A stretch of 64,000 bases of DNA from Daejeonella sp. JGW-45 (GCF_029360805.1 NZ_JARKNC010000006.1:64199-128198); one strand, 5' to 3'; shown: positions 1 to 64,000, counted from the first letter of the stretch. A program made the numbers and translations. Notes: generated by a model from the sequence alone, not told the origin.

Positions 1-59
1 GTTTTTGAATGTTAATTATCTCGTATCGAAAATTAATTAGATAAGTATCTGTTCAATTT

Positions 60-677
60 TTAGAGCATTTTGAATGTATATCCCTGAGTGTGGAGCTTTT
101 CTAAAACAGCTGGCAAAGCATACTGTAAACGGGGGAAGGCCTTGACGCTATCATGAAATACTATGATAGAGCCATTCTTTACATTCTTAAGTACATTTTT
201 GACTACCTGATCGGGCTTTAAACTATCATCGAAATCACCGCTAAGAACGTCCCACATAATAATTTTCATTTCCGGAAAATGCGTCCTGATCTCACTAATC
301 TGTTTTTTTCTTATCCTGCCATACGGTGGTCTGAATAAATTCGATTCGACCAGATCATTGCACATTTTTACACTATTTATATATTCTTCGTTGCTGCTTT
401 CCCATCCTTTGAGATGATTGAATGTATGATTTCCTACAGCATGTCCGGCAGATAAGACATTTGAGTATATATCAGGATATTTGCTTACATTATCTCCAAT
501 GCAGAAAAAAGTGGCTTTGGCATTAAAATCTTTTAGGGAATTTAGTACAAATGGTGTAACAACAGGTACAGGTCCGTCGTCAAACGTGAGATAAACGAAC
601 TTTTCCCTCCTGTTTTTATGCCAGGTTAACGTGGGATATAACCATCGCAACCAGAATGGAGAGTATGTAAGATACAA
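60..677 (-). CDS. Polysaccharide deacetylase family protein (NodB domain)
   Basis: Carbohydrate esterase family 4-type enzyme of 205 aa, expected to remove N- or O-acetyl groups from a polysaccharide using a divalent metal. The NodB motifs are intact: TFDDGP at residues 31-36 (metal-binding Asp34), the H-x3-H metal motif at His84 and His88 within HAVGNHTFNH, and RPPYG at 116-120. No clear signal peptide is visible; a hydrophobic, aromatic N-terminus (FWLRWLYPTL) could anchor it. The start is a TTG codon at 677-675. The gene is divergent from the TolC gene. The substrate (peptidoglycan, chitin oligomer or exopolysaccharide) cannot be told from sequence. Confidence 0.9.
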   Translation of the reverse strand: MYLTYSPFWLRWLYPTLTWHKNRREKFVYLTFDDGPVPVVTPFVLNSLKDFNAKATFFCIGDNVSKYPDIYSNVLSAGHAVGNHTFNHLKGWESSNEEYINSVKMCNDLVESNLFRPPYGRIRKKQISEIRTHFPEMKIIMWDVLSGDFDDSLKPDQVVKNVLKNVKNGSIIVFHDSVKAFPRLQYALPAVLEKLHTQGYTFKML

Positions 678-782
678 ATTGCTTTTTTGTTAATTTATCA
701 CGAAGATAAATATGTTAAGTAATTTATAGATAGTAATTTTATACACGAATTCTAACCAATTGGTTGTTGTTTAACTCTTAAT

Positions 783-2132
783 ATGAAACAAATAAAGCTT
801 AAAGGATTTTCTATATACTCTGTTTTAACGCTATTTTTTTTAATCTTAAGTTCAATTTCTTTACGTGCTCAGGAGAAAATTACATTAAAACGAGCGACAG
901 AGCTTGTTATCGAAAATAACCTTCAGGTTAAGCAAGCAGAGTTTTCGGAAGCGATATCTGATGAGAATCTCAGGCAGTCGAAATACTCGCTGTTTCCAAC
1001 CTTGAATGCTAACACCAGTCTTAACTTTAATTTTGGCCGGAGTATTGATCCTTTAACAAATCAGTTTGTAAATCAAGCGATTACTTCGACAAACGGGAAT
1101 ATATCGTCAACCACCCCATTATTTGGCGGTTTTCAACGAATTAATATCATCGCCCAGAATAAACTTCAGCTTGAGGCGGATAAGAGTTTTACGCAAAAAG
1201 TTAAAAATGATCTGATCCTCGCTGTTGTAACTAATTACCTGACGGTATTAAACTCGCAGGATCTTCTTACTGCGTCGCGGCAGCAGTTAGATATTTCGAA
1301 ACAACAGCTTGACGTTGAGCAAAAGTTTTATGATGTGGGAGAGAGGACCCTTGCCGACCTGTCTCAGGCAAAATCGCAGGTGGCAACCGCGGAACTAAAT
1401 GTTACCAATGCTCAGAACCAGGTTGATCTTGCATTTTTAGATCTTGCACAGTTGCTTGAACGTGACCCGGCGATTCAATTTGAAGTCGAGAAACCGGCCG
1501 TTAGTGACGCAACCACCGTCAATACGGCCTACTCTGCAGCTGAAGTTTATAAATCAGCATCTGTAAATTTTCCGGACATAAAGCTTGCGGAATTAAGAAA
1601 ATTGGTTTTAGAGAAGGAGATTGATATTGCACGAAGCGGGTATTATCCTTCATTGAATTTGCAAACCGGAATGGGTACCCGATATTCGAACGGTACTTTC
1701 GGCAATACTTCTTTTGCAAATCAAATCCAGGATAATTTTAACCAATTTATTGGATTCGGGCTAAGCATTCCAATATTTAACGGATATTCGGCACGGTCTG
1801 CCGTCCGGCGGGCGAGGATAAATTTTGAGAATGGCACTGTCAACGAGCAGCTAGCCAAAAATAACCTTAACAAAGTGATTAATCAGGCTGTTTATGATCT
1901 TAGAGCCGCTGAAAAAAGATACTATTCGGCGCAGACAGCGTTCGAGTCGTCAAGAGAAGCATTCAATGTGATTGAGCAGAGATATGCTGTCGGGCTTGTA
2001 AATTCGCTTGATTTTAATCAGGCGCAAACGAACCTGAATAAGGCACAGTTTGATCAGATCCAGGCCAGGTACGACCTTATTTTCAGAAGCAAAGTGATCG
2101 ACTATTACCTTGGAAATCCAATTACTTTTTAA
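783..2132 (+). CDS. TolC family outer-membrane efflux protein
   Basis: Outer-membrane channel of a tripartite efflux or type I secretion system, 449 aa. A Sec signal peptide (about residues 1-29, ending LRAQ) is followed by two repeats of the outer-membrane efflux domain rich in Gln, Asn and Ala, with the long alpha-helical stretches typical of TolC and a C-terminus ending in an aromatic residue. It lies 33 bp upstream of a periplasmic adaptor gene, so the two are probably co-transcribed. No inner-membrane pump follows, so the third partner must be encoded elsewhere. Confidence 0.93.
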   Translation: MKQIKLKGFSIYSVLTLFFLILSSISLRAQEKITLKRATELVIENNLQVKQAEFSEAISDENLRQSKYSLFPTLNANTSLNFNFGRSIDPLTNQFVNQAITSTNGNISSTTPLFGGFQRINIIAQNKLQLEADKSFTQKVKNDLILAVVTNYLTVLNSQDLLTASRQQLDISKQQLDVEQKFYDVGERTLADLSQAKSQVATAELNVTNAQNQVDLAFLDLAQLLERDPAIQFEVEKPAVSDATTVNTAYSAAEVYKSASVNFPDIKLAELRKLVLEKEIDIARSGYYPSLNLQTGMGTRYSNGTFGNTSFANQIQDNFNQFIGFGLSIPIFNGYSARSAVRRARINFENGTVNEQLAKNNLNKVINQAVYDLRAAEKRYYSAQTAFESSREAFNVIEQRYAVGLVNSLDFNQAQTNLNKAQFDQIQARYDLIFRSKVIDYYLGNPITF

Positions 2133-2165
2133 TCAGAAAACCCTACTTCTTTTATAAACCCTAAC

Positions 2166-3530
2166 ATGGCAAAGAAAAATAATACAATGAAATATCTGCT
2201 TATTGGAGCAGGAGTACTGGTTGTCGTAGCAGTTGCGGGAAATAAGCTCGGATGGTTTGGTAAAAGTGACGCAGTACAAATCGCTGTCGAAAAAGCGAGT
2301 TCACGAACAATTATTGAAACCGTGTCAGCCAGCGGAAAAGTCCAGCCGGAAGTTGAGGTTAAGCTTAGTGCCGAAGTCTCAGGTGAAGTAGTGGAATTGC
2401 ACGTAAAAGAAGGCGATGTGGTTAAAAGAGGTCAGCTGTTATGTAAAGTGCGGCCGGACGTTCTTCAATCAGGTTATGATCGGGCAGTAGCATCATTGAA
2501 TACCCAAAAAGCGGCATTGGCCAGTTCTCAGCAATCACTTAAGCAGGCCGAAGCAAATTTCGCAAACACCGCCGCCAAGTATAAGCGTAATCAGGAGCTG
2601 TTTTCGAAAAAGGTTATTTCAGCGGCAGAGTTTGATGCGGTCAAGGCTGAGTATGAAGCGGCAAGGGCGAGCCTTGAAGCTGTCCGTCAAAACGTGGTGG
2701 GATCCAGGTTTGGAGTGGAACAATCAAATGCTGTGGTAAAGGAAGCCGGTGCAAATCTCGCAAAGACAACTATTTATGCGCCTACAGATGGAGTGATTTC
2801 AAAACTTTCTGTTGAATTGGGGGATAGGATTTTAGGTACGTCTCAAATGGCTGGTACCGAGATTATGAGAATATCTAATCTTAGCTCTATGGAAGTTAGC
2901 GTGGATGTAAATGAAAGTGACATCAATAGGGTTTCAGTGGGAGATATGGCCGACATCGAAGTTGATGCATTTCAGAATCAGAAATTCAAAGGCGAAGTAA
3001 CCGAAATTGCCAGTTCATCAAACGTGGTCGGCACGTCAACAGATCAGGTAACCAATTTTACGGTTAAGGTACGTATTGTTCCGGAATCGTATCAAAAGCT
3101 TCTTCGTGCTGACAGTGCGAATCCTTCGCCTTTCCGCCCGGGCTTGTCGGCCACGGTGGACATTCAGACTGAACAGTTTAAGGGAATTGCGGTTCCAATT
3201 CAGTCTGTAACAACACGGGAAGAAAAAAAGGAGGTTAAAGATGATTCAAAAGGCGGCCAGCAAACGGCATCTGGTAATAACACGAAAGAGAAGAGAAGCT
3301 CAGAGCCGGTGAAGGAATATGTCTTCGTACATAACGGCGGGAAGGTAAAGCAGGTTCAGGTCACTACAGGAATACAGGACGATACCTATATACTTGTTAA
3401 AAGCGGACTTAAGGCAGGAGAGGAAGTCGTTTCAGGACCGTTTACTGCGATATCTAAAACGCTGAAAGATGGAGCCGCAGTTGAAAAAGTAGATAAGGAA
3501 AAGCTTTTTGCAGGCGAAGCTAAGAAGTAA
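2166..3530 (+). CDS. HlyD/MacA-type periplasmic adaptor subunit
   Basis: Membrane-fusion protein of 454 aa joining an inner-membrane pump to the TolC channel. It has a single N-terminal membrane anchor (about residues 10-28), a split biotinyl-lipoyl-like domain (around 60-100 and 205-225), a central Ala/Gln/Glu-rich coiled-coil hairpin (about 105-190), and beta-barrel and membrane-proximal domains. A charged, low-complexity insert near residues 350-380 (KKEVKDDSKGG region) lies between the beta-barrel and the last domain. The MacA-like organisation suggests a MacB-type ABC pump partner, but none follows; a terminator lies just downstream. Confidence 0.92.
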   Translation: MAKKNNTMKYLLIGAGVLVVVAVAGNKLGWFGKSDAVQIAVEKASSRTIIETVSASGKVQPEVEVKLSAEVSGEVVELHVKEGDVVKRGQLLCKVRPDVLQSGYDRAVASLNTQKAALASSQQSLKQAEANFANTAAKYKRNQELFSKKVISAAEFDAVKAEYEAARASLEAVRQNVVGSRFGVEQSNAVVKEAGANLAKTTIYAPTDGVISKLSVELGDRILGTSQMAGTEIMRISNLSSMEVSVDVNESDINRVSVGDMADIEVDAFQNQKFKGEVTEIASSSNVVGTSTDQVTNFTVKVRIVPESYQKLLRADSANPSPFRPGLSATVDIQTEQFKGIAVPIQSVTTREEKKEVKDDSKGGQQTASGNNTKEKRSSEPVKEYVFVHNGGKVKQVQVTTGIQDDTYILVKSGLKAGEEVVSGPFTAISKTLKDGAAVEKVDKEKLFAGEAKK

Positions 3531-3552
3531 TTTACAAGAAATCCGTAACTTG

Positions 3553-3592
3553 TCCCTCCTGAAAGCCACAGGTTTTTCGGGAGGGATTTCTT
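3553..3592 (+). terminator. Rho-independent terminator after the efflux operon
   Basis: A 12-bp stem pairs 3553-3564 (TCCCTCCTGAAA) with 3575-3586 (TTTCGGGAGGGA), with one T-G wobble, a 10-nt loop and a short T-rich tail (TTTCTTA). It lies 22 bp after the adaptor stop codon and ends the TolC/HlyD unit before gpsA. Confidence 0.8.
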
Positions 3593-3626
3593 ATATTGCA
3601 GATAGTCTCTATTCCTAATAGCTCAT

Positions 3627-3660
3627 GCAAGACCTGTCGATCTTCGCGGAGGTCTCTTGC
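3627..3660. repeat. Small imperfect inverted repeat upstream of gpsA
   Basis: GCAAGACCT (3627-3635) faces AGGTCTCTTGC (3650-3660), which pair with a 2-nt bulge. The flank GCTCATGCAAG...TGTC partly matches GCTCGTGCAAG...TGTC at 28510-28527, upstream of the RidA gene. It may be a short dispersed intergenic element or part of the gpsA leader; its function is unknown. Confidence 0.35.
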
Positions 3661-3681
3661 CATTAAAAGCAATTTTTACAA

Positions 3682-4680
3682 ATGAAAAGCAGTATAGCAG
3701 TTGTTGGTGGAGGTAGCTGGGCGACGGCTATAGTTAAGATCCTCGGTGATAACCTGAATGATAAAGAGGTTTACTGGTGGATGCGTAATTTGGATGCGAT
3801 AGAACATATAAAAAAGTATAAGCATAATCCCCATTACCTCAGTTCTGTCGAAACGAAAGTTTCCGGTGCGCACATTAGCGCTAACCTTAAGGAGGTGATT
3901 TCAGGATGTGATATGGTTTTACTAAATGTCCCCGCTGCATTTTTGAAAGAAGCATTAGCAGGAATAGAAGAAAAGGATCTTAAAGGCAAAAAAATCATTT
4001 CCGCAATTAAGGGTATAGTACCGGAAGATAACCTGATCATCGGTGAATTTATGAACCGGAATTACCAGATCCCGTTTAGTGATATCGTAGTGATCAGTGG
4101 CCCCTGTCATGCTGAAGAAGTGGCCCTGGAAAAGCTCTCGTACCTGACGATAGCCTGCCAGGATCTTAGCCTGGCAAATTCATTTGCCGCCATGCTTAAT
4201 ACGCGTTATATTAAAACTAATGTTTCAGACGATATTTATGGGACCGAGTATGCTGCGGTGCTTAAAAACATTTATGCAGTAGCAAGTGGAATTTGCCATG
4301 GGGTTGGCTATGGCGATAATTTCCAGGCTGTATTAATCTCTAACGCTGTCCGTGAAATCGAAAGGTTTGTTGCTGCAATACATCCGATAGACAGGGATAT
4401 AAAGGAGTCGGCTTACCTCGGTGATCTTCTGGTTACTGCATATTCTCAATTTAGCCGTAACCGTACATTTGGTAACATGATAGGTAAAGGCTATACCGTG
4501 AGATCCGCTCAATTGGAAATGAACATGATTGCCGAAGGATATTACGCTGTATATTGTCTTCACCAGATTAACAAAACGTACAAAGTAAATATGCCGATAT
4601 GCCGTGCTGTTTATGCTATACTTTATGAAAATCATTCTCCCCAGATTGAAATGAAACTGCTTTCGGAACAGCTCACTTAA
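3682..4680 (+). CDS. gpsA: NAD(P)H-dependent glycerol-3-phosphate dehydrogenase
   Basis: Cytosolic enzyme of 332 aa reducing dihydroxyacetone phosphate to sn-glycerol 3-phosphate for phospholipid synthesis. The N-terminal Rossmann motif GGGSWA is at residues 9-14. The C-terminal domain has the family signatures VLKNIYAVASG (conserved catalytic Lys), GYGDN, and YLGDLLVTAYSQFSRNRTFG, which corresponds to the usual GLGDL...SRNR block. Length is normal. It stands alone after a terminator, and the ATG start lies close to the Rossmann motif, as usual for the family. Confidence 0.93.
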   Translation: MKSSIAVVGGGSWATAIVKILGDNLNDKEVYWWMRNLDAIEHIKKYKHNPHYLSSVETKVSGAHISANLKEVISGCDMVLLNVPAAFLKEALAGIEEKDLKGKKIISAIKGIVPEDNLIIGEFMNRNYQIPFSDIVVISGPCHAEEVALEKLSYLTIACQDLSLANSFAAMLNTRYIKTNVSDDIYGTEYAAVLKNIYAVASGICHGVGYGDNFQAVLISNAVREIERFVAAIHPIDRDIKESAYLGDLLVTAYSQFSRNRTFGNMIGKGYTVRSAQLEMNMIAEGYYAVYCLHQINKTYKVNMPICRAVYAILYENHSPQIEMKLLSEQLT

Positions 4681-4767
4681 GCTATTCGAAAAAGAAAAAT
4701 TGTACCATCTTCATCTTTTTAAAACCTTCCTCATTGCTCGCATGTTGCTATAAGAAAAAAGATAGCG

Positions 4768-5088
4768 ATGAAAAAGATCACAACTATACTCGGCATTGCC
4801 GCAGTAGCTGGCGTAGCTTATAAAGTATTAACCCATAAAAAGGCAGACGGTTCAACCTTGCTTGATAATCTGACCGAGGCCGGCAAAGGTTGGTCAGATA
4901 AGGTTCATGAATTTGTGGAAGCCAATAAGGGCTGGAAAGATAAATTTAATCAATTCGTGGATGATGTTAAAGATCGTCTGATGCCTGATATGAAGGGACC
5001 GAATGGGGAAGATGTATTTACCGATATGTATAAAAGAAATTATTATACAGACCGTGAGGGCAGCAGGGTTTATATGGACGAAGCTTAG
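4768..5088 (+). CDS. Small YtxH-like protein
   Basis: Protein of 106 aa with a short hydrophobic N-terminus (about residues 4-20, ITTILGIAAVAGVAYKVL) followed by a charged, probably helical region rich in Lys and Asp with a repeated pattern of Trp, Lys and Asp (GKGWSDKVHEFVEANKGWKDKFNQ). This layout is seen in YtxH-like, often stress-related, membrane-associated proteins of Bacteroidota. The assignment rests on composition and layout, not on a catalytic motif. It sits between gpsA and a bidirectional terminator, convergent with the helicase gene. Confidence 0.7.
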   Translation: MKKITTILGIAAVAGVAYKVLTHKKADGSTLLDNLTEAGKGWSDKVHEFVEANKGWKDKFNQFVDDVKDRLMPDMKGPNGEDVFTDMYKRNYYTDREGSRVYMDEA

Positions 5089-5221
5089 TGTCAGGTTGCC
5101 ACTTGCTTATCAGTTGGCGGGCTAACCGCAGATAGGGAAGCGCTTTACTTCAGATCGTGGTAAATATGCCGAACCAGTCTGGCAGCAAAATCGGATAATA
5201 ACAATAAATTATTATTAAAAG

Positions 5222-5245
5222 AAAGGCCGCCAATTGGCGGCCTTT
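5222..5245. terminator. Bidirectional terminator between convergent genes
   Basis: A perfect 10-bp inverted repeat, AAAGGCCGCC (5222-5231) and GGCGGCCTTT (5236-5245) with an AATT loop, lies between the small YtxH-like gene (+) and the helicase gene (-). A-rich and T-rich flanks on both sides let it act in both directions. Confidence 0.9.
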
Positions 5246-5268
5246 AAATGGTTATAGGAATCAGTAGG

Positions 5269-7113
5269 TTAAAGCCGTCTGCGCCGGTCACCGCCTTCAC
5301 GACGTCCACCTCCGGAGAAACCTCCTCCCCGATCCTCACGGCGTTTGCCTGAAAAGTCGCGGAATCCACCGCCGCTTCCGCCTTCACGACGTCCGCCCCC
5401 GCTGTTTCCGCCGCGATATCCACCACCTTCCCGGCGGGATGAATTGCCACGATATCCACCGCCTGACCCGCCACGATCGCTATCTCTATCGCCAGCCATT
5501 TCAATGCGCACGCTTCTGCCTTGAAAGTCAACCGATTTGAATCCTTCGATTACCTTATTTACTTCAGAATCCTCAACCTCAAAAAATGTAAACACTCCTT
5601 TAAGGTCGATCTTACCAACGCTCTTGCCGCTGATCTTCGTGTTGTTGCAAATGAATCCGAGCATATCGCCGCGGGTGAAATCATCTACTGAACCAAGGTT
5701 CATGAATAAACGGGTATAACCTGCATTTCCTCTTGATCCGCGATCTGAACGTTCACCACGCTCACGGTCGAACCCGCGATCATCCGCAGAAATATTCAGA
5801 TCAGGAGCCTTAGAATAGTATTCAAGGAAACTGTTAAATTCAAGAGAGGCGAAACGTTTAATGATTTGCTCCTTATCCAGATCTTTAAATTCCTCCATGA
5901 TGCGGGGAATGTATTGTTCGATCTGAGCCTCATTAACCTCCACATTATGAACTTTATGTATGAGAGCGAATAATTGTTTCTCACATACGTCAAAGCCACT
6001 TGGAATTTCGGCCTTTGTGAACTGCTTTCCAATGGTACGTTCGATATGACGAATCTTTCCTAATTCCTTCGAATTAATGATCGCTATAGAAATACCTGTT
6101 TTTCCGGCACGGCCAGTACGGCCGCTTCGGTGCGTATAATTTTCAATCTCATCAGGAAGAGAGTAGTTAATTACGTGAGTAACATCATTAACATCAATTC
6201 CCCGTGCAGCAACGTCAGTAGCTATTAGTAACTGAAGGCTACGATCGCGATAGCGCTTCATAACCTTGTCGCGTTGTTGTTGCGAAAGATCTCCGTGAAG
6301 TGCATCAGCGTTGTAACCATCTTTCATCAGAGATTCAGCAATTTCTTGAGTTTCAATTTTTGTCCGGCAGAACACAATACCGAAGATCTCAGGGTTGAAA
6401 TCAACAATACGTTTAAACGCTGCATATTTATCGCGCGCTTTTACAATGTAGTATTCATGTTCGATATTTACGTTACCGGTATTTTTGGTACCCATAGTAA
6501 GTTCGAACGGATCTGTCATGTACTTCTTTGCAATTCTGCGTACTTCTGTAGGCATGGTTGCAGAAAATAACCAGGTCTTTTTATCATCCGGAGTGGTTGA
6601 TAAAATACTGTCGATGTCTTCCTGAAAGCCCATGTTAAGCATTTCATCTGCTTCGTCAAGTACAACGTATTGTACTTTTGTAAAATCAATCGCTTTGCGA
6701 TTAATAATATCGAGCATCCGACCGGGAGTGGCGACTACGATCTGTACACCACGTTTGATCTGGCGTAACTGATCTGAAATATTCGCACCACCGTAAACTG
6801 CAACAACATTAACGTTATCCATGTTTTTAGCGTAATTCTTTATGTCGCTGGTGATTTGCAGACAGAGTTCACGCGTCGGACAAAGAATGAGTGCTTGCGG
6901 GTAATTTTCCTCGAAATCTAATAGTTCTAATAGAGGGAGGCCGAAGGCAGCCGTTTTACCGGTTCCTGTTTGAGCTAATCCGACAAAATCGTTGCTGCCT
7001 GAAAGTAATACCGGGATAGATTGTTCCTGGATCGGTGTGGGATTTTCGAATCCCAATTCAGCTATGGCATTAACAATATCATGACGGATACCCAAGGTAC
7101 TAAATGGGTTCAT
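5269..7113 (-). CDS. DEAD-box ATP-dependent RNA helicase with DbpA-type RNA-binding domain and RGG tail
   Basis: Cytosolic RNA helicase of 614 aa, of the CsdA/DeaD type used in ribosome assembly, RNA decay and cold adaptation. Visible motifs: Q motif (FENPTPIQ, 22-29), Walker A AQTGTGKT (47-54), PTREL (79-83), DEAD (153-156), SAT (184-186), and the second RecA domain with HRSGRTGRAG. A DbpA-type RNA-binding domain spans about 475-550. The tail from about residue 555 is almost entirely Gly, Arg and Ser with many RGG boxes, as in Bacteroidota homologues. It is divergent from ECF sigma gene A across a 543-bp gap. It could be named deaD, but several paralogues are usual in this group. Confidence 0.93.
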   Translation of the reverse strand: MNPFSTLGIRHDIVNAIAELGFENPTPIQEQSIPVLLSGSNDFVGLAQTGTGKTAAFGLPLLELLDFEENYPQALILCPTRELCLQITSDIKNYAKNMDNVNVVAVYGGANISDQLRQIKRGVQIVVATPGRMLDIINRKAIDFTKVQYVVLDEADEMLNMGFQEDIDSILSTTPDDKKTWLFSATMPTEVRRIAKKYMTDPFELTMGTKNTGNVNIEHEYYIVKARDKYAAFKRIVDFNPEIFGIVFCRTKIETQEIAESLMKDGYNADALHGDLSQQQRDKVMKRYRDRSLQLLIATDVAARGIDVNDVTHVINYSLPDEIENYTHRSGRTGRAGKTGISIAIINSKELGKIRHIERTIGKQFTKAEIPSGFDVCEKQLFALIHKVHNVEVNEAQIEQYIPRIMEEFKDLDKEQIIKRFASLEFNSFLEYYSKAPDLNISADDRGFDRERGERSDRGSRGNAGYTRLFMNLGSVDDFTRGDMLGFICNNTKISGKSVGKIDLKGVFTFFEVEDSEVNKVIEGFKSVDFQGRSVRIEMAGDRDSDRGGSGGGYRGNSSRREGGGYRGGNSGGGRREGGSGGGFRDFSGKRREDRGGGFSGGGRREGGDRRRRL

Positions 7114-7656
7114 GATAATTTTTAAGTGCTCTCAACCTTATTGCTGAAAGCGCCGCAAAGGTACGGATTTTATTTGAAATTGGAAAGCTTCTTTATAGTA
7201 AAGATCAATCTCTCTCCGCGGTAATCATAGCGCTTCTATGTCTGGAATGTTCACCCTGACAGATTGTTTTTAGGCTGATCGGTAATGGTTCCTGCAATCG
7301 CTCTTTTGCGTAGCATAATGACATTGCCCCTATGACTTGGGAGTTAATTATATACTTAATGTAGGAAGTTTCCAACATACATTCAAATTAAAATAATAGT
7401 AAACATTAATTAAACCCGTAAGAAATTCGGATATATCCGGCATTCCTCCGCGTTTAGTCCGGGTTTAGTCCGCGTTTATATAAATTAATTCTGCCTTGTT
7501 GGGACCGGAAAGGTATAAACGGAGTGGTTATATATTCTTCTGTATCTTAATCGATTTTATATCGAACTCACGTTAACTAATTTGTACGGAAAATTGAATT
7601 TATTTGAATTATATCGTAATGTTCATATCTTAGTTACATAAACTTAATCGCATATT
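7114..7656. other. 543-bp divergent intergenic region between helicase and ECF sigma A
   Basis: No gene is supported here. The left part would contain the helicase promoter and leader on the minus strand. The right part is AT-rich and leads into the sigma gene. The one conspicuous structure is a tandem array of three 11-bp units at 7448-7480, listed separately. No perfect TAnnTTTG box was found close to the sigma gene. Confidence 0.6.
7448..7480. repeat. Three tandem 11-bp repeats upstream of ECF sigma A
   Basis: CCGCGTTTAGT (7448-7458), CCGGGTTTAGT (7459-7469) and CCGCGTTTATA (7470-7480) follow each other without gaps. An 11-bp period is about one helical turn, so the units would lie on one DNA face, as expected for an array of regulator-binding sites. 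They end 176 bp before the sigma start codon. Confidence 0.6.
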
Positions 7657-8253
7657 TTGAAGTTCAAGGGTTTGCATAACGAGTCTGATCTGATAAGATT
7701 AACGGCCCTTGGGGACGAGAAAGCATTTCGAAAAATCTTCGATTTTTATAGCGGCAGGCTTCATAACTATATCCTGAGAATAACGGATAGCGATGAGATC
7801 GCGGAAGAGATTGTCATGGATGCTTTCACTAAGATCTGGATTAACCGGTCAAATCTGTATGCAATAACGAAATTTGACTCGTATTTATACACATTGGTGC
7901 GAAATCAGGCATTCAATGCGATTAAAAGAATAGCTCACGAAGCCCGTATTATCCGGGAGCTTAGTCTGGATAATACCGAATATCAGCATAATACCGAAGA
8001 AACGGTGTTTTATAATGATTACAAGAATATTATTAAGGATGCAATGGACCGCCTTCCTCCGCAACAGAGAATTGTTTATAGCCTGAGTCGTGATGAGGGA
8101 TTAAAATATGATGAGATAGCCCTTGAGATGAATCTCTCAAAGAATACTGTCAAAGCTCATTTAAAGAAGGCAGTAAGCAACCTCCGCACAGTTTTGTCGA
8201 ACCACGACCTTGTCCATATTTTTATTCTTATGTCTTTTTACTGTGTCCGCTAG
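7657..8253 (+). CDS. ECF-type RNA polymerase sigma factor (locus A)
   Basis: Extracytoplasmic-function sigma factor of 198 aa. Region 2 (about residues 20-90: DEKAFRKIFDFYSGRL, then EIAEEIVMDAFTKIW) contacts core polymerase and the -10 element. Region 4 (about 130-185: DRLPPQQRIVYSLSRDEGL, then YDEIALEMNLSKNTVKAHL) is the -35-binding helix-turn-helix. The start is TTG at 7657: an in-frame stop lies three codons upstream, and the next in-frame Met falls inside region 2. It heads a unit of exported hydrolase, FecR, SusC and SusD. By analogy with FecI/FecR systems it would be released when substrate engages the STN-bearing SusC. Confidence 0.92.
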   Translation: MKFKGLHNESDLIRLTALGDEKAFRKIFDFYSGRLHNYILRITDSDEIAEEIVMDAFTKIWINRSNLYAITKFDSYLYTLVRNQAFNAIKRIAHEARIIRELSLDNTEYQHNTEETVFYNDYKNIIKDAMDRLPPQQRIVYSLSRDEGLKYDEIALEMNLSKNTVKAHLKKAVSNLRTVLSNHDLVHIFILMSFYCVR

Positions 8254-8310
8254 CTTTTCATTTTATGGGCGTTATGACGCAGTATGCACATGTATTAAGC
8301 GTACATACCT

Positions 8311-9588
8311 ATGAAAAAAAATCGCAGAGAGTTCTTGCAAATTACAGGCATTGCCGGTGCCGCCATAGCAGGGTCGAGTCTTATGTCGGCCTACGCCTTG
8401 CCGGCAGACGACCAGGTGTTTCCGGCGGAGCCGGCAGCAGGGGATGAGAATCTTAGTATAATAGGTATGTACGGCCCATGGGCGGCAGCCGAAACGACAA
8501 AAGATCTACCTGAGTATTCATTTAGACGAAAAGAATGGTCTGATGTTAACGCCTGGCGAAAGGTCGCCCGTGAGCGTTTGATATCGCGATTAGGGATTCC
8601 TGAAATTGGCCCTGCTCCTAAAGTAACCCTTGTCAAACAATACACTTATGACGGTCTGCATATTGAAGAATTAAGCTGGCAATTGCCGTATGGCCGCGTT
8701 ACCGAAGCCATTTTGATGAAACCAGCAGATGCCCGGGAGCCCTTACCGGGGATTTTGGCATTCCATGACCATGGCGGAGACAAATTCCACGGTAAAGTGA
8801 AAATAATAAAAACTTCTGGCGAGAAGGATCCACTTATAGAAGAGCATCAGAAGAACTATTATGGAGGCCGTGCATGGGCAAATCAACTTGCAAAGAAAGG
8901 ATATACGGTATTGATATCCGATGCTTTTACATTTGCAAGCCGCCGGGTTCTTCTCACGGATGTTCCCGTTCACATGCGGGGTGGATTGGATCCTAAAGAA
9001 CCGGAGAAGCCCGAAAACATAAAAGCTTACAACAAATGGGCAGGCCAGCATGAACATGTAATGGCTAAGTCGTTATTTAGCGCAGGATTAACCTGGCCGG
9101 GTGTGTTCCTTGCTGAAGACAGAATAGCTTTAGATATACTCTGCGCCCGAAAAGATGTAGATGCAAACCGGATCGGATGTGCCGGTTTATCTGGAGGGGG
9201 GCTGAGATCTTTATATATGGGGGCCCTCGATGACAGGATAAAGTGCTGCATCCCGGTAGGATTTATGACGACCAGTAAAGACCTGGTATTACATAAATCT
9301 TATACCCATACATGGATGACATTTACACCATTGCTCCCTAAAGAGCTGGATTTCGCTGAGATAGTAGGGGTGCGTGCCCCGCTGCCTACGCTGATATTGA
9401 ACAACAACGAAGACGGCCTATTCACCCTGAGCGAAATGAAGGAAGCAGACCGGATTCTAAGTGAAGTCTATAAGAAAGCCAGTGCAACAGATAAATACAA
9501 ATGTTCATTTCATCCCGGGATTCACAAATTTGATGTCGATATGCAACAAGAGGCGTTCGAGTGGTTCGATCGCTGGCTAAAAATCTGA
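8311..9588 (+). CDS. Tat-exported alpha/beta hydrolase (Abhydrolase_7/acetyl esterase-like)
   Basis: Predicted periplasmic serine hydrolase of 425 aa. The N-terminus has a twin-arginine motif (RREFLQ, residues 5-10), a hydrophobic stretch (GIAGAAIAGSSLMSAYA) and a likely cleavage site near 30. The hydrolase core shows an HDHGG oxyanion-type motif (152-156), the nucleophile elbow GLSGG with Ser294, a candidate acid at Asp368 (NNEDG), and His405 in GIHKF. Similar proteins include acetyl-xylan esterase- and dienelactone-hydrolase-like enzymes, so ester cleavage is likely but the substrate is unknown. It sits 57 bp after sigma A and 133 bp before fecR A, splitting the usual sigma-fecR pair. Confidence 0.85.
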   Translation: MKKNRREFLQITGIAGAAIAGSSLMSAYALPADDQVFPAEPAAGDENLSIIGMYGPWAAAETTKDLPEYSFRRKEWSDVNAWRKVARERLISRLGIPEIGPAPKVTLVKQYTYDGLHIEELSWQLPYGRVTEAILMKPADAREPLPGILAFHDHGGDKFHGKVKIIKTSGEKDPLIEEHQKNYYGGRAWANQLAKKGYTVLISDAFTFASRRVLLTDVPVHMRGGLDPKEPEKPENIKAYNKWAGQHEHVMAKSLFSAGLTWPGVFLAEDRIALDILCARKDVDANRIGCAGLSGGGLRSLYMGALDDRIKCCIPVGFMTTSKDLVLHKSYTHTWMTFTPLLPKELDFAEIVGVRAPLPTLILNNNEDGLFTLSEMKEADRILSEVYKKASATDKYKCSFHPGIHKFDVDMQQEAFEWFDRWLKI

Positions 9589-9623
9589 TCATTCGAATAA
9601 AATCAGAACAATTACTTGCGGGT

Positions 9624-9721
9624 TAAAGATATTTTCTTTTTGACTAACCCTATTTCCTGTCCCGCTTGTCCTTACTGTTATAGGGCAGGTAGCAACCCTC
9701 CTTAACCTAAAACTTTGAAGT
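9624..9721 (+). promoter_or_regulatory. Putative regulated promoter/leader of fecR A
   Basis: The stretch from TAAAGATATTTTC through GACTAACCCTATTT to CTTGTCCTTACTGTTATAGGG ending at the fecR ATG is closely matched at 29123-29218, before the decayed fecR start. A weaker echo (TCTTCCTGTCTTGTATTTAAATAGAG in part) precedes fecR C near 47910-47940. Conservation of non-coding sequence in front of fecR points to an ECF-sigma-dependent or other regulated promoter. The exact -35 and -10 elements are not assigned. Confidence 0.45.
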
Positions 9722-10738
9722 ATGTCTATTCATAGATTTAAATATCTTTTTCAGCGATTTGTAGATAAATCGGCCAGCAAGGAAGAAACTGATGAATTTT
9801 TGTCTATGATGGACAGAAATAATTATGATGAGAAGATTAAGGAGCTACTGGATGAATTCTGGAAGGAGCCGCACTCGTTCAAATCGTTGGAAGACGGGAA
9901 AGCCGAGCGGATTTTCAATCACATAATATCTTCTGACCGTAACGAAAGACAGGCCGCCAGAACCCGAGTAATTAATATAAGGGGCATGGCTGCTGCAGCC
10001 ATAGTCGTATTAATTGGTATTGCCGTGCTTTTCTATCGGCCTTTCAGCCCTCAAACAGATGCTACCGTTAAGCATATCAGGGCGTCTGAGACGCCCAGGA
10101 CCTCAATTCCACCGCGACGTTTTATAAATCTTCCAGACGGTAGCTCCGTCATCCTTAACGGGAATAGTAAACTGGACTTTTCAGCTTTTAATAAAAACGG
10201 CAAAAGAGAGGTCATCCTTACTGGGGAAGCATTTTTTGATATTATTCATGATAAAGCCCGTCCCTTTATAGTGTATACGGGAAAGCTCAGAACAACAGTG
10301 CTTGGCACTAAATTTAATATCAAGGCTAGTCGCGGAAGCCGGACCGTAACAGTTACCGTAAAAAAGGGTAAGGTAAAAGTAGGTGATAGTAAGCGTACAT
10401 ATAATTATATCGATCCCAACCAGCAAGTCGTCTTTAATGCAGAAAAGACCACGTATGTGAAGAAGGCTGTTAAATCGGAAGAGGTTATATCATGGGTTGC
10501 AGGGGATATGTATTTCGACGATGTAAGTATGATAGATGTAGCTAATCAGCTTCAGGAGCGCTTCGGCATTTCCATAGTGTTCGCTAACGAGCTTGTAAAA
10601 AAATGCCGGTTCAGTGCAACTTTCCTGAAGACCCAGAGCCTGGAACAGATACTAAATATAATCGGTGAGTTTAATAACATTAAATACCAATTCCGGAACA
10701 AGGACACAATAGTGCTGGACGGAGCAGGATGTAATTAA
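9722..10738 (+). CDS. FecR family anti-sigma factor (locus A)
   Basis: Inner-membrane sigma regulator of 338 aa. The cytoplasmic N-terminal sigma-binding part (residues 1-85) is followed by one membrane segment (about 88-106) and a periplasmic FecR domain (about 115-225: LPDGSSVILNGNSKL, GEAFFDI, VLGTKFNI). A C-terminal DUF4974-type domain (about 255-330: WVAGDMYFDDVSMIDVANQL) receives the signal from the SusC N-terminal STN domain. It is followed by the STN-bearing SusC at 10921. Its cognate sigma factor is presumably the one at 7657. Confidence 0.93.
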   Translation: MSIHRFKYLFQRFVDKSASKEETDEFLSMMDRNNYDEKIKELLDEFWKEPHSFKSLEDGKAERIFNHIISSDRNERQAARTRVINIRGMAAAAIVVLIGIAVLFYRPFSPQTDATVKHIRASETPRTSIPPRRFINLPDGSSVILNGNSKLDFSAFNKNGKREVILTGEAFFDIIHDKARPFIVYTGKLRTTVLGTKFNIKASRGSRTVTVTVKKGKVKVGDSKRTYNYIDPNQQVVFNAEKTTYVKKAVKSEEVISWVAGDMYFDDVSMIDVANQLQERFGISIVFANELVKKCRFSATFLKTQSLEQILNIIGEFNNIKYQFRNKDTIVLDGAGCN

Positions 10739-10791
10739 TCGTAACAAGAAACGGATATGGAAAGAAAAATGAAACTACCACCCTGAAAAAA

Positions 10792-10834
10792 AACCCTCAA
10801 ATATCTTCACGGCAATGAAGGTTCTTGGAGGGTT
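10792..10834 (+). promoter_or_regulatory. Leader hairpin between fecR A and susC A
   Basis: AACCCTC (10792-10798) pairs perfectly with GAGGGTT (10828-10834), with an inner CTTC/GAAG stem (10805-10808, 10817-10820). No T-run follows, so it is not a classical terminator. Hairpins sit at the same place before susC B and susC C, which suggests a role in mRNA stability or differential expression. Confidence 0.45.
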
Positions 10835-10920
10835 CCGCCATCAGATATTAACCTGAGGCATGTTTTAAAATAATTCATCCCCTAGAAAGGATATTGATAA
10901 CCTTAAAACCTTGTAAAAAT

Positions 10921-13900
10921 ATGAAATATTTTACAATTACTACACGGGAGGGTACCCACGTTGCATTTCTGTCGGCAAAGAAAACCCCCAAATTTAATAT
11001 AGCACAACTTATGAGAATCGGCTTTGTATCTTTAGCCTTAGTATTAATTACTTTTCAATTGTTGCTAGCTCTGCCCGTTAAGAGCCAAAAGATCAGTGCG
11101 GTCGAAGTAAAGCTGGAATTAAAAAATGAAACTTTGCTCGCTGCTTTTAAAAAGATAGAGCAGCAAACACCGTTTCGGTTTGTCTACAGGAAAGGCGACC
11201 TTATATCTCTTCCTTCAAAGAGTATCACTTCCTCTACATATACCGTCGAAGAAGCGCTAAACCTATTGCTGGCAAATACTGAATTTTCCTACAGGCAAAT
11301 TGACAATAACGTACTGATAGTGACCGGCCAGTCTATGCCTGATCAGCAGCAAGTTGATAACTTCGCGGATATTCCCATCCGGGGCCAGGTGACCGACACG
11401 AAGGGGGAAACCTTACCGGGAGTAAGTATCAAACTAAAAGGCACGCAGGTGGGTACTACAACTGATGTCAATGGAAATTATTCAATCAACGTTCCGGATA
11501 GAAACAGCATTCTTGTTTTTACGTACATAGGATTCGTTACCCGTGAAGTAACAGTGAATGATAATACAACGTTGAACGTCAATCTTGACGCTGCAAATAC
11601 AGCGTTAAATGAGGTGGTTGTAACTGCGCTGGGTATTAAACGTGCGGCTAAATCGCTTACCTATTCGGCGCAGGTGATTGATGGCGCTAGCCTGGATGAA
11701 GCAAAGGAAACAAACGTTATTAATTCCCTGCAGGGAAAAGTTGCGGGTGTAGTAATTTCTAAAAGTGCTACGGGGCCGGGTAGTTCCTCACGCGTGATAT
11801 TAAGGGGAAACCGCTCAATAACAGGTGGCAATGAACCTTTGTATGTAATTGATGGTGTTCCGATGAATAGCGGTAAAAGAGCTTCAGGCGGAGGGTCTTT
11901 CGGCGGACGCGATGGCGGGGGTGGTATATCGATGATCAATCCGGATAATATCGAAAGTATGACTGTACTTAAGGGAGCATCAGCGGCAGCGCTTTATGGC
12001 AGTGCAGGGCAAAATGGTGCAATCGTAATTACTACTAAGAGCGGAAAGACTGGTAATATAATGGTGGATTATAATGGTGGTTTTACTGTCGATAAGGCCA
12101 TTGATCTTCCCGAACTTCAGTATGAATACGGCCAGGGAGATGGCGGTATCTATTTGCCAGGCTCTGAACATAGTTATGGTGCAAAAGCCGATGGTCGTAT
12201 GGTTACGCTATGGAACGGAAGCAGTGTTCCTTATGTGGGGCAGCCGGATAATCTAAAGAATTTTTTCAGGGAGGCTAAAACCTACAATAACTCAATAAGC
12301 GCAAGTGGTGGAAACGACAAAATGCGGACCCATTTCTCTTATGGAAATACAACCGCTGAGGGGATACTTCGTAACAACGATATGGTAAGGCACAATGTTG
12401 ATCTTAAATTGGACAACAACATTTCGAAGAAACTTTCATTCTCGACCAAAATAAGTTATATCTACCAGGAAGTAAATAATATGCCCGCGACAGGAGAAGC
12501 AGGTTATGCGTTATCGTCAATGTATCGGGCTCCGACATCTATTCCTTTAGATGAGATAAAGAAGTATAATTATTTTGACGTTAACGGTGTTGAATGGCAA
12601 AGCTATTGGAAACCTAATTCGTCCATTTTATCCAATCCATATTGGGATATGGAAAGGGATCTGTTTTTTGAAAAGAAAGACCGGGTGCTTGGATTATTTT
12701 CGGCAAAATATGACTTCAATGACTGGTTGAACTTCCAGATTCGCGGAAGCATTGATAAGACCCTCGAAAAAACAGACCGCAAGATCTATAACGATACCTA
12801 CACTACTTATGGAATTGGGTCAACTTATGTAGTCGAAGATTTTATGCGGCAAAGTACAAACGTCGATGCATTATTATCGTTCAATCGCACCATAAATAGC
12901 AATTTTGACCTGTCCGGAAACCTCGGTGGATCCCTGCAACAAGGTAGTGCTACCAGTGCCTCTGTCGATGCACGTGGTTTGAGTAAGCAAAACTATTTCT
13001 TTTTAGTAAATGCCAAGAATCCTTTGGCTCTGAATGGGTATTCTCAAAGTCCGCAAGTGCAGTCGATTTATGGAACAGTCACTTTGTCGTATAAGGACTA
13101 CCTGTTCCTGGATGCAACTGCCCGTAACGATTGGTCGTCGGCGCTGCCTAAAGGCAATCAATCCTACTTTTATCCTTCTGTAGGTGTGACTGGAATTGTA
13201 TCAGAAATGTTCACTCTTCCTTCATGGATTTTGTATGGTAAACTTAGAACGTCCTTAGCCTATTCTGGTTCAGGGGGCGCGGCATACCGTGATCGCAATT
13301 ACTATTCTGTCGCAAACGGCGGATTTATTGGAACGCCATCTACACGCTCTCTCCCTACTTACAAACCTGAGTTAACATCTGCATTTGAAGTTGGAACTGA
13401 GTGGCGTTTATTCGAAGGAAGAGTTGGTATTGATTTTACATACTATACCACGGACACTAAAAATCAATTGATTACTATATCCACTCCGGCTGCATCATTG
13501 TTCAGTAGTCAGTATATCAATGCGGGGCTGATCAATAACAATGGAGTTGAAGCAACATTGAATCTAACACCTGTGCGATCTAAGACGTTCACGTGGGATG
13601 CGTCTTTTAATTACGCCAAGAATAATAATAAAATCATCCGCCTTACCGACGAAGTGACCAGAGCTGTTATGTCTGATGACAGGCAGGTTCTGGTAGATGC
13701 TTCAGTTGGCGGAAGTTATGGTGATATGTATGTGATCGGATGGCAAAGGGATGCACAGGGCAGACCGTTGGTTACGAGCACAGGAAGTCCTATGCTTACG
13801 GCAAAGAACCAATATGCCGGTAATTTTAATCCAAACTACAATCTTGGTTTCAATAATACATTGTCGTTTAAGGATCTTTCCTTAGGGTTTTTGCTCGACT

Positions 13901-14349
13901 ATAGAAACGGCGGAACGGTAATTGCCGGTACTCAGGCGCTGCTGGATGCGGATGGTCATTCCAAGGCATCTCTCAGAGGACGGGAAGGCGGAATTATCTT
14001 GGATGCCTATACTGTTGACGGGCAAAAAAATACCAAGAGCATTACTTCACAAAGCTATTTTGGAACAATTGGTGAAAGATATCCGGCAGGTGAATTCTAT
14101 GCATATACAGGAACAAACTTAAGGTTGAGAGAAGTGGTTCTGGGGTATAACCTGACCAATCTATTCTCTGAAAAAGGATTTATTCGTGGTGCAAGGGTTT
14201 CACTTGTGGGCAGAAACCTTTTCTTCCTCTACAAGGATGCACCGTTTGATCCGGAATTGCTTTTAGGCACAGGGAATGTGGCAGGTAGTGAATATAATTC
14301 GCTGCCAAGCACGAGAAATATCGGTCTTAACCTGAAACTTTCGTTTTAA
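10921..14349 (+). CDS. SusC/RagA family TonB-dependent transporter with STN domain (locus A)
   Basis: Outer-membrane TonB-dependent channel of 1142 aa from the ATG at 10921 (a TTG at 10894 would add 9 aa). Layout: long N-terminal extension with a membrane/signal segment at about 31-56, STN signalling domain (about 63-115), carboxypeptidase-regulatory-like domain (about 152-228), the SusC signature VVVTALGIKR, plug, then a 22-strand-type barrel ending in LKLSF. The STN domain and preceding fecR indicate a transporter that also senses its substrate. It pairs with the SusD lipoprotein downstream. The TALGI signature is shared with susC B and differs from locus C. Confidence 0.94.
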   Translation: MKYFTITTREGTHVAFLSAKKTPKFNIAQLMRIGFVSLALVLITFQLLLALPVKSQKISAVEVKLELKNETLLAAFKKIEQQTPFRFVYRKGDLISLPSKSITSSTYTVEEALNLLLANTEFSYRQIDNNVLIVTGQSMPDQQQVDNFADIPIRGQVTDTKGETLPGVSIKLKGTQVGTTTDVNGNYSINVPDRNSILVFTYIGFVTREVTVNDNTTLNVNLDAANTALNEVVVTALGIKRAAKSLTYSAQVIDGASLDEAKETNVINSLQGKVAGVVISKSATGPGSSSRVILRGNRSITGGNEPLYVIDGVPMNSGKRASGGGSFGGRDGGGGISMINPDNIESMTVLKGASAAALYGSAGQNGAIVITTKSGKTGNIMVDYNGGFTVDKAIDLPELQYEYGQGDGGIYLPGSEHSYGAKADGRMVTLWNGSSVPYVGQPDNLKNFFREAKTYNNSISASGGNDKMRTHFSYGNTTAEGILRNNDMVRHNVDLKLDNNISKKLSFSTKISYIYQEVNNMPATGEAGYALSSMYRAPTSIPLDEIKKYNYFDVNGVEWQSYWKPNSSILSNPYWDMERDLFFEKKDRVLGLFSAKYDFNDWLNFQIRGSIDKTLEKTDRKIYNDTYTTYGIGSTYVVEDFMRQSTNVDALLSFNRTINSNFDLSGNLGGSLQQGSATSASVDARGLSKQNYFFLVNAKNPLALNGYSQSPQVQSIYGTVTLSYKDYLFLDATARNDWSSALPKGNQSYFYPSVGVTGIVSEMFTLPSWILYGKLRTSLAYSGSGGAAYRDRNYYSVANGGFIGTPSTRSLPTYKPELTSAFEVGTEWRLFEGRVGIDFTYYTTDTKNQLITISTPAASLFSSQYINAGLINNNGVEATLNLTPVRSKTFTWDASFNYAKNNNKIIRLTDEVTRAVMSDDRQVLVDASVGGSYGDMYVIGWQRDAQGRPLVTSTGSPMLTAKNQYAGNFNPNYNLGFNNTLSFKDLSLGFLLDYRNGGTVIAGTQALLDADGHSKASLRGREGGIILDAYTVDGQKNTKSITSQSYFGTIGERYPAGEFYAYTGTNLRLREVVLGYNLTNLFSEKGFIRGARVSLVGRNLFFLYKDAPFDPELLLGTGNVAGSEYNSLPSTRNIGLNLKLSF

Positions 14350-14400
14350 CTCCCGGTGAGTTAGCTGTTGGTAAGTTTTAAACTTTTAAAATTATTTGAA

Positions 14401-15957
14401 ATGAAATACCCAAAATCAACATATAAAGGAATACTGACCGGTTTAACATTTTTGCTGGCTATTTCCTGGACTGGATGCACTAAAAACTTTGAAGAAAGAA
14501 ACACCAGTCCAACAGGATTGGAAACTCTGGATGCTACAGACCTTAAATCTTTATTTCCTACTGCATTATACAATGGATGGAATATTGCATTCCAGACGGG
14601 GCAGAATCTTACTGCAGGAATGTATAGTCAATATTTTAATTGCACGCAGGTTGCATTCGGATCCCACCGCTATGTAATTAATCAGCAGTGGATGGCAAGT
14701 ACCTGGACCGGACTTTATGTATCGACGATGCCGGCAATGGTTAATATTATAGATAATTCCAAAGACTTGCCAACGATGAATGCAATTGCGCGGATTTGGA
14801 AAGTATATATCCTAAATCGGTACACCGATTATTTCGGTCCCATACCATACTCTCAAATAGGTAAGTTCAAAGAAGGCGAAGGTGTAGCTTATGATTCCCA
14901 AAAAGATATCTATTTCGACTTTTTCAAGGAATTGACCGAAGCTTCAAAGTTGTTGAAGGATAATATGGCTAAGCCATCATTTGGAGATAAGGATCTTATT
15001 TTCAAAGGTGATAACGCTAAATGGCTTAAATTCGCCAATACACTCAGATTAAGATTGGCACTCCGCATTTCAGGAGTAGAGCCTGCAAAAGCCAAAATGG
15101 AAGCTGAGGCCGCCTACGCAGATGGGGTTATGTTAAGTCCAAGTGATGATGCCTTTATGACCGCTTCGGCAGCAACGAGAAATTACCTGAATTATATCTC
15201 TGCATGGAATGAATTCAGGATGAGTGCTAATATGGAAAGCCTGCTTGTTGGCTACAAGGATCCACGTTTACCATTATTCTTTAGTCCTGCCAAGGCGGAT
15301 GGCAAGTATCGCGGAGGCAGAAGCGGAATGATCCCTTCTGAACAGACAGTTGGTTTTAATACCTATGATTATACTTCAGATCTGGGGCCGAGGTTCAATC
15401 CATCGCTAATGAACAGCAATCCATTGATTGTAATGGTTTCCGCCGAAGCTTATTTCTTGCGGGCAGAGGGAGCTATGAACGGATGGAATATGGGCGGAAC
15501 TGCTAAAGATTTATATGAAAAGGGAATTGAGACCTCCATGCATACCTGGGGAATTTCCGATGCGTTGGTAATCAGTACCTACATCAACGGTACCAGCTTA
15601 CCCATAGCACCAGCACCTGAGAATGGTTGGAATACTCCTCCTTTGACAGATATCCCTGTGAAATTTTCAAGCATTCCGGAAAAGCAAAGAGAGCAGATCG
15701 GTACCCAGAAATGGCTTGCAATCTATCCTAGTGATATGGAAGCATGGGCTGAGATGCGCCGTACAGGTTATCCAAAAATGTACCCGTTGATTCATTCTGA
15801 CAATGATGACATGCCTAAGGATCAGATGATCAGACGTATTGTTTTTACAAATAAGGATCGCGAGGCAAATTCCAAAGCTGTTACAGCTGCAATTGCGCTA
15901 TTGGGACCGGGAGGAGATAAAGTCAGTACGCGATTATGGTGGGATGTGAAACCCTAG
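14401..15957 (+). CDS. SusD/RagB family outer-membrane lipoprotein (locus A)
   Basis: Substrate-binding lid protein of the SusC channel, 518 aa from the ATG at 14401. That start gives a clean lipoprotein signal with lipobox SWTGC (Cys26); a TTG 33 bp upstream is less likely. The sequence has the SusD-like TPR helical pattern (LKSLFPTALYNGWN near the mature N-terminus, IARIWKVYILNRYTDYFG, YFLRAEGAMNGWN, QKWLAIYPSDMEAWAEMRRTG). It resembles the SusD-like_2 subgroup, as does its neighbour at 21607, rather than the classic RagB type of locus C. The ligand is unknown. Confidence 0.92.
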   Translation: MKYPKSTYKGILTGLTFLLAISWTGCTKNFEERNTSPTGLETLDATDLKSLFPTALYNGWNIAFQTGQNLTAGMYSQYFNCTQVAFGSHRYVINQQWMASTWTGLYVSTMPAMVNIIDNSKDLPTMNAIARIWKVYILNRYTDYFGPIPYSQIGKFKEGEGVAYDSQKDIYFDFFKELTEASKLLKDNMAKPSFGDKDLIFKGDNAKWLKFANTLRLRLALRISGVEPAKAKMEAEAAYADGVMLSPSDDAFMTASAATRNYLNYISAWNEFRMSANMESLLVGYKDPRLPLFFSPAKADGKYRGGRSGMIPSEQTVGFNTYDYTSDLGPRFNPSLMNSNPLIVMVSAEAYFLRAEGAMNGWNMGGTAKDLYEKGIETSMHTWGISDALVISTYINGTSLPIAPAPENGWNTPPLTDIPVKFSSIPEKQREQIGTQKWLAIYPSDMEAWAEMRRTGYPKMYPLIHSDNDDMPKDQMIRRIVFTNKDREANSKAVTAAIALLGPGGDKVSTRLWWDVKP

Positions 15958-15990
15958 ATCAATTTCTTTAATATTTTATCTTTATCCGCG

Positions 15991-16030
15991 TATGGGATAT
16001 CCGAGCTATAATTCGGGTATCCCATATTTC
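15991..16030 (+). terminator. Terminator after locus A
   Basis: TATGGGATATCCGA (15991-16004) pairs with TTCGGGTATCCCATA (16012-16026), giving about 14 bp with one wobble, followed by TTTCTTT. It ends the locus A unit 34 bp after the susD stop. Confidence 0.85.
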
Positions 16031-16141
16031 TTTATGAGGAATACTTGATCTCTGGCGGAAGACAACTTGATTTTTTGAAAATAACTATGTTATTGAGTTG
16101 TGGAAATATTCTTATATTGGTCTTGCTTAACTTAAACTGTC

Positions 16142-16696
16142 TTGAAATATAAGTCTTCAACGGATAAGGAATTGCTTGAATATTTAAAAGCGGCCGAACA
16201 TGGAGCGTTTACTGAAATTTACAACAGGTATTGGAAACGACTCCTGGCCATTGCTTATAATTTTAGTAAAGACAAAGCTATTGCTCAGGATGTTGTTCAG
16301 GAAATATTCACCCGGCTTTGGGTCAAGCATGCCGAACTTGAGATTGAGTCATTGAACTGCTACCTGGCTACCGCTGTAAGATTCTCGGTACTCAAACTTA
16401 TCTACAGACAGAAGAGAAGATTGGAGATTGAAGCCCAGAATTGTAAGGATGAGCTATCAACACTTAGCGAAGACCAGATCGAGGCCAGGTTTACCCAAGA
16501 ATACATTAACAAAATAGTGGAGTACCTTCCGGAAAACTGCCGGATGGTGTTTAAATATAGTCGCAATTCTGGTTTATCTATTTCCGAAATTTCAATGGAA
16601 TTAGGAATTTCAAAGAAAACAGTCGAAGGACATCTTACCAAGGGTTTGAAAACTATCCGGTTGAGCTTGAGAGACGGATTCCATTTTTTCTTTTAG
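16142..16696 (+). CDS. ECF-type RNA polymerase sigma factor (locus B)
   Basis: ECF sigma factor of 184 aa. Region 2 (about residues 18-85) includes HGAFTEIYNRYWKRL and AQDVVQEIFTRLWVK. Region 4 (about 120-178) includes LPENCRMVFKYSRNSGLSISEISMEL and SKKTVEGHLTKGL. The start is TTG at 16142, with an in-frame TAA two codons upstream, so no ATG option exists in front of region 2. It lies between the locus A terminator and fecR B. The predicted role is to activate locus B when susC B signals through FecR B; it may also drive the catabolic genes that follow. Confidence 0.92.
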   Translation: MKYKSSTDKELLEYLKAAEHGAFTEIYNRYWKRLLAIAYNFSKDKAIAQDVVQEIFTRLWVKHAELEIESLNCYLATAVRFSVLKLIYRQKRRLEIEAQNCKDELSTLSEDQIEARFTQEYINKIVEYLPENCRMVFKYSRNSGLSISEISMELGISKKTVEGHLTKGLKTIRLSLRDGFHFFF

Positions 16697-16798
16697 CGTT
16701 CAGCGTCTTTTCCGGGTAATCTTTTTTATTTTCTTTTCGGGCAAGGGTAGTACGACCCCTTATGGTACTTTATGTATATAAGCCTAAATGGGTGAGCT

Positions 16799-17977
16799 AT
16801 GCAAAAAGAAGAAATCCACCAACTAATTGAGAAATACCTTCACAACACTGCTTCCCAGGAAGAGATTGATAGCTTGTTTGCATGGTATAGATCTGAGCTT
16901 AGCGCGGAAGTTGAATGGGATTTAGACGAAGCTGAGGATGAAGCCCATGTAAAGACAATGATTTTTTCCAAAATTGTAAATGATGAAAGAATCAGCAGAC
17001 GGCGCTACATTAACCCAATTTACTATGCAATAAGTATTGCAGCCAGTATCCTGCTGTTTCTGGTGGCTGGTTTATATTATTACTCCGGTAATGTAACAGA
17101 GCAAATGGCTGTTGCTGATAAGGTTGTTGCCAAAGCAAAGCCAAAAGATATACTTCCTGGCGGCCACAAAGCCATACTTACCCTGGCAGATGGACGAAAG
17201 ATTGTTCTTGATGATTCTCAGAACGGAATTGTGATCAATCAAAACGGTATCAATGTTCACAAAAATTCGAACGGAATAATAGAGTATACGCTTACTAATC
17301 AGCGTAAGGGTGCTCCGGACGAATTAGCGGATAATGCTAAGGTCATTTACAATACTATTGAAACTCCGGTTGGTGGTAAATTTCAATTAAACCTTGCTGA
17401 TGGAAGTAAAGTATGGCTGAACTCCGCCTCGTCTTTGCGTTTCCCTGTTATTTTCACGGATGACACGCGGCAGGTAGAGTTGAAGGGGGAAGCCTACTTT
17501 GAGGTTTCCAGGGATATTCATCGTAAATTCTCTGTTCGTTCTGGTAACCAGTCAGTCGAAGTGCTTGGAACGCACTTTAATATCAATGCCTATTCTGATG
17601 AACCGACAATTACGACAACGCTGATCGAGGGGAAAGTCCGGGTAATTGAACTTAATACAAAAGAGTCTCAGATTCTGCAACCGGGAGAACAATCAAAAGT
17701 TGACAGAAATATAAGGATACAGCGTACAACCGATACGCAAACAGAGGTAGCCTGGAAAGACGGTTATTTTTATTTTGAGAATGCCCCAATAGAAACTGTA
17801 ATGCGTCAGCTTGGAAGATGGTATGGAGTGACAGCTAAATACGAGGGGGTCTTGCCGCAACATCATTTTGCCGGGGCGATATCGACTAACTTAACGCTTC
17901 TGGAAGTATTGGAAATTCTTGAAAAAAGCAATGTACATTTTCGATTGGAAGGGAAGGAGGTTGTCGTTATGCCGTAA
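16799..17977 (+). CDS. FecR family anti-sigma factor (locus B)
   Basis: Sigma regulator of 392 aa with a cytoplasmic domain (residues 1-70), a membrane segment at about 75-95 and a periplasmic FecR domain (about 180-285: TPVGGKFQLNLADGSKVWLN, GEAYFEV, VLGTHFNINAY). The C-terminal DUF4974 domain (about 318-390: WKDGYFYFENAPIETVMRQL, ending EGKEVVVMP) is the part that meets the STN domain. It carries the extra region between the membrane and FecR domain common in Sphingobacteriaceae (KAILTLADGRKIVLDD). It is closer to FecR C than to FecR A in length and motifs. Confidence 0.94.
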   Translation: MQKEEIHQLIEKYLHNTASQEEIDSLFAWYRSELSAEVEWDLDEAEDEAHVKTMIFSKIVNDERISRRRYINPIYYAISIAASILLFLVAGLYYYSGNVTEQMAVADKVVAKAKPKDILPGGHKAILTLADGRKIVLDDSQNGIVINQNGINVHKNSNGIIEYTLTNQRKGAPDELADNAKVIYNTIETPVGGKFQLNLADGSKVWLNSASSLRFPVIFTDDTRQVELKGEAYFEVSRDIHRKFSVRSGNQSVEVLGTHFNINAYSDEPTITTTLIEGKVRVIELNTKESQILQPGEQSKVDRNIRIQRTTDTQTEVAWKDGYFYFENAPIETVMRQLGRWYGVTAKYEGVLPQHHFAGAISTNLTLLEVLEILEKSNVHFRLEGKEVVVMP

Positions 17978-18006
17978 AAATAATCGAAAGAAGGCATAAG
18001 AAAAAA

Positions 18007-18030
18007 CCAGAAGCGTTGTCGCGCCCCTGG
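18007..18030 (+). promoter_or_regulatory. Leader hairpin between fecR B and susC B
   Basis: CCAG (18007-18010) and CTGG (18027-18030) enclose AAGCGTTGTCGCGCCC, which can itself form GCG/CGC. The layout matches the stronger hairpin before susC C (49164-49192), including a shared AAG-y-G-k-TG core and a following CT-AAA. The stem is weak on its own; the positional conservation is the main support. Confidence 0.4.
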
Positions 18031-18096
18031 CTAAAGTCTGGCCTTCGGATAAAAAATTATTGAGATAGTTTATTGATCACCAAACCAAACAAATTT

Positions 18097-21000
18097 ATGA
18101 ATTTTTTTACCAAAACTGAGGGCAGTTCAGGTCTTTCCACATTATTAGACCTAAAGCCAACAACTAACAACGCAATGCGGTTCTTTGCGCGTGGTAGTAG
18201 TCAAAGGGGCGCATTTAGTTCAATTTTCCTTGCTATGAAGCTAACGTTCATTCTTCTTCTAGTATTAATATTAAATGTTCATGCTGAAGGCTTCTCACAG
18301 AAAGTAACTTACAGTGGCGAAAACGTGCCGATTGAAAAAGTGCTCTCGACGATTAAGAAGCAGACAGGATACGGATTTTTCTTCCAGAAAGAATTGATCA
18401 GTCTTGCGAGGCCCGTAACAATAAATGTTGTTAGCGAGGACCTTTCAAAGGTGTTGACAAGCGTTTTTAAGGATCAACCGCTTGAGTTCAGTATCAGGAG
18501 CAAAACCATATTAGTTTCAAAAAAGACATTTACAGCAACTATTCCGGACGGTTCTTCTCCAAATGTTCAAATTTTTGATGTCGACCAGGATATCGTTGTG
18601 CGAGGTCAAATAACGGATGCGCAGGGCGAAACGTTGCCTGGAGTAAGTATCAAACTAAAGGGAACTTCTGTAGGTGCAACAACAGATATTGATGGAAGGT
18701 TCACGATCAACGTGCCCGATAATAATGCCATCCTGGTTTTTACTTATATCGGATATCAAACACAAGAAGTTGCCGTGGGTGGCAGAACGACTTTAAACGT
18801 GAAGCTTGAAGCTGCCAACACAGCCCTTACCGAGGTAGTAGTCACGGCTCTGGGTATTTCTCGTGAGAAAAAGGCACTTGCATATTCTGTAACAGAAGTG
18901 AAAGGCGAGGAATTTACGCAAGCAAGAGAAAACAACGTGGCAAATGCGTTCAGTGGTAAGATCGCTGGTGTAAATGTTACGGGCATGTCATCGGGTCCGG
19001 GCGGCTCAAGTCGTGTAATTATCCGAGGTAACGGATCTCTTAGTGGTAATAACCAACCTCTTTATGTGATCAACGGAATGCCTATGAATAATACCGCACG
19101 CTCACAAGCTCAGGGCGAAGGCTCAACGATATTAGATCGCGGAGATGGTATCGCTGCTATAAATCCGGATGATATTGAAACAATAAATGTTCTTAAAGGA
19201 GGTCCTGCAGCTGCTCTTTATGGTAGCCAGGCATCAAATGGAGTGATACTTATCACTACGAAGAGTGGTAAATTGCAAAAGGGCGTCGGGGTAGAGCTGA
19301 ATAGTAACTTTACTGTTGGTAGCCCTTCAATGTATCCTGAATTCCAGTATGAATACGGTCAGGGGCTTGACGGAGTGAAGCCTACTACCAAGGCCGAAGC
19401 GATTAGCTCGGGCCGCTTGTCTTTTGGCGCTAAGATCGACGGACAGCCATATATGCAATTCGATGGCGTGATGCGCCCATATTCTGCTGTTAATGTAAAA
19501 GATAACTGGAAGAATTTTTACAGACCAAGTACTAATCTTACAAATACCCTCGCGTTTTCGGGAGGAAGTACGCAAGCACTAACGTACAGAATGTCAGTTT
19601 CGGATCTTCATGCCCAGGCGATGGAACCAAACTCAAGCTATAACAGGCAGACTGGAAATCTCAGTTTAAGGTCTGTGCTTGGCGATAGAATCACGGTTGA
19701 ATCTACTTTGCAGTATAATATTGAAAAAGGTAAGAACCGGCCTGGTAACGGATATGCTGATAATACTACTTCATGGGCAACTAACTTGTTAGCTAATACG
19801 GTAGACATTCGCAATTTGGCTCCGGGATATGATGCTAATTTCAACGAGGTGCAGTGGCAACAGGTCCCTGAAGCTCAAAATCCTTATTTTGTTATTAACC
19901 GAATGGGAAATACGGATACTAAAAACAGATTCATGGGACAGGCTAGTATCCAGTATAAGATCCTTGATGAGCTATCATTAAAAGTTAGCGGTATGAGGGA
20001 TATAGACAGGTTCGAGTCTATGGACTATATGCCTATAGGTACTGCGAAAAGACCAAGAGGGTTATTTAATTCAGGTACGTCTTTTGTAACCAAAACGACC
20101 GCTCAGGCTCTATTGAATTACAATAAAACCTTTTTTGAGAACTTCCAGTTTACGGCGATGGCAGGTGCTAACCTCGAAAGAAACAAATCAGAGTCAACCG
20201 TAAATAATGGCTCTGAGTTTATCGTTCCTGATTTCATAAGTTTCTCGAACCTTGCATTACAGACTGCATCAGTAGGCTTAAGCCGTTTTGGGCAGAACTC
20301 TGTATTTGGATCTGCGGATATAGGGTATAAGAGTTTGCTCTACTTCACATTCACAGGAAGGCAAGATTGGTTTTCAACTTTAAATCCGGGAAATAACTCT
20401 ATTTTCTACCCATCATTTGGTACCAGTTTTATTCTTTCTGATGCCATTAAACTGCCATCACTTATCAGTTTCGCTAAGATCAGAGCATCCTGGGCACAAG
20501 TAGGAGGTGCTACAGTAAACCCTTATCAAATCAACCAGTTGTACACGTTTCAACAGGGAGGTCATATTGGGCGGCCAGTTCAAAATACTTCGGCTGCACT
20601 GTCGAATCCTAACCTCAGGCCCCTTACATCTACCACTTATGAGGCTGGTATCGATATGCAGTTTTTGAATAATCGCTTAGGAATAGATTTCACATATTAC
20701 AATCGTAAAACAACGGACGATATTCTAAGTACTTCTATTGCGGCGTCTTCAGGGTATACTTCAGCGCTTTTAAATGTGGGGGAGTTAAGTAACAAGGGGG
20801 TGGAACTCCTTTTAACAGGCACTCCAGTTAAGTCGGATAAATTCACATGGGATGTAAGTTATAATGCTGCATACAATAAAAGCGAGATCCTGAAACTTGC
20901 ACCTGGTTTAAGTACAGTAGGTGGTGCAGGTGTGGGCAGACCATACAACACGATTAGAGGTAGGACGTATTTGACAAACGCAGACGGCGTACGGGTTTAC

Positions 21001-21585
21001 AATCGGCTAAGCGGATATGAAGTCCAGGGGCCGGAAATTGAATATGGCCAGGGCGTCCCACCTTACACCATGGGTTTGACAAACAATTTCAGGTATAAAA
21101 ATCTCTCATTGAATGTCCTTCTTGATGCAAAGTTCGGAAATATTGTTCAATCAGGTCTTAGCAGATATATGTACCGTTTCGGACTAAGTAAGAATACACT
21201 TCCTGGCCGAGAGAACGGTTTAACAGTGACGGGTGTCGATCAGGCAGGCCAGCCATTTACAAAAACATGGCCGGTTGATCAATTAGATACCTATTATAAT
21301 AATCAGGCAAGCTTGAGCCCATTAACTACATCTGTGTTTGACGGCGATTTTATCAAGGTGCGTAGTCTGATTCTGAATTACAGAATACCTGTAAATAAAC
21401 TGCAGGCACTGAAGATTCAATCTGCTGATATTTCTTTTGTCGCGCGAAACCCTTTCATTCTGCATAAGCACATCACAGATTTCGATCCTGAATCCGCTTA
21501 TACCATTGGGAACACACAGGGGCAATCATCGAATACAATTCCGAGAACCCGGGATATTGGTGTTAATTTAATTGTAAGGTTTTAG
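18097..21585 (+). CDS. SusC/RagA family TonB-dependent transporter with STN domain (locus B)
   Basis: Outer-membrane transporter of 1162 aa from the ATG at 18097 (TTG at 18073 is an alternative). Order: N-terminal extension, signal segment (MKLTFILLLVLILNVHA, near 48-66), STN domain (about 69-125), carboxypeptidase-regulatory-like domain (about 167-243), signature VVVTALGIS, plug (PGGSSRVIIRGNGSL, then NVLKGGPAAALYGSQASNGV), and barrel ending NLIVRF. It partners with FecR B and SusD B. Its regulatory-like domain shares a 20-bp identical stretch with susC A (18640-18659 and 11419-11438), which fits paralogy. Confidence 0.94.
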   Translation: MNFFTKTEGSSGLSTLLDLKPTTNNAMRFFARGSSQRGAFSSIFLAMKLTFILLLVLILNVHAEGFSQKVTYSGENVPIEKVLSTIKKQTGYGFFFQKELISLARPVTINVVSEDLSKVLTSVFKDQPLEFSIRSKTILVSKKTFTATIPDGSSPNVQIFDVDQDIVVRGQITDAQGETLPGVSIKLKGTSVGATTDIDGRFTINVPDNNAILVFTYIGYQTQEVAVGGRTTLNVKLEAANTALTEVVVTALGISREKKALAYSVTEVKGEEFTQARENNVANAFSGKIAGVNVTGMSSGPGGSSRVIIRGNGSLSGNNQPLYVINGMPMNNTARSQAQGEGSTILDRGDGIAAINPDDIETINVLKGGPAAALYGSQASNGVILITTKSGKLQKGVGVELNSNFTVGSPSMYPEFQYEYGQGLDGVKPTTKAEAISSGRLSFGAKIDGQPYMQFDGVMRPYSAVNVKDNWKNFYRPSTNLTNTLAFSGGSTQALTYRMSVSDLHAQAMEPNSSYNRQTGNLSLRSVLGDRITVESTLQYNIEKGKNRPGNGYADNTTSWATNLLANTVDIRNLAPGYDANFNEVQWQQVPEAQNPYFVINRMGNTDTKNRFMGQASIQYKILDELSLKVSGMRDIDRFESMDYMPIGTAKRPRGLFNSGTSFVTKTTAQALLNYNKTFFENFQFTAMAGANLERNKSESTVNNGSEFIVPDFISFSNLALQTASVGLSRFGQNSVFGSADIGYKSLLYFTFTGRQDWFSTLNPGNNSIFYPSFGTSFILSDAIKLPSLISFAKIRASWAQVGGATVNPYQINQLYTFQQGGHIGRPVQNTSAALSNPNLRPLTSTTYEAGIDMQFLNNRLGIDFTYYNRKTTDDILSTSIAASSGYTSALLNVGELSNKGVELLLTGTPVKSDKFTWDVSYNAAYNKSEILKLAPGLSTVGGAGVGRPYNTIRGRTYLTNADGVRVYNRLSGYEVQGPEIEYGQGVPPYTMGLTNNFRYKNLSLNVLLDAKFGNIVQSGLSRYMYRFGLSKNTLPGRENGLTVTGVDQAGQPFTKTWPVDQLDTYYNNQASLSPLTTSVFDGDFIKVRSLILNYRIPVNKLQALKIQSADISFVARNPFILHKHITDFDPESAYTIGNTQGQSSNTIPRTRDIGVNLIVRF

Positions 21586-21606
21586 TTAATGTTATCAAAT
21601 TTCAAT

Positions 21607-23160
21607 ATGAAAAATTTAAGAATTAAACCTATATATATAGCTTTTATTTTAGCAGTATCTTTGTCTTCATGTACAAAAGATCTTGCGGAGCTGAACAAAA
21701 ATCCTAATGCTTACGAATCGGTAAATGCGAACTTTTTGTTCACCAAGGCACAATTGGGAGCTGTGGGATTAAATCCTAATGGCAATCGTTTCAATAATAT
21801 GCAGATGCTTCAGCAAGAAGCTACCTACAGCGAGGTAACAGCTCCGGGCGATAAGTACTTCGCTGAGGGTTATGTAAGAAACAACTGGGCGGCTTATACG
21901 GGATGTCTGAATCAGATCCAGTTAGTAATTGATGAAGCCAAGAAAGACCCTTCAAACATCAATAAACTTGCTGCCGCTAGGATATGGAGGGTATATATTG
22001 TGCATCAGCTTACTGACCTTTACGGAGATATTCCATATACAGAGGCGCTAAAAGGGCTCGAAAGTAAATATCAGCCTAAATATGACCTTCAGGCCGATAT
22101 CTATAAGGATATGTTCAAAGAACTTGAAGAGTCTGCAACGTCTTTCGATGCTTCCAAGCCTACATTCGGTAGCTCGGATCTTTTTTATGATGGAAACACT
22201 GTGAAATGGAAAAAGTTCGCTTATTCCATGATGCTAAGACTGGGAATGCGTCTCACTAAAATCGACCCTGTTCTAGCCAAAACTTGGGTGGAAAAGGCGA
22301 TCGCGGGCGGCCCGATTCTGGAAGATGCGGATTTGGCAAGAGTTCCGTATGCTGACGGTGGGTTGCTAAGTAACAGAAATCCTTTCTCTGAGCAAATGAG
22401 GGTGTTAGATTATGTTGATGGTCAGAACCCACTGAATGTTCAAGGTTCGAAAATCTCTCAGCGTTTCATTAATCACCTCAAAGGAAATTCGACAACTACC
22501 AAAGATCCACGGTTGAATGTGATCTCAGTTTTATGGGTAAAGCAACCTTCGGGTGGGTATGTTGCAGATACAGCAACTGCTCTTCAAAAGGGAATGAAAA
22601 ATGCCCAGTTTAACGGGTATCCGGCCGACTTTGAAACGTATTCAGAACCCAACCCCAATACCGTTATGCGTTATGATGCTCCGGTCATTGTGCTGGGTGC
22701 GGCAGAAGTTCATTTTCTTCTTTCCGAAGCTTCTATAAGGGGCTGGTATTCGGGAAGTGCAGCAACTTCATATAACAACGGCGTAACTTCCGCCATGAAG
22801 CAATGGTCGCTTTACGGTGCGGGAGGCGCAATTTCTACCGATAAAATAACTACCTACCTGAAATATAACCCCTTCCTCACAGCAGGTACATTCGAACAGA
22901 AGCTTGAGCAGATATCAACTCAACGTTGGGTTCTGGGTTATCTTGATCAGATAGAGAATTTCTCCAACTGGAGACGTACTGGATATCCAGTTTTAATTCC
23001 AACAAATTACCCGGGAAACATTACAGGTGGTAGGATTCCACGTCGTTATATTGTTCCTGAATCGGAAGAAACTCTTAACAGAGAGAACTTCCTTGCAGCT
23101 AAAGCAAGGCAAAGCGGGGATAACACTCTTTTAAGTCGTGTTTGGTGGGATAAAGAGTAA
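21607..23160 (+). CDS. SusD/RagB family outer-membrane lipoprotein (locus B)
   Basis: SusD-like substrate-binding lipoprotein of 517 aa, from the ATG at 21607, which gives the lipobox SLSSC (Cys22); an ATG at 21589 would add six residues ahead of the signal. Features match the SusD-like_2 subgroup: LAELNKNPNAYESVNANFLFTKAQLG in part, IWRVYIVHQLTDLYGDIPYTEAL, VHFLLSEASIRGW and TQRWVLGYLDQIENFSNWRRTG. The gene starts 22 bp after the susC B stop, and the pair forms one uptake complex. A terminator follows. Confidence 0.93.
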   Translation: MKNLRIKPIYIAFILAVSLSSCTKDLAELNKNPNAYESVNANFLFTKAQLGAVGLNPNGNRFNNMQMLQQEATYSEVTAPGDKYFAEGYVRNNWAAYTGCLNQIQLVIDEAKKDPSNINKLAAARIWRVYIVHQLTDLYGDIPYTEALKGLESKYQPKYDLQADIYKDMFKELEESATSFDASKPTFGSSDLFYDGNTVKWKKFAYSMMLRLGMRLTKIDPVLAKTWVEKAIAGGPILEDADLARVPYADGGLLSNRNPFSEQMRVLDYVDGQNPLNVQGSKISQRFINHLKGNSTTTKDPRLNVISVLWVKQPSGGYVADTATALQKGMKNAQFNGYPADFETYSEPNPNTVMRYDAPVIVLGAAEVHFLLSEASIRGWYSGSAATSYNNGVTSAMKQWSLYGAGGAISTDKITTYLKYNPFLTAGTFEQKLEQISTQRWVLGYLDQIENFSNWRRTGYPVLIPTNYPGNITGGRIPRRYIVPESEETLNRENFLAAKARQSGDNTLLSRVWWDKE

Positions 23161-23173
23161 ATTTCACTTTGAT

Positions 23174-23234
23174 GGGAGAGGAGAAGTTTATATCTTACGA
23201 TGTAAATTTTCCTCTCTCTTTTAATTAATTCACA
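23174..23234 (+). terminator. Terminator after locus B
   Basis: GGGAGAGGAGAA (from 23174) can pair with TTTTCCTCTCTC (23217-23228) through a long loop, with wobble pairs, followed by TTTTAATT. It separates locus B from the catabolic island, although read-through is possible because the loop is long. Confidence 0.6.
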
Positions 23235-23261
23235 ATAAAATAATTCCTCCTTTTAACCGAG

Positions 23262-24572
23262 ATGAAGCGTAGAGAACTCCTTAAATACCTGTCAATAGTA
23301 CCGGTATCCGGTGCTGTAGCGGGTGCTATCATGCCGTACCAGTCAAATGCAGAAGAACTAACAACTTATGAGCCGGCCCGTCAATCTGGTCCGAAGCGCA
23401 TTGCTGCGATTATTAGTGTATATTTTACCGGCTCACATGCAGATGTGATTGTTGGAAAGTATCTTGAGGGTTATAATCAGGACGAGGCTGCTCCCTATCC
23501 AGAGTCAAAGATTGTGTCAATGTTCCTTGAGCAGTTTGGTGAGGGGGGCGCTGGCCGAGGTGACATTAGCCGAGAGATGTCGAAGAAGCACAATGTTCCA
23601 ATCTTCAGGACAGTAGCTGATGCACTGACCTTAGGAGGTGATAGCCTTGCCGTTGATGGGGTAATATTAATAGGAGAACACGGTACGTATCCTATGAATG
23701 ATAAGGAACAAAAGTTATATCCAAGGTTCGAAATGTTCCTTAAGATCACTGACGCGTTCCGCCAGTACAAGAAGTCGGTTCCGGTTTTTAATGATAAACA
23801 CTTATCGTGGAGCTGGAGACAGGCTAAGCGAATGGTTGAAATCTCGAAAGAATTGAAGTTTCCAATGTTTGCAGGTTCTACAGTTCCGGTTTCAGTGCGT
23901 ATCCCGGCTATAGATACACCTTATGGTGTAAAGCAGAAATATGCGGTTGGGATTTCCTTTAGCGGCCTAGATATTTATGGGTTTCACTTATTAGATGGTT
24001 TGCAAGCTGTGGTGGAAAGAAGAAAGGGAGGCGAAACGGGTGTCCGAGCTGTGCAGTGCCTTGAAGGTCAGGACTGCTGGAATTATCTAGAGCAGAACGA
24101 TTGGGTTAAGCGGCTTTTCGATCAGGCAATTTCTCACAGCGAAACCCGCGTAGCAGGCAATATGAAGGAACTTGTGAAGAAGCCCGCGGTCTTTATTATA
24201 GATTATAATGACGGACTGAAGGCTGCTGCATTTCTGTTAACAGGTCTTGTTCAGGACTTTACTTATGCGATAGATCTGGAAGGCCGGCAAAAGCCATTCT
24301 CTACACTGATGAAGTTGCAGGCAGGGAAGCCACATTATCATTTTGGCTGCCTGGTTAAGCATATGGAGAGTATGTTTAAAACGGGCAAAGCCCCCTATCC
24401 GGTGGAGCGTACAATGCTCAGCAGCGGAATCCTTGACTTTGCCCTTGAATCCCGGATATTAGGTTATAAGAAGCTCGAGACTCCGGAATTATCACAGGTA
24501 CGCTACACCAGTCCCTCTGAGTCCTTTTTCTTTTCTAAAGGATGGGATCAAAACGGGAAGAGGTTAGATTGA
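23262..24572 (+). CDS. Uncharacterised Tat-exported protein, copy 1
   Basis: I do not recognise a characterised function. The 436-aa protein has a Tat-like signal (RRELLK at residues 3-8, hydrophobic IVPVSGAVAGAIM) and is probably periplasmic. It shares blocks with the protein at 35091: IISVYFTGSHADVIVGKYLEG, ALTLGGDSLAVDGVILIGEHGTYP in part, KLYPRFEMF, KKSVPVF, FAGSTVP, VVERRKGGETGV. The mix of hydrophobic beta-strands and helices with repeated Gly, His and Glu suggests a Rossmann-like alpha/beta fold, possibly remotely similar to Gfo/Idh/MocA proteins, but no GxGxxG motif is evident. It opens the catabolic island, 101 bp after susD B. Confidence 0.75.
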   Translation: MKRRELLKYLSIVPVSGAVAGAIMPYQSNAEELTTYEPARQSGPKRIAAIISVYFTGSHADVIVGKYLEGYNQDEAAPYPESKIVSMFLEQFGEGGAGRGDISREMSKKHNVPIFRTVADALTLGGDSLAVDGVILIGEHGTYPMNDKEQKLYPRFEMFLKITDAFRQYKKSVPVFNDKHLSWSWRQAKRMVEISKELKFPMFAGSTVPVSVRIPAIDTPYGVKQKYAVGISFSGLDIYGFHLLDGLQAVVERRKGGETGVRAVQCLEGQDCWNYLEQNDWVKRLFDQAISHSETRVAGNMKELVKKPAVFIIDYNDGLKAAAFLLTGLVQDFTYAIDLEGRQKPFSTLMKLQAGKPHYHFGCLVKHMESMFKTGKAPYPVERTMLSSGILDFALESRILGYKKLETPELSQVRYTSPSESFFFSKGWDQNGKRLD

Positions 24573-24647
24573 TGACTCCGCAGCTTATTCACGAGACGCT
24601 TAAAAATATTTTAATTATTCATTCCTAAACGTTTAAAAACAAATAAC

Positions 24648-25895
24648 ATGAGGAAGTTCTACATTTTTTTTGCAAGTGTTCTTTTACCGGTCGCACTGCT
24701 GGCCCAACCTAAGCCCTACAATATTATTATTAAAGGTGGTCATGTTATTGACCCGAAAAATAATATCAACCGTGTGATGGATGTGGCAATTGCTAATGGC
24801 AAGGTAGCAAAAATTGCTACAGGTATTGATGCCTCGCAGGCAAGTAGTGTGGTTAACGCCGAGGGTATGTATGTTACCCCGGGCCTGATTGATATCCACG
24901 GCCACGTTTTTGCAGGAACGCAGCCCAATCAGATGTACAGTAATGGTTTCAGTAGTGTCATGCCTGATGGTTTTTATCAGCGTGTTGGTGTAACAACAGT
25001 AGTTGACGCCGGCGGTACAGGATGGAAGGATTTTCCGATCTTCAAAAAAAACATCATCGATAATTCTCAAACCCGTGTACTTTCCTTTATGAATATCGTG
25101 GGCAGCGGGATGCGTGGCGGCCCTGTCGAACAAAATGTCGACGACATGGACCCGGTAAAGACTGCTGAGGCTGCCATGGCCAATAAAGAATATGTAGTCG
25201 GGATTAAGGTAGCGCATTTTACTTCGCCTAGTTTTGTGAACGTGGACCGGGGAGTAGAGGCTGGAAAAATTGCCAATATGCCTGTTATGATCGACTTCGG
25301 GGGCACAAAACCCAGGTTGTCGATACGCGACTTGTTCATGACCCACCTTCGCCCGGGAGATATATTCACACATACTTTTGGCGAGCTTCTGGATACCAAA
25401 GAGGCCATAGTAGATACCGGTACTCAAAAATTGAAGCCTTTTGTACTTGAAGCGCAGAAGCGCGGGATTGTTTTTGACGTCGGCTACGGCGGCTCAAGTT
25501 TTACCTATTCCCAGGCTATTCCTGCCGCGAAGGCTGGATTTCACCCCAATACAATCAGCACCGATCTTCATATCAGCAGTATGAAAGGGTCAATGAAAGA
25601 TATGCTTAGCGTGATGTCTAAGTTTTTAAAGCTGGGAATGGACCTTCCTTCCGTTATAAAAGCAAGCTCATGGGCGCCGGCACAGGCTATAAAACGTACC
25701 GAACTGGGGCATCTTTCTGAGGGTGCAATCGCAGATATTGCCATCCTCGGCATGAGGAAGGGAAACTTTGGTTTTTATGACCTTGCAGGTTACAAAATGC
25801 AAAGCAACGAAAAGCTTGAGTGTGAAATGACTATCAAGGACGGACGGATCGTCTATGACCTTAACGGCATCGTGACGCCACTGCCTAAACGTTAA
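24648..25895 (+). CDS. Exported amidohydrolase, COG3964/EF_0837-like family, copy 1
   Basis: Metal-dependent amidohydrolase-superfamily enzyme of 415 aa with a Sec signal peptide (about 1-20, ending LLAQ), so periplasmic. The HxH metal pair is His84/His86 (IDIHGHVF), the likely carboxylated Lys is Lys187 (VGIKVAH), His242 is in DIFTHTF, and the strand-8 Asp is Asp306 (ISTDLH). Two departures stand out: strand 5 reads MIDFGG with Asp216 where I expect His, and DVGYGG has Tyr280 where copy 2 has His. Relatives are annotated as deacetylases or dihydroorotase-like. Removal of an N- or O-acyl group is the best guess. Followed 25 bp later by a PLP enzyme. Confidence 0.88.
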   Translation: MRKFYIFFASVLLPVALLAQPKPYNIIIKGGHVIDPKNNINRVMDVAIANGKVAKIATGIDASQASSVVNAEGMYVTPGLIDIHGHVFAGTQPNQMYSNGFSSVMPDGFYQRVGVTTVVDAGGTGWKDFPIFKKNIIDNSQTRVLSFMNIVGSGMRGGPVEQNVDDMDPVKTAEAAMANKEYVVGIKVAHFTSPSFVNVDRGVEAGKIANMPVMIDFGGTKPRLSIRDLFMTHLRPGDIFTHTFGELLDTKEAIVDTGTQKLKPFVLEAQKRGIVFDVGYGGSSFTYSQAIPAAKAGFHPNTISTDLHISSMKGSMKDMLSVMSKFLKLGMDLPSVIKASSWAPAQAIKRTELGHLSEGAIADIAILGMRKGNFGFYDLAGYKMQSNEKLECEMTIKDGRIVYDLNGIVTPLPKR

Positions 25896-25920
25896 AGCTC
25901 CATTTTAAAAGCAGGCTATT

Positions 25921-27135
25921 ATGAAACGCAGAGAAATACTGAAAACATTAACCATCCTGCCCCTTGCGGGAACTATTTCGGCGGCGGCTAAGCCCGTTTC
26001 AGCTTTGTCAACCCAACTGGCGGAACGTGATCTTTATGCTGAGTTAGGTCTGAGGACGTTTATTAACGCTGCTGGAAACTATACCGCTATGACTGGGTCG
26101 ATTATGCCCGATGAGGTGATGTCGGCAATTAACGCTTCATCCAAAAAGTTTGTCAAACTTGATGAGCTGCAGGATAAGGTAGGAGAAAAGATCGCTGCAC
26201 TTTGCAGGGCAGAAGCTGCTATGGTAACTGCCGGCTGCTGGTCGGCGCTTACTCTTGGGATGGCTGGTGTATTGACGGGCTTAGACGAAAAGAAAGTAAG
26301 CCAGGTGCCAAACCTTGCTGGCACAGGTATGAAAACGGAGGTTATTCTCCAAAAGAGCCACTCTTTGGGATATGATCATGCGCTCACGCAGGCAGGTGTT
26401 AAACTGATCAAGGTTGAAACAAGGGCTGAGCTCGAAAAGGCAATAAATTCTCGAACTGCGATGCTCTGGTTCCTCAACAGAGAGGCGCCTAAAGGCCAGA
26501 TCAAACACGAAGAGTGGATCGAACTTGGAAAGAAATATAACCTGCCAACGATGATCGACATTGCCGCAGATGTGCCTCCGGTTGAGAATCTGTGGAAGTT
26601 TAACGAGATGGGGTTTGATCTTGTTGCTATATCAGGAGGTAAGGCTATGCGCGGCCCTCAGAGTGCCGGTATCCTGATGGGGAAAAGAGATCTCGTTGCA
26701 GCAGCCAGACTTAGCAATAATCCAAGAGGGGGCATAGGACGGGGACAGAAGGTGAATAAAGAGGAAATTCTTGCCATGTACGTAGCACTCGAGCGTTTTA
26801 TCAATCTCGATCACAAAAAGGAGTGGAAGCAATGGGAAAACAAAATAGCGCTCATTGACAACAGCATAAAATCAATTCCGGGAATCTCTACTGAAGTGGT
26901 CGTGCCCCCCACAGATAACAATATGCCCACTCTTTTAATATCCTGGAATCCTCAGACGATTCGATCAACCCATACCCAAATGGGAGAAAAACTACGCTTT
27001 GGGAACCCATCCATCGAAGTGATTTCCTGGGAAAAAGATAATAGTATCCGTGTTGCGATGCATTGTCTCCAACCCGGCGAAGAGAAAATTGTGGCACGCA
27101 GAATTAAAGAAGAACTTGTTAATGCATCAATATAA
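25921..27135 (+). CDS. Tat-exported SelA/DgaE-like PLP-dependent enzyme, copy 1
   Basis: Fold-type I PLP enzyme of 404 aa from the SelA-related group that includes D-glucosaminate-6-phosphate ammonia-lyase DgaE. The PLP-binding Lys is Lys241 in AISGGKAMRGPQS, with MIDIAAD (211-217) as the preceding cofactor-Asp strand. The N-terminus carries a twin-arginine motif (RREILK, 3-8) and a hydrophobic stretch, so the folded, cofactor-loaded enzyme is expected in the periplasm, which is unusual for a PLP enzyme. It lies between two amidohydrolase genes. Expected chemistry is ammonia elimination from a 2-amino-3-hydroxy acid. It is not selenocysteine synthase: it is exported and lies in a catabolic context. 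Confidence 0.87.
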   Translation: MKRREILKTLTILPLAGTISAAAKPVSALSTQLAERDLYAELGLRTFINAAGNYTAMTGSIMPDEVMSAINASSKKFVKLDELQDKVGEKIAALCRAEAAMVTAGCWSALTLGMAGVLTGLDEKKVSQVPNLAGTGMKTEVILQKSHSLGYDHALTQAGVKLIKVETRAELEKAINSRTAMLWFLNREAPKGQIKHEEWIELGKKYNLPTMIDIAADVPPVENLWKFNEMGFDLVAISGGKAMRGPQSAGILMGKRDLVAAARLSNNPRGGIGRGQKVNKEEILAMYVALERFINLDHKKEWKQWENKIALIDNSIKSIPGISTEVVVPPTDNNMPTLLISWNPQTIRSTHTQMGEKLRFGNPSIEVISWEKDNSIRVAMHCLQPGEEKIVARRIKEELVNASI

Positions 27136-27149
27136 ATAAATAGAAATCA

Positions 27150-28397
27150 ATGAAGCGATTATTTTTAACCTTATCACTTGCTCTTCTTTGCTTTGGAGCT
27201 TATTCTCAGGCTTATACAACCTTGCTAAAAGGAGGACATTTGATTGACCCGAAGAACGGGATTAATAAATTAATGGATGTGGCCATTCAGGACGGCAAAA
27301 TTGCCGCGGTTGCAGCTAATATTGATCCTAAGCAAGCAAAGCAGGTAATTGATATTACCGGAAAGTACATTACTCCCGGATTGATAGACATTCACGGGCA
27401 CGTTTTTGCCGGCACAGATCATGATGGTCACCTGGAAAACGGGTTTGCATCCCTTCCAGCTGATGGTTTTACTTTTCGTGTTGGTGTGACTACGATTGTT
27501 GACGCCGGCGATGCGGGTGCTGAGACTTTCGAACTGTTTAAGAAGAATGTGATAGACAAATCGCAAACCCGCGTGCTGGCATTTTTGAACGTATCCAAAA
27601 AAGGAATGTATGGAGATGAAAATTCGTTGGAACAACAAAATAACAGTTTTTTTGATGCTCGTATGGCCGCGGACGTAGCCAAACACTACAAAGATCACAT
27701 CGTGGGGATAAAAGTGGCACATTACCATAAGTCAGACTGGGTTGCCGTTGATCGTGCAGTCGAGGCAGGTAAGCTTGCTGGTATGCCAATCATGGTTGAC
27801 TTTGGGGGTACCGTTCCTCGCTTATCATTGGAAGAGCTGTTCCTTAGAAAGATGCGTCCTGGTGATATCTTTACTCATACTTATGGAGAGCTTATCAAAA
27901 CTAAGGAGACCATAGTGGATATCCAGACAAAAAAGCTGATGCCATTTGTTCTCGAAGCCCGTAAACGAGGAATTATTTTTGATGTTGGCCATGGTGGCGG
28001 AAGTTTTACTTTCTCTCAAGCTATTCCGGCAACTCAGCAAGGCTTCTTTCCCGAAACCATTAGCACAGATCTACATACCGGCAGTATGAATTCAGCAATG
28101 AAGGACCAATTGAACGTAATGTCTAAATTCATGGCTATGAACATGCCTTTGGCAGATGCGGTTAAGGCAAGTACCTGGTCTGCAGCAAGGGCGATAAAAC
28201 GTGAAGAACTGGGGCATCTTTCTGTAGGCGCTATTGCAGATGTTACGGTACTGAACCTGCGTGAAGGGAAATTCGGGTTCTATGATGTAGCCAGATTCAA
28301 GAAAGAAGGCAAAAATCTACTGGAATGTGAAATGACTATAAAAGGAGGACGGATGGTTTATGACCTGAATGCCCTGTCTTTTCCACCAGCTAAATAG
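27150..28397 (+). CDS. Exported amidohydrolase, COG3964/EF_0837-like family, copy 2
   Basis: Paralogue of the enzyme at 24648 with the same length (415 aa) and a Sec signal peptide (about 1-20, FGAYSQ). Metal and active-site candidates: His82/His84 (IDIHGHVF), Lys188 (VGIKVAHYHK), Asp217 in MVDFGG in place of the usual strand-5 His, His243 (DIFTHTY), His281 in DVGHGG and Asp307 (ISTDLH). Unlike copy 1 it keeps His281, so it looks the more canonical of the two. It follows the PLP enzyme by 14 bp. Two diverged copies may handle different acyl groups or stereoisomers. Confidence 0.88.
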   Translation: MKRLFLTLSLALLCFGAYSQAYTTLLKGGHLIDPKNGINKLMDVAIQDGKIAAVAANIDPKQAKQVIDITGKYITPGLIDIHGHVFAGTDHDGHLENGFASLPADGFTFRVGVTTIVDAGDAGAETFELFKKNVIDKSQTRVLAFLNVSKKGMYGDENSLEQQNNSFFDARMAADVAKHYKDHIVGIKVAHYHKSDWVAVDRAVEAGKLAGMPIMVDFGGTVPRLSLEELFLRKMRPGDIFTHTYGELIKTKETIVDIQTKKLMPFVLEARKRGIIFDVGHGGGSFTFSQAIPATQQGFFPETISTDLHTGSMNSAMKDQLNVMSKFMAMNMPLADAVKASTWSAARAIKREELGHLSVGAIADVTVLNLREGKFGFYDVARFKKEGKNLLECEMTIKGGRMVYDLNALSFPPAK

Positions 28398-28467
28398 TAT
28401 AATCAAAACGTCGACCTGCTTACTGTGGGAATTCGCAACAAAGAACAACAGAATAAATAAATAAATG

Positions 28468-28540
28468 AAACCTGAGCTTATTGCTTACACACGTACACGG
28501 CACAAATAAGCTCGTGCAAGGTTTGTCCGCAGTGCGGATT
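28468..28540 (+). promoter_or_regulatory. Nested inverted repeats upstream of the RidA gene
   Basis: GAGCTTATT (28474-28482) pairs perfectly with AATAAGCTC (28505-28513), flanked by an outer AAACCT (28468-28473)/AGGTTT (28519-28524) pair. A short CCGCA/TGCGG palindrome follows. The 161-bp gap separates the amidohydrolase and RidA genes. It could be a terminator remnant, an attenuator or a small dispersed element; no T-run follows the main stem directly. Confidence 0.45.
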
Positions 28541-28558
28541 TAAAAATATTATATACTT

Positions 28559-29098
28559 ATGAAAAATCATTTCACAGCAGTCCTTTTTATACTCTTAACA
28601 TCTATTCTTGCTTTTAGTTCGGCAAATGCCCAATCGGTAGATCCCGAAACCAGGATAAAGGAGCTGGGAATTACACTGCGCGTTCCTGGGCCGCCTACAG
28701 CAAATTTTGTCGGTGCCGTTCGGGTTGGCAACCTGGTGTATTTGTCAGGACAAGGCCCCCTCAAAGCAGACGGGAAATACATGATAGGAAAAGTAGGGAA
28801 GGAAGTGAATTTTGAGCAGGCTAAATATGCAGCCCGCTTAACCGGTATCAGTCTGCTGGAAGCACTCAGGGCTAGCATTGGTAATCTAAATAATGTAAAG
28901 CGTATAGTAAAGGTATTGGGTATGGTCAACGCTGTACCTGAATTTGATAACCATTCGCAGGTGATCAATGGATTTTCAGATCTGATGGTCGAGGTATTCG
29001 GAGAAAACGGAAAACACGCCCGTTCGGCGATAGGACTGGGATCGTTGCCGCGAAACATCCCGGTCGAGATCGAGATGATTGTTGAACTTAAGGACTAA
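28559..29098 (+). CDS. Secreted RidA (YjgF/YER057c/UK114) family protein
   Basis: RidA-type enamine/imine deaminase of 179 aa with a Sec signal peptide (about 1-25, SSANAQ), so periplasmic rather than cytosolic. The mature part is a complete RidA domain: VYLSGQGPL (60-68), then RSAIGLGSLPRNIPVEIE, which keeps the Arg (Arg155) and downstream acidic residue (Glu172) associated with deaminase activity. RidA proteins hydrolyse reactive 2-aminoacrylate-type products of PLP-dependent lyases. Its place between the amidohydrolase/PLP block and the second PLP gene fits that role in the same compartment. Confidence 0.9.
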   Translation: MKNHFTAVLFILLTSILAFSSANAQSVDPETRIKELGITLRVPGPPTANFVGAVRVGNLVYLSGQGPLKADGKYMIGKVGKEVNFEQAKYAARLTGISLLEALRASIGNLNNVKRIVKVLGMVNAVPEFDNHSQVINGFSDLMVEVFGENGKHARSAIGLGSLPRNIPVEIEMIVELKD

Positions 29099-29122
29099 TT
29101 TTTTAATTATTTATTCGGCTGA

Positions 29123-29218
29123 TAAAGATATTTTCCTTCACACTAACCCTGTTTTTCTGCCCACTTGTCTTAAGTACTATAGTGGGGGTAAACACTTTCC
29201 TCCTCAAGAATGAAGATT
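29123..29218 (+). promoter_or_regulatory. Duplicated fecR-type upstream region before PLP gene 2
   Basis: TAAAGATATTTTC, ACTAACCCTGTTTTT and CTTGTCTTAAGTACTATAGTGGG align in order and spacing with 9624-9721, the region before fecR A. CCCACT and AGTGGG inside it can also form a hairpin. It probably still works as a promoter/leader, now for the downstream PLP enzyme and symporter. Confidence 0.5.
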
Positions 29219-29287
29219 ATGTCCATTCGTAGAATTTAGTATCTTTTTCAACAGCCCGTTAATAAAATAGACACGAAGACTATAGCC
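29219..29287 (+). pseudogene. Decayed fecR 5' fragment
   Basis: The 69 bp from the ATG at 29219 read MSIRRI, stop, YLFQQPVNKIDTKT, against MSIHRFKYLFQRFVDKSASK at the start of FecR A. The DNA match continues from the conserved upstream region without a break. The fragment is in frame with the PLP gene start at 29288, but the internal TAG prevents fusion. It looks like the scar of a fecR gene that was deleted or replaced. Confidence 0.7.
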
Positions 29288-30520
29288 ATGAAACGTAGAG
29301 ACGTCATTAAATTATTATCCGCTGCGCCAATTGCCGGCGGATTGATGAGTGCCATTCCAATTCATTCTGCATCAGCCGCTGAGGCGGCAGTTCCAGTAGC
29401 CGCGCGGGACCTTTTTAAAGAACTCGGACTTAAGACATTTATTAATGCATCGTGTGTATGCACGAGTCTAACTGCTTCTCTAATGCCACCTGAGGTTACC
29501 CAGGCAATTTCAAAAGGGGCGGAAGAATTTGTGTTATTGAATGATGTCTTAGATAAAGTCGGGGAAAAGATCGCAGAATTATGTCACGCGGAAGCAGCCA
29601 CCGTTACCGCGGGATGTTGGTCAGCATTGGTACAGGGCCTCGCAGGGGCCATGACCGGAATGGACCGTGCAAAAGTAATGCAGCTTCCAAATGTGGATGG
29701 AATGAAATCTGAAGTGATCCTTCAGAAATCGCATGCGAACGGCTATCATCAGGCACTAAAGAATACAGGCGCTACTCTAATAATTGTTGAAACTCTTCAA
29801 GAGGTTGAGGCGGCTATCAATGAAAAAACTGCCATGCTATGGTTCCTGAACAGGGAATTGAACAAGGGACAAATAAAATATGATCAGTGGATTGCCTTGG
29901 GTAGAAAACATAAGATACCAACCATGATTGATATTGCTTCCGATGCACATCCGGTAGATAATCTTTGGAAATTTAACGATATGGGTTTCGACCTGGTAGC
30001 TATCTCGGGAGGCAAAGCGATGAGGGGCCCGCAAAGCACCGGCATCCTCATGGGCAAGAAGGATCTGATTGCTGCAGCGCGTTTAAGTGCACCGCCAAAC
30101 AGCGGTATTTGCCGCGGGCATAAAGTGAATAAAGAGGAGATACTTGCGATGTATGTTGCGCTGGAGAGGCACATTAAGATGGATCATGTTAAGGAATGGA
30201 AGGCATGGGAAGATAGTATGGCCGTTGTCGTAAATACAATAAAAAATATCAAGGGGGTGAAGACCGAGGTGTTTATCCCGGAAATTGCTAACTATACCCC
30301 GACCTTGCATCTCTCATGGGATCCTGGTATTATTAAAATGACGGGAAAGGATCTTAAACAACGTTTGTGGAACGGGGACCCAGGTATCGAAGTTATGGGC
30401 GGCGGCACCATGGGCGGAAAAAAGGATGGGATTGAGCTATCCGTGTGGCAGCTGAAACCAGGCCAGGATAAAATTGTAGCTACTCGGGTTAAAGAGGAAT
30501 TACAGAAAGCATCGGTTTAG
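29288..30520 (+). CDS. Tat-exported SelA/DgaE-like PLP-dependent enzyme, copy 2
   Basis: Paralogue of the enzyme at 25921, 410 aa, with a twin-arginine-type signal (RRDVIK, residues 3-8, then SAAPIAGGLMSAIPIHSASA). The PLP Lys is Lys243 in AISGGKAMRGPQS, with MIDIASD before it. Compared with copy 1 it differs near the substrate side (FINASCVCTSLTAS versus FINAAGNYTAMTGS) and has a Gly-rich insert near the C-terminus (VMGGGTMGGKKDG), so specificity may differ. It is preceded by a fecR remnant and followed 24 bp later by a symporter, suggesting that its product is imported. Confidence 0.87.
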   Translation: MKRRDVIKLLSAAPIAGGLMSAIPIHSASAAEAAVPVAARDLFKELGLKTFINASCVCTSLTASLMPPEVTQAISKGAEEFVLLNDVLDKVGEKIAELCHAEAATVTAGCWSALVQGLAGAMTGMDRAKVMQLPNVDGMKSEVILQKSHANGYHQALKNTGATLIIVETLQEVEAAINEKTAMLWFLNRELNKGQIKYDQWIALGRKHKIPTMIDIASDAHPVDNLWKFNDMGFDLVAISGGKAMRGPQSTGILMGKKDLIAAARLSAPPNSGICRGHKVNKEEILAMYVALERHIKMDHVKEWKAWEDSMAVVVNTIKNIKGVKTEVFIPEIANYTPTLHLSWDPGIIKMTGKDLKQRLWNGDPGIEVMGGGTMGGKKDGIELSVWQLKPGQDKIVATRVKEELQKASV

Positions 30521-30544
30521 TTATTACGTTATTGTTTCGATTCT

Positions 30545-31663
30545 ATGAATAAAATTCTTCTTTCCAGGGTTCTTCTGGGACTTTCTATACTGAGCCTTCT
30601 GATTTCAGTTTACTTGGCTTCCAACGGCGATATTGCTTTTGCAGGACCATTTGTAATCGCTTTTCTGTTATTGCTTGCAATAAGTTTTAGGGGCTTCCCT
30701 GCTCTGCGAGGGCTGACATTTACAACAACTATACTTGCCGTAGTCGCCACTTCCTTGTATTATCCCCAGTATTTTAAAGAATATAATGGCTTCGAATTCG
30801 CAACTCTGATCACCCCGCTTATCCAGGTTATTATGTTTGGGATGGGCTGTTCTATGGGCCTTAAAGATTTTATTGCCTTAGCTAAATCGCCTAAATCGGT
30901 GGTTGTGGGCGTCATTGGCCAATACACGATCATGCCCTTACTTGGCTTTGCATTGGCAAGTTTCACTGAGTTTCCTTCCGAGATTTCTGCCGGAATCATA
31001 CTGTTGGGGTGTGCTCCTACATCTGTTACAGCCAGTGTTATGTGTTATCTGGCCAAGGCAAATGTTGTTTTAGCTATCACCATAACCGCTATCACTACAT
31101 TACTCGCACCATTTCTCATTCCTCTGCTCATGAAAGTCCTTGCGGGCGGGTTCATAGAAATAAACGTAATGGAAATGATGTGGGGAATTATTAAGATGGT
31201 ATTCATCCCAATTGGTGCCGGATTGATTTTTAACAAATTTCTGCATGGAAAAGCAAAATGGCTTGATGATTCAATGCCGCTGGTTTCCATGATAGGTGTG
31301 GCATTTATCGTTGCCATAATTATGGCTGCGGGGAGAGACAGTATCCTTAACATCGGAATTGAATTGATTGTTGTTGTTTTTTTGTTAATCCTTTTAGGTT
31401 TTTTCTTTGGTTACTGGTTAGCAAGGCTTTTCAAACTATCAGAAGATGACTGCCGTACCATTTCTATTACGACGGGAACGCAGAACGCAGGGCTTGTTTC
31501 AGGAATTGCGAAGGTTATGGGAAAGATAGCAACCGTGGGGTTGGCTACAGCTGTTTGCGGGCCAATTATGGGTTTCTTGTCATCGATTCTTGCATCATAT
31601 TGGAACAGTAATCCGCCCCGGACTGAAGATTTGGAAGAAAGGCCGGAAGCCCAGGTCGCTTAA
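30545..31663 (+). CDS. Bile acid:sodium symporter (BASS) family transporter
   Basis: Inner-membrane protein of 372 aa with about ten hydrophobic segments. The core is of the SBF/BASS type: GMGCSMGLKDF (N-terminal repeat), GCAPTSVTASVMCYLAKANVVLA (re-entrant region, where the usual Pro-Gly-Gly is Pro-Thr-Ser), and TTGTQNAGLVSGIA in the second repeat. Family members move organic anions with sodium, including pyruvate and other 2-oxo acids, and belong to the same superfamily as the 2-keto-3-deoxygluconate permease KdgT. Placement after the PLP enzyme suggests uptake of the oxo-acid product; bile acids are an unlikely substrate here. Confidence 0.88.
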   Translation: MNKILLSRVLLGLSILSLLISVYLASNGDIAFAGPFVIAFLLLLAISFRGFPALRGLTFTTTILAVVATSLYYPQYFKEYNGFEFATLITPLIQVIMFGMGCSMGLKDFIALAKSPKSVVVGVIGQYTIMPLLGFALASFTEFPSEISAGIILLGCAPTSVTASVMCYLAKANVVLAITITAITTLLAPFLIPLLMKVLAGGFIEINVMEMMWGIIKMVFIPIGAGLIFNKFLHGKAKWLDDSMPLVSMIGVAFIVAIIMAAGRDSILNIGIELIVVVFLLILLGFFFGYWLARLFKLSEDDCRTISITTGTQNAGLVSGIAKVMGKIATVGLATAVCGPIMGFLSSILASYWNSNPPRTEDLEERPEAQVA

Positions 31664-31692
31664 TTTTTAATATTAATATTGATTAACACTTT

Positions 31693-33165
31693 ATGTCTTT
31701 TAGAATAGCTCTCCTCGGGATTTATCACGAGTCAAACACCTTTGTCCCCGAGGCAACCGTATCCGCCGATTTTATAAACGGACATTATTTAAAGGGCGAT
31801 GCGATAAGGAAAGAATATCAAACGGCTCATAACGAAATAGGTGGCATGATGGAGGTGATGGACCGGGAAGGGATGGAAATTGTTCCCGTCATGTACGCTT
31901 CTGCCACGCCAGGTGGTACAATTTCTGCAAATACCTATAGCAGCCTGTTATCTAATATGATGGACGAACTGGAGAAAGTTCTGCCGGTTGATGCCTGTCT
32001 GGTCATTCCACATGGAGCTGGTGTTTCCGAGGAATTCCCCGATATGGATGGGCATTGGTTAAGCCTTCTCAGGAAAAAGGTAGGCAAGTCTGTTCCAATT
32101 TTTGGAACTCTTGATTTACATGCTAACGTTAGTCCTCTGATGGTATCGTCTACCAATGCACTGGTAGCCTATAAACAAAATCCCCATGTCGATATGAGGC
32201 AACGGGGTGTTGAAGCCGCGAATTTGCTGGTACAATTCTTAAAGGGTAATACCAACCCGGTTCAGGTATTGGTGCAGCTTCCGTTGGCCATTAGTATTGA
32301 ACAGCAGTTAACCGCTCACGAACCATGCAAAAGCCTTTATGCTTACGCTGATGAATTAAGCTCCGACCCCGAGATATTATCTTTGAGTATTCAGCACGGC
32401 TTTCCTTATGCTGATGTGGAGGAAATGGGAACTTCTATTATCGTCGTAGCAAACGGAAACCACGATAAAGCTCGTGACACTGCCAGGAAACTGGAGAAAT
32501 ATATCCTCGACAGAAAGGAAAGTTTTGTCGGCCATAAAAATGATATACCATCCTCTTTAAACTTAATAGATAAAAGTGAAAAGCCAGTTTTATTACTCGA
32601 TATGGGTGATAATGTAGGCGGCGGCGGCCCTGCAAATAATTGCTGCCTGCTCGAAGCTTTTGAAGAAAGCAAAAAATACAAGTATTTTGTTTGTATCTAT
32701 GACCCAGAGGCGGTGCGTCTGGCTGAAAGCCATCAGCCCGGTGAAGCGTTTGAATTAACCATAATCGGTACTGGAAAAAATGGTGTCAAAACTTACCGGC
32801 CAAAGGTAAAGCTCGTTCGCATAACGAATGGCGACTTCCAGGAAAGTAATCCCCGTCATGGCGGGCAGATCAATTTCAGGATGGGAAAAACTGCGGTTGT
32901 CAGCACAGAAGAGGGGAGCGTGATCATGCTCACGTCCTTAAGAGTGATGCCTTTCAGCCTTCAGCAATTGATCTCCCAGGGTGTTAATCCCGCCGATTTT
33001 GACGCGATTGTCGCCAAAGGGGTGAACGCGCCGATAGCGGCATATGCTCCCGTCTGTCCAACAGTTATTCAAGTAAACACACCTGGTGTAACTCAGGCCG
33101 ACATGACCCTTTTCAAATACAAGCACAGACGAAAGCCATTGTTCCCCTTTGAGCAAGAACTTTAA
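31693..33165 (+). CDS. M81 family (MlrC-like) metallopeptidase
   Basis: Protein of 490 aa matching the MlrC-like family: IALLGIYHESNTF at the N-terminus, VIPHGAGVSEEFPDMDGHWL, GTLDLHANVS (probable metal ligands Asp and His), VAYKQNPHVDMRQRG, and a C-terminal domain with LLLDMGDNVGGGGP. No signal peptide is seen, so it is probably cytosolic. MlrC itself hydrolyses linearised microcystin, but most members have no known substrate, and no mlrA or mlrB is present. In this island it may cleave an amide bond in an imported intermediate. It lies 29 bp after the symporter gene. Confidence 0.88.
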   Translation: MSFRIALLGIYHESNTFVPEATVSADFINGHYLKGDAIRKEYQTAHNEIGGMMEVMDREGMEIVPVMYASATPGGTISANTYSSLLSNMMDELEKVLPVDACLVIPHGAGVSEEFPDMDGHWLSLLRKKVGKSVPIFGTLDLHANVSPLMVSSTNALVAYKQNPHVDMRQRGVEAANLLVQFLKGNTNPVQVLVQLPLAISIEQQLTAHEPCKSLYAYADELSSDPEILSLSIQHGFPYADVEEMGTSIIVVANGNHDKARDTARKLEKYILDRKESFVGHKNDIPSSLNLIDKSEKPVLLLDMGDNVGGGGPANNCCLLEAFEESKKYKYFVCIYDPEAVRLAESHQPGEAFELTIIGTGKNGVKTYRPKVKLVRITNGDFQESNPRHGGQINFRMGKTAVVSTEEGSVIMLTSLRVMPFSLQQLISQGVNPADFDAIVAKGVNAPIAAYAPVCPTVIQVNTPGVTQADMTLFKYKHRRKPLFPFEQEL

Positions 33166-33200
33166 ATTTACTTTCCCCGTGAAGATTTTAACTATCTATT

Positions 33201-35000
33201 ATGTATAAAAAAGAAAACACCTTAAACCGGAGCAAGAGGATTTTTCTGATTGCCGGACTTGCATCTTTACTTCTATTAGCAAATGTCAATGTGCAGGGCC
33301 AGGCTGCAAAGGACAATCTTCGTCCTGCCGCGCTCGGAAAGAACGGCATGGTTGCGACAGCAAATCCTCTTGCGACCTTAGCCGGCCAGAAAATTCTAGT
33401 GAAAGGCGGAAATGCTATCGATGCAATTGTGGCCGCTGCCGCGTCACTGAATGCCGCTGAACCTTATATGTCAGGCACCGCCGGAGTAGGATATATGCTT
33501 TTTTACTCAGCAAAAGAAAACCGCGTCAGATCTCTCGTTTTCGGAGGATGGGTACCTGAGTCTTTCAAGATTACCAGGTTTAAGAAAGATCCCAGAGTTG
33601 CTGATGGTGCCGGTCACGGCGCCATGGAAACTATCGGACCACGTATAGCCGCTGTTCCCGGTAACCTTGCTGGATGGGACAGAGCTTTAAAAGATTATGG
33701 TACCATGTCTCTTTCTGAAGTTTTTGAGAGCGCTATCGACTATCTTGACAATGGGGTTCCAATTACAGAGTTTGATCAAGCTATGTGGGCAGGAACCGTG
33801 GCCCGGATAGCTCCCCACGCAGAATCCAGGAAAATCTACCTCAAAAATGATAAGGACCCTTATGTTATAGGAGATGTGTTTACTAATAAACCGCTGGCGA
33901 AAACCATGAAGAGAATCGCTGCAGAAGGAATCGATGTTTTCTATAAAGGCGAGATTGCTAAAGAGATGTCAGATGCTTTTGCGCGCGATGGCGGATTTAT
34001 TACACAGAAAGATTTAGCATCGGTGCCCGGCAGAGTCCAGTGGACTGATCCGATTTCTATTAAGTACAGAGATTATACGGTTTACAATAATCCTCCGCCG
34101 GGAATGGGTATACAGCAACTCCAGGTGCTGAAGATCATGGAAGGTTTTGACCTGAAAAAGATGGGGCACAACAGCGTAGAATACCTGGCTCACCTGCTTG
34201 AGGCAAATTATCTTAGCAGGATAGATACCGATAAGCATATAGGAGACCCTAAATTCGTTTCCGTTCCTGTAGAGATGCTGTTATCAGATGCTTATATCTC
34301 AAAACAAAGAGAAAGGGTGGTAGCGCGCGTAAAAGAGCGTATGGCAGGTATGTCCAATAAGAGCTCCCAGAATCTGATTTCTGATCCTCAGGATCCCGCC
34401 AGTTTAAGTAAATATAAGTATGCCACAACCAGCCTTTCAGCAGTAGATAAATGGGGTAATGCCGTTGTCATTATCCAAACGCACGGCGGAGGTTTTGGCT
34501 GTGGATATGTAGCCGGAAACACTGGCGTCGTGTTTAACAGCGCTCTAGACTGGATGTCGGCTGAACAAGGCCTTGCTAACAGCGTTGTTCCCGGTAAAGC
34601 TGTGGGATGGTGTATAGGCGGCATGCTGCAATTTCATAAAGATGGTAAACCTCAGTTGATTGTAGGTTCGCCAGGTAGTTTTGGAATTCTTCAATCCGTA
34701 CCCCAGGTGGCTATGAATGCCATCGATTTTGGGATGAACATTCAGGATGCCATCAGTGCGCCGCGTTTTCGCTGGAAGGATGAACTGGGCTCCGTGCCTG
34801 CAAAGGAGTTAATAATGGAAACCCGTGTTCCGGCTCCGGTGATCAAATCTCTAAGAGAAATGGGATATGTCATTGACACCAGTCTTGGAGATTGGTCTAT
34901 GACTGTCGGCGGTGCTCAGGGTGTGAGCATCGATCGTAAAACCGGTTGGTTTATGGGCGGTGCAGATTTGCGAAGAAATGGATATGCAGTTGGCTGGTGA
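33201..35000 (+). CDS. Gamma-glutamyltransferase-like Ntn hydrolase, divergent
   Basis: Exported protein of 599 aa (signal about 1-34, ending NVQGQ) with the GGT fold: KGGNAIDAIVAAAASLN, the autoprocessing site and nucleophile at Thr409 (TTSLSAVDKWGNAV), and GSPGSFGI. Two glutamate-recognition elements of classical GGT look absent: FREMAP, whose Arg binds the alpha-carboxylate, reads FGGWVP (residues 114-119), and the Ser-Ser-Met segment reads GKAVGWCIGGML. It is probably a processed amidase with a different acyl specificity rather than a true glutathione-type GGT. It lies 35 bp after the M81 gene and is likely co-transcribed. Confidence 0.85.
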   Translation: MYKKENTLNRSKRIFLIAGLASLLLLANVNVQGQAAKDNLRPAALGKNGMVATANPLATLAGQKILVKGGNAIDAIVAAAASLNAAEPYMSGTAGVGYMLFYSAKENRVRSLVFGGWVPESFKITRFKKDPRVADGAGHGAMETIGPRIAAVPGNLAGWDRALKDYGTMSLSEVFESAIDYLDNGVPITEFDQAMWAGTVARIAPHAESRKIYLKNDKDPYVIGDVFTNKPLAKTMKRIAAEGIDVFYKGEIAKEMSDAFARDGGFITQKDLASVPGRVQWTDPISIKYRDYTVYNNPPPGMGIQQLQVLKIMEGFDLKKMGHNSVEYLAHLLEANYLSRIDTDKHIGDPKFVSVPVEMLLSDAYISKQRERVVARVKERMAGMSNKSSQNLISDPQDPASLSKYKYATTSLSAVDKWGNAVVIIQTHGGGFGCGYVAGNTGVVFNSALDWMSAEQGLANSVVPGKAVGWCIGGMLQFHKDGKPQLIVGSPGSFGILQSVPQVAMNAIDFGMNIQDAISAPRFRWKDELGSVPAKELIMETRVPAPVIKSLREMGYVIDTSLGDWSMTVGGAQGVSIDRKTGWFMGGADLRRNGYAVGW

Positions 35001-35090
35001 TTTTTTTCGAGCATTAATTGGAACGGTATAAATATATAATAACCCGTATGAGTTTGTAACTCACAACATGTGGGACCAAGAATATAAATT

Positions 35091-36464
35091 ATGAAAAAAG
35101 AAAGCACCAATGCCCGCAGGGACTTTATTAAAAAGACAGTCTTCACTGCAGCAGGTTTAAGTATTGTCCCTGGCTTTGTACTCGGAACGGATGGTAGTAT
35201 CACCTCAATAACCGACCAGTTGTCGAGAGCTCTCGCCGGGCAGGATGGAATTAAGAAAATTGCATTCATTACACACATTTACAGAAATGCTGCCCATGCC
35301 GATGTTATCGGAACTAAATTATTTCTGGGTATCCCAACCGATGAAGGTATGGTAGCGCCACAGGTAAAAATTGCTTCAATATATATTGAACAAATTGGGG
35401 CAAACGATACGGGTGTCAGAATTGCAAAAATGAATAACGCACCGCTTTATTCTACAGTGGAGGAAGCATTAACCCTTGGTGGCGACAAACTTGCTGTAGA
35501 TGCTGTTGTGTATGTGGGAGAGCATGGAGAATATCCCTACAACAGGCTGGGCATGAAATTGTACCCACGTATGAATTACCTGGAAAGGATATTCAGAGTG
35601 TTTGACGCATCGAAAAAATCAGTACCTGTATTTACCGATAAAGCACTCTCTTACAGCTGGCTGGATAGCCGATGGATCTATGATCGTGCAAAGGAACTGA
35701 ATGTTCCGATGATGGCAGGTTCATCCTTACCATACTGCTGGAGAGATAAACCCTTGGAACATCCCCTTGGAGTTAAAATATCAGAAGCGGTAGCTATTGG
35801 TTATGCCTCACTGGATGCCTACGGTTTTCACGTAACTGAAATTCTGCAGTGTATGGTTGAGAGACGAGCCGGCGGGGAAACTGGCGTAAAAAGTGTCGAA
35901 GGCTTGAAGGGAGATGATGTTTGGAAAGCTATCGATTCAGGAAAGATTTCTCAAAAGCTGGTTGATGCAGCCTGCGACACCATACAGGGCAAGGCTACGG
36001 GTAATATGCGCGAGATTGTAACAACACCTTATGCTGTTATAGTTAATTATGCAGATGGCACTAAGGGTACAATCATGATGCTCGATAAATATGTCAATTC
36101 AGGTTGGGCTTATTCTGCAAAAACTTCAAAAGGAATCGTCGCAACTGAATTTGTACTTAGTGGCGGTCCAACTTATGCTCATTTTAGCTATCTAAGCCTG
36201 AATATTCAAAAGTTTATAGTTTCAGGTAAGCCCACTGCTCCTATAGAACGGAACTTGTTAACCAGTGGGATTATTGATATGGGAATCCGTTCTTTGAATG
36301 AAGGGGCGGTTAAAAAGACGCCTTTCCTGAACATCAAGTATAGCGCAGATGGTTATGAACCGATCAGACCTACCGCACCACGCCCAACCGGACAAAGCAT
36401 AGCTCCCTGGCACCCTAAGGAGTACGACTTTATGATTCCGGATAACTTTAAGAAAAAGGGATAA
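35091..36464 (+). CDS. Uncharacterised Tat-exported protein, copy 2
   Basis: Paralogue (457 aa) of the protein at 23262; function not recognised. It has a twin-arginine signal (RRDFIKK, residues 9-15, then TVFTAAGLSIVPGFVLG). Shared conserved blocks: HADVI, ALTLGGDKLAVDAVVYVGEHG, KLYPRMNYLERIF, KKSVPVFTDKALSYSW, MMAGSSLP, MVERRAGGETGVKSVEG. The C-terminus is longer than in copy 1 and Pro-rich (PTAPRPTGQSIAPW). Bracketing the amidohydrolase/PLP block with two copies suggests a role in the same periplasmic pathway. Any call as dehydrogenase or isomerase would be a guess. Confidence 0.75.
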   Translation: MKKESTNARRDFIKKTVFTAAGLSIVPGFVLGTDGSITSITDQLSRALAGQDGIKKIAFITHIYRNAAHADVIGTKLFLGIPTDEGMVAPQVKIASIYIEQIGANDTGVRIAKMNNAPLYSTVEEALTLGGDKLAVDAVVYVGEHGEYPYNRLGMKLYPRMNYLERIFRVFDASKKSVPVFTDKALSYSWLDSRWIYDRAKELNVPMMAGSSLPYCWRDKPLEHPLGVKISEAVAIGYASLDAYGFHVTEILQCMVERRAGGETGVKSVEGLKGDDVWKAIDSGKISQKLVDAACDTIQGKATGNMREIVTTPYAVIVNYADGTKGTIMMLDKYVNSGWAYSAKTSKGIVATEFVLSGGPTYAHFSYLSLNIQKFIVSGKPTAPIERNLLTSGIIDMGIRSLNEGAVKKTPFLNIKYSADGYEPIRPTAPRPTGQSIAPWHPKEYDFMIPDNFKKKG

Positions 36465-36563
36465 CTGGAGCAAATATTAATAGTTTACTTTTTCGCTAAG
36501 TGTTAGGTTTATGTAGTGTTTCTCTGAATGTATCCACACTTACATAATAATTTTTAGTTTAAT

Positions 36564-38351
36564 ATGAACATCCGTTCCGTTATTGCCAATAGAGGTTCTT
36601 TTGGCATGAAATCATACATCCTGGTCGTTTTGGCTTTTCTTATCACAATAGGATTTGTAGAGTCGCGTGATCAGAAAGGACTGCCGGATAGTAGCTCAGA
36701 TAATGGCGGGCTGTTCCTCCCGGGAGGGTTCAATGCTGTTGTTGTAGCCGATTCTCTCGGACGGGCAAGACATCTTGCGGTTAATAAGAATGGAGATATT
36801 TATGTAAAGCTCAGAATTCCGGTTAATGGGAAAGGAAGCGTTGCGTTACGGGATACAGATAATGATGGCAGGGCAAATAAAATTGAATATTTCGGCGATT
36901 ACCCAGATGTCGGAAATTACGGCACCGCCATGAGGATACACAATGGCTACCTTTATTTTACTACTGCAGCAGAGGTTTATCGTATAAAGCTTAGCCCGGG
37001 AAAATTAATTCCTGAGGGCAAATCAGAATTACTTCTTACTGATGATTACCTGAATGATATCCATGGATATTCTCATATTGCTAAGCCTCTTGCCTTCGAT
37101 AATAAGGGAAATATGTATGTACCTTTTGGGTCGCCAGGAGACGTATGCCAATTAAAGAATAAGCAACCGGGCTCCCCGGGACATGATCCTTGCCCTGAGC
37201 TTAAAGAACACGCCGGTATCTGGAAATTTAGTGATAGCAAGCTCAATCAGACCCTGAAAGATGGTACCAGATATGCAACCGGCATCAGAAGTGCTGTAGC
37301 AATGGATTGGAATAAATCTGATAATACTTTATATGTTCTTCAGCACGGTAGAGATGGTTTGAACAGAGGATGGCCAGATATTTATAACCCATGGCAGAGT
37401 GCTTTACTTCCCTCAGAAGAATTTTTTAAGGTTCCTGAAGGAACTGATGGTGGATGGCCATATTATTATTATGATTATATGCAGGGTAAGAAACTTCTTA
37501 ATCCTGAATATGGTGGTGATGGAGTCAAAGAAGGGAACGCTAAACAGGTGGCGCAGCCTTTAGTTGGGTTCCCGGGTCATTTTGCGCCTAATGACCTCTT
37601 CTTTTATACAGGAGATCAATTTCCTGAACGCTACAAGAATGGTGCTTTTATAGCGTTTCACGGCTCCACAATCCGGGCACCTTATCCGCAAGGTGGCTAT
37701 ATAATAGGTTTTGTCCCGTTTAAGAATGGAGCTCCTTCCGGCGATTGGGAGGTTTTTGCAGATGGGTTTCCTGTGGTTGATACAATTGTGAATACCAGTG
37801 ATGCGGTTTATCGTCCGATGGGTATTGCTATGGGCCCTGATGGTTCTCTGTATTTATCTGAAAGTGAAAAAGGCAAAATATGGAGGGTAATGTATAAAGG
37901 AGATAAGAAAAAATTCAGTAATCAGGATTTGGTTGAAATGCAAAAAAGAAAGGAAACTCAACCCCATATTAAAACCCCCGATATTATAAAGGACAACCTT
38001 AACCGAGGTCAAATATTAGCCGGCGAAAAGCTCTATGCAGCCTATTGTGGTACCTGCCATCAGGGTAATGGCAGGGGAGATGGAACACGTTTCCCTCCTC
38101 TTGAGAAATCAGAATGGGTAAGAGGTGATAAAAGAAAATTGATCAGTATTGTATTGAACGGTCTTTCAGGACCTATCACTGTCAATGGTGTCGGGTACAA
38201 TGAGACAATGCCACCGCATAACTATTTAAAGGATGATCAGATTGCTCAGATTTTAACCTATGTCAGAGCAAATTTCAAAAACAACGCGAATGCAGTTTCA
38301 GCAGCTGAGGTTAGCAGAGAACGTAAATCAGGAACAAATTCGGGGAATTAA
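36564..38351 (+). CDS. Exported sorbosone/aldose dehydrogenase-like beta-propeller fused to cytochrome c, copy 1
   Basis: Periplasmic redox protein of 595 aa. An N-terminal signal/anchor (MKSYILVVLAFLITIGF; start ATG 36564, or 36606 if shorter) is followed by a six-bladed propeller of the L-sorbosone/pyranose dehydrogenase type (about 50-445; RARHLAVNKNGDIYVKL, SHIAKPLAFDNKGNMYVPFG, YATGIRSAVAMDWN, MGIAMGPDGSLYLSE) and a C-terminal cytochrome c with CGTCH at 495-499 and a Met549 ligand in ETMPP. Related propellers use PQQ. The haem would pass electrons to the respiratory chain. A CBM9-like gene follows after 3 bp. Confidence 0.87.
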   Translation: MNIRSVIANRGSFGMKSYILVVLAFLITIGFVESRDQKGLPDSSSDNGGLFLPGGFNAVVVADSLGRARHLAVNKNGDIYVKLRIPVNGKGSVALRDTDNDGRANKIEYFGDYPDVGNYGTAMRIHNGYLYFTTAAEVYRIKLSPGKLIPEGKSELLLTDDYLNDIHGYSHIAKPLAFDNKGNMYVPFGSPGDVCQLKNKQPGSPGHDPCPELKEHAGIWKFSDSKLNQTLKDGTRYATGIRSAVAMDWNKSDNTLYVLQHGRDGLNRGWPDIYNPWQSALLPSEEFFKVPEGTDGGWPYYYYDYMQGKKLLNPEYGGDGVKEGNAKQVAQPLVGFPGHFAPNDLFFYTGDQFPERYKNGAFIAFHGSTIRAPYPQGGYIIGFVPFKNGAPSGDWEVFADGFPVVDTIVNTSDAVYRPMGIAMGPDGSLYLSESEKGKIWRVMYKGDKKKFSNQDLVEMQKRKETQPHIKTPDIIKDNLNRGQILAGEKLYAAYCGTCHQGNGRGDGTRFPPLEKSEWVRGDKRKLISIVLNGLSGPITVNGVGYNETMPPHNYLKDDQIAQILTYVRANFKNNANAVSAAEVSRERKSGTNSGN

Positions 38352-38354
38352 CAC

Positions 38355-39131
38355 ATGAATTATTTAAACTATTTACTTATCCTTTTTTTGCCTCTGTTTC
38401 ACTCAGGCTCTGGACTAAAGCAAGGCAAACTGGATCGCGGCTTAGTTCTGAACGAGCAAAAACCGGAAGAATCCGTTTATAAAGTGGTAAAATTAAAGAA
38501 GCCAATTAAGATGGATGCAAATTGGAATAAGCCCCAATGGAAGAAGATCGAAGCCATCAACATTGACAAATACATGGGCAAAATACCTGGATTTAGACCT
38601 GAGGTACAAGCGAAAATGATGTACGATGATGATAACGTTTATGTTATCTTTCGAGTTAAGGATCGGTTTGTCCGCAGTGTGGTTCAGGAATATAATGGAA
38701 ACGTATCAGGCGATTCCTGTGTGGAATTCTTTTTTTCTCCGGATGCCAGTATTCCGCTGAAATACTTCAACCTCGAGGTTAATGCCGGCGGTACTCCTCT
38801 TATTTTTTATGTTGAGAAGCCGTGGACGGGTTTTGTGAAGCTAAAGACAGACGAAATTAAACAAATAGAAATCGCTCATTCTTTACCTTCAAAGATTGAC
38901 CCGGAAATTAAAGAGCCGGTAACCTGGACCATAGAATACAGGGTTCCGCTAGCGATGCTTAAGAGGTATTCCAATGTGAGTGATCCTGCTCCGGGAGTAA
39001 CCTGGAAGGCTAACTTTTACAAAACAGGGAGTTTGACTTCCAACCCGAATTGGATAACATGGGCTTATGTAGATAAACCCCGGCCAGATTTTCACACTCC
39101 TCATTTTTTTGGGACACTAAAGTTTCAATAG
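38355..39131 (+). CDS. Exported CBM9-like carbohydrate-binding protein, copy 1
   Basis: Protein of 258 aa with a short signal peptide (LLILFLPLFHSGSG) and a single family-9-like carbohydrate-binding/DOMON-type beta-sandwich: KMDANWNKPQWKKIEAI, MMYDDDNVYVIFRVKDRFV, GDSCVEFFFSPD, YFNLEVNAGGT, WTIEYRVPL, WKANFYKTG. CBM9 modules of xylanases bind reducing ends of sugars, while related folds bind haem. It begins 3 bp after the dehydrogenase stop, so the two are translated together and probably work as a pair, for example presenting the sugar end to the oxidase. Confidence 0.85.
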   Translation: MNYLNYLLILFLPLFHSGSGLKQGKLDRGLVLNEQKPEESVYKVVKLKKPIKMDANWNKPQWKKIEAINIDKYMGKIPGFRPEVQAKMMYDDDNVYVIFRVKDRFVRSVVQEYNGNVSGDSCVEFFFSPDASIPLKYFNLEVNAGGTPLIFYVEKPWTGFVKLKTDEIKQIEIAHSLPSKIDPEIKEPVTWTIEYRVPLAMLKRYSNVSDPAPGVTWKANFYKTGSLTSNPNWITWAYVDKPRPDFHTPHFFGTLKFQ

Positions 39132-39260
39132 AAGAAATAAACTTTGTGCGGAGATTTTGAATTTGGTAACTAAGATATATTTCTTGACGGATCGAATCGA
39201 TTTATAGAATGACGATTATCAGATTGCTTTAAATAGCTATGCAAAAAATGAAATTTAATA

Positions 39261-39306
39261 AGGCCGGTATTTTTTTAATATATACTAGAAATAATACGCC
39301 GGTTAT
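39261..39306 (+). terminator. Hairpin between the two dehydrogenase/CBM9 units
   Basis: CCGGTATT and AATACGCCGG in this interval form an imperfect stem (2-nt bulge) around an AT-rich loop, in the 241-bp gap between the duplicated units. It could be a weak terminator for unit 1 or part of the leader of unit 2. The gap also must hold any promoter of unit 2, but no perfect box was found. Confidence 0.35.
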
Positions 39307-39372
39307 TTGGAAAATCAGGAAAAAGTAAGCAATATGCATCATATTTAAACTCTACTAACAAACTTCATAAAA

Positions 39373-41151
39373 ATGAAAATTAACTTAAAATATTTTTACA
39401 GGGTGGCTACTAAAACCAAGCTTTTTGTGCTAGCAGTTTTGACCTGTTTAATTACTCTTAGTTTCGTACGCTCTGGCGGGGTTGGCAAGCTGCCAGATCA
39501 ATCACCAAAAAATGGAGGATTGTTCCTTCCAGGTGGTTTTGAAGCAGTTGTAGTCGCTGATTCTGTAGGCAGGGCGAGGCATCTGGCTGTAAATTCGAAT
39601 GGCGATGTGTATGTGAAACTGAGAAACCCGATAAACAAAAAGGGAAGTATAGCCTTGCGCGACACGAATAAGGATGGGAAAGCGGATATCATTGAATTAT
39701 TTGGCGACTATCGTGATGAAGGGAACTATGGAACGGCAATGCGTATCCATAAGGGATATCTTTATTTTACTACCGCGGGCGAGGTTTATCGCACAAAACT
39801 TACGCCGGGTAAGTTAATTCCGGAAGGCAAAACAGAACTACTTTTAACAGATGATTACAAGAATGCTAAGTACGGGTCATCGCATATTGCGAAGCCATTG
39901 GCATTTGACGATGAAGGAAATATGTATGTGCCTTTCGGTTCGCCGAGTGATGTTTGCGGGATAAAAGATCGTCAGCCAGGTTCCCTTGGCCAGGATCCCT
40001 GTCCGGAATTACAAGACCATGCAGGTATATGGAAATTCAGTGACAGCAAGCCAAACCAGACACAAAAGGATGGAGTTAGGTATGCTACCGGAATTCGCAG
40101 CGTAGTAGCTATGGAGTGGAATAAAAAAGAAAAAGCATTATATGCAGTACAGCATGGAAGGGATGACTTTGTCCGCCAATTCCCAGACTTTTATAATCCA
40201 TGGCAAAGTGCATTACTGCCAGCGGAGGAATTCTTCAAGGTAACTGAGGGTTCCGACGGCGGCTGGCCGTATGCATACTATGATTACATGCAGGGCAAAA
40301 AGCTGTTGAATCCGGAATATGGCGGAGATGGAAAGAAGGTGCCAACCAAGAAATACATGGATCCTCTTGTAGGTTTTCCTGGCCACTTCGCACCAAACGA
40401 TTTATTCTTCTATACCGGAAACCAATTTCCTGATCGTTACAAGGACGGCGCTTTTGTTGCCTTTCACGGGTCTACTATTCGCTCACCTTACCCACAGGGA
40501 GGATATTTTATTGGCTTCGTACCGATGAAGAACGGTTTGCCATCCGGCGACTGGGAGGTATTCGCCGATGGATTCCCTGTAGTTGATACCATCATTAATA
40601 CCAGTAATGCGTTATACCGGCCAATGGGTATTGCTATGGGGCCTGATGGATCCCTGTACTTCTCTGAAAGTGAAAAAGGCAAGATCTGGCGGGTAATGTA
40701 TAAAGGGGATAAAAAGAAATTCAGCGCAGCGGACCTGACAGCAATGCAAAAGCGGAAGGAAACCCAGCCGCATATTAAGACACCTGATATCATTAAAGAC
40801 AATGTAAATACAGCCAAAATTGCTGCTGGTGCGAAGCTTTATAATACCTATTGTGCATCCTGCCACCAAGTTGATGGAAAAGGGGATGGTACCCGGTTCC
40901 CCCCACTCGAGAACTCAGAATGGGTTAAGGGTGATCGCAGGCGCCTAATCAGTATTGTTCTAAATGGACTTAGTGGTCCGATAACAGTAAACGGCGTAGG
41001 GTACAACGAAGTTATGCCGCCGGCCAATTATCTTAGTGATGACCAGATCGCTTTGATCCTGACCTATGTCAGAGCTAACTTCAAAAACAATCTTACCGGT
41101 GTCCTGCCACAGGAGGTTGCCAGAATGCGTGCGATGCCAAAAACTCCGTAA
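39373..41151 (+). CDS. Exported sorbosone/aldose dehydrogenase-like beta-propeller fused to cytochrome c, copy 2
   Basis: Tandem paralogue (592 aa) of the protein at 36564, alignable over its whole length with few gaps. Signal/anchor: TKLFVLAVLTCLITLSFV. The propeller has the same landmarks (RARHLAVNSNGDVYVKL, SHIAKPLAFDDEGNMYVPFG, NDLFFYTGNQFP) and the cytochrome c domain has CASCH at 494-498 and a VMPP Met ligand. The clearest difference is near residues 320-330 (KKVPTKKYMD versus VKEGNAKQVAQ). The copies may differ in sugar preference, or one may be an expression backup. Downstream gene starts 3 bp after its stop. Confidence 0.87.
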   Translation: MKINLKYFYRVATKTKLFVLAVLTCLITLSFVRSGGVGKLPDQSPKNGGLFLPGGFEAVVVADSVGRARHLAVNSNGDVYVKLRNPINKKGSIALRDTNKDGKADIIELFGDYRDEGNYGTAMRIHKGYLYFTTAGEVYRTKLTPGKLIPEGKTELLLTDDYKNAKYGSSHIAKPLAFDDEGNMYVPFGSPSDVCGIKDRQPGSLGQDPCPELQDHAGIWKFSDSKPNQTQKDGVRYATGIRSVVAMEWNKKEKALYAVQHGRDDFVRQFPDFYNPWQSALLPAEEFFKVTEGSDGGWPYAYYDYMQGKKLLNPEYGGDGKKVPTKKYMDPLVGFPGHFAPNDLFFYTGNQFPDRYKDGAFVAFHGSTIRSPYPQGGYFIGFVPMKNGLPSGDWEVFADGFPVVDTIINTSNALYRPMGIAMGPDGSLYFSESEKGKIWRVMYKGDKKKFSAADLTAMQKRKETQPHIKTPDIIKDNVNTAKIAAGAKLYNTYCASCHQVDGKGDGTRFPPLENSEWVKGDRRRLISIVLNGLSGPITVNGVGYNEVMPPANYLSDDQIALILTYVRANFKNNLTGVLPQEVARMRAMPKTP

Positions 41152-41154
41152 AAG

Positions 41155-41922
41155 ATGAATATTATTAATTATCTGTTAGTAATTATCCTGCCAGTATTTT
41201 ATGCTGGTGGGATGGTTACCAATTCTAAAAGTAAAGCAGTTACAATGGAAGTAAATGAAGCCCCGGTTTATAAAGTCGAAAGGCTCAAGAAGAAACTTAA
41301 GATCGACGGGGATTGGAATAAGGCACAATGGAAAAAAATTGAACCTATTCGTATCACTAATTACATGGGTAAAATACCTCCATTCCAACCTGAAGTACAG
41401 TCAAAAATGATGTACGATGATACGCACGTATATGTCATCTTTCAGGTCAAGGACCGTTTTGTAAAAAGCGTTGTCACTGAATACAACGGAAACGTGTCTG
41501 GTGATTCCTGCGTTGAGTTCTTTTTCTCGCCTGATGAGCAGTTCCCTCTGAAATATTTTAATCTTGAGATAAATGCCGGGGGTACGCCGCTCATGTTCTA
41601 CATCGAAAAGCCAATGACAGAATTAATAAAGCTGCCTGGTGACGACTTGAAACAAATTGAAATTGCGCACTCTTTACCTAAAACTGTTGACCCTGAAATT
41701 GCCGAGCCGGTAACCTGGACTATTGAATACAGTATACCGCTTTCCCTCTTAAGTAAGTACTCTAATCTTACCCGCCCTGCTAAAGGCGTAAACTGGAAAG
41801 CGAATTTTTATAAAACGGGCAGCAGGACTTCCAATCCTAATTATATTACCTGGGCTGTAGTGGATAACCCAAGGCCTAATTTTCATTTACCTCAGTTCTT
41901 CGGAACAATACAATTTCAGTAA
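41155..41922 (+). CDS. Exported CBM9-like carbohydrate-binding protein, copy 2
   Basis: Tandem paralogue (255 aa) of the protein at 38355, with a hydrophobic signal (YLLVIILPVFYAGG) and the same beta-sandwich blocks (KIDGDWNKAQWKKIEPI, MMYDDTHVYVIFQVKDRFV, GDSCVEFFFSPDEQ, WTIEYSIPL, WKANFYKTGS). The stop-to-start spacing to its dehydrogenase is identical to unit 1 (3 bp), showing that the two-gene unit was duplicated as a whole. Ligand unknown; a sugar or sugar acid is likely from the family. Confidence 0.85.
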   Translation: MNIINYLLVIILPVFYAGGMVTNSKSKAVTMEVNEAPVYKVERLKKKLKIDGDWNKAQWKKIEPIRITNYMGKIPPFQPEVQSKMMYDDTHVYVIFQVKDRFVKSVVTEYNGNVSGDSCVEFFFSPDEQFPLKYFNLEINAGGTPLMFYIEKPMTELIKLPGDDLKQIEIAHSLPKTVDPEIAEPVTWTIEYSIPLSLLSKYSNLTRPAKGVNWKANFYKTGSRTSNPNYITWAVVDNPRPNFHLPQFFGTIQFQ

Positions 41923-41943
41923 AACAGCTGTATAGGATCTATT

Positions 41944-42879
41944 ATGGAACGGCTAACGGTTATTGGTTCTGGCACCATGGGTCACACTATAACCCTGAAT
42001 GCTGCATGGGCCGGTATTCCGGTCAATATGTACGGACTGACCGAGAGTGATTGTGCGGCGGGTATCGATGGAATCCGCAGGAAACTCGAGGTTCTTGTAA
42101 GCAATGAGCTTATAGATGCTTCTGAAGTTGGCGGGATCATCGGACGAATACGGCCTTTGAGTTCACTGAAAGATGCTGTCAAAAAAGCGGATTTTATTAT
42201 CGAGTGCGTCCCTGAGGATATCGCTCTTAAAAACAATTTATTCCGCCAGTTAGATCTTGAATGTGGACCTGGTGTAATTCTGGCAAGCAATACGTCCGGC
42301 TTACAGCTTTCTGATATTGCAAGAGGTACACGCTATCCCGAGCGTATCTTAATTACACATTTCTGGAACCCGGCTCATCTTGTGCCCCTGGTGGAGGTGC
42401 TAAGAATGCCGGTAACAAGAGAGGAGGTGTTTTCGCGAACAATGGCTTTGCTCAAACTTATGGACAAGAGGGCAATAGAAGTCAGAAAAGAAGTTCCGGG
42501 ACTGGTTGGAAACCGTTTGCAGTTTGCACTTTTCCGCGAAGCTCAGCATCTGCTTGATCAGGGTGTTGCTACCAAAGAAGATATCGATGCTGCTGTGACC
42601 TTCGGTATAGGCAGAAGACTGTCTGTAACCGGTCCCCTGTTATCCGCGGACATGGGAGGACTGGATGTTTTTGATTCTGTATCAAATAATCTTTTCAAAT
42701 ATATAAGTAAGGCCGAACAATCTTACCCAGAACTGCAGAAGCTCGTTTCTGAAAAAAAATACGGAAGTAAAAACGGCCAGGGTTACTACGAATGGGATGA
42801 GCAATTTTCTGCCAGGATGAATGAGTTGAGAGAGCAGGAACTTATCCGTTTGAAAAAGGCCGACCAATTGACTAAATAA
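41944..42879 (+). CDS. 3-hydroxyacyl-CoA dehydrogenase family protein
   Basis: Cytosolic NAD-dependent dehydrogenase of 311 aa. It has the Rossmann motif GSGTMG (residues 8-13), IIECVPEDIALKNNLF, SNTSGLQLSDIA, the catalytic His in THFWNPAHLVPLVEV, and VPGLVGNRLQ at the start of the C-terminal domain. The single-domain length fits stand-alone enzymes of the group, which oxidise 3-hydroxybutyryl-CoA but also non-CoA 3-hydroxy acids such as L-carnitine and L-gulonate. In this setting a 3-hydroxy acid substrate is as likely as a CoA ester. It starts 21 bp after the CBM9-like gene and precedes the aminotransferase-like gene by 32 bp. Confidence 0.88.
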   Translation: MERLTVIGSGTMGHTITLNAAWAGIPVNMYGLTESDCAAGIDGIRRKLEVLVSNELIDASEVGGIIGRIRPLSSLKDAVKKADFIIECVPEDIALKNNLFRQLDLECGPGVILASNTSGLQLSDIARGTRYPERILITHFWNPAHLVPLVEVLRMPVTREEVFSRTMALLKLMDKRAIEVRKEVPGLVGNRLQFALFREAQHLLDQGVATKEDIDAAVTFGIGRRLSVTGPLLSADMGGLDVFDSVSNNLFKYISKAEQSYPELQKLVSEKKYGSKNGQGYYEWDEQFSARMNELREQELIRLKKADQLTK

Positions 42880-42911
42880 AAAACTTAAGAAATAACCTAA
42901 ACATTGCATTC

Positions 42912-44216
42912 ATGGAACAAACCAGCTACTCAAAATCTGCAGAATTACTTTCAAGAGCCAAAAAAGTCCTCGCAGGCGGCGTATCCTCCGAATTCCGGAA
43001 ATATAATCATCCGCACGCCATATTTTATACCCACGGAAAAGGGAGCAGGGTGTTCGACGTTGACGGCAACGTTTATCTCGATTTTACATTAAGTCAGGGT
43101 CCGCTGATTTTAGGTCATTCGCATCCGCATGTTTTAAAATCTGTTAATGAATATTCGGAAGAAGGGCAATTGTTTGCCGGTCAGCATATCAGAGAGATTG
43201 AGCTGGCTGAAACGCTGAACCGTATTATCCCTTCGGCGGAGCTTATGCGTTTTTGCCTGGACGGCTCCGAAGCTGTGCAAACTGCTTTCCGTGTAGCACG
43301 GGCTAAAACGGGAAAGCAGAAATTTTTGCGTTTTGAAGGTCACTATCACGGGTGGCTGGATAATGTTGCTTGGGGGATTTCCGCACCATCGGCAGATGCT
43401 TTAGGAAGCAGGGAAAATCCGAACGTCTATCCATGGACTGCCGGGTTGCCGGATCATGCAAGGGATGAGTTTATAATTCTGCCGTGGAACGACCTCGAGT
43501 TAGTGAAAAGTACCTTGGCGAAACATTCGGGTGAGATCGCTGCGATTATTACGGAGCCAATAATGTGCAATAGTGGTTGTGTGCTACCTGAAGAAGGCTT
43601 TTTACAGGGCTTAAGAGAGCTTTGCGATCAGTACGGAATAGCTTTGATCTTCGATGAAGTAATTACAGGATTCAGGATGAGCCTCGGAGGTTCTCAGGTT
43701 TACTTCGGTATTACCCCGGACATGTCGATTTATGCAAAAGCTATGGGTAGTGGCTATCCGATCAGTGCTATAGTGGGAAAAAGAGAGTGGATCGGTTTAA
43801 TCGAGGATGCAAAGGTTATTCATGCCGGTACCATGAATTCCAGTAACCCGACTATTGCTGCAGCTTTGGCAACTATAGAGGTGCTGGAAAAGGAAAACCC
43901 TTATGAGCGTATGTTCCGCCTTGGAAATAAGCTGATGGACGGGCTTAGGAAGGCTGCCGCAGAAAATAATATCAACTTGCTGGTTCAAGGCCCGGGACCA
44001 ATGTTTAATGTAGCCTTCACTGACCTGAAAAAGGCTAAGGATTATCGTGATACCTTAAGCTTCGACAAAGCTAAGCTTGGTAAATTTATTGCTGCTATGC
44101 ACGATAGAAAAGTTAGGATTATCGGAAGGGGCTTATGGTATATCAGTGCCGCACATACTGACGAAGACATAGACCACGCGATAAAAATTTCAGCTGAAGT
44201 TATGGCGACTATGTAA
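42912..44216 (+). CDS. Class III aminotransferase, glutamate-1-semialdehyde aminomutase-like
   Basis: Cytosolic PLP enzyme of 434 aa. Visible landmarks: SRAKKVLAGGVSSEFR at the N-terminus, LGHSHPHV, FCLDGSEAVQTAFRVARA (phosphate-binding region), GHYHGW, IFDEVITGFRMSLGG (cofactor Asp), and the PLP Lys in YAKAMGSGYPISA. The sequence is GSAM-like but the gene is not near haem genes, and beta-amino acid aminotransferases share this signature. A catabolic aminotransferase acting on a pathway amine or amino acid is the likelier reading than HemL. Confidence 0.88.
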   Translation: MEQTSYSKSAELLSRAKKVLAGGVSSEFRKYNHPHAIFYTHGKGSRVFDVDGNVYLDFTLSQGPLILGHSHPHVLKSVNEYSEEGQLFAGQHIREIELAETLNRIIPSAELMRFCLDGSEAVQTAFRVARAKTGKQKFLRFEGHYHGWLDNVAWGISAPSADALGSRENPNVYPWTAGLPDHARDEFIILPWNDLELVKSTLAKHSGEIAAIITEPIMCNSGCVLPEEGFLQGLRELCDQYGIALIFDEVITGFRMSLGGSQVYFGITPDMSIYAKAMGSGYPISAIVGKREWIGLIEDAKVIHAGTMNSSNPTIAAALATIEVLEKENPYERMFRLGNKLMDGLRKAAAENNINLLVQGPGPMFNVAFTDLKKAKDYRDTLSFDKAKLGKFIAAMHDRKVRIIGRGLWYISAAHTDEDIDHAIKISAEVMATM

Positions 44217-44290
44217 AAAATGCACGTCCGTGCATGAATTACTTGTAAACCTATAGAAATACTCACAACTTTAGGCCATAATTATTTGCT

Positions 44291-47125
44291 ATGGATATCG
44301 AACAGCTTTTGGAGAGCATCCTGCCAAAAGAGAGAATTAAATGCCGTTTAATTGACCTGGTGGCGTATGCCTCTGATGCCGGATTTTATTATCTGCGACC
44401 GAAGGCTGTGGTCAGACCAATTAGCGAGGAAGAGATTGTAGCAATATTAAAGTTTTCTCATGATCATAAAATTCCGGTGACGTTCCGTACCGGGGGCACC
44501 AGTTTGTCCGGCCAATCCATTACGGATGGTATCCTCGTAGATCTGAAACAATACTGGAACCAGATATTGATAGAGGATGGTGGTAACATGGTCAGGGTGC
44601 AACCCGGCATTACAGGTTCAATGGTCAACGTTTTCCTTAAAAAGCACAAACGTAAAATAGGTCCTGATCCATCGAGTATAGATTCTGCTATGATTGGTGG
44701 GATTTTGTCAAACAACTCAAGTGGGATGTGCTGCGGTGTTAGTATGAATTCATATCATACCACCAGGCATATTCGTTTCATTCTCCCATGTGGGAAAAGT
44801 TTCTCTACAGAGGTTAAGGAGGATTATGAACGCTTTGAAAGGGAGTGCCCTGAGATATTCTCTTCAATACATGGCTTAAAGCAACAGATTGAAGCCAGCC
44901 CGGACCTTGCTGCCCGGATCAGGACAAAGTACCTGACTAAAAATACAGTCGGTTACTCCCTTAATTCATTTATAGATTATTCGCATCCTTTAGATATCTT
45001 GTCGCACCTGCTTATCGGGGCCGAGGGGACACTCGGTTTTATTGCCGAGGCAGTGATGGAAACGGTACAGGATTATCCATATAAATCAACCGCGTTCATT
45101 TATTTCCAGGATATATATTCAGCCTGCCAGGCCATTCGTCCGCTGACTGAAACCGGCGCTGAGGCTGTAGAGTTAATGGACCGGGCTTCTTTAAGATCCA
45201 TAGAAAATATCAAGGGTGTTCCCGGCATACTGAAAACCTTGCCGGAGTCAGCGGCTGCATTGCTGGTGGAATATCAGAGTAATACGGTTGAAGAACTGGA
45301 TGCCAAGATTGAAAGTCTTACCCCTTACTCACAGGAGTTTTTATTGCTTGAGCCAATCTCCTTTACTAAAGATACCGTACAGCAGGCATTGTACTGGAAG
45401 CTTCGCAAGGGGATGTTTCCGGCAGTAGGAGCTGTAAGGGCGAGCGGTACCACGGTAATCCTTGAAGATATTGCTTTTCCTGTCGAACAGCTGGGTGATG
45501 CGATATTGGATCTGCATATACTTTTTGCGAAGTATAACTATGACAATGCGATTATCTTCGGGCATGCCAAGGATGGTAATATTCATTTTGTAGTAACTCA
45601 GTCATTTAATACGGCGTCAGAGGTAGATCGTTATGACCGCTTCTTAAAGGAAGTGGTTGAACTGGTCGTTAAAAAATACGATGGCACTCTCAAAGCGGAA
45701 CACGGGACCGGCCGGAATATGTCGCCGTTCGTAGAAACTGAATGGGGTACAGAAGCATACCAGGTGATGAAAAGCCTGAAAGAGGTGATAGATCCCCTTA
45801 ACCTGCTCAATCCAGGGGTTATCATCAACGAGAGTAAGAATGCCCATATTCAGGATTTGAAATCGCTTCCTACTGTAGAACAGGAAGTGGACAGGTGTAT
45901 CGAGTGTGGATATTGCGAGCACAAATGTCCGAGCAGAAATATAACAACCACACCCAGACAGAGGATCGTTATCCGCAGGGAACTGGCTTTACTGAAAACC
46001 AGGGGTGATATGCTTACCCACCGGAAACTGGCAGATCAATACCAGTATGATGGCATCGATACGTGCGCAGTTGATGGTCTCTGTGCTACAAGTTGCCCGG
46101 TCGATATTAACACTGGTGACCTGATAAAACGACTGCGCCGTGAGAACCATTCAAATTTCTCTAACAAGGTGGCTCTATTAGTTTCCCAGAATTTCCGGGC
46201 AGTTACGGTTATTGTCAATTTCGCACTTGCCAGTGGAAATTTCATTAACACAATATTTGGTAAGAATGCCATGATTGGCATTACACGTACGATCAAAAAG
46301 GTTATTCCGCCTTTTCCGCTTTGGAGCAATCAGCTTCATACAACCGGAAGGATCAGGGGAAAATACCAATCGACTATTGCAGATTTCACACAGGAGCAGA
46401 ATACCGTTGTTTATTTTCCAACCTGCATTTCGAGGATAATGGGTGGAGCCGAAAATAAGAAAAATACGCCCGATACATTTTTAAGCGTGTCTCAGAAATC
46501 AGGGATCAATGTGATCATTCCTCAAGGTATCGAAGCGCTTTGCTGCGGACAATTATTTTCATCAAAGGGCTATAATATGGCTTACGCCGCGAAGTGTAAT
46601 GAGACAGTGGAGAAACTCTGGAAAATAACCAACCAGGGACGTATTCCTGTAGTTCTGGATGTGACTTCCTGTTCGCACACCTTACAGCAATGCCGCCCGG
46701 TGCTGGATGAAATTAATAAGCAACATTTTGACCAGCTGAGAATCCTCGACAGCATAGATTATTTACATGATTATATAATTCCTGTCTCTGCACCTGTTGA
46801 AAAGAAAGGTTCCGTTGTAGTTCACCCGGTATGTTCACTCCAAAAGATGGGGCTTGAGCGGAAGTTCCTTGCCGTGGCTAACCACTTTACTGAGTTTGTA
46901 CATGTTCCGGTAAATGCCGGCTGTTGTGGTATGGCGGGCGATAGGGGTTTTCTCTTTCCGGAACTTACTGCTGCAGCTACGGCGCCGGAAGCAGGGGATG
47001 TAAAGGTTAAGGCCTATGACGGCTATTATTCTTCAGGAAAGACATGCGAAATAGCAATGTCAGATGCGGTTGGGAAGAACTACGAGTCAGTTCTTTACAT
47101 GGCTGATGAATGTATTAAAAATTAG
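44291..47125 (+). CDS. FAD/Fe-S D-2-hydroxyacid dehydrogenase (D-lactate dehydrogenase-like, GlcD-GlcF fusion)
   Basis: Protein of 944 aa. An N-terminal FAD-binding PCMH domain (about 35-215; RTGGTSLSGQS, PDPSSIDSAMIGGILSNNSSG) is followed by an FAD-oxidase C-terminal domain (about 240-520; FGHAKDGNIHF, KAEHGTGRNMSPFVE). A ferredoxin-like domain has two Cys clusters (CIECGYCEHKC near 536-546; CAVDGLCATSC near 592-602), and two CCG motifs (CCGQLF near 750; GCCGMAG near 876) complete the GlcF-like part. It would oxidise a D-2-hydroxy acid at the inner face of the membrane and reduce quinone. It closes the cytosolic trio, with a terminator after it. Confidence 0.9.
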   Translation: MDIEQLLESILPKERIKCRLIDLVAYASDAGFYYLRPKAVVRPISEEEIVAILKFSHDHKIPVTFRTGGTSLSGQSITDGILVDLKQYWNQILIEDGGNMVRVQPGITGSMVNVFLKKHKRKIGPDPSSIDSAMIGGILSNNSSGMCCGVSMNSYHTTRHIRFILPCGKSFSTEVKEDYERFERECPEIFSSIHGLKQQIEASPDLAARIRTKYLTKNTVGYSLNSFIDYSHPLDILSHLLIGAEGTLGFIAEAVMETVQDYPYKSTAFIYFQDIYSACQAIRPLTETGAEAVELMDRASLRSIENIKGVPGILKTLPESAAALLVEYQSNTVEELDAKIESLTPYSQEFLLLEPISFTKDTVQQALYWKLRKGMFPAVGAVRASGTTVILEDIAFPVEQLGDAILDLHILFAKYNYDNAIIFGHAKDGNIHFVVTQSFNTASEVDRYDRFLKEVVELVVKKYDGTLKAEHGTGRNMSPFVETEWGTEAYQVMKSLKEVIDPLNLLNPGVIINESKNAHIQDLKSLPTVEQEVDRCIECGYCEHKCPSRNITTTPRQRIVIRRELALLKTRGDMLTHRKLADQYQYDGIDTCAVDGLCATSCPVDINTGDLIKRLRRENHSNFSNKVALLVSQNFRAVTVIVNFALASGNFINTIFGKNAMIGITRTIKKVIPPFPLWSNQLHTTGRIRGKYQSTIADFTQEQNTVVYFPTCISRIMGGAENKKNTPDTFLSVSQKSGINVIIPQGIEALCCGQLFSSKGYNMAYAAKCNETVEKLWKITNQGRIPVVLDVTSCSHTLQQCRPVLDEINKQHFDQLRILDSIDYLHDYIIPVSAPVEKKGSVVVHPVCSLQKMGLERKFLAVANHFTEFVHVPVNAGCCGMAGDRGFLFPELTAAATAPEAGDVKVKAYDGYYSSGKTCEIAMSDAVGKNYESVLYMADECIKN

Positions 47126-47155
47126 CCCTATTTTATTCGTAAAGCCGAAAATAGG
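47125..47155 (+). terminator. Stem-loop after the D-lactate dehydrogenase-like gene
   Basis: A perfect 9-bp stem pairs CCCTATTTT (47125-47133) with AAAATAGGG (47147-47155) with a 13-nt loop, overlapping the last base of the stop codon. The tail is TATATATAG rather than a clean T-run. It marks the end of the catabolic island before locus C. Confidence 0.65.
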
Positions 47156-47261
47156 GTATATATAGTATATCCTTGAGCATTGCCCGGGAGTCTGCCACCG
47201 ATAATATTCCAAATTTTTCTTGTGGGTTCAATTATAAATTGATAACCTTGAGTAAGTGGAT

Positions 47262-47840
47262 ATGGGTAACTACAGTGCTTTTTCTGATCTTGAATTGCTT
47301 AATTTACTAAAGGCAAGTGACAAGCTTGCTTATACTCAAATTTACGATCGTTATAACTGGCTGCTTCATACGCATGCCTATAGGAAATTGAATGACCGGG
47401 AAGAAGCTAGAGATGTAGTTCAGGGAGTATTTATGATGCTCTGGGCAAAACGAGAGAGCATCGAATTAACATCCAACCTTGTGGGATATTTGTACACCGC
47501 TATCCGTAATCAAATTCTAAATTTAATAGCCCATAAGCGAGTTCAATCTAAGTATATTGATTCCATAGTTGATTTCGCTGAGCAGGGATCATATCATGCA
47601 GATTTTCAGGTCAGAGAGCGTGAACTCAAGTCAATTATTGAGAGAGAAATAGCTTTATTACCCCCTAAAATGCGTGAGATATTCCTATTAAGCAGGAATA
47701 CTAATTTAAGTCACAGGGAAATAGCGATGAACCTTAACCTTTCAGAACAGACCGTGAAAGCCCAGGTAAGAAATGCTTTGCGGGCACTTAGGGTAAGACT
47801 GGGCTTATTTAGCTTCCTGGTTTTATTGTTCAATTATTGA
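47262..47840 (+). CDS. ECF-type RNA polymerase sigma factor (locus C)
   Basis: ECF sigma factor of 192 aa from the ATG at 47262; a GTG two codons upstream (47256) is also possible. Region 2 includes KLAYTQIYDRYNWLLHTHAY and EARDVVQGVFMMLWAKR. Region 4 includes LPPKMREIFLLSRNTNLSHREIAMNL and SEQTVKAQVRNALRAL. It heads locus C (fecR, two SusC/D pairs) and is the third ECF gene in the window. Together with loci A and B it brackets the catabolic island, so any of the three could control it. Confidence 0.92.
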   Translation: MGNYSAFSDLELLNLLKASDKLAYTQIYDRYNWLLHTHAYRKLNDREEARDVVQGVFMMLWAKRESIELTSNLVGYLYTAIRNQILNLIAHKRVQSKYIDSIVDFAEQGSYHADFQVRERELKSIIEREIALLPPKMREIFLLSRNTNLSHREIAMNLNLSEQTVKAQVRNALRALRVRLGLFSFLVLLFNY

Positions 47841-47956
47841 CCCATCTTCATGAATTAATTCCTGACTTTGAATTAATTATTATTTTTTTCTCTACCCCTT
47901 CCATCAACTCTTCCTGTCTTGTATTTAAATAGAGATAGCAGATCTTTTATAAAACG

Positions 47957-49096
47957 ATGCAAAAGGGAGATATTGAAAAATTATTAGCTAAGTATAAGGC
48001 GGGTACGTGCACTGAAGAAGAGCGAAGTTTATTAGAAACATGGTATTTATATTATGAAGATGACCAAATATCCGAACTTTCTGATTCTGAACGTGCTGAT
48101 GATCTGCGTAAAATTCGTACTTCATTACTTTTTGTAAAGCAAAAGGGAAAGCAGAAATCATACATCCCGCGTATTGTAGCCGCGGCTGCAATCCTGGTAA
48201 TTGCTTTAGCAGGTACCTTGTTTTTTATGAAAAATGAGCCCGCGCCATCAGTAGTTGTTAAAACTAGTTCTGACAACCAGGATATAGATCCCGGATCAAA
48301 TAAAGCCAAATTAACGCTTGCAGATGGCTCAGTCATATCTCTGGATGATGCTCACGAAGGTACACTTGCGAAACAGACCGGAATAGCCGTTACCAAAACT
48401 ACAGACGGACAACTAGTTTATGCGGTTCTGGAAGATGCTCAGGATCTTAGCGAGCTGCCAGTTAGCTATAACAAGATCGAAACTCCAATGGGAGGGCAAT
48501 ACCGAATTGATCTGCCTGATGGAACGAAAGTATGGTTAAACGCCGCCTCATCCTTAAGATATCCCACCAGCTTTTCAGGAGCCGACCGTCAGGTTGAGTT
48601 AACCGGGGAAGCTTATTTTGAAGTTGCTCATAACAAAGAAATGCCTTTTAAAGTGACTAGCAGGGAACAAACTGTTGAAGTGTTAGGAACGCATTTTAAC
48701 ATCAGTTCTTACTGGGATGACCAGGAGGTAAAAACGACACTTGTTGAAGGCTCAGTAAGAGTTGCGAATAACAAGGTTAAAACGGTGCTGAAACCTGGAG
48801 AGCAAGCGGTGCTCAGTAAAGACAATCAGTTTATCACTGTGTCAGAAGCTAATACCGAAACTGCTATAGCGTGGAAGAACGGATATTTTCACTTCAACAG
48901 GAATAATATCCAGGATATTATGAAAGAACTGGCCCGCTGGTATGATATAGAGGTTGTGTATGAGGGTGAAATTCCGGCGGATGAATTTGTGGGCAAGATC
49001 AGACGGAGCGTCACGCTTTTACAGTCGTTGAAAATGTTAAAACTGAGTAATATCCATTTTAGAATTGAAGGCCGGAAAATCATTATAACCGGCTAG
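47957..49096 (+). CDS. FecR family anti-sigma factor (locus C)
   Basis: Sigma regulator of 379 aa with a cytoplasmic N-terminal domain (1-70), a membrane segment (about 72-91) and a periplasmic FecR domain (about 175-275: TPMGGQYRIDLPDGTKVWLN, GEAYFEV, VLGTHFNISSY). A C-terminal DUF4974 domain (about 305-378: WKNGYFHFNRNNIQDIMKEL) ends in EGRKIIITG. It has the same extended periplasmic layout as FecR B (KAKLTLADGSVISLDD). It lies 116 bp after sigma C and before the STN-bearing susC at 49248. Confidence 0.94.
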   Translation: MQKGDIEKLLAKYKAGTCTEEERSLLETWYLYYEDDQISELSDSERADDLRKIRTSLLFVKQKGKQKSYIPRIVAAAAILVIALAGTLFFMKNEPAPSVVVKTSSDNQDIDPGSNKAKLTLADGSVISLDDAHEGTLAKQTGIAVTKTTDGQLVYAVLEDAQDLSELPVSYNKIETPMGGQYRIDLPDGTKVWLNAASSLRYPTSFSGADRQVELTGEAYFEVAHNKEMPFKVTSREQTVEVLGTHFNISSYWDDQEVKTTLVEGSVRVANNKVKTVLKPGEQAVLSKDNQFITVSEANTETAIAWKNGYFHFNRNNIQDIMKELARWYDIEVVYEGEIPADEFVGKIRRSVTLLQSLKMLKLSNIHFRIEGRKIIITG

Positions 49097-49163
49097 ACAT
49101 AATATAGCAATCAAACTTAAAAGCCAAATTTATGAAGAAATAAGGACGAAAGAAAAATAAAAA

Positions 49164-49192
49164 AGCCGGGAAGTGGTGCAATACTCCCGGCT
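49164..49192 (+). promoter_or_regulatory. Leader hairpin between fecR C and susC C1
   Basis: AGCCGGGA (49164-49171) pairs perfectly with TCCCGGCT (49185-49192). The 13-nt loop AGTGGTGCAATAC can add an AGT/ACT pair. The segment AAGTGGTG in the loop matches AAGCGTTG in the leader before susC B, and both hairpins end in CT followed by AAA. There is no T-run, so an mRNA-stabilising or translation-related element is likelier than a terminator. Confidence 0.6.
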
Positions 49193-49247
49193 AAATTTAG
49201 TAGGCTAATCAAATCTGTTTAAAAAATTATTAACCAATCGCGAAAGT

Positions 49248-52200
49248 ATGAAATATAATTCATGTTATAAACTCCCATTACCCCGGAGGTTATTATCTAA
49301 AACGTTTCTTATCATGAAACTAACAGCCGTTTTAATAGCAGTTGCCTGTTTACAGATCAGTGCCGCAGGTTTTTCTCAAAACATTACCATTTCAGGGAAT
49401 AATGTAAAACTGGAAAGGGTGTTATCCTCCATAGAAAAGCAAAGCGGATATTTTTTTCTGTATAAATATAACGAAGTGAAAAATGCAGATCCGGTTAATT
49501 TAAAGCTGAAGAGCGTTCCGCTGAAGGTTGCACTCGACCGTTTATTAGCTGGACAGTTGTTTACTTATTCTATTGAAGATAAGACTATTGTAATCTCCAA
49601 AGGAGATACTTTCTCTATGGATATTCCTAAGCCGCCTATAACGGTGAGGGGAAAAGTTGTGGATGAGAAAGGGCAGCCTTTACCCGGAGCTAGTATTCGG
49701 TTGAAAGGTGCAGGCAATGCAACAGTTACAGATGTAAACGGAGACTTCATCCTAAGGAATGTAAACACTAATGATGTTATAGTAGTATCTTTTATCGGCT
49801 TTTTCAACAGTGAAGCAACTATAACGGGTCAGACCTCCATCCAGGTAGTTCTTAAAGAGGATTTGAGAGGTCTTAATGAAGTGGTGGTTGTAGGCTTCGG
49901 TACACAAACGAAAGCAACATCTGTTGCTGCAGTAAGTACTGTTACTGCGGTAGATCTCATTAAGGCTCCTGTTGGCGACGTAACAAACGCAGTGGTTGGT
50001 CGTATGGCAGGAGTAATGACCCGGCAACGTCAGGGCCGTCCCGGTGCAAGTACCTCCGATATTTATATCAGGGGTCGTGCGTCTAACAACTCGGTAGCAT
50101 TAATAATTGTGGATGGTGTGGAAAGGGAGACCTTTGGCGATATCGATCCAAGCGATATCGAATCCATAAGTACGTTAAAAGATGCTGCCTCGACAGCTCT
50201 TTTTGGTCTTAAAGGGGCCAATGGGGTAATCGTCGTCACGACAAAGCGAGGAATAGAGGGTGCTGCGAAAGTTACCTATAGCACCCAGTTTGGAATAAAT
50301 ACATTTGGACAAAGACCTAAGCCATTGCGCTCGTATGAGGCGGCGGTTTTACATAATGAAGGAGAGGACAATATGATCTCCGCAGGTATTTTACCCGCCG
50401 GGTATCTGAAATTTTTTACTCCAGCGGATATTGAAATGTTTAAATCAGGTAAGGGTGATCCCTTGTTGTATCCTGATGTTGACTGGTTTGAAGAACTTAC
50501 ACAGGATAGTTGGCCTAGACAGCAGCACAATCTTAGCCTCCGCGGCGGTAGCAAGAAAGTTAACTATTTTGTCTCTGTCGGGTATATGTATGAAGATGGT
50601 ATGTTTAAACATTTCGACACACCATTGGGATATAGAACTTCACCATATGCAAAAAGAACAAATTTCAGGTCTAACCTTGATTATAAGATAACACCTACCA
50701 CAACGGTAAGTCTGAACCTGGGAGGAAGGATCGAGAATGAATATACCATTCGTGGTATAAAATATACACAGACAGCACCAGTAGCCAATTTTCGATCCGG
50801 CGCCGAAGCGGCATTTAAATGGATGTATATTGCTCCCTCCTGGTCTATGCCTTTTGACCGGGCAGCCACTGCGCGGAGAACACCAGATCAAATAGAAAGA
50901 GATGATACGTATAATCAGATTATAGGCGTAGGCTTTGGAGGGGCTTTAGCCTACCAGGAGAACCCCTATATAAACCTGAAAAGAGGTGGTTATACAGCAG
51001 GAGAGAAAAACATTCTTGAAAGCACCTTTATGGTTAATCAAAAATTGGATTTCATAACCAAAGGGTTGGATGTTTCCGGTACATTTTCTTACGACCAGAG
51101 TTCTGAGTTTTACCGTACCCAGGCCGGCGCAGGGGCGGTCTACACGGTGGATAGGTCTACGAGCCAAATTGTTCCGGCATTTGCTAATCCCGCGACTATT
51201 AGAATAGAAGATCCATTAAACAGTAACGCGGGCGTTGGTGGTGGACTGCTCAAAACAAATATGATGATTCAGGCTAACTACAAAGCCGGGTTTAATAATC
51301 ATAATGTTTCAGGAGCATTGGTTGCTACACGGCAGATAGGTTTCTTAACCGGGACTGAGGCACCCCGTGCTTTCCAGGGGCTGGTTTTTAGATCAACTTA
51401 CAATTTTAACGACAAATACTACACGGAATTTAATGGTTCCTATCAGGGATCAGAGAACTTTGATAAAGGGTATCGTTATGGCTTCTTTCCAACAGTGGGC
51501 TTAGGATATACGCTCAGTAATGAGGGGTTCATGAAGAACATAAACAGCGCCATTAAGCTTGACTATTTAAAAATACGGGGAAGTATTGGTATGGTAGGCT
51601 ACGCAACCGGAAATATTAGCCTGGTAGGGTACGCATCGATACCTTCGCGGTTCTTATATTTAGATGAGTACGCTCCCGCGGGAAGTATACTTCTCGGTAA
51701 TCCTACAAGTCCTGCAGCGGCTCCGCTTTATACCCATAGCCGTATAGGTAATCCATCCGTCACTTTCGAAAAAGGCCTTAAGAGAAACATCGGAATAGAC
51801 GCAAACTTTCTTGATAACAGGGTTCAGATTGTTGCCGACTTATTCGATGAGCAGCGAACTGATATTCTGATGTCAAGGGCAGGAGCAACCTTTGAGCATT
51901 ATGGAGAAGGTGTTCCAATTTATAATTATGGCGAGAACTATAATGGCGGTGTAGAAGCTGAGTTGAAACTGAATAATAGAAGTGGTGCTTTTGGATACGG
52001 AATGAATTTCCAGTTCAGTCATATAAAAAACAAGAGGATCATTATGGATGAACCAATTAATATCAAAGGGAATTTGAAAAGAGCGGGTTCTTCAATCGGA
52101 CAGTTTTTTGCATACGATGTTGAGAAAGGATTTTTTCAAAATCAGGCTGAGGTTGATGGTTGGGCTAAAATGGAGGGTTTTCCGTTTATGCCAGGAGATA

Positions 52201-52808
52201 TTAAACTTAAGGATGTAAATAAGGACGGTCTTATCACTGCAGAGGATTATACATCTATAGGGTATTCTGATGTGCCAATAGACCAATATAGCCTTGAACC
52301 CCACATTTCGTTCAAAGGGTTTTCTTTAAGCGCTCTGTTTCAAGCTGTCGACAAGGTCAGTTCAGAGTTTAATTTAGTTGAGACGGATGCGATTTTTATT
52401 GTTCCTCAATACTATGAACATCAATTAGACCGCTGGACGCCGCAAACTCCGAACGCGAAGTACCCGGCCATCCGGGCTGCCAATATAGGGCAGAACAGAT
52501 TTTTTGGCAGGACAGATTTGAGAGGTGAGAATACGGGGATCATTAATGCCTTTAATCTACAGGACGCAAGTTATATTAAGCTTCGGAATATTTCTTTGCA
52601 CTATGCGATTCCTCAAAAAATGGTTTCGAAATTGAGAATGTCGCAGGCCACCGTATCACTGACCGCACAGAATTTATATACCTGGACGAATTTTGTTGGG
52701 CTTGATCCGGAAAACGGGGATGATCTCAATGTAGGGACTTATGTAAACAGAGGAGTTACCTATCCTAACATCCGAACATATCAAATTAATTTATCCATTA
52801 CGCTATAA
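49248..52808 (+). CDS. SusC/RagA family TonB-dependent transporter with STN domain (locus C, first)
   Basis: Outer-membrane transporter of 1186 aa. Order: signal segment (KTFLIMKLTAVLIAVACLQI, about 18-38), STN domain (about 46-105; ITISGNNVKLERVLSSIEKQ), carboxypeptidase-regulatory-like domain (about 126-205), SusC signature VVVVGFGTQ, plug (NSVALIIVDGVERE, then STLKDAASTALFGLKGANGV) and barrel ending INLSITL. The STN domain links it to FecR C. The VVVGFG signature and DGVERE motif differ from loci A and B and fit classic SusC proteins. Stop-to-start gap to its susD is 9 bp. Confidence 0.94.
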   Translation: MKYNSCYKLPLPRRLLSKTFLIMKLTAVLIAVACLQISAAGFSQNITISGNNVKLERVLSSIEKQSGYFFLYKYNEVKNADPVNLKLKSVPLKVALDRLLAGQLFTYSIEDKTIVISKGDTFSMDIPKPPITVRGKVVDEKGQPLPGASIRLKGAGNATVTDVNGDFILRNVNTNDVIVVSFIGFFNSEATITGQTSIQVVLKEDLRGLNEVVVVGFGTQTKATSVAAVSTVTAVDLIKAPVGDVTNAVVGRMAGVMTRQRQGRPGASTSDIYIRGRASNNSVALIIVDGVERETFGDIDPSDIESISTLKDAASTALFGLKGANGVIVVTTKRGIEGAAKVTYSTQFGINTFGQRPKPLRSYEAAVLHNEGEDNMISAGILPAGYLKFFTPADIEMFKSGKGDPLLYPDVDWFEELTQDSWPRQQHNLSLRGGSKKVNYFVSVGYMYEDGMFKHFDTPLGYRTSPYAKRTNFRSNLDYKITPTTTVSLNLGGRIENEYTIRGIKYTQTAPVANFRSGAEAAFKWMYIAPSWSMPFDRAATARRTPDQIERDDTYNQIIGVGFGGALAYQENPYINLKRGGYTAGEKNILESTFMVNQKLDFITKGLDVSGTFSYDQSSEFYRTQAGAGAVYTVDRSTSQIVPAFANPATIRIEDPLNSNAGVGGGLLKTNMMIQANYKAGFNNHNVSGALVATRQIGFLTGTEAPRAFQGLVFRSTYNFNDKYYTEFNGSYQGSENFDKGYRYGFFPTVGLGYTLSNEGFMKNINSAIKLDYLKIRGSIGMVGYATGNISLVGYASIPSRFLYLDEYAPAGSILLGNPTSPAAAPLYTHSRIGNPSVTFEKGLKRNIGIDANFLDNRVQIVADLFDEQRTDILMSRAGATFEHYGEGVPIYNYGENYNGGVEAELKLNNRSGAFGYGMNFQFSHIKNKRIIMDEPINIKGNLKRAGSSIGQFFAYDVEKGFFQNQAEVDGWAKMEGFPFMPGDIKLKDVNKDGLITAEDYTSIGYSDVPIDQYSLEPHISFKGFSLSALFQAVDKVSSEFNLVETDAIFIVPQYYEHQLDRWTPQTPNAKYPAIRAANIGQNRFFGRTDLRGENTGIINAFNLQDASYIKLRNISLHYAIPQKMVSKLRMSQATVSLTAQNLYTWTNFVGLDPENGDDLNVGTYVNRGVTYPNIRTYQINLSITL

Positions 52809-52817
52809 GAAAAGGCA

Positions 52818-54650
52818 ATGAAGATAAGATATATAATATTAGTATGTGCATCATTATTTTTGATGTCGTCGTGCAAGAAAGACTTTCTAAAACGTGATAC
52901 AGGTGTTGTTACCACCGAAGACGATGTGTTTTCAAACCCTAGATTTGCTTCACAGTTTGCTGATCGTTCCTATACATTTATGGTAAGTGATTACTATGGG
53001 CTGGGCTCGGTTGGTCAACCTTTTAGAGGAACTATCTCGGAGTTTACCGACGAAGCCGTATGTGGCTTCTTAGATGAACCCTATAAAGCTATGTATAGTG
53101 GTGACTGGACCAACAGGGAGCATGGAACAGAATTTGGTTCTAATAAAACAATTTCAGGGCAAAGGCCACCCTATGTAAAATTTTATGAGGGTATCCGAAA
53201 TGTAAATGTTTTTCTCCAGCATTATCCTGATATTCCCTGGACAAATGAGCCTACATTAAATGGTGAATTAATAAGAGCTCAGCAACTGTATTATAGGGCA
53301 TATTTTTATTTCGAACTTGCCAGGCGCTGGGGCGGTGCTATTATAATGGATAAGCCTTTGGCTTTGGATCAGGATATGGATATCCCCAGGTCAACTTTTG
53401 AGGAAACAATCGCTTTTGTCGAAAAGGATATTAATGAGGCGGAAAAAATATTCTCGACAACGACTTTTGTGGATAATACCGGTACCAGTCCGTTATTAAT
53501 TTATAATCCAGCAATGGGCTGGAATCCAAATTACTCCATTAGCATTCCGGGCAGCAATGTGTCGAATAATAATGGGCGACCGGACCTCGGGGCGACCAGG
53601 GCATTACGTTCACGGGCGCTGCTATTGGCTGCTAGTCCATTATGGAACACTTCCGGTGATGTCACCAAATGGCAAAAGGCAGCTGATGCCGCTAAACTGG
53701 TTATAGATATGGGTCGTTACAGCTTAAATCCTGATTATTCAAGGATATTAACCGACCCTATTTCGCATGAGTATATTCTCGCCAATATTAAAGGCCCACG
53801 TGCCTCGAATGTTGCAGGCTTCTTTAGGGATTATCTTATTTCCCCGAGTACCAATGGATATCTGGAAAAAAGCGGTTCATTAAATCCTACGCAAAACCAT
53901 GTGGACCTTTACGAAACCAAGCAAGGCTTACGTATTAGTGATAGCGGATCGGGTTATTCACTAGCTTCTCCATATGCTAACAGGGACCCAAGACTCGAGT
54001 TTAATGTCATTCATAACGATCAGAGTTGGCAAGCTCCGTCGAAAATGGAAACCTGGTATACTACCGGGCCCACCGGAACAGTTTACGGAAAAGATGTTAC
54101 GGCAACTCCAGGCACAGGTACAACCACCAGTTATTATTGCCGGAAATTATGGCCTGAAGCTTTAAAAGGGAATGCAACGTCAACAGCTATATTGAATTTT
54201 GTATATTATAGGTACGCAGAAATCCTTCTTAATTACGCGGAAGCGTTAAACGAAGCACAGGGTCCGGTTGCAGCAGCAGCGGCTGCTGTTAATCAAATAA
54301 GACAAAGGGTAAATATGCCCACGGTCGCTCAGACATTTGCAGCCCGTGGTATTGCTGCATCGAAAGAAAATATGCGAGATCTGATTCGCAACGAACGCGC
54401 TGTAGAGATGGCATTTGAGAATATAAGGTGGTTTGATATCTTACGTTGGAAGAAAGGGACTGAAATAATAGCTCAACCAATACGTCGTATGGATGTAAGG
54501 AAGCAAGGCACGGCTTTTATTTATACTCCAACATTGATGACGACCGGTTATCAGCGCAGGTTTGAAGATTACATGCACCTGTATCCAATCCCTCTAAATG
54601 AAATAGCAAAAGGCAGTAAGCTGGTACAGAACCCGGGATGGCCTAATTAA
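52818..54650 (+). CDS. SusD/RagB family outer-membrane lipoprotein (locus C, first)
   Basis: Classic RagB/SusD lipoprotein of 610 aa with lipobox LMSSC (Cys19). Landmarks: KKDFLKRDTGVVTTEDDVFSN in part at the mature N-terminus, AQQLYYRAYFYFELARRWGG (SusD N-terminal domain), RALRSRALLLAASPLWN, YYRYAEILLNYAEALNEAQG and RDLIRNERAVEMAFENIRWFDILRWKKG in the C-terminal SusD_RagB domain. It is the lid and ligand binder for the SusC upstream. Length is typical of carbohydrate-type SusD proteins, but the ligand is not deducible. Confidence 0.93.
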   Translation: MKIRYIILVCASLFLMSSCKKDFLKRDTGVVTTEDDVFSNPRFASQFADRSYTFMVSDYYGLGSVGQPFRGTISEFTDEAVCGFLDEPYKAMYSGDWTNREHGTEFGSNKTISGQRPPYVKFYEGIRNVNVFLQHYPDIPWTNEPTLNGELIRAQQLYYRAYFYFELARRWGGAIIMDKPLALDQDMDIPRSTFEETIAFVEKDINEAEKIFSTTTFVDNTGTSPLLIYNPAMGWNPNYSISIPGSNVSNNNGRPDLGATRALRSRALLLAASPLWNTSGDVTKWQKAADAAKLVIDMGRYSLNPDYSRILTDPISHEYILANIKGPRASNVAGFFRDYLISPSTNGYLEKSGSLNPTQNHVDLYETKQGLRISDSGSGYSLASPYANRDPRLEFNVIHNDQSWQAPSKMETWYTTGPTGTVYGKDVTATPGTGTTTSYYCRKLWPEALKGNATSTAILNFVYYRYAEILLNYAEALNEAQGPVAAAAAAVNQIRQRVNMPTVAQTFAARGIAASKENMRDLIRNERAVEMAFENIRWFDILRWKKGTEIIAQPIRRMDVRKQGTAFIYTPTLMTTGYQRRFEDYMHLYPIPLNEIAKGSKLVQNPGWPN

Positions 54651-54768
54651 CTGGGCTAATACGATAATTATGACTAATTCTAACGATAAAGTCGGGGTTA
54701 TTAACCCTGTTTCAGAGATCGCCATGAAGTCTTCAGGCATGTTCAGTGAATACAAACAAATAAAGCCA

Positions 54769-57700
54769 ATGGAAAATCTATATAAAAATATAAGGTGCAT
54801 GTTTATTTGCCTTCTGATGGGAATAAGCACGTATTCCTTCGCACAGGGAAAAAATGCTGCGGTGGCTGTGGTCTATAGCGGTTTAGTAAAGGATATTAAT
54901 AATAATGGCATTGCAGGAGTAACAGTTTCTGTTCAAGAAACAACTGTGAGCGTTTTGACGGATATTTCCGGCCGGTTCTCTATATCCACAAGCAGTGATA
55001 ATGTACTGATTTTTAATAAGATGGGGTTTTCATCGAAGACCTATGAATTAGGTTTAGAAGCCAATATTGAAGTTATCCTGGAAGCAGCTAAAATTCTGGC
55101 TGGTGACGATGATTATGTTGATATACCATTTGGAATTCGTCAAAAGCGATATTTGACAGGTGCAATTTCATCAATAAAGACTTCCGAGTTGCCGCAACCA
55201 TCTACCAGTTCTTTAACGAATGTACTCTCGGGCAGACTGCCTGGGTTAAATGTGTTACAAACAAATACACAGCCTGGTAACGACCTGAGCGTTTACCGCG
55301 TCAGAGGAAGAAATTCCTTCAACTTTGTGAATGCTTTGGTTATGATTGACGGTATTGAACGTGAACTTTCAGACCTTGATTTCGAAGAGGTGGAAAGTTT
55401 TACCGTATTGAAAGATCCCGCGACATTGAGCTGGTATGGTTTGAGAGGATCCCAGGGAGTGATATTGGTAACAACAAAAAAAGGAAGTCCAAATAAATCA
55501 TCCATTAATTTTAATGCCCAGTATGGCCTTCAAACGCCAGACCACATGGTAGCGCAATTGAACTCTTTTGAATACGCTTCATTGTATAATGAAGCCTTAT
55601 TGAACGATAACCCTTCTGCAACACCAAGGTATAATCAAACTGCATTAAATGCATACCGGGACGGTTCCAATCCATTTTTATATCCTGATAATAACTATCA
55701 GGAAAGGTTTATTAAAAGCACAACTCCTTACCAACGTTATGTAACCTCAGCACAAGGCGGGGATAAAAACGTCAGGTACTTTGCTCTGATCGGATATTTG
55801 CAGCAGGATGGCTTGTTTAATGGGGGTGACGGCGCTGACTATAACAGTAATAATGGCTATAAGCGATTCAATTTTAGAGGCAATGTTGATTTTGATGTGA
55901 ATCCTCAACTTACAGTCTCCGTTAACCTGGCGGGAAGAGTTGAGAACCGGAATGATCCGGCCATAGGAACTCCGACGCTGATGAGCCTAATTAATAATAC
56001 CAGGCCGAATGCCTATCCTATCTTAAACAAAGACGGAACTTTTGGGGGAACTGTTGAGGATCAAAATAATATTCTGGGGGCTATCACCTCTAATGGCGTG
56101 ATTCAGGCAAAGCAGCGAGTAGGATACGCCAACTTTAATGCCCGGCACAAACTGGATATGCTTGTTAAGGGCTTGTCGGCAAATCTCTTGGTTTCTTATG
56201 ATACCCGAGGGGATTATTCTTCTGGCTTTACCCAGAATTACAGGATTTTTGACGCAACTGGTGCAGGCAATCCACTACCTTACCGGGCCGAAACCCGTCC
56301 TGCATACAGCAGTGCTGCTTATGCAAATGCTTTCAGAGCTAGTGAAATTTGGGGAGGTTTTGACTATGATCGAACTTTCGGTGACCATCAGGTAAATGGA
56401 AGTATTCGCGGAATGAGGTCTGAGGTGGTCGACTTTACAAGCCGGACTGATTTCTCGCAACGACTGCAGGGTATTTCCTCAAGAGTAGAGTATAACTATA
56501 AAAAGAAATATTTATTAAGCCTCGTTGGCAGTTATTCAGGTGACGACGATCTGCCTCCAAATAAAAGATATGGGTTATTTCATGCTATATCTGCCGGTTG
56601 GATAATTTCGGACGAGAGTATGTTTAGCAATAGCGATGTTCTGAGCTTTTTAAAACTTAGGGCTGCTCATGGTCAAACCGGAAATACGCAAATTGGATTT
56701 GGTCAGGGAAGCCTGAGCAGGTTTCCGTATCAGGGGAAATATACCCGTAACTTAGTTGGTAATGCTGCAGGATATCAGTTTGGGACTGGATTCGCTTTTA
56801 CAGGCTCGGCTAATGAGTTAAATATTGGAAATAATTCTATAACCTGGGAAACGTTAACAACAACCAATTTAGGGGTAGACTTTAGCTTATTTAAGAATAC
56901 GCTATCCGCCACTTTTGATGTTTTCAAAAACAGGAGAGACGGAATTCTTACGAGTGCATCTATACCGGATATAATTGGGCAAACTACCGGCGATTTGAAC
57001 GAAGGAATTGTAGATAGCAAAGGATTGGAAGGCTCTTTACTGTATAACAAAGGTTTTCGTAATCTTAAACTCTCATTAAATGCAAATTTTTTGTTAACTG
57101 ATGAGAAGATTGTCTATCAGGGAGGACAAATAGGCATCCCGGACTATCAAAGTACTATCGGGTTCGGGACCGGATCAGGGCTTTATTATGTTTCTGACGG
57201 TATCTATCAAAATGTTGCAGAGATTGCCGCTGGGCCGCAATCGACCCTGTCAAACCAGATACTGCCTGGTGATATTCGTTATAAAGATGTAAATAATGAT
57301 AATATTATCGACGCGAATGACCGGGTGAGATATACTTTCGGATCTCCCACTTACTTCGGTATCGGAGCGCTTCTTACATATAAAATGTTTGATTTGAACG
57401 CCCAGTTTCAAGGCACCTCAGGTCAGAAAATGAATATCAGGGGCATTATTGATACCGGGCCCTCCGCATTCAATCGCGAAAGTTTGAAAAGGTGGACACC
57501 GGCTACTGCTGCGACGGCTATCTATCCTAGAGTAGGATTGGCTAACCTCGGAAACAACAGAACAGATTCAGATTTCTGGGTTCGGGACTCTGATTATCTG
57601 AAATTAAAAACTATTGAACTAGGGCTAACCCTCCCGCAGACTTTGGCAGCAAAGGTTAAGATGCAAAGTCTCCGGTTTTATCTGAACGGATTTAACCTGT

Positions 57701-57813
57701 TGACATTCTCCAAATTGGATATGGATATTGATCCTGAGCTTCCCTTCTTAGGCCGCGGCGCAACCTATCCCTATGTTAAGATGTATTCGGCTGGGCTGAC
57801 TGCTAAATTTTAA
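54769..57813 (+). CDS. SusC/RagA family TonB-dependent transporter without STN (locus C, second)
   Basis: Outer-membrane transporter of 1014 aa from the ATG at 54769, which gives a proper signal peptide (IRCMFICLLMGISTYSFAQG); an ATG at 54670 would add 33 residues before it. It has a carboxypeptidase-regulatory-like domain (about 35-105), plug (NFVNALVMIDGIERE, VLKDPATLSWYGLRGSQGVILV) and barrel ending YSAGLTAKF. It lacks the STN domain, so it should transport but not signal, and the usual VVVGYG signature is replaced by a VDIPFGIRQKR segment. It pairs with the SusD at 57831. Confidence 0.92.
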   Translation: MENLYKNIRCMFICLLMGISTYSFAQGKNAAVAVVYSGLVKDINNNGIAGVTVSVQETTVSVLTDISGRFSISTSSDNVLIFNKMGFSSKTYELGLEANIEVILEAAKILAGDDDYVDIPFGIRQKRYLTGAISSIKTSELPQPSTSSLTNVLSGRLPGLNVLQTNTQPGNDLSVYRVRGRNSFNFVNALVMIDGIERELSDLDFEEVESFTVLKDPATLSWYGLRGSQGVILVTTKKGSPNKSSINFNAQYGLQTPDHMVAQLNSFEYASLYNEALLNDNPSATPRYNQTALNAYRDGSNPFLYPDNNYQERFIKSTTPYQRYVTSAQGGDKNVRYFALIGYLQQDGLFNGGDGADYNSNNGYKRFNFRGNVDFDVNPQLTVSVNLAGRVENRNDPAIGTPTLMSLINNTRPNAYPILNKDGTFGGTVEDQNNILGAITSNGVIQAKQRVGYANFNARHKLDMLVKGLSANLLVSYDTRGDYSSGFTQNYRIFDATGAGNPLPYRAETRPAYSSAAYANAFRASEIWGGFDYDRTFGDHQVNGSIRGMRSEVVDFTSRTDFSQRLQGISSRVEYNYKKKYLLSLVGSYSGDDDLPPNKRYGLFHAISAGWIISDESMFSNSDVLSFLKLRAAHGQTGNTQIGFGQGSLSRFPYQGKYTRNLVGNAAGYQFGTGFAFTGSANELNIGNNSITWETLTTTNLGVDFSLFKNTLSATFDVFKNRRDGILTSASIPDIIGQTTGDLNEGIVDSKGLEGSLLYNKGFRNLKLSLNANFLLTDEKIVYQGGQIGIPDYQSTIGFGTGSGLYYVSDGIYQNVAEIAAGPQSTLSNQILPGDIRYKDVNNDNIIDANDRVRYTFGSPTYFGIGALLTYKMFDLNAQFQGTSGQKMNIRGIIDTGPSAFNRESLKRWTPATAATAIYPRVGLANLGNNRTDSDFWVRDSDYLKLKTIELGLTLPQTLAAKVKMQSLRFYLNGFNLLTFSKLDMDIDPELPFLGRGATYPYVKMYSAGLTAKF

Positions 57814-57830
57814 ACTTTAAATCATTAGTT

Positions 57831-59534
57831 ATGAAAAAATATATAATACAGGCATATTTGATCTGTTTGCTAATAGGCTTTTCAGCTTGCAAAAAGGATT
57901 TCTTAACATATGATTATGCTGTTGATGGAACGATTTCAGAGGATCAGGTTTTTGCATCTAACGAGCATGCCAGAAACTTCTTAAACAATGCCTATCGCGG
58001 CCTCGTAGCAAACGGGAACGGTGACTTCCGGTATAATTTAATCGGAGAAATGGGATTGTCAACTGGCAGTGATGAGGCGGTAAGTGCATTGCCCGGAGCG
58101 GCAATCAATCTATTCAATAATGGTAACTGGAGTCCTACTCTTCTCTACGATGATGTGTATGTTCAACAATATCGCGCTTTGCGAAGTGTTAATGTTTTCT
58201 TAAAAAATGCACCAACAAGTGCATTGATTGACGATGCAACGCTTTCTAAGCAAACGTTAATAGGTGAGGCTTATTTTTTGCGTGCAATGTTTCATTTCGA
58301 ATTACTGAAAAGGTACGGCGGAGTGATCATTGCAACTAAGCCTTTTGACCTGACCGATAATCTCGACCTTCCTAAAAACACTTTTGATGAGGTAGCAGCA
58401 CAAATTGTTGCAGACTGTGATCTGGCTGCAGCCAATATTAGTTACGCAACTTCTTTAGATCATGGATCGGCGTTAAAAGGAAGGGCAACAAAGGCAGCAG
58501 CTTTAGCGCTCAAATCAAGAACATTGTTATATGCGGCAAGTCCACTGAATAATCCTGGCAATGATATAACTAAGTGGCAGGCCGCCGCAAACGCTGCGAA
58601 AGCAGTTATCGATCTGGCAGGTACTAAACACGGACTTCTTACTTTTGCCCAGCTTCCCAATTTGTGGAATTTTGGAACACTGGCGTATAATAAAGAAGTA
58701 ATATTTGCTTCTGAGACCTTATCAGCAACAACGATCGACCTCAATAATGCACCCCCTAGTTACACGGATGGCAGAGGAAGAACGAATCCGACACAGGAAT
58801 TTGTGGATGCGTTCGAGATGAAGGCCTCGGGGAAAAATATAAATGCACCAGGTTCTGGTTATGACGCCAGCAATCCTTATGCAGGTCGTGATGACAGGCT
58901 GGCGCTATTTGTAAACTATAATGGTCTCAATTTCCGAGGCGTTGCGATTGACACGCGTGTTGGAGCGAAAGACAATAATCCGCAGGCCGCAGTTGACAGA
59001 ACTACGCAGACGGGATATTACTTGCGCAAATTTGTTAATACTACGAACACCGCCGCTACAAGAAGGGCCTATGTTTATTTCAGGTATGCCGAGATCTTAT
59101 TGAACTATGCTGAAGCGCTGAATGAAACTCAGGCATCACCATCTATAGAAGTTTATAACGCTGTAAACAGTGTGCGGCGAAGAGATATTACTTCGACTAC
59201 TGCCGGTTTGGCCGCGTTACAAAGCACGAATATTAACGGCAACGGATATGTACCACCCACACGAGATGCTATGCGTTTAAGAATTCAAAATGAACGTCGT
59301 GTTGAACTTAGTTTTGAAGAACACAGGTTTTTTGATGTTCGTCGTTGGAAGCTAGGCGATCTGTTCTTTAATAAACCAGTTAGCGGAGTAAAAATAACGG
59401 GTACAGCAGCGCCTTTCACTTATACATACTTTACCGTTCAAAACAGGACTTTTTCGGATAAGATGTATCGCTTCCCATTTGCTCAAACACAGCTAGCAAA
59501 AGCGCCTGCTCTCACGCAAAATCCGAATTGGTAG
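57831..59534 (+). CDS. SusD/RagB family outer-membrane lipoprotein (locus C, second)
   Basis: RagB/SusD lipoprotein of 567 aa with lipobox GFSAC (Cys20). N-terminal SusD region: EDQVFASNEHARNFLNNAYRG in part, GEAYFLRAMFHFELLKRYGGV. C-terminal region: YFRYAEILLNYAEALNETQA and LRIQNERRVELSFEEHRFFDVRRWKLGD. It starts 17 bp after the SusC stop and forms the second uptake complex of locus C. Followed by a strong terminator. Confidence 0.93.
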   Translation: MKKYIIQAYLICLLIGFSACKKDFLTYDYAVDGTISEDQVFASNEHARNFLNNAYRGLVANGNGDFRYNLIGEMGLSTGSDEAVSALPGAAINLFNNGNWSPTLLYDDVYVQQYRALRSVNVFLKNAPTSALIDDATLSKQTLIGEAYFLRAMFHFELLKRYGGVIIATKPFDLTDNLDLPKNTFDEVAAQIVADCDLAAANISYATSLDHGSALKGRATKAAALALKSRTLLYAASPLNNPGNDITKWQAAANAAKAVIDLAGTKHGLLTFAQLPNLWNFGTLAYNKEVIFASETLSATTIDLNNAPPSYTDGRGRTNPTQEFVDAFEMKASGKNINAPGSGYDASNPYAGRDDRLALFVNYNGLNFRGVAIDTRVGAKDNNPQAAVDRTTQTGYYLRKFVNTTNTAATRRAYVYFRYAEILLNYAEALNETQASPSIEVYNAVNSVRRRDITSTTAGLAALQSTNINGNGYVPPTRDAMRLRIQNERRVELSFEEHRFFDVRRWKLGDLFFNKPVSGVKITGTAAPFTYTYFTVQNRTFSDKMYRFPFAQTQLAKAPALTQNPNW

Positions 59535-59555
59535 TATTGAATGATTAGAGATTTT

Positions 59556-59588
59556 TGGCTGATTCTGTAAAGGATCAGCCATTTTTTA
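59556..59588 (+). terminator. Rho-independent terminator after locus C
   Basis: TGGCTGAT (59556-59563) pairs with ATCAGCCA (59574-59581), an 8-bp stem with a 10-nt loop, followed directly by TTTTTT (59582-59587). This is the clearest intrinsic terminator in the window and closes the sigma C/SusCD unit. Confidence 0.9.
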
Positions 59589-59675
59589 TCAACAATTCCA
59601 GCCAGCTTAGAGGAGGGGGCATAGAAGTCTTTTCAGACATGATCTTGCATATCCATCATTAAATTGGTGAAGCAA

Positions 59676-60143
59676 TCACCTCAGCCTGTCAGCCGATTTA
59701 ATCAATCTGTCGTCCCTTTTCATCCCCCGTATAGCAAGGATCAGGAACAGGATAGCAAATGACGGCAGCATGAGGCCAATTCCGTAGTTCTCAGGCTGGA
59801 GCTCAGCGCTTCCTATAACACCGCGGGCCCTTTGTATTATCCAAAAGCTAAAGCCGATAACCAGGACGACCGTTAAGTAGGAGTATAGTACCTGTTTTTT
59901 GCGATCTTTATAAAGGAATATGATCACGAATGGTATGAGTCCCAATATAACAGTAGCTATAGTCAGGCCCAGGAACGGCTCGGTTTGTACCTGTTGCCCG
60001 TTGATGTTCTGATAAATGCCCGTTACCATAATATCTTTCGCAAAGCCAGTTTCATCAAGCACCCTGAGATAAGGGAATAAGAATAAACTGAAGATAGACG
60101 CAGTTGCGAAAAATAGCCAGATGCTTTGGATCCTTTGTATCAT
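59676..60143 (-). CDS. DUF4293 family membrane protein
   Basis: Small inner-membrane protein of 155 aa of unknown function, with four hydrophobic segments (about 7-24, 55-78, 86-105, 125-143). The N-terminus MIQRIQSIWLFFA is characteristic of the DUF4293 family, found almost only in Bacteroidota, where it is often near housekeeping genes. The C-terminus is short and basic (MKRDDRLIKSADRLR). It is divergent from truA. A perfect TAnnTTTG box lies 17 bp upstream of its ATG. Confidence 0.87.
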   Translation of the reverse strand: MIQRIQSIWLFFATASIFSLFLFPYLRVLDETGFAKDIMVTGIYQNINGQQVQTEPFLGLTIATVILGLIPFVIIFLYKDRKKQVLYSYLTVVLVIGFSFWIIQRARGVIGSAELQPENYGIGLMLPSFAILFLILAIRGMKRDDRLIKSADRLR

Positions 60144-60159
60144 AAATTGGAATTTTAGA

Positions 60160-60167
60160 CAAATATA
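60160..60167 (-). promoter_or_regulatory. Bacteroidota -7 promoter box for the DUF4293 gene
   Basis: On the minus strand this reads TATATTTG, an exact match to the TAnnTTTG consensus used by the primary sigma factor of Bacteroidota, and would give a leader of roughly 10-15 nt. No good -33 TTG was found at the usual spacing. Confidence 0.45.
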
Positions 60168-60358
60168 GGAATAGGATTAATAGTCTGGAATAGGAGGTTC
60201 CGGTAATGCACTGGAATGATAATCAGATAGGGATCTTCCAATGTCGCGAATGTGCTGTCATCCGGCGCATGCCGGAAGCCATGTTCCTTACTTTTATTAT
60301 TCGTTGAACTCGCGATAAAATTTAATTTCGAAACTCCGTCTCTTTGCTTCCCGGTCAT

Positions 60359-60366
60359 TACATTTG
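60359..60366 (+). promoter_or_regulatory. Bacteroidota -7 promoter box at the truA start
   Basis: TACATTTG matches TAnnTTTG exactly. Transcription would start only a few bases downstream, at or beside the TTG codon at 60371, so the first truA start upstream (TTG 60344) would not be in the transcript. No -33 TTG at ideal spacing is visible. Confidence 0.4.
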
Positions 60367-60370
60367 CATC

Positions 60371-61141
60371 TTGAACGCACCAAAGAGATATTTTATAGAA
60401 ATTGCTTACAATGGAACGTCATACCATGGCTGGCAGGTTCAATCAAATGCCCGCTCTGTTCAGGAAGTTCTTAATAAGGCCCTGTCTACCATTTGCCGGG
60501 AAGACTTAGAAACAGTGGGATGCGGCCGTACGGATACCGGCGTCCATGCCCGGCAGCTGTTTGCGCATTTTGATCTTTATGAAAAAGCTGACCTGATGGA
60601 CCCGCGTTTTCTTCTAAGCCTCAATTCCTTGCTTCCTTATGATATTTCCGCGAAACGTATCATCGAGGTGCATCCCAATGCGCATGCCCGTTTTGATGCG
60701 AGCCAGCGGTCATATGAGTACCATATTCACTTTAAAAAAGATCCCTTTAAACATAATTTATCCTGGCTGCTACGCGATATTCCCGATATTGACATGATGA
60801 ACAGGGCTGCTCTGATACTCATGGAGTACACCGATTTTAGTTGCTTTAGCAAATCGAATACCCAGACCTTTACCAATAATTGTATCATATCACGAGCCGA
60901 ATGGGTAAACACCGCTCAAGGCATAATATTTCATATTTCAGCAGATAGATTTCTAAGGAATATGGTCCGTGCAATTGTTGGTACCTTAATGAGAGTGGGA
61001 AAAGGGGAGATAGTACCTGAGGATTTACGGCACATAATTGAAAGCAGGGACAGATCTAATGCGGGTGAATCCGTACCTGCCTGCGGATTATATTTAACCG
61101 AAGTATTATACCCATACATAAGATCTGCACCTAATGGCTAA
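60371..61141 (+). CDS. truA: tRNA pseudouridine(38-40) synthase TruA
   Basis: Cytosolic enzyme forming pseudouridine at positions 38-40 of tRNA anticodon stems. From the TTG at 60371 it is 256 aa and begins MNAPKRYFIEIAYNGTSYHGWQ (quoted in part as typical TruA N-terminus). The catalytic Asp is Asp55 in GCGRTDTGVHA. Other landmarks: NAHARFDAS, YEYHI, FSKSNTQTF, FLRNMVRAIVGTLMRVGKGE, and APACGLYL-like VPACGLYL near the end. TTG 60344 would add 9 residues. The last 8 bp overlap the ABC transporter gene, so the two are translationally coupled. Confidence 0.92.
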   Translation: MNAPKRYFIEIAYNGTSYHGWQVQSNARSVQEVLNKALSTICREDLETVGCGRTDTGVHARQLFAHFDLYEKADLMDPRFLLSLNSLLPYDISAKRIIEVHPNAHARFDASQRSYEYHIHFKKDPFKHNLSWLLRDIPDIDMMNRAALILMEYTDFSCFSKSNTQTFTNNCIISRAEWVNTAQGIIFHISADRFLRNMVRAIVGTLMRVGKGEIVPEDLRHIIESRDRSNAGESVPACGLYLTEVLYPYIRSAPNG

Positions 61142-62894
61142 AGTGAGCGGCAATGCGGTTGACGTGAATCTTCTAAAAAGGATCTTCCATTATGTTAAAC
61201 CATATAAGGGTATTTTTGTATGGTCGATCATCATGACCGTAACGCTCGCCGTTCTGGCTCCGATCCGGCCCTGGTTGATTCAGTTCACGCTGGACAGATT
61301 TATTGTCGAAAACGATAGCGCAGGATTGCTCACTATGACCCTTATCATGATCGGCCTGTTGTTGGTTCAAACCGGCGTTCAATATTTCCATACTTTTTAC
61401 ACAAATATCCTGGGTCAATCGGTGATCAAAGATCTGAGGGTTCATGTATTCAATCACATCAGCAGTCTTCGCTTGAAATATTTTGACCGTACCCCTATCG
61501 GACAACTGATCACCCGCACGGTGTCCGACCTGGAAACTATTGCCGACATTTTTTCCGAGGGGCTGATCGTTATACTGGGTGATATCCTGCAGGTAGTAGC
61601 GATCATCGGAGTGATGCTTTATATCGACTGGAAACTCACGCTGGTCGTGCTTATTCCTATGCCTTTCCTGATGATGGCATCTTATGTGTTTAAGGAGGCT
61701 ATCAAGTCTGCCTTCCAGGATGTCCGTAACCAGGTTTCCAATCTCAATACTTTCTTACAAGAGCACATCACCGGTATTAAGATCATCCAATATTTCGCAA
61801 GAGAGAACCAGGAGATGCGAAAGTTTAAGCGTATTAACGCAAAACACCGGGATGCCCACATCCGTTCAAACTGGTATTACTCTATCTTTTTCCCTGTTGT
61901 CGAAATTATTTCGGCCATCTCTTTAGGTCTTTTAGTATGGTGGGGTTCTGAATTTATTCTCACCGACCGGATCACCCCAGGGGTGGTAGTTTCATTTATC
62001 ATGTTTATAAATATGCTTTTCAGACCTATACGTGAGCTCGCAGATAAATTCAATACGCTGCAGATGGGTATGGTTGGTGCCGAACGGATCTTCACTGTAT
62101 TAGATACCGATGAAAAGACTGAGGATAAAGGCAGGCAAAAGCCAGAAAATCTGCGGGGAGACATTGAATTCAACAAGGTTTGGTTTGCATATAACGATGA
62201 GCATTGGGTATTAAAAGATATATCGTTCCATGTAAAACCCGGCGAAACATTAGCCCTTGTCGGTGCTACCGGAGCCGGTAAATCTTCCACAATAAATATT
62301 CTAAACAGGTTTTATGAAATAAATAAGGGCAGTGTTAAAATAGATGGCATTGACATCCGTGAGTACGACCTGGCTTATCTGCGCACCCATATAGCGACGG
62401 TATTGCAGGACGTGTTTTTGTTCTCAGACTCGATTGCCAATAATATCAATCTGAATAACAAGGAAATTACCAGGGAAAAGTTGATGAGGGCTGCACGGGA
62501 GGTTGGTGCCGAAGATTTTATCGGGCGGCTTCCGGCAGGTTTCGATTATAACGTCATGGAAAGAGGCGCGACATTATCAGTGGGTCAGGCGCAGTTGATC
62601 TCTTTTATACGGGCCATGGTGTATAACCCGCGGATCCTTGTTCTCGACGAAGCGACTGCTTCGCTCGATACCGAAACCGAAGAACTAATTCAGAATGCAA
62701 TTACAAAATTGATGGAAGGCCGTACTTCTATCGTCATCGCACATCGTTTATCTACCATCCAGAACGCCGACCGGATTATCGTGCTCGATCACGGCGAAAT
62801 CAAGGAAATGGGCTCGCATCAACAGCTTTTAAAGCTTGATGGCTACTACAAGCGGCTTTACGATCTGCAGTTTAATTCGGAAGGAATCTTGTAA
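61134..62894 (+). CDS. MsbA-like ABC exporter (fused permease and ATPase)
   Basis: Half-transporter of 586 aa acting as a homodimer, probably exporting lipid or drug-like molecules. The N-terminal membrane domain (about 20-320) has six helices. The nucleotide-binding domain has Walker A GATGAGKSS (376-384), Q-loop VLQDVFLF, signature LSVGQ (about 481), Walker B ILVLDEATASLD (about 500) and H-loop IAHRLST. The signature is LSVGQ rather than LSGGQ, a common variant. The gene overlaps truA by 8 bp. MsbA-like by layout, but lipid A flipping is not proven by sequence. Confidence 0.92.
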   Translation: MAKVSGNAVDVNLLKRIFHYVKPYKGIFVWSIIMTVTLAVLAPIRPWLIQFTLDRFIVENDSAGLLTMTLIMIGLLLVQTGVQYFHTFYTNILGQSVIKDLRVHVFNHISSLRLKYFDRTPIGQLITRTVSDLETIADIFSEGLIVILGDILQVVAIIGVMLYIDWKLTLVVLIPMPFLMMASYVFKEAIKSAFQDVRNQVSNLNTFLQEHITGIKIIQYFARENQEMRKFKRINAKHRDAHIRSNWYYSIFFPVVEIISAISLGLLVWWGSEFILTDRITPGVVVSFIMFINMLFRPIRELADKFNTLQMGMVGAERIFTVLDTDEKTEDKGRQKPENLRGDIEFNKVWFAYNDEHWVLKDISFHVKPGETLALVGATGAGKSSTINILNRFYEINKGSVKIDGIDIREYDLAYLRTHIATVLQDVFLFSDSIANNINLNNKEITREKLMRAAREVGAEDFIGRLPAGFDYNVMERGATLSVGQAQLISFIRAMVYNPRILVLDEATASLDTETEELIQNAITKLMEGRTSIVIAHRLSTIQNADRIIVLDHGEIKEMGSHQQLLKLDGYYKRLYDLQFNSEGIL

Positions 62895-62897
62895 GTT

Positions 62898-62972
62898 GTA
62901 CGTTTTACGTAATACGTTTGACGTTCTGGGCGGCTAGCACAGCGGAAGAACGTATAACGTAAAACGTATTAC
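62898..62972. repeat. Intergenic inverted repeat of ACGT-rich units
   Basis: ACGTTTTACGTAATACGT (within 62898-62917) is matched on the opposite strand by the right arm at 62947-62972, 17 of 18 positions, around a GC-rich spacer (62928-62946). Each arm is itself built from short ACGT-containing units spaced 7-8 bp apart. It fills the gap between the ABC exporter and DctA-like genes and may be a terminator hairpin, a regulator site or a dispersed intergenic repeat. Confidence 0.6.
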
Positions 62973-62995
62973 CTAAAACTCTATATTAGTCATCC

Positions 62996-64000
62996 ATGAA
63001 AAGAGTCGTTACCCACCTCACCTTCCAGGTACTTGTAGCTATAGTAATAGGAATACTTGTCGGTCTTAATTTCCCAGGATTCGCGCCAACGGCGAAGCTG
63101 ATCGGTCAAACTTTTATCAATATGATCACCATGCTTATCGCACCGATCATATTTTTCACCATTGTTCTTGGCATCGCTCAGATGGGCGACATGAAAAAAG
63201 TTGGCCGGGTAGGAGGAAAGGCAATTTTATATTTCGAGGTCATAACGACGCTGGCAATAGTTATCGGCATGCTCGTGGCTAATATTTTTCAACCTGGTAA
63301 AGGCGTCGACATACGTTCTACTCATCCCGATATTTCCAAGGTACAGGCATACCAGGATGGTGCGGCAGACATGAACTGGCTGGAATTTTTTGCACATATC
63401 GTTCCCAAAAACATTATCGATTCGTTTGCAAAGGGCGACATTCTTCAGATACTATTTTTTGCTGTTCTATTTGGTCTTGCTCTCAGTAGGATGGGGGCAA
63501 CAGGTACTTCCCTCATAAATACCTTTGAAAAAATTTCACAGGTGATCTTCAATATTATGAAAATGATCATGAAGCTCGCACCTTTCGGAGCGTTTGGTGG
63601 TATGGCATATACCATTGGAACGTATGGTATAGAGACGCTTTTTCCGCTTGGTAAGCTGATGATAGCCGTTTATATGACGATGTTCCTTTTCATTTTTGGG
63701 GTATTGAATATTATAGGGTATATCTTCGATTTCAGCCTTTGGAAATATCTAAAGTTCATCCGGCAGGAAATAGTGATCGTTCTTGGTACATCTTCCTCGG
63801 AATCTGCTCTTCCCAGCATGATGCAGAAAATGGAAAAATTCGGCTGTTCGAAACCGGTTGTGGGGCTGGTTATTCCAACGGGTTATTCATTTAACCTGGA
63901 CGGCACGTCGATCTATTTATCGATGGCTGTGATATTCTTGTCGCAGGTTTTCGACATTAACCTGAGCCTCAGTCAGCAAATCACCATCATCGGGGTGTTG
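62996..64000 (+). CDS. Dicarboxylate:cation symporter, DctA-like (partial, cut by window end)
   Basis: The reading frame is open from ATG 62996 to the end of the window (335 codons, C-terminus missing). It encodes a DAACS-family sodium- or proton-coupled carrier: TFQVLVAIVIGILVGLNFPG (first helix), MLIAPIIFFTIVLGIAQMGDMKKVG, the re-entrant loop GTSSSESALPSMM (about residue 262) and VGLVIPTGYSFNLDGTSIYL. The SSESALP motif and NLDGT pattern match DctA (succinate, fumarate, malate) more closely than GltP. About 60 to 110 residues are expected beyond the window. It is not obviously linked to the catabolic island. Confidence 0.9.
   Translation, partial: MKRVVTHLTFQVLVAIVIGILVGLNFPGFAPTAKLIGQTFINMITMLIAPIIFFTIVLGIAQMGDMKKVGRVGGKAILYFEVITTLAIVIGMLVANIFQPGKGVDIRSTHPDISKVQAYQDGAADMNWLEFFAHIVPKNIIDSFAKGDILQILFFAVLFGLALSRMGATGTSLINTFEKISQVIFNIMKMIMKLAPFGAFGGMAYTIGTYGIETLFPLGKLMIAVYMTMFLFIFGVLNIIGYIFDFSLWKYLKFIRQEIVIVLGTSSSESALPSMMQKMEKFGCSKPVVGLVIPTGYSFNLDGTSIYLSMAVIFLSQVFDINLSLSQQITIIGVL

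Follow-up and report, generated by a model that had tools for sequence, protein, structure and literature searches.

Gene content of the locus

The window analyzed here is a stretch of 64,000 nucleotides from Daejeonella sp. JGW-45. Pfam and NCBIfam profile searches of the window confirmed all genes named in the initial annotation at 23262-42879, i.e. a set of sugar dehydrogenases, amidohydrolases, PLP enzymes, a RidA protein, and a symporter within 20 kb. The unit is wider than first described, starting with the sigma/FecR/SusCD genes (16142-23160) and ending with an aminotransferase and a FAD/Fe-S oxidase (42912-47125). Its SusC/SusD pair with sigma/anti-sigma regulators marks it as a SusCD-linked utilization locus, and the sigma/FecR pair also lies ahead of SusC1 in sister genomes.

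Table 1 Features of the locus in window coordinates.
Feature	Coordinates	Strand	Evidence
ECF sigma factor and FecR anti-sigma pair	16142..17977	+	Pfam Sigma70_r2/r4_2, FecR/FecR_C; upstream of SusCD1
SusC1/SusD1, TonB-dependent outer-membrane importer	18073..23160	+	Pfam
HYPa, predicted Tat-exported, paralog of HYPb	23262..24572	+	No Pfam/NCBIfam family; alignment
AH1, COG3964-type amidohydrolase, predicted exported, N-deacylase candidate	24648..25895	+	NF006689, 422.9 bits
SEL1, SelA/DgaE-like PLP enzyme, predicted Tat-exported, ammonia-lyase candidate, PLP Lys241	25921..27135	+	TIGR01437, 164.9 bits, below cut-off
AH2, second COG3964-type amidohydrolase, predicted exported	27150..28397	+	NF006689, 426.8 bits
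RidA, Rid1-like, predicted exported, imine/enamine deaminase candidate	28559..29098	+	Pfam, PDB matches, alignment
SEL2, second SelA/DgaE-like PLP enzyme, predicted Tat-exported	29288..30520	+	TIGR01437, 156.9 bits, below cut-off
BASS-family symporter, PanS-like, candidate 2-oxo acid importer	30545..31663	+	Pfam SBF; TIGR00841 and NF047939, both below cut-off
M81 (MlrC-like) hydrolase	31693..33165	+	Pfam DUF1485 and MlrC_C; start without signal peptide
GGT, gamma-glutamyltransferase-family hydrolase, predicted exported	33201..35000	+	TIGR00066, 367.5 bits, above cut-off
HYPb, predicted Tat-exported	35091..36464	+	No Pfam/NCBIfam family
GSDHc1, beta-propeller sugar-dehydrogenase-like domain fused to cytochrome c, predicted exported	36564..38351	+	Pfam GSDH, 29.9 bits
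CBM9-like protein a	38355..39131	+	Pfam CBM9_2, 5.2e-33
GSDHc2, second sugar-dehydrogenase-like/cytochrome c fusion	39373..41151	+	Pfam GSDH, 29.7 bits
CBM9-like protein b	41155..41922	+	Pfam CBM9_2, 1.3e-34
3HCDH (HCDH), 3-hydroxyacyl-CoA/hydroxyacid dehydrogenase family	41944..42879	+	Pfam; no signal peptide
GSAM, GSA-aminomutase/GntE-like class III aminotransferase	42912..44216	+	Profile searches; no signal peptide
FAD, FAD/4Fe-4S oxidase	44291..47125	+	Pfam FAD_binding_4, FAD-oxidase_C, Fer4

The FAD/4Fe-4S oxidase is presumably of the D-lactate/glycolate dehydrogenase type, and a second genus (G212) also has a GSAM homolog (73% identical) in its module. HYPa and HYPb gave no Pfam or NCBIfam family at E 0.001; at E 5, HYPa gave weak matches only, and the AlphaFold model of HYPb has a pLDDT of 44. 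The scheme proposed below assigns no step to M81, GGT, HYPa, HYPb, HCDH, or GSAM.

GSDHc1 and GSDHc2 (75% identical) both pass the Pfam GSDH cut-off of 25 bits. The best Foldseek matches of the GSDHc1 model are an AA12 pyranose dehydrogenase and aldose dehydrogenases; the comparison with 6jt5 (4.6e-17, TM 0.67 by target and 0.48 by query, 16% identity) is to be read with a model pLDDT of only 68.7. By the profile score and the modeled beta-propeller fold, GSDHc is a candidate PQQ sugar dehydrogenase (sGDH/AA12).

Export signals, active sites, and recurrence

A crude signal-peptide rule, which uses sequence only, was satisfied by AH1, AH2, SEL1, SEL2, RidA, GGT, HYPa, HYPb, and both GSDHc proteins, and within the window was failed by M81, HCDH, GSAM, and FAD. 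Both CBM9 proteins have a hydrophobic N-terminus, yet failed the rule; their export is putative. Twin arginines occupy residues 3 and 4 in every one of the 95 aligned SEL rows (SEL1 was entered twice among the 94 SELs), and TatC is present in the genome. From these twin-arginine and signal-peptide predictions, which favor the extracytoplasmic location claimed initially, export of the module's key enzymes (AH, SEL, and Rid) is very probable.

SEL1 and SEL2 match the DgaE family model TIGR01437 far under its cut-off of 385.3 bits, and SEL1 reaches 139.5 bits with NF047797, whose cut-off is 600. A relative of SEL1 by sequence with known structure is Salmonella DGL (PDB 7lc0, E 1.8e-29), against which 94 short SELs were aligned. 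The PLP lysine, read from the alignment column that holds the lysine of SGAK (position 213 in the PDB sequence, numbered Lys-217 in the paper), is retained in 94/94, and the carboxylate-position arginine of DGL is Arg or Lys in all of them. The three arginines assigned to phosphate binding in DGL by manual docking (PMC9529869) are almost absent (R301 in 1/94, R332 in 2/94, R346 in 0/94), as are His162 (2/94) and the proton donor His163 (0/94), which are described as strictly conserved across DGLs (PMC9529869). Enamine release was reported for the DGL mutant H163A (PMC9529869). From the loss of the phosphate arginines and of His163, we predict that SEL acts on a non-phosphorylated substrate, in line with the initial annotation, and that it releases the enamine, which fits the co-exported Rid. 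The active-site comparison thereby yields sharp predictions: phosphate should not be needed and enamine should be released. A basic residue lies within 2 columns of R301 in 38/94 SELs and of R332 in 15/94, so a shifted phosphate contact may exist; 6 proteobacterial SEL relatives keep both histidines yet have an adjoining RidA, so the link between Rid and His163 is not exclusive.

AH1 and AH2 pass the NF006689 cut-off of 371 bits, and the PDB relatives of AH1 are 8je0, 2ogj, and 2ics. In an alignment of 97 rows, with AH1 entered twice, the positions that we take to be the metal ligands of the amidohydrolase superfamily (HxH, Lys, His, and Asp) are nearly invariant (H84 in 97/97, H86 in 95/97, K187 in 96/97, H242 in 97/97, and D306 in 97/97). 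Atu3266-type COG3964 enzymes act on N-acetyl-D-amino acids, and AH is a candidate N-deacylase. The PDB relatives of the window RidA are 3d01, 9bk9 (PA0814), and 9bkb (ACIAD3089), and the conserved catalytic arginine, presumably Arg105, is present in 5/5 aligned Rids. PA0814 and ACIAD3089 are described as Rid1 imine deaminases (PMC5619798), and Rid proteins as guards against enamines and imines from PLP enzymes and others (PMC9529869, PMC5619798).

Across 43 records, AH lies within 10 kb of 80 of the 94 SELs and within 2.5 kb of 61, whereas about 5.2% of the bases in the window's genome are within 10 kb of an AH (from 14 known AH places), an association beyond chance. Rid is found within 10 kb of 59/94 SELs, and so are the best-match relatives of SusC1 (59/94) and SusD1 (56/94); AH is not nearby in 9 of 22 named SEL loci. 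SEL clades track module type, with 9 changes over 6 labeled states; all 8 module groups need 20 changes, against a shuffled mean of 59.1, and none of 200 shuffles was as low. Gene order is almost unchanged in six sister genomes (L049-L060), which have a third SEL and a single GSDHc-CBM9 pair where the window has two. The trio of SEL, AH, and Rid persists across Bacteroidota, Acidobacteriota, and Proteobacteria; an acidobacterial (Granulicella) plasmid carries SEL, Rid, RraA, AH, and a lactonase, in which export signals were recognized by eye. The set thus recurs in other genomes, the survey by which the initial annotation had proposed it could be refuted.

Proposed pathway and alternative readings

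We propose, with a probability of roughly 0.5, that this locus belongs to a set of several duplicated modules, linked to SusCD, for catabolic deamination outside the cytoplasm; the sequences show gene content, co-occurrence, predicted signals for export, and changes at the active site, and from these we infer every reaction and substrate in the scheme. The substrate would cross the outer membrane via SusCD1, and an aldonic acid would be made by the cytochrome-coupled sugar dehydrogenase (GSDHc) in some modules and by a lactonase elsewhere. The exported COG3964 amidohydrolase would take off the N-acyl group, the Tat-exported PLP enzyme would eliminate the β-hydroxyl of the free (D-)β-hydroxy-α-amino acid to give an enamine, and the co-exported Rid would convert this enamine into ammonia and a 2-oxo-3-deoxy acid. 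In the window, the 2-oxo acid would enter via the BASS symporter; elsewhere it may enter via a galactonate-like MFS, with DgoK and KDPG aldolase acting next, or an exported RraA-type aldolase may cleave it beforehand. Deacylation, elimination, and enamine hydrolysis as proposed are probable, and the order first suggested, from deacylase to PLP ammonia-lyase, Rid, and importer, holds up as a prediction.

The likeliest substrates across the family are amino-sugar acids (2-acylamino-2-deoxy-aldonates), at about even odds; for the window's own module they are less likely than not, amino-sugar acids and N-acyl-(D-)amino acids both being candidates. DgoK and KDPG aldolase lie near 7 SELs in 6 records, with a galactonate-like MFS (TIGR00893 232 bits, below the cut-off of 395) near 6 of the 7, and other modules are accompanied by SMP-30, lactonase, and a predicted exported RraA; these partners and the GSDHc fold favor the amino-sugar route of the initial annotation. 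L082 has a NagB-like gene and GlcNAc-2-epimerase-family genes, and in E. faecalis AH, DgaE, a KDGP aldolase frame, and a PfkB kinase stand in a row. Against the route, the RraA in the DgoK module of the window's genome has lost its R-D motif, and chitinase and hexosaminidase genes are present, none of them near SELs. The scanned genes of the window module include neither a KDG kinase nor an aldolase, and in this genome DgoK turned up solely in a sister module. With DctA (L074), LctP (9 SEL loci), and M19 in other modules, and with the proteobacterial ABC context, a single amino-sugar route cannot account for every copy; substrates vary among modules.

The same contexts bear on a reading that we consider a real possibility, in which the modules degrade N-acyl-D-amino acids or D-amino-acid peptides, not amino sugars. 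GGT, M81, and M19 would free N-acyl amino acids, AH would deacylate them, and SEL with Rid would produce pyruvate, 2-oxobutyrate, or oxaloacetate from D-Ser, D-Thr, or hydroxyaspartate, for import by BASS, LctP, or DctA. It is favored by the DctA and LctP loci, by the Atu3266-type activity, by GGT near 21 of 23 SELs of the window's module type (defined by BASS plus M81), by an M19 dipeptidase and a beta-lactamase-family hydrolase in a module of the window's own genome, by ABC transporters beside AH, RidA, and SEL in Aminobacter, Salipiger, and Palleronia, and by M81 and a dipeptide epimerase near SEL in Mesorhizobium. OngC, discussed below, is also reported to deaminate D-Ser and D-Thr (PMC9537276). 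Such a diet fits poorly, however, with the modules combining DgoK, KDPG aldolase, and a galactonate-like MFS, with partners of sugar-dehydrogenase fold and lactonases, and with the KDGP aldolase adjoining DgaE and AH in Enterococcus.

It appears unlikely that SEL and AH perform other chemistry in glycan utilization (e.g. racemization, β-replacement, or lactone hydrolysis), with the 2-oxo acid coming from others, e.g. an MR_MLE protein, and the Rids merely detoxifying. The SELs do score under both DgaE cut-offs (subfamily and equivalog) and are missing several active-site residues of DGL, some loci have SEL without AH (the 9 of 22 above), a sulfatase lies near 3 of 7 SELs of the DgoK type, and the L073 DgoK module encodes an MR_MLE-family protein with a Tat-like start, so that the 2-keto-3-deoxy acid could arise without SEL. 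Nevertheless, L030 and L088 have SEL, AH, DgoK, KDPG aldolase, and MFS with neither a sulfatase match nor a gene in the MR_MLE place, and the trio is maintained across three phyla. That independent neighbors simply share an ordinary SusCD locus with unrelated exported hydrolases and no pathway is highly improbable given the conserved co-occurrence and module-specific SEL clades against a background of ~5%, even though Bacteroidota SusCD loci often contain mixed exported enzymes and HYPa, HYPb, M81, and GGT are unexplained.

Extending deamination outside the cytoplasm to its fullest form, we offer as a conjecture that whole catabolic pathways operate there in Daejeonella-like and other Bacteroidota and in an acidobacterium, with N-deacylation, PLP-dependent ammonia elimination, enamine clearance by exported Rid, and, in some modules, RraA aldol cleavage all periplasmic. 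Ammonia and the acyl acid would be released in that compartment and 2-oxo acids alone would enter. Duplication of the core (SusCD, SEL, AH, and Rid) may have been followed by re-targeting, with importers and downstream genes that differ between modules, and the loss of His163 may have freed the enamine and tied SEL to a Rid partner. If the pathway proposed above is right, exported PLP enzymes with dedicated exported Rid proteins would form a route of catabolic deamination outside the cytoplasm, whereas such chemistry has otherwise been described within cells; the guard role of Rid is likewise cytoplasmic. Testable functions would follow for COG3964 amidohydrolases, DgaE-like enzymes, exported RidA and RraA, M81, and BASS transporters, families whose names tell little of substrates, as would a way of recognizing, from their genomes, Bacteroidota that use amino-sugar acids or D-amino acids.

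Comparison with known systems

The window RidA resembles the Rid1 subfamily (PA0814, ACIAD3089) in sequence and in the conserved arginine, and differs in its predicted export and its linkage to SEL. AH shares the NF006689 match and the metal-ligand positions with the COG3964 amidohydrolases of PDB 2ogj, 2ics, and 8je0, and differs in its predicted signal peptides and multiple copies (12 in one genome among the matches listed). SEL belongs to the same sequence family as Salmonella DGL/DgaE (PDB 7lc0/7lce), with the PLP lysine kept and the carboxylate arginine present as Arg or Lys. Unlike DGL, which acts on a phosphorylated substrate supplied by a PTS (PMC9529869), nearly all SELs have lost Arg301, 332, and 346 and His162/163 and have gained a twin-arginine signal; by these residues and the profile cut-offs, SEL is probably not a D-glucosaminate-6-P ammonia-lyase proper. 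Proteobacterial plasmid clusters (Aminobacter, Salipiger, and Palleronia) have the same AH-RidA-SEL trio, with RidA 47-55% identical to that of the window, but their SELs keep His162/163, R301, and R332, and no signal peptide was seen by eye in 5 proteins (Aminobacter SEL, RidA, and AH; Salipiger SEL and RidA).

The ong pathway, by which Pseudoalteromonas prydzensis ACAM 620 uses chitin oxidatively (OngB, OngC, OngD, and KdgK), is described as an amidohydrolase-kind metal-dependent N-deacetylase, a PLP deaminase, a RidA-family protein, and 2-keto-3-deoxy acid use (PMC9537276, PMC12017989), the same step order as predicted for the window module. Both would share TonB-dependent uptake and no phosphorylation before deamination (PMC9537276, PMC12017989). 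As described, GlcNAc1A is deacetylated and deaminated before phosphorylation in the cytoplasm (PMC9537276), a precedent by which a non-phosphorylative route is not in itself new. OngB, going by its description, is D-aminoacylase-like and OngC is of fold-type III, whereas AH is of COG3964 and SEL is SelA/DgaE-like; the module is thus not of the ong type by the enzyme families of OngB and OngC, nor by a KDG kinase in the cluster, DgoK lying solely in a sister module. The ong reactions are predicted to take place in the cytoplasm once an SSS transporter has brought in the substrate (PMC9537276, PMC12017989), whereas AH, SEL, and Rid carry predicted twin-arginine or signal peptides. By analogy, the module resembles ong-like chemistry that would be carried out by other enzyme families outside the cytoplasm.

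Gene content of the unit in the window and its sister genomes

The initial annotation had proposed an exported amino-sugar pathway from a cluster of genes in this 4.1-Mb genome (ten contigs). All of the genes it named were confirmed, but the unit proved broader than reported, with flanking genes added on both sides. Gene order is almost unchanged in six sister genomes, each covered by two adjoining stretches (L049/L050, L051/L052, L053/L054, L055/L056, L057/L058, and L059/L060). Compared with the window, these have an additional third SEL (SelA/DgaE-like PLP enzyme, a candidate ammonia-lyase), placed between AH1 (a COG3964-type amidohydrolase) and SEL1, and one rather than two pairs of CBM9 and GSDHc (a sugar-dehydrogenase-like/cytochrome c fusion). 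Some of them also carry two RidA (candidate imine/enamine deaminase) or two HYPb genes.

The paralogous proteins HYPa and HYPb, both predicted to be Tat-exported, are 39% identical and share many invariant residues. At normal thresholds neither matched any family in Pfam, NCBIfam or the PDB; relaxed thresholds gave two weak matches, and the PDB search returned nothing beyond a match to the Tat signal (E 0.69). The AlphaFold model of HYP, built from three sequences, has a pLDDT of 44. A candidate role as a Gfo/Idh-like oxidoreductase gained no support from a profile comparison with a Gfo/Idh/MocA protein, which gave no meaningful match (hhalign probability 4.3).

Locations of features in the window and in fetched loci of other modules or genomes
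Feature	Location	Strand	Remark
Sigma factor, FecR, SusCD1 (outer-membrane importer)	window 16142-23160		Start of unit
HYPa	window 23262-24572
HYPb	window 35091-36464
Aminotransferase and FAD/Fe-S oxidase	window 42912-47125		End of unit
Second sigma/FecR set, then two further apparent SusC/SusD pairs	window 47256-59534		By eye
SusD-type protein	window 57831-59534		Weak NCBIfam match
Protein with Tat-like start	window 8311-9588		Resembles acetyl-xylan-esterase type alpha/beta hydrolase (by eye); between sigma factor and FecR-like gene of another SusCD locus
Long SEL	L009:13028-14674	-
Long SEL	L014:9923-11605	+
Long SEL	L018:10302-11918	+
Long SEL	L019:10078-11733	-
Long SEL beside CBM9 protein, 2-hydroxyacid dehydrogenase, glycerate kinase	L019:7082-11733	-	CBM9 protein 58% to window's CBM9b
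RraA of window genome's DgoK module	L010:9580-10509	-	Lacks R-D motif
KDGP aldolase frame between DgaE and PfkB kinase	L111:8099-8590	+	E. faecalis plasmid; appears short (163 residues, profile positions 2-149 of 218)

Recurrence of the SEL-AH-Rid trio and types of module

In one scan of a species-genome collection, an AH was close to SEL in 13 of 22 loci and absent nearby in the other 9. A search of the family (E 1e-30) found SEL in 25 of 151 genomes, of which 14, the window's included, are genus members with 4 to 12 scored copies each, long SELs counted; five genus members were among the genomes listed without SEL. In a class-wide sample, SEL and AH were each found in the window's genome only (1 of 149, E 1e-40). 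From the matches listed in the family search we fetched 60 stretches, leaving out 13 listed short-SEL places, many of them on fragmentary contigs. After removal of L024 and L043 as repeats of the same records and exclusion of partial SELs (below 330 residues), the final set comprised 94 short SELs from 43 records.

The initial annotation had suggested a gene-neighbourhood survey, and co-occurrence elsewhere is borne out by it: 80 of the 94 SELs have an AH within 10 kb (61 within 2.5 kb), whereas 5.2% of the bases of the window's genome are this close to an AH, based on 14 known AH places, to which more may be added. All five short SELs of that genome have an AH within 10 kb. Within the same distance we found Rid and SusC1-type genes (59 SELs each), GSDHc (34), the BASS symporter (29), the MlrC-like hydrolase M81 (23), and RraA (15), where labels are best BLAST matches to a reference set and some stretches are truncated by contig ends. 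The SEL-AH-Rid gene trio is secure.

The partner genes define several module types. Type A, with DgoK and KDPG aldolase (7 SELs, 6 records), has a galactonate-like MFS near 6 of 7 SELs, BNR near 5, and sulfatase near 3. Type B, defined by LctP (9 SELs, 9 records), has SSF near all nine SELs and a DUF5009 protein near six. Type C combines BASS and exported RraA (6 SELs, 6 records); RraA without BASS lies near seven more SELs. Type D, that of the window, combines BASS and M81 (23 SELs, 11 records). All 23 SELs have a Rid nearby, 22 an AH, 21 a gamma-glutamyltransferase family gene (GGT), and 20 a HYP gene; beyond the genus this type occurs in G212, the genome of a second genus, and in Larkinella arboricola (L026). 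Type E, to which 9 SELs belong, is marked by a Rid resembling a lipoprotein. The neighbours in its locus L082 include GSDHc, two proteins of the GlcNAc-2-epimerase family, and a NagB-like gene. Sister genomes have, in their remaining type E loci, a gene of comparable size at the place of the NagB-like one; none was found in the type E member of the window's genome (C4:419k). The remaining 33 SELs fall outside all types, including that of L074, which carries DctA.

The SEL tree matches these labels, types B and E each forming a single clade. The six labelled states require 9 changes and all eight groups 20, where the minimum is 7; shuffled labels needed 59.1 on average, and none of 200 shuffles came as low. 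The tree is from a rapid search with no bootstrap, in which long branches were flagged, and near-copies inflate such clustering. As separate observations, L089, which lacks M81 and GGT, has HYPa, SEL, and an AH with 76% identity to AH2 next to GSDH-cytochrome fusions, a DUF5009-like protein, and a Gfo/Idh protein of GH109-like type, and the exported RraA proteins of L009, L065, L094, L102, and L105 retain the R-D aldolase motif.

Outside Bacteroidota, 233 plasmid records had a SEL relative; among 11 regions picked for diversity from the 30 listed, an AH was nearby in 6 and a Rid in 7. A Granulicella plasmid has consecutive genes for RraA, SEL, RidA, long SEL, AH, and lactonase, with export signals recognized by eye. 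In Enterococcus faecalis, AH and DgaE are accompanied by a KDGP aldolase frame and a PfkB kinase; Aminobacter, Salipiger, and Palleronia have AH, RidA, and SEL together with ABC transporters; and in Mesorhizobium SEL is near M81 and a dipeptide epimerase. By annotation, AH and Rid are both absent from two haloarchaeal plasmid regions; a DGL (D-glucosaminate-6-phosphate ammonia-lyase) homologue and a RutC-family gene are predicted in haloarchaeal chitinase clusters, according to PMC12343721.

Predicted export and active sites

Every row of the SEL alignment (95 rows for 94 SELs, SEL1 being entered two times) has twin arginines at residues 3 and 4, and the window's genome has TatC. A simple signal-peptide rule was applied to the longest start only or to any Met within the first 100 residues, giving, respectively, 93 and 100 of 103 AH, 86 and 94 of 101 SEL, 47 and 51 of 57 Rid, 19 and 20 of 20 HYP, and, by either count, 14/14 RraA, 32/32 GSDHc, and 10/11 GGT. 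Among presumed cytoplasmic proteins, it flagged 0/29 sigma factors, 0/8 class III aminotransferases (GSAM), 0/7 DgoK, 1/7 HCDH (3HCDH), 1/7 FAD/4Fe-4S oxidases, and 3/7 KDPG aldolases. Since M81 rose from 0/11 to 10/11 when inner Mets were allowed, the any-Met count overcalls, and M81 is taken as cytoplasmic. An earlier, looser rule was dropped because it flagged 10/11 M81 and 7/7 HCDH. Export of the trio is well predicted.

The nearest solved relatives of SEL1 are DGL (7lc0) and 8t7j. In a single alignment of DGL, the 94 short SELs, and the plasmid relatives, the PLP lysine is retained in all 94 SELs, and the position of the carboxylate-binding Arg226 of DGL is always basic (54 Lys, 40 Arg). 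The phosphate of the DGL substrate was placed near Arg301, Arg332, and Arg346 by manual docking, as described in PMC9529869. Arg occurs at these positions in 1, 2, and 0 of the 94 SELs, and this near absence predicts an unphosphorylated substrate; Arg or Lys lies within two columns of 301 in 38 SELs, of 332 in 15, and of 346 in none, so that the charge at 301 or 332 may be shifted in some. His is found at position 162 in 2 SELs and at 163 in none. According to the same source, H163A DGL gives off the enamine form, hence the SEL product is predicted to leave as an enamine, which would account for a dedicated exported Rid. A strict rule linking absence of His163 to a nearby Rid, and its presence to none, fails: in six proteobacterial relatives with His162/163, which also retain R301 and R332, RidA is beside SEL in 6/6.

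The metal-ligand positions of AH are almost invariant (95-97 of 97 rows). The RidA of the window is closest to 3d01, PA0814, and ACIAD3089, the latter two being Rid1 proteins with imine deaminase activity (PMC5619798). The best structural matches of the GSDHc model (pLDDT 68.7) are to aldose dehydrogenases and AA12 pyranose dehydrogenase; other propellers rank lower. Long SELs are a second Tat-exported kind of about 540-560 residues, with the PLP lysine retained and a C-terminal extension, also present in Granulicella.

Likely substrates and relation to known pathways

The reactions proposed for the trio are deduced from family membership. The amino-sugar substrate of the initial annotation stands in part: amino-sugar acids are favoured as the substrate class of the family, based on the DgoK/KDPG aldolase modules (one holding the sole DgoK found in the window's genome), the association with lactonase and sugar-dehydrogenase genes, the genes for NagB-like and epimerase-family proteins in L082, and the KDGP aldolase beside DgaE in Enterococcus. 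For the window's own module this reading is less certain, because it contains neither kinase nor aldolase and leaves M81, GGT, HYPa/b, HCDH, and GSAM unaccounted for. Some plasmid contexts suggest sugar acids and others peptides or amino acids. Chitin in particular found no support as the substrate, as the GH18 (4 matches) and GH20 (2 matches) genes of the genome are away from the SEL modules; nor did microcystin-type peptides for the M81/GGT module, beyond the MlrC similarity (125.5 bits against an exception cut-off of 999 bits).

A literature search, a weak negative since most subscription papers lay outside its reach, found no description of the exported set. On the features tested, SEL falls outside DGL; it is predicted to act like DGL on an unphosphorylated substrate, and we do not claim that it is a DGL. 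The order of steps matches that of the ong pathway of oxidative chitin use (PMC9537276, PMC12017989). However, the ong pathway described there is predicted to run in the cytoplasm, with a deaminase of fold-type III and a deacetylase resembling D-aminoacylase, whereas the trio of the window is predicted to be exported.
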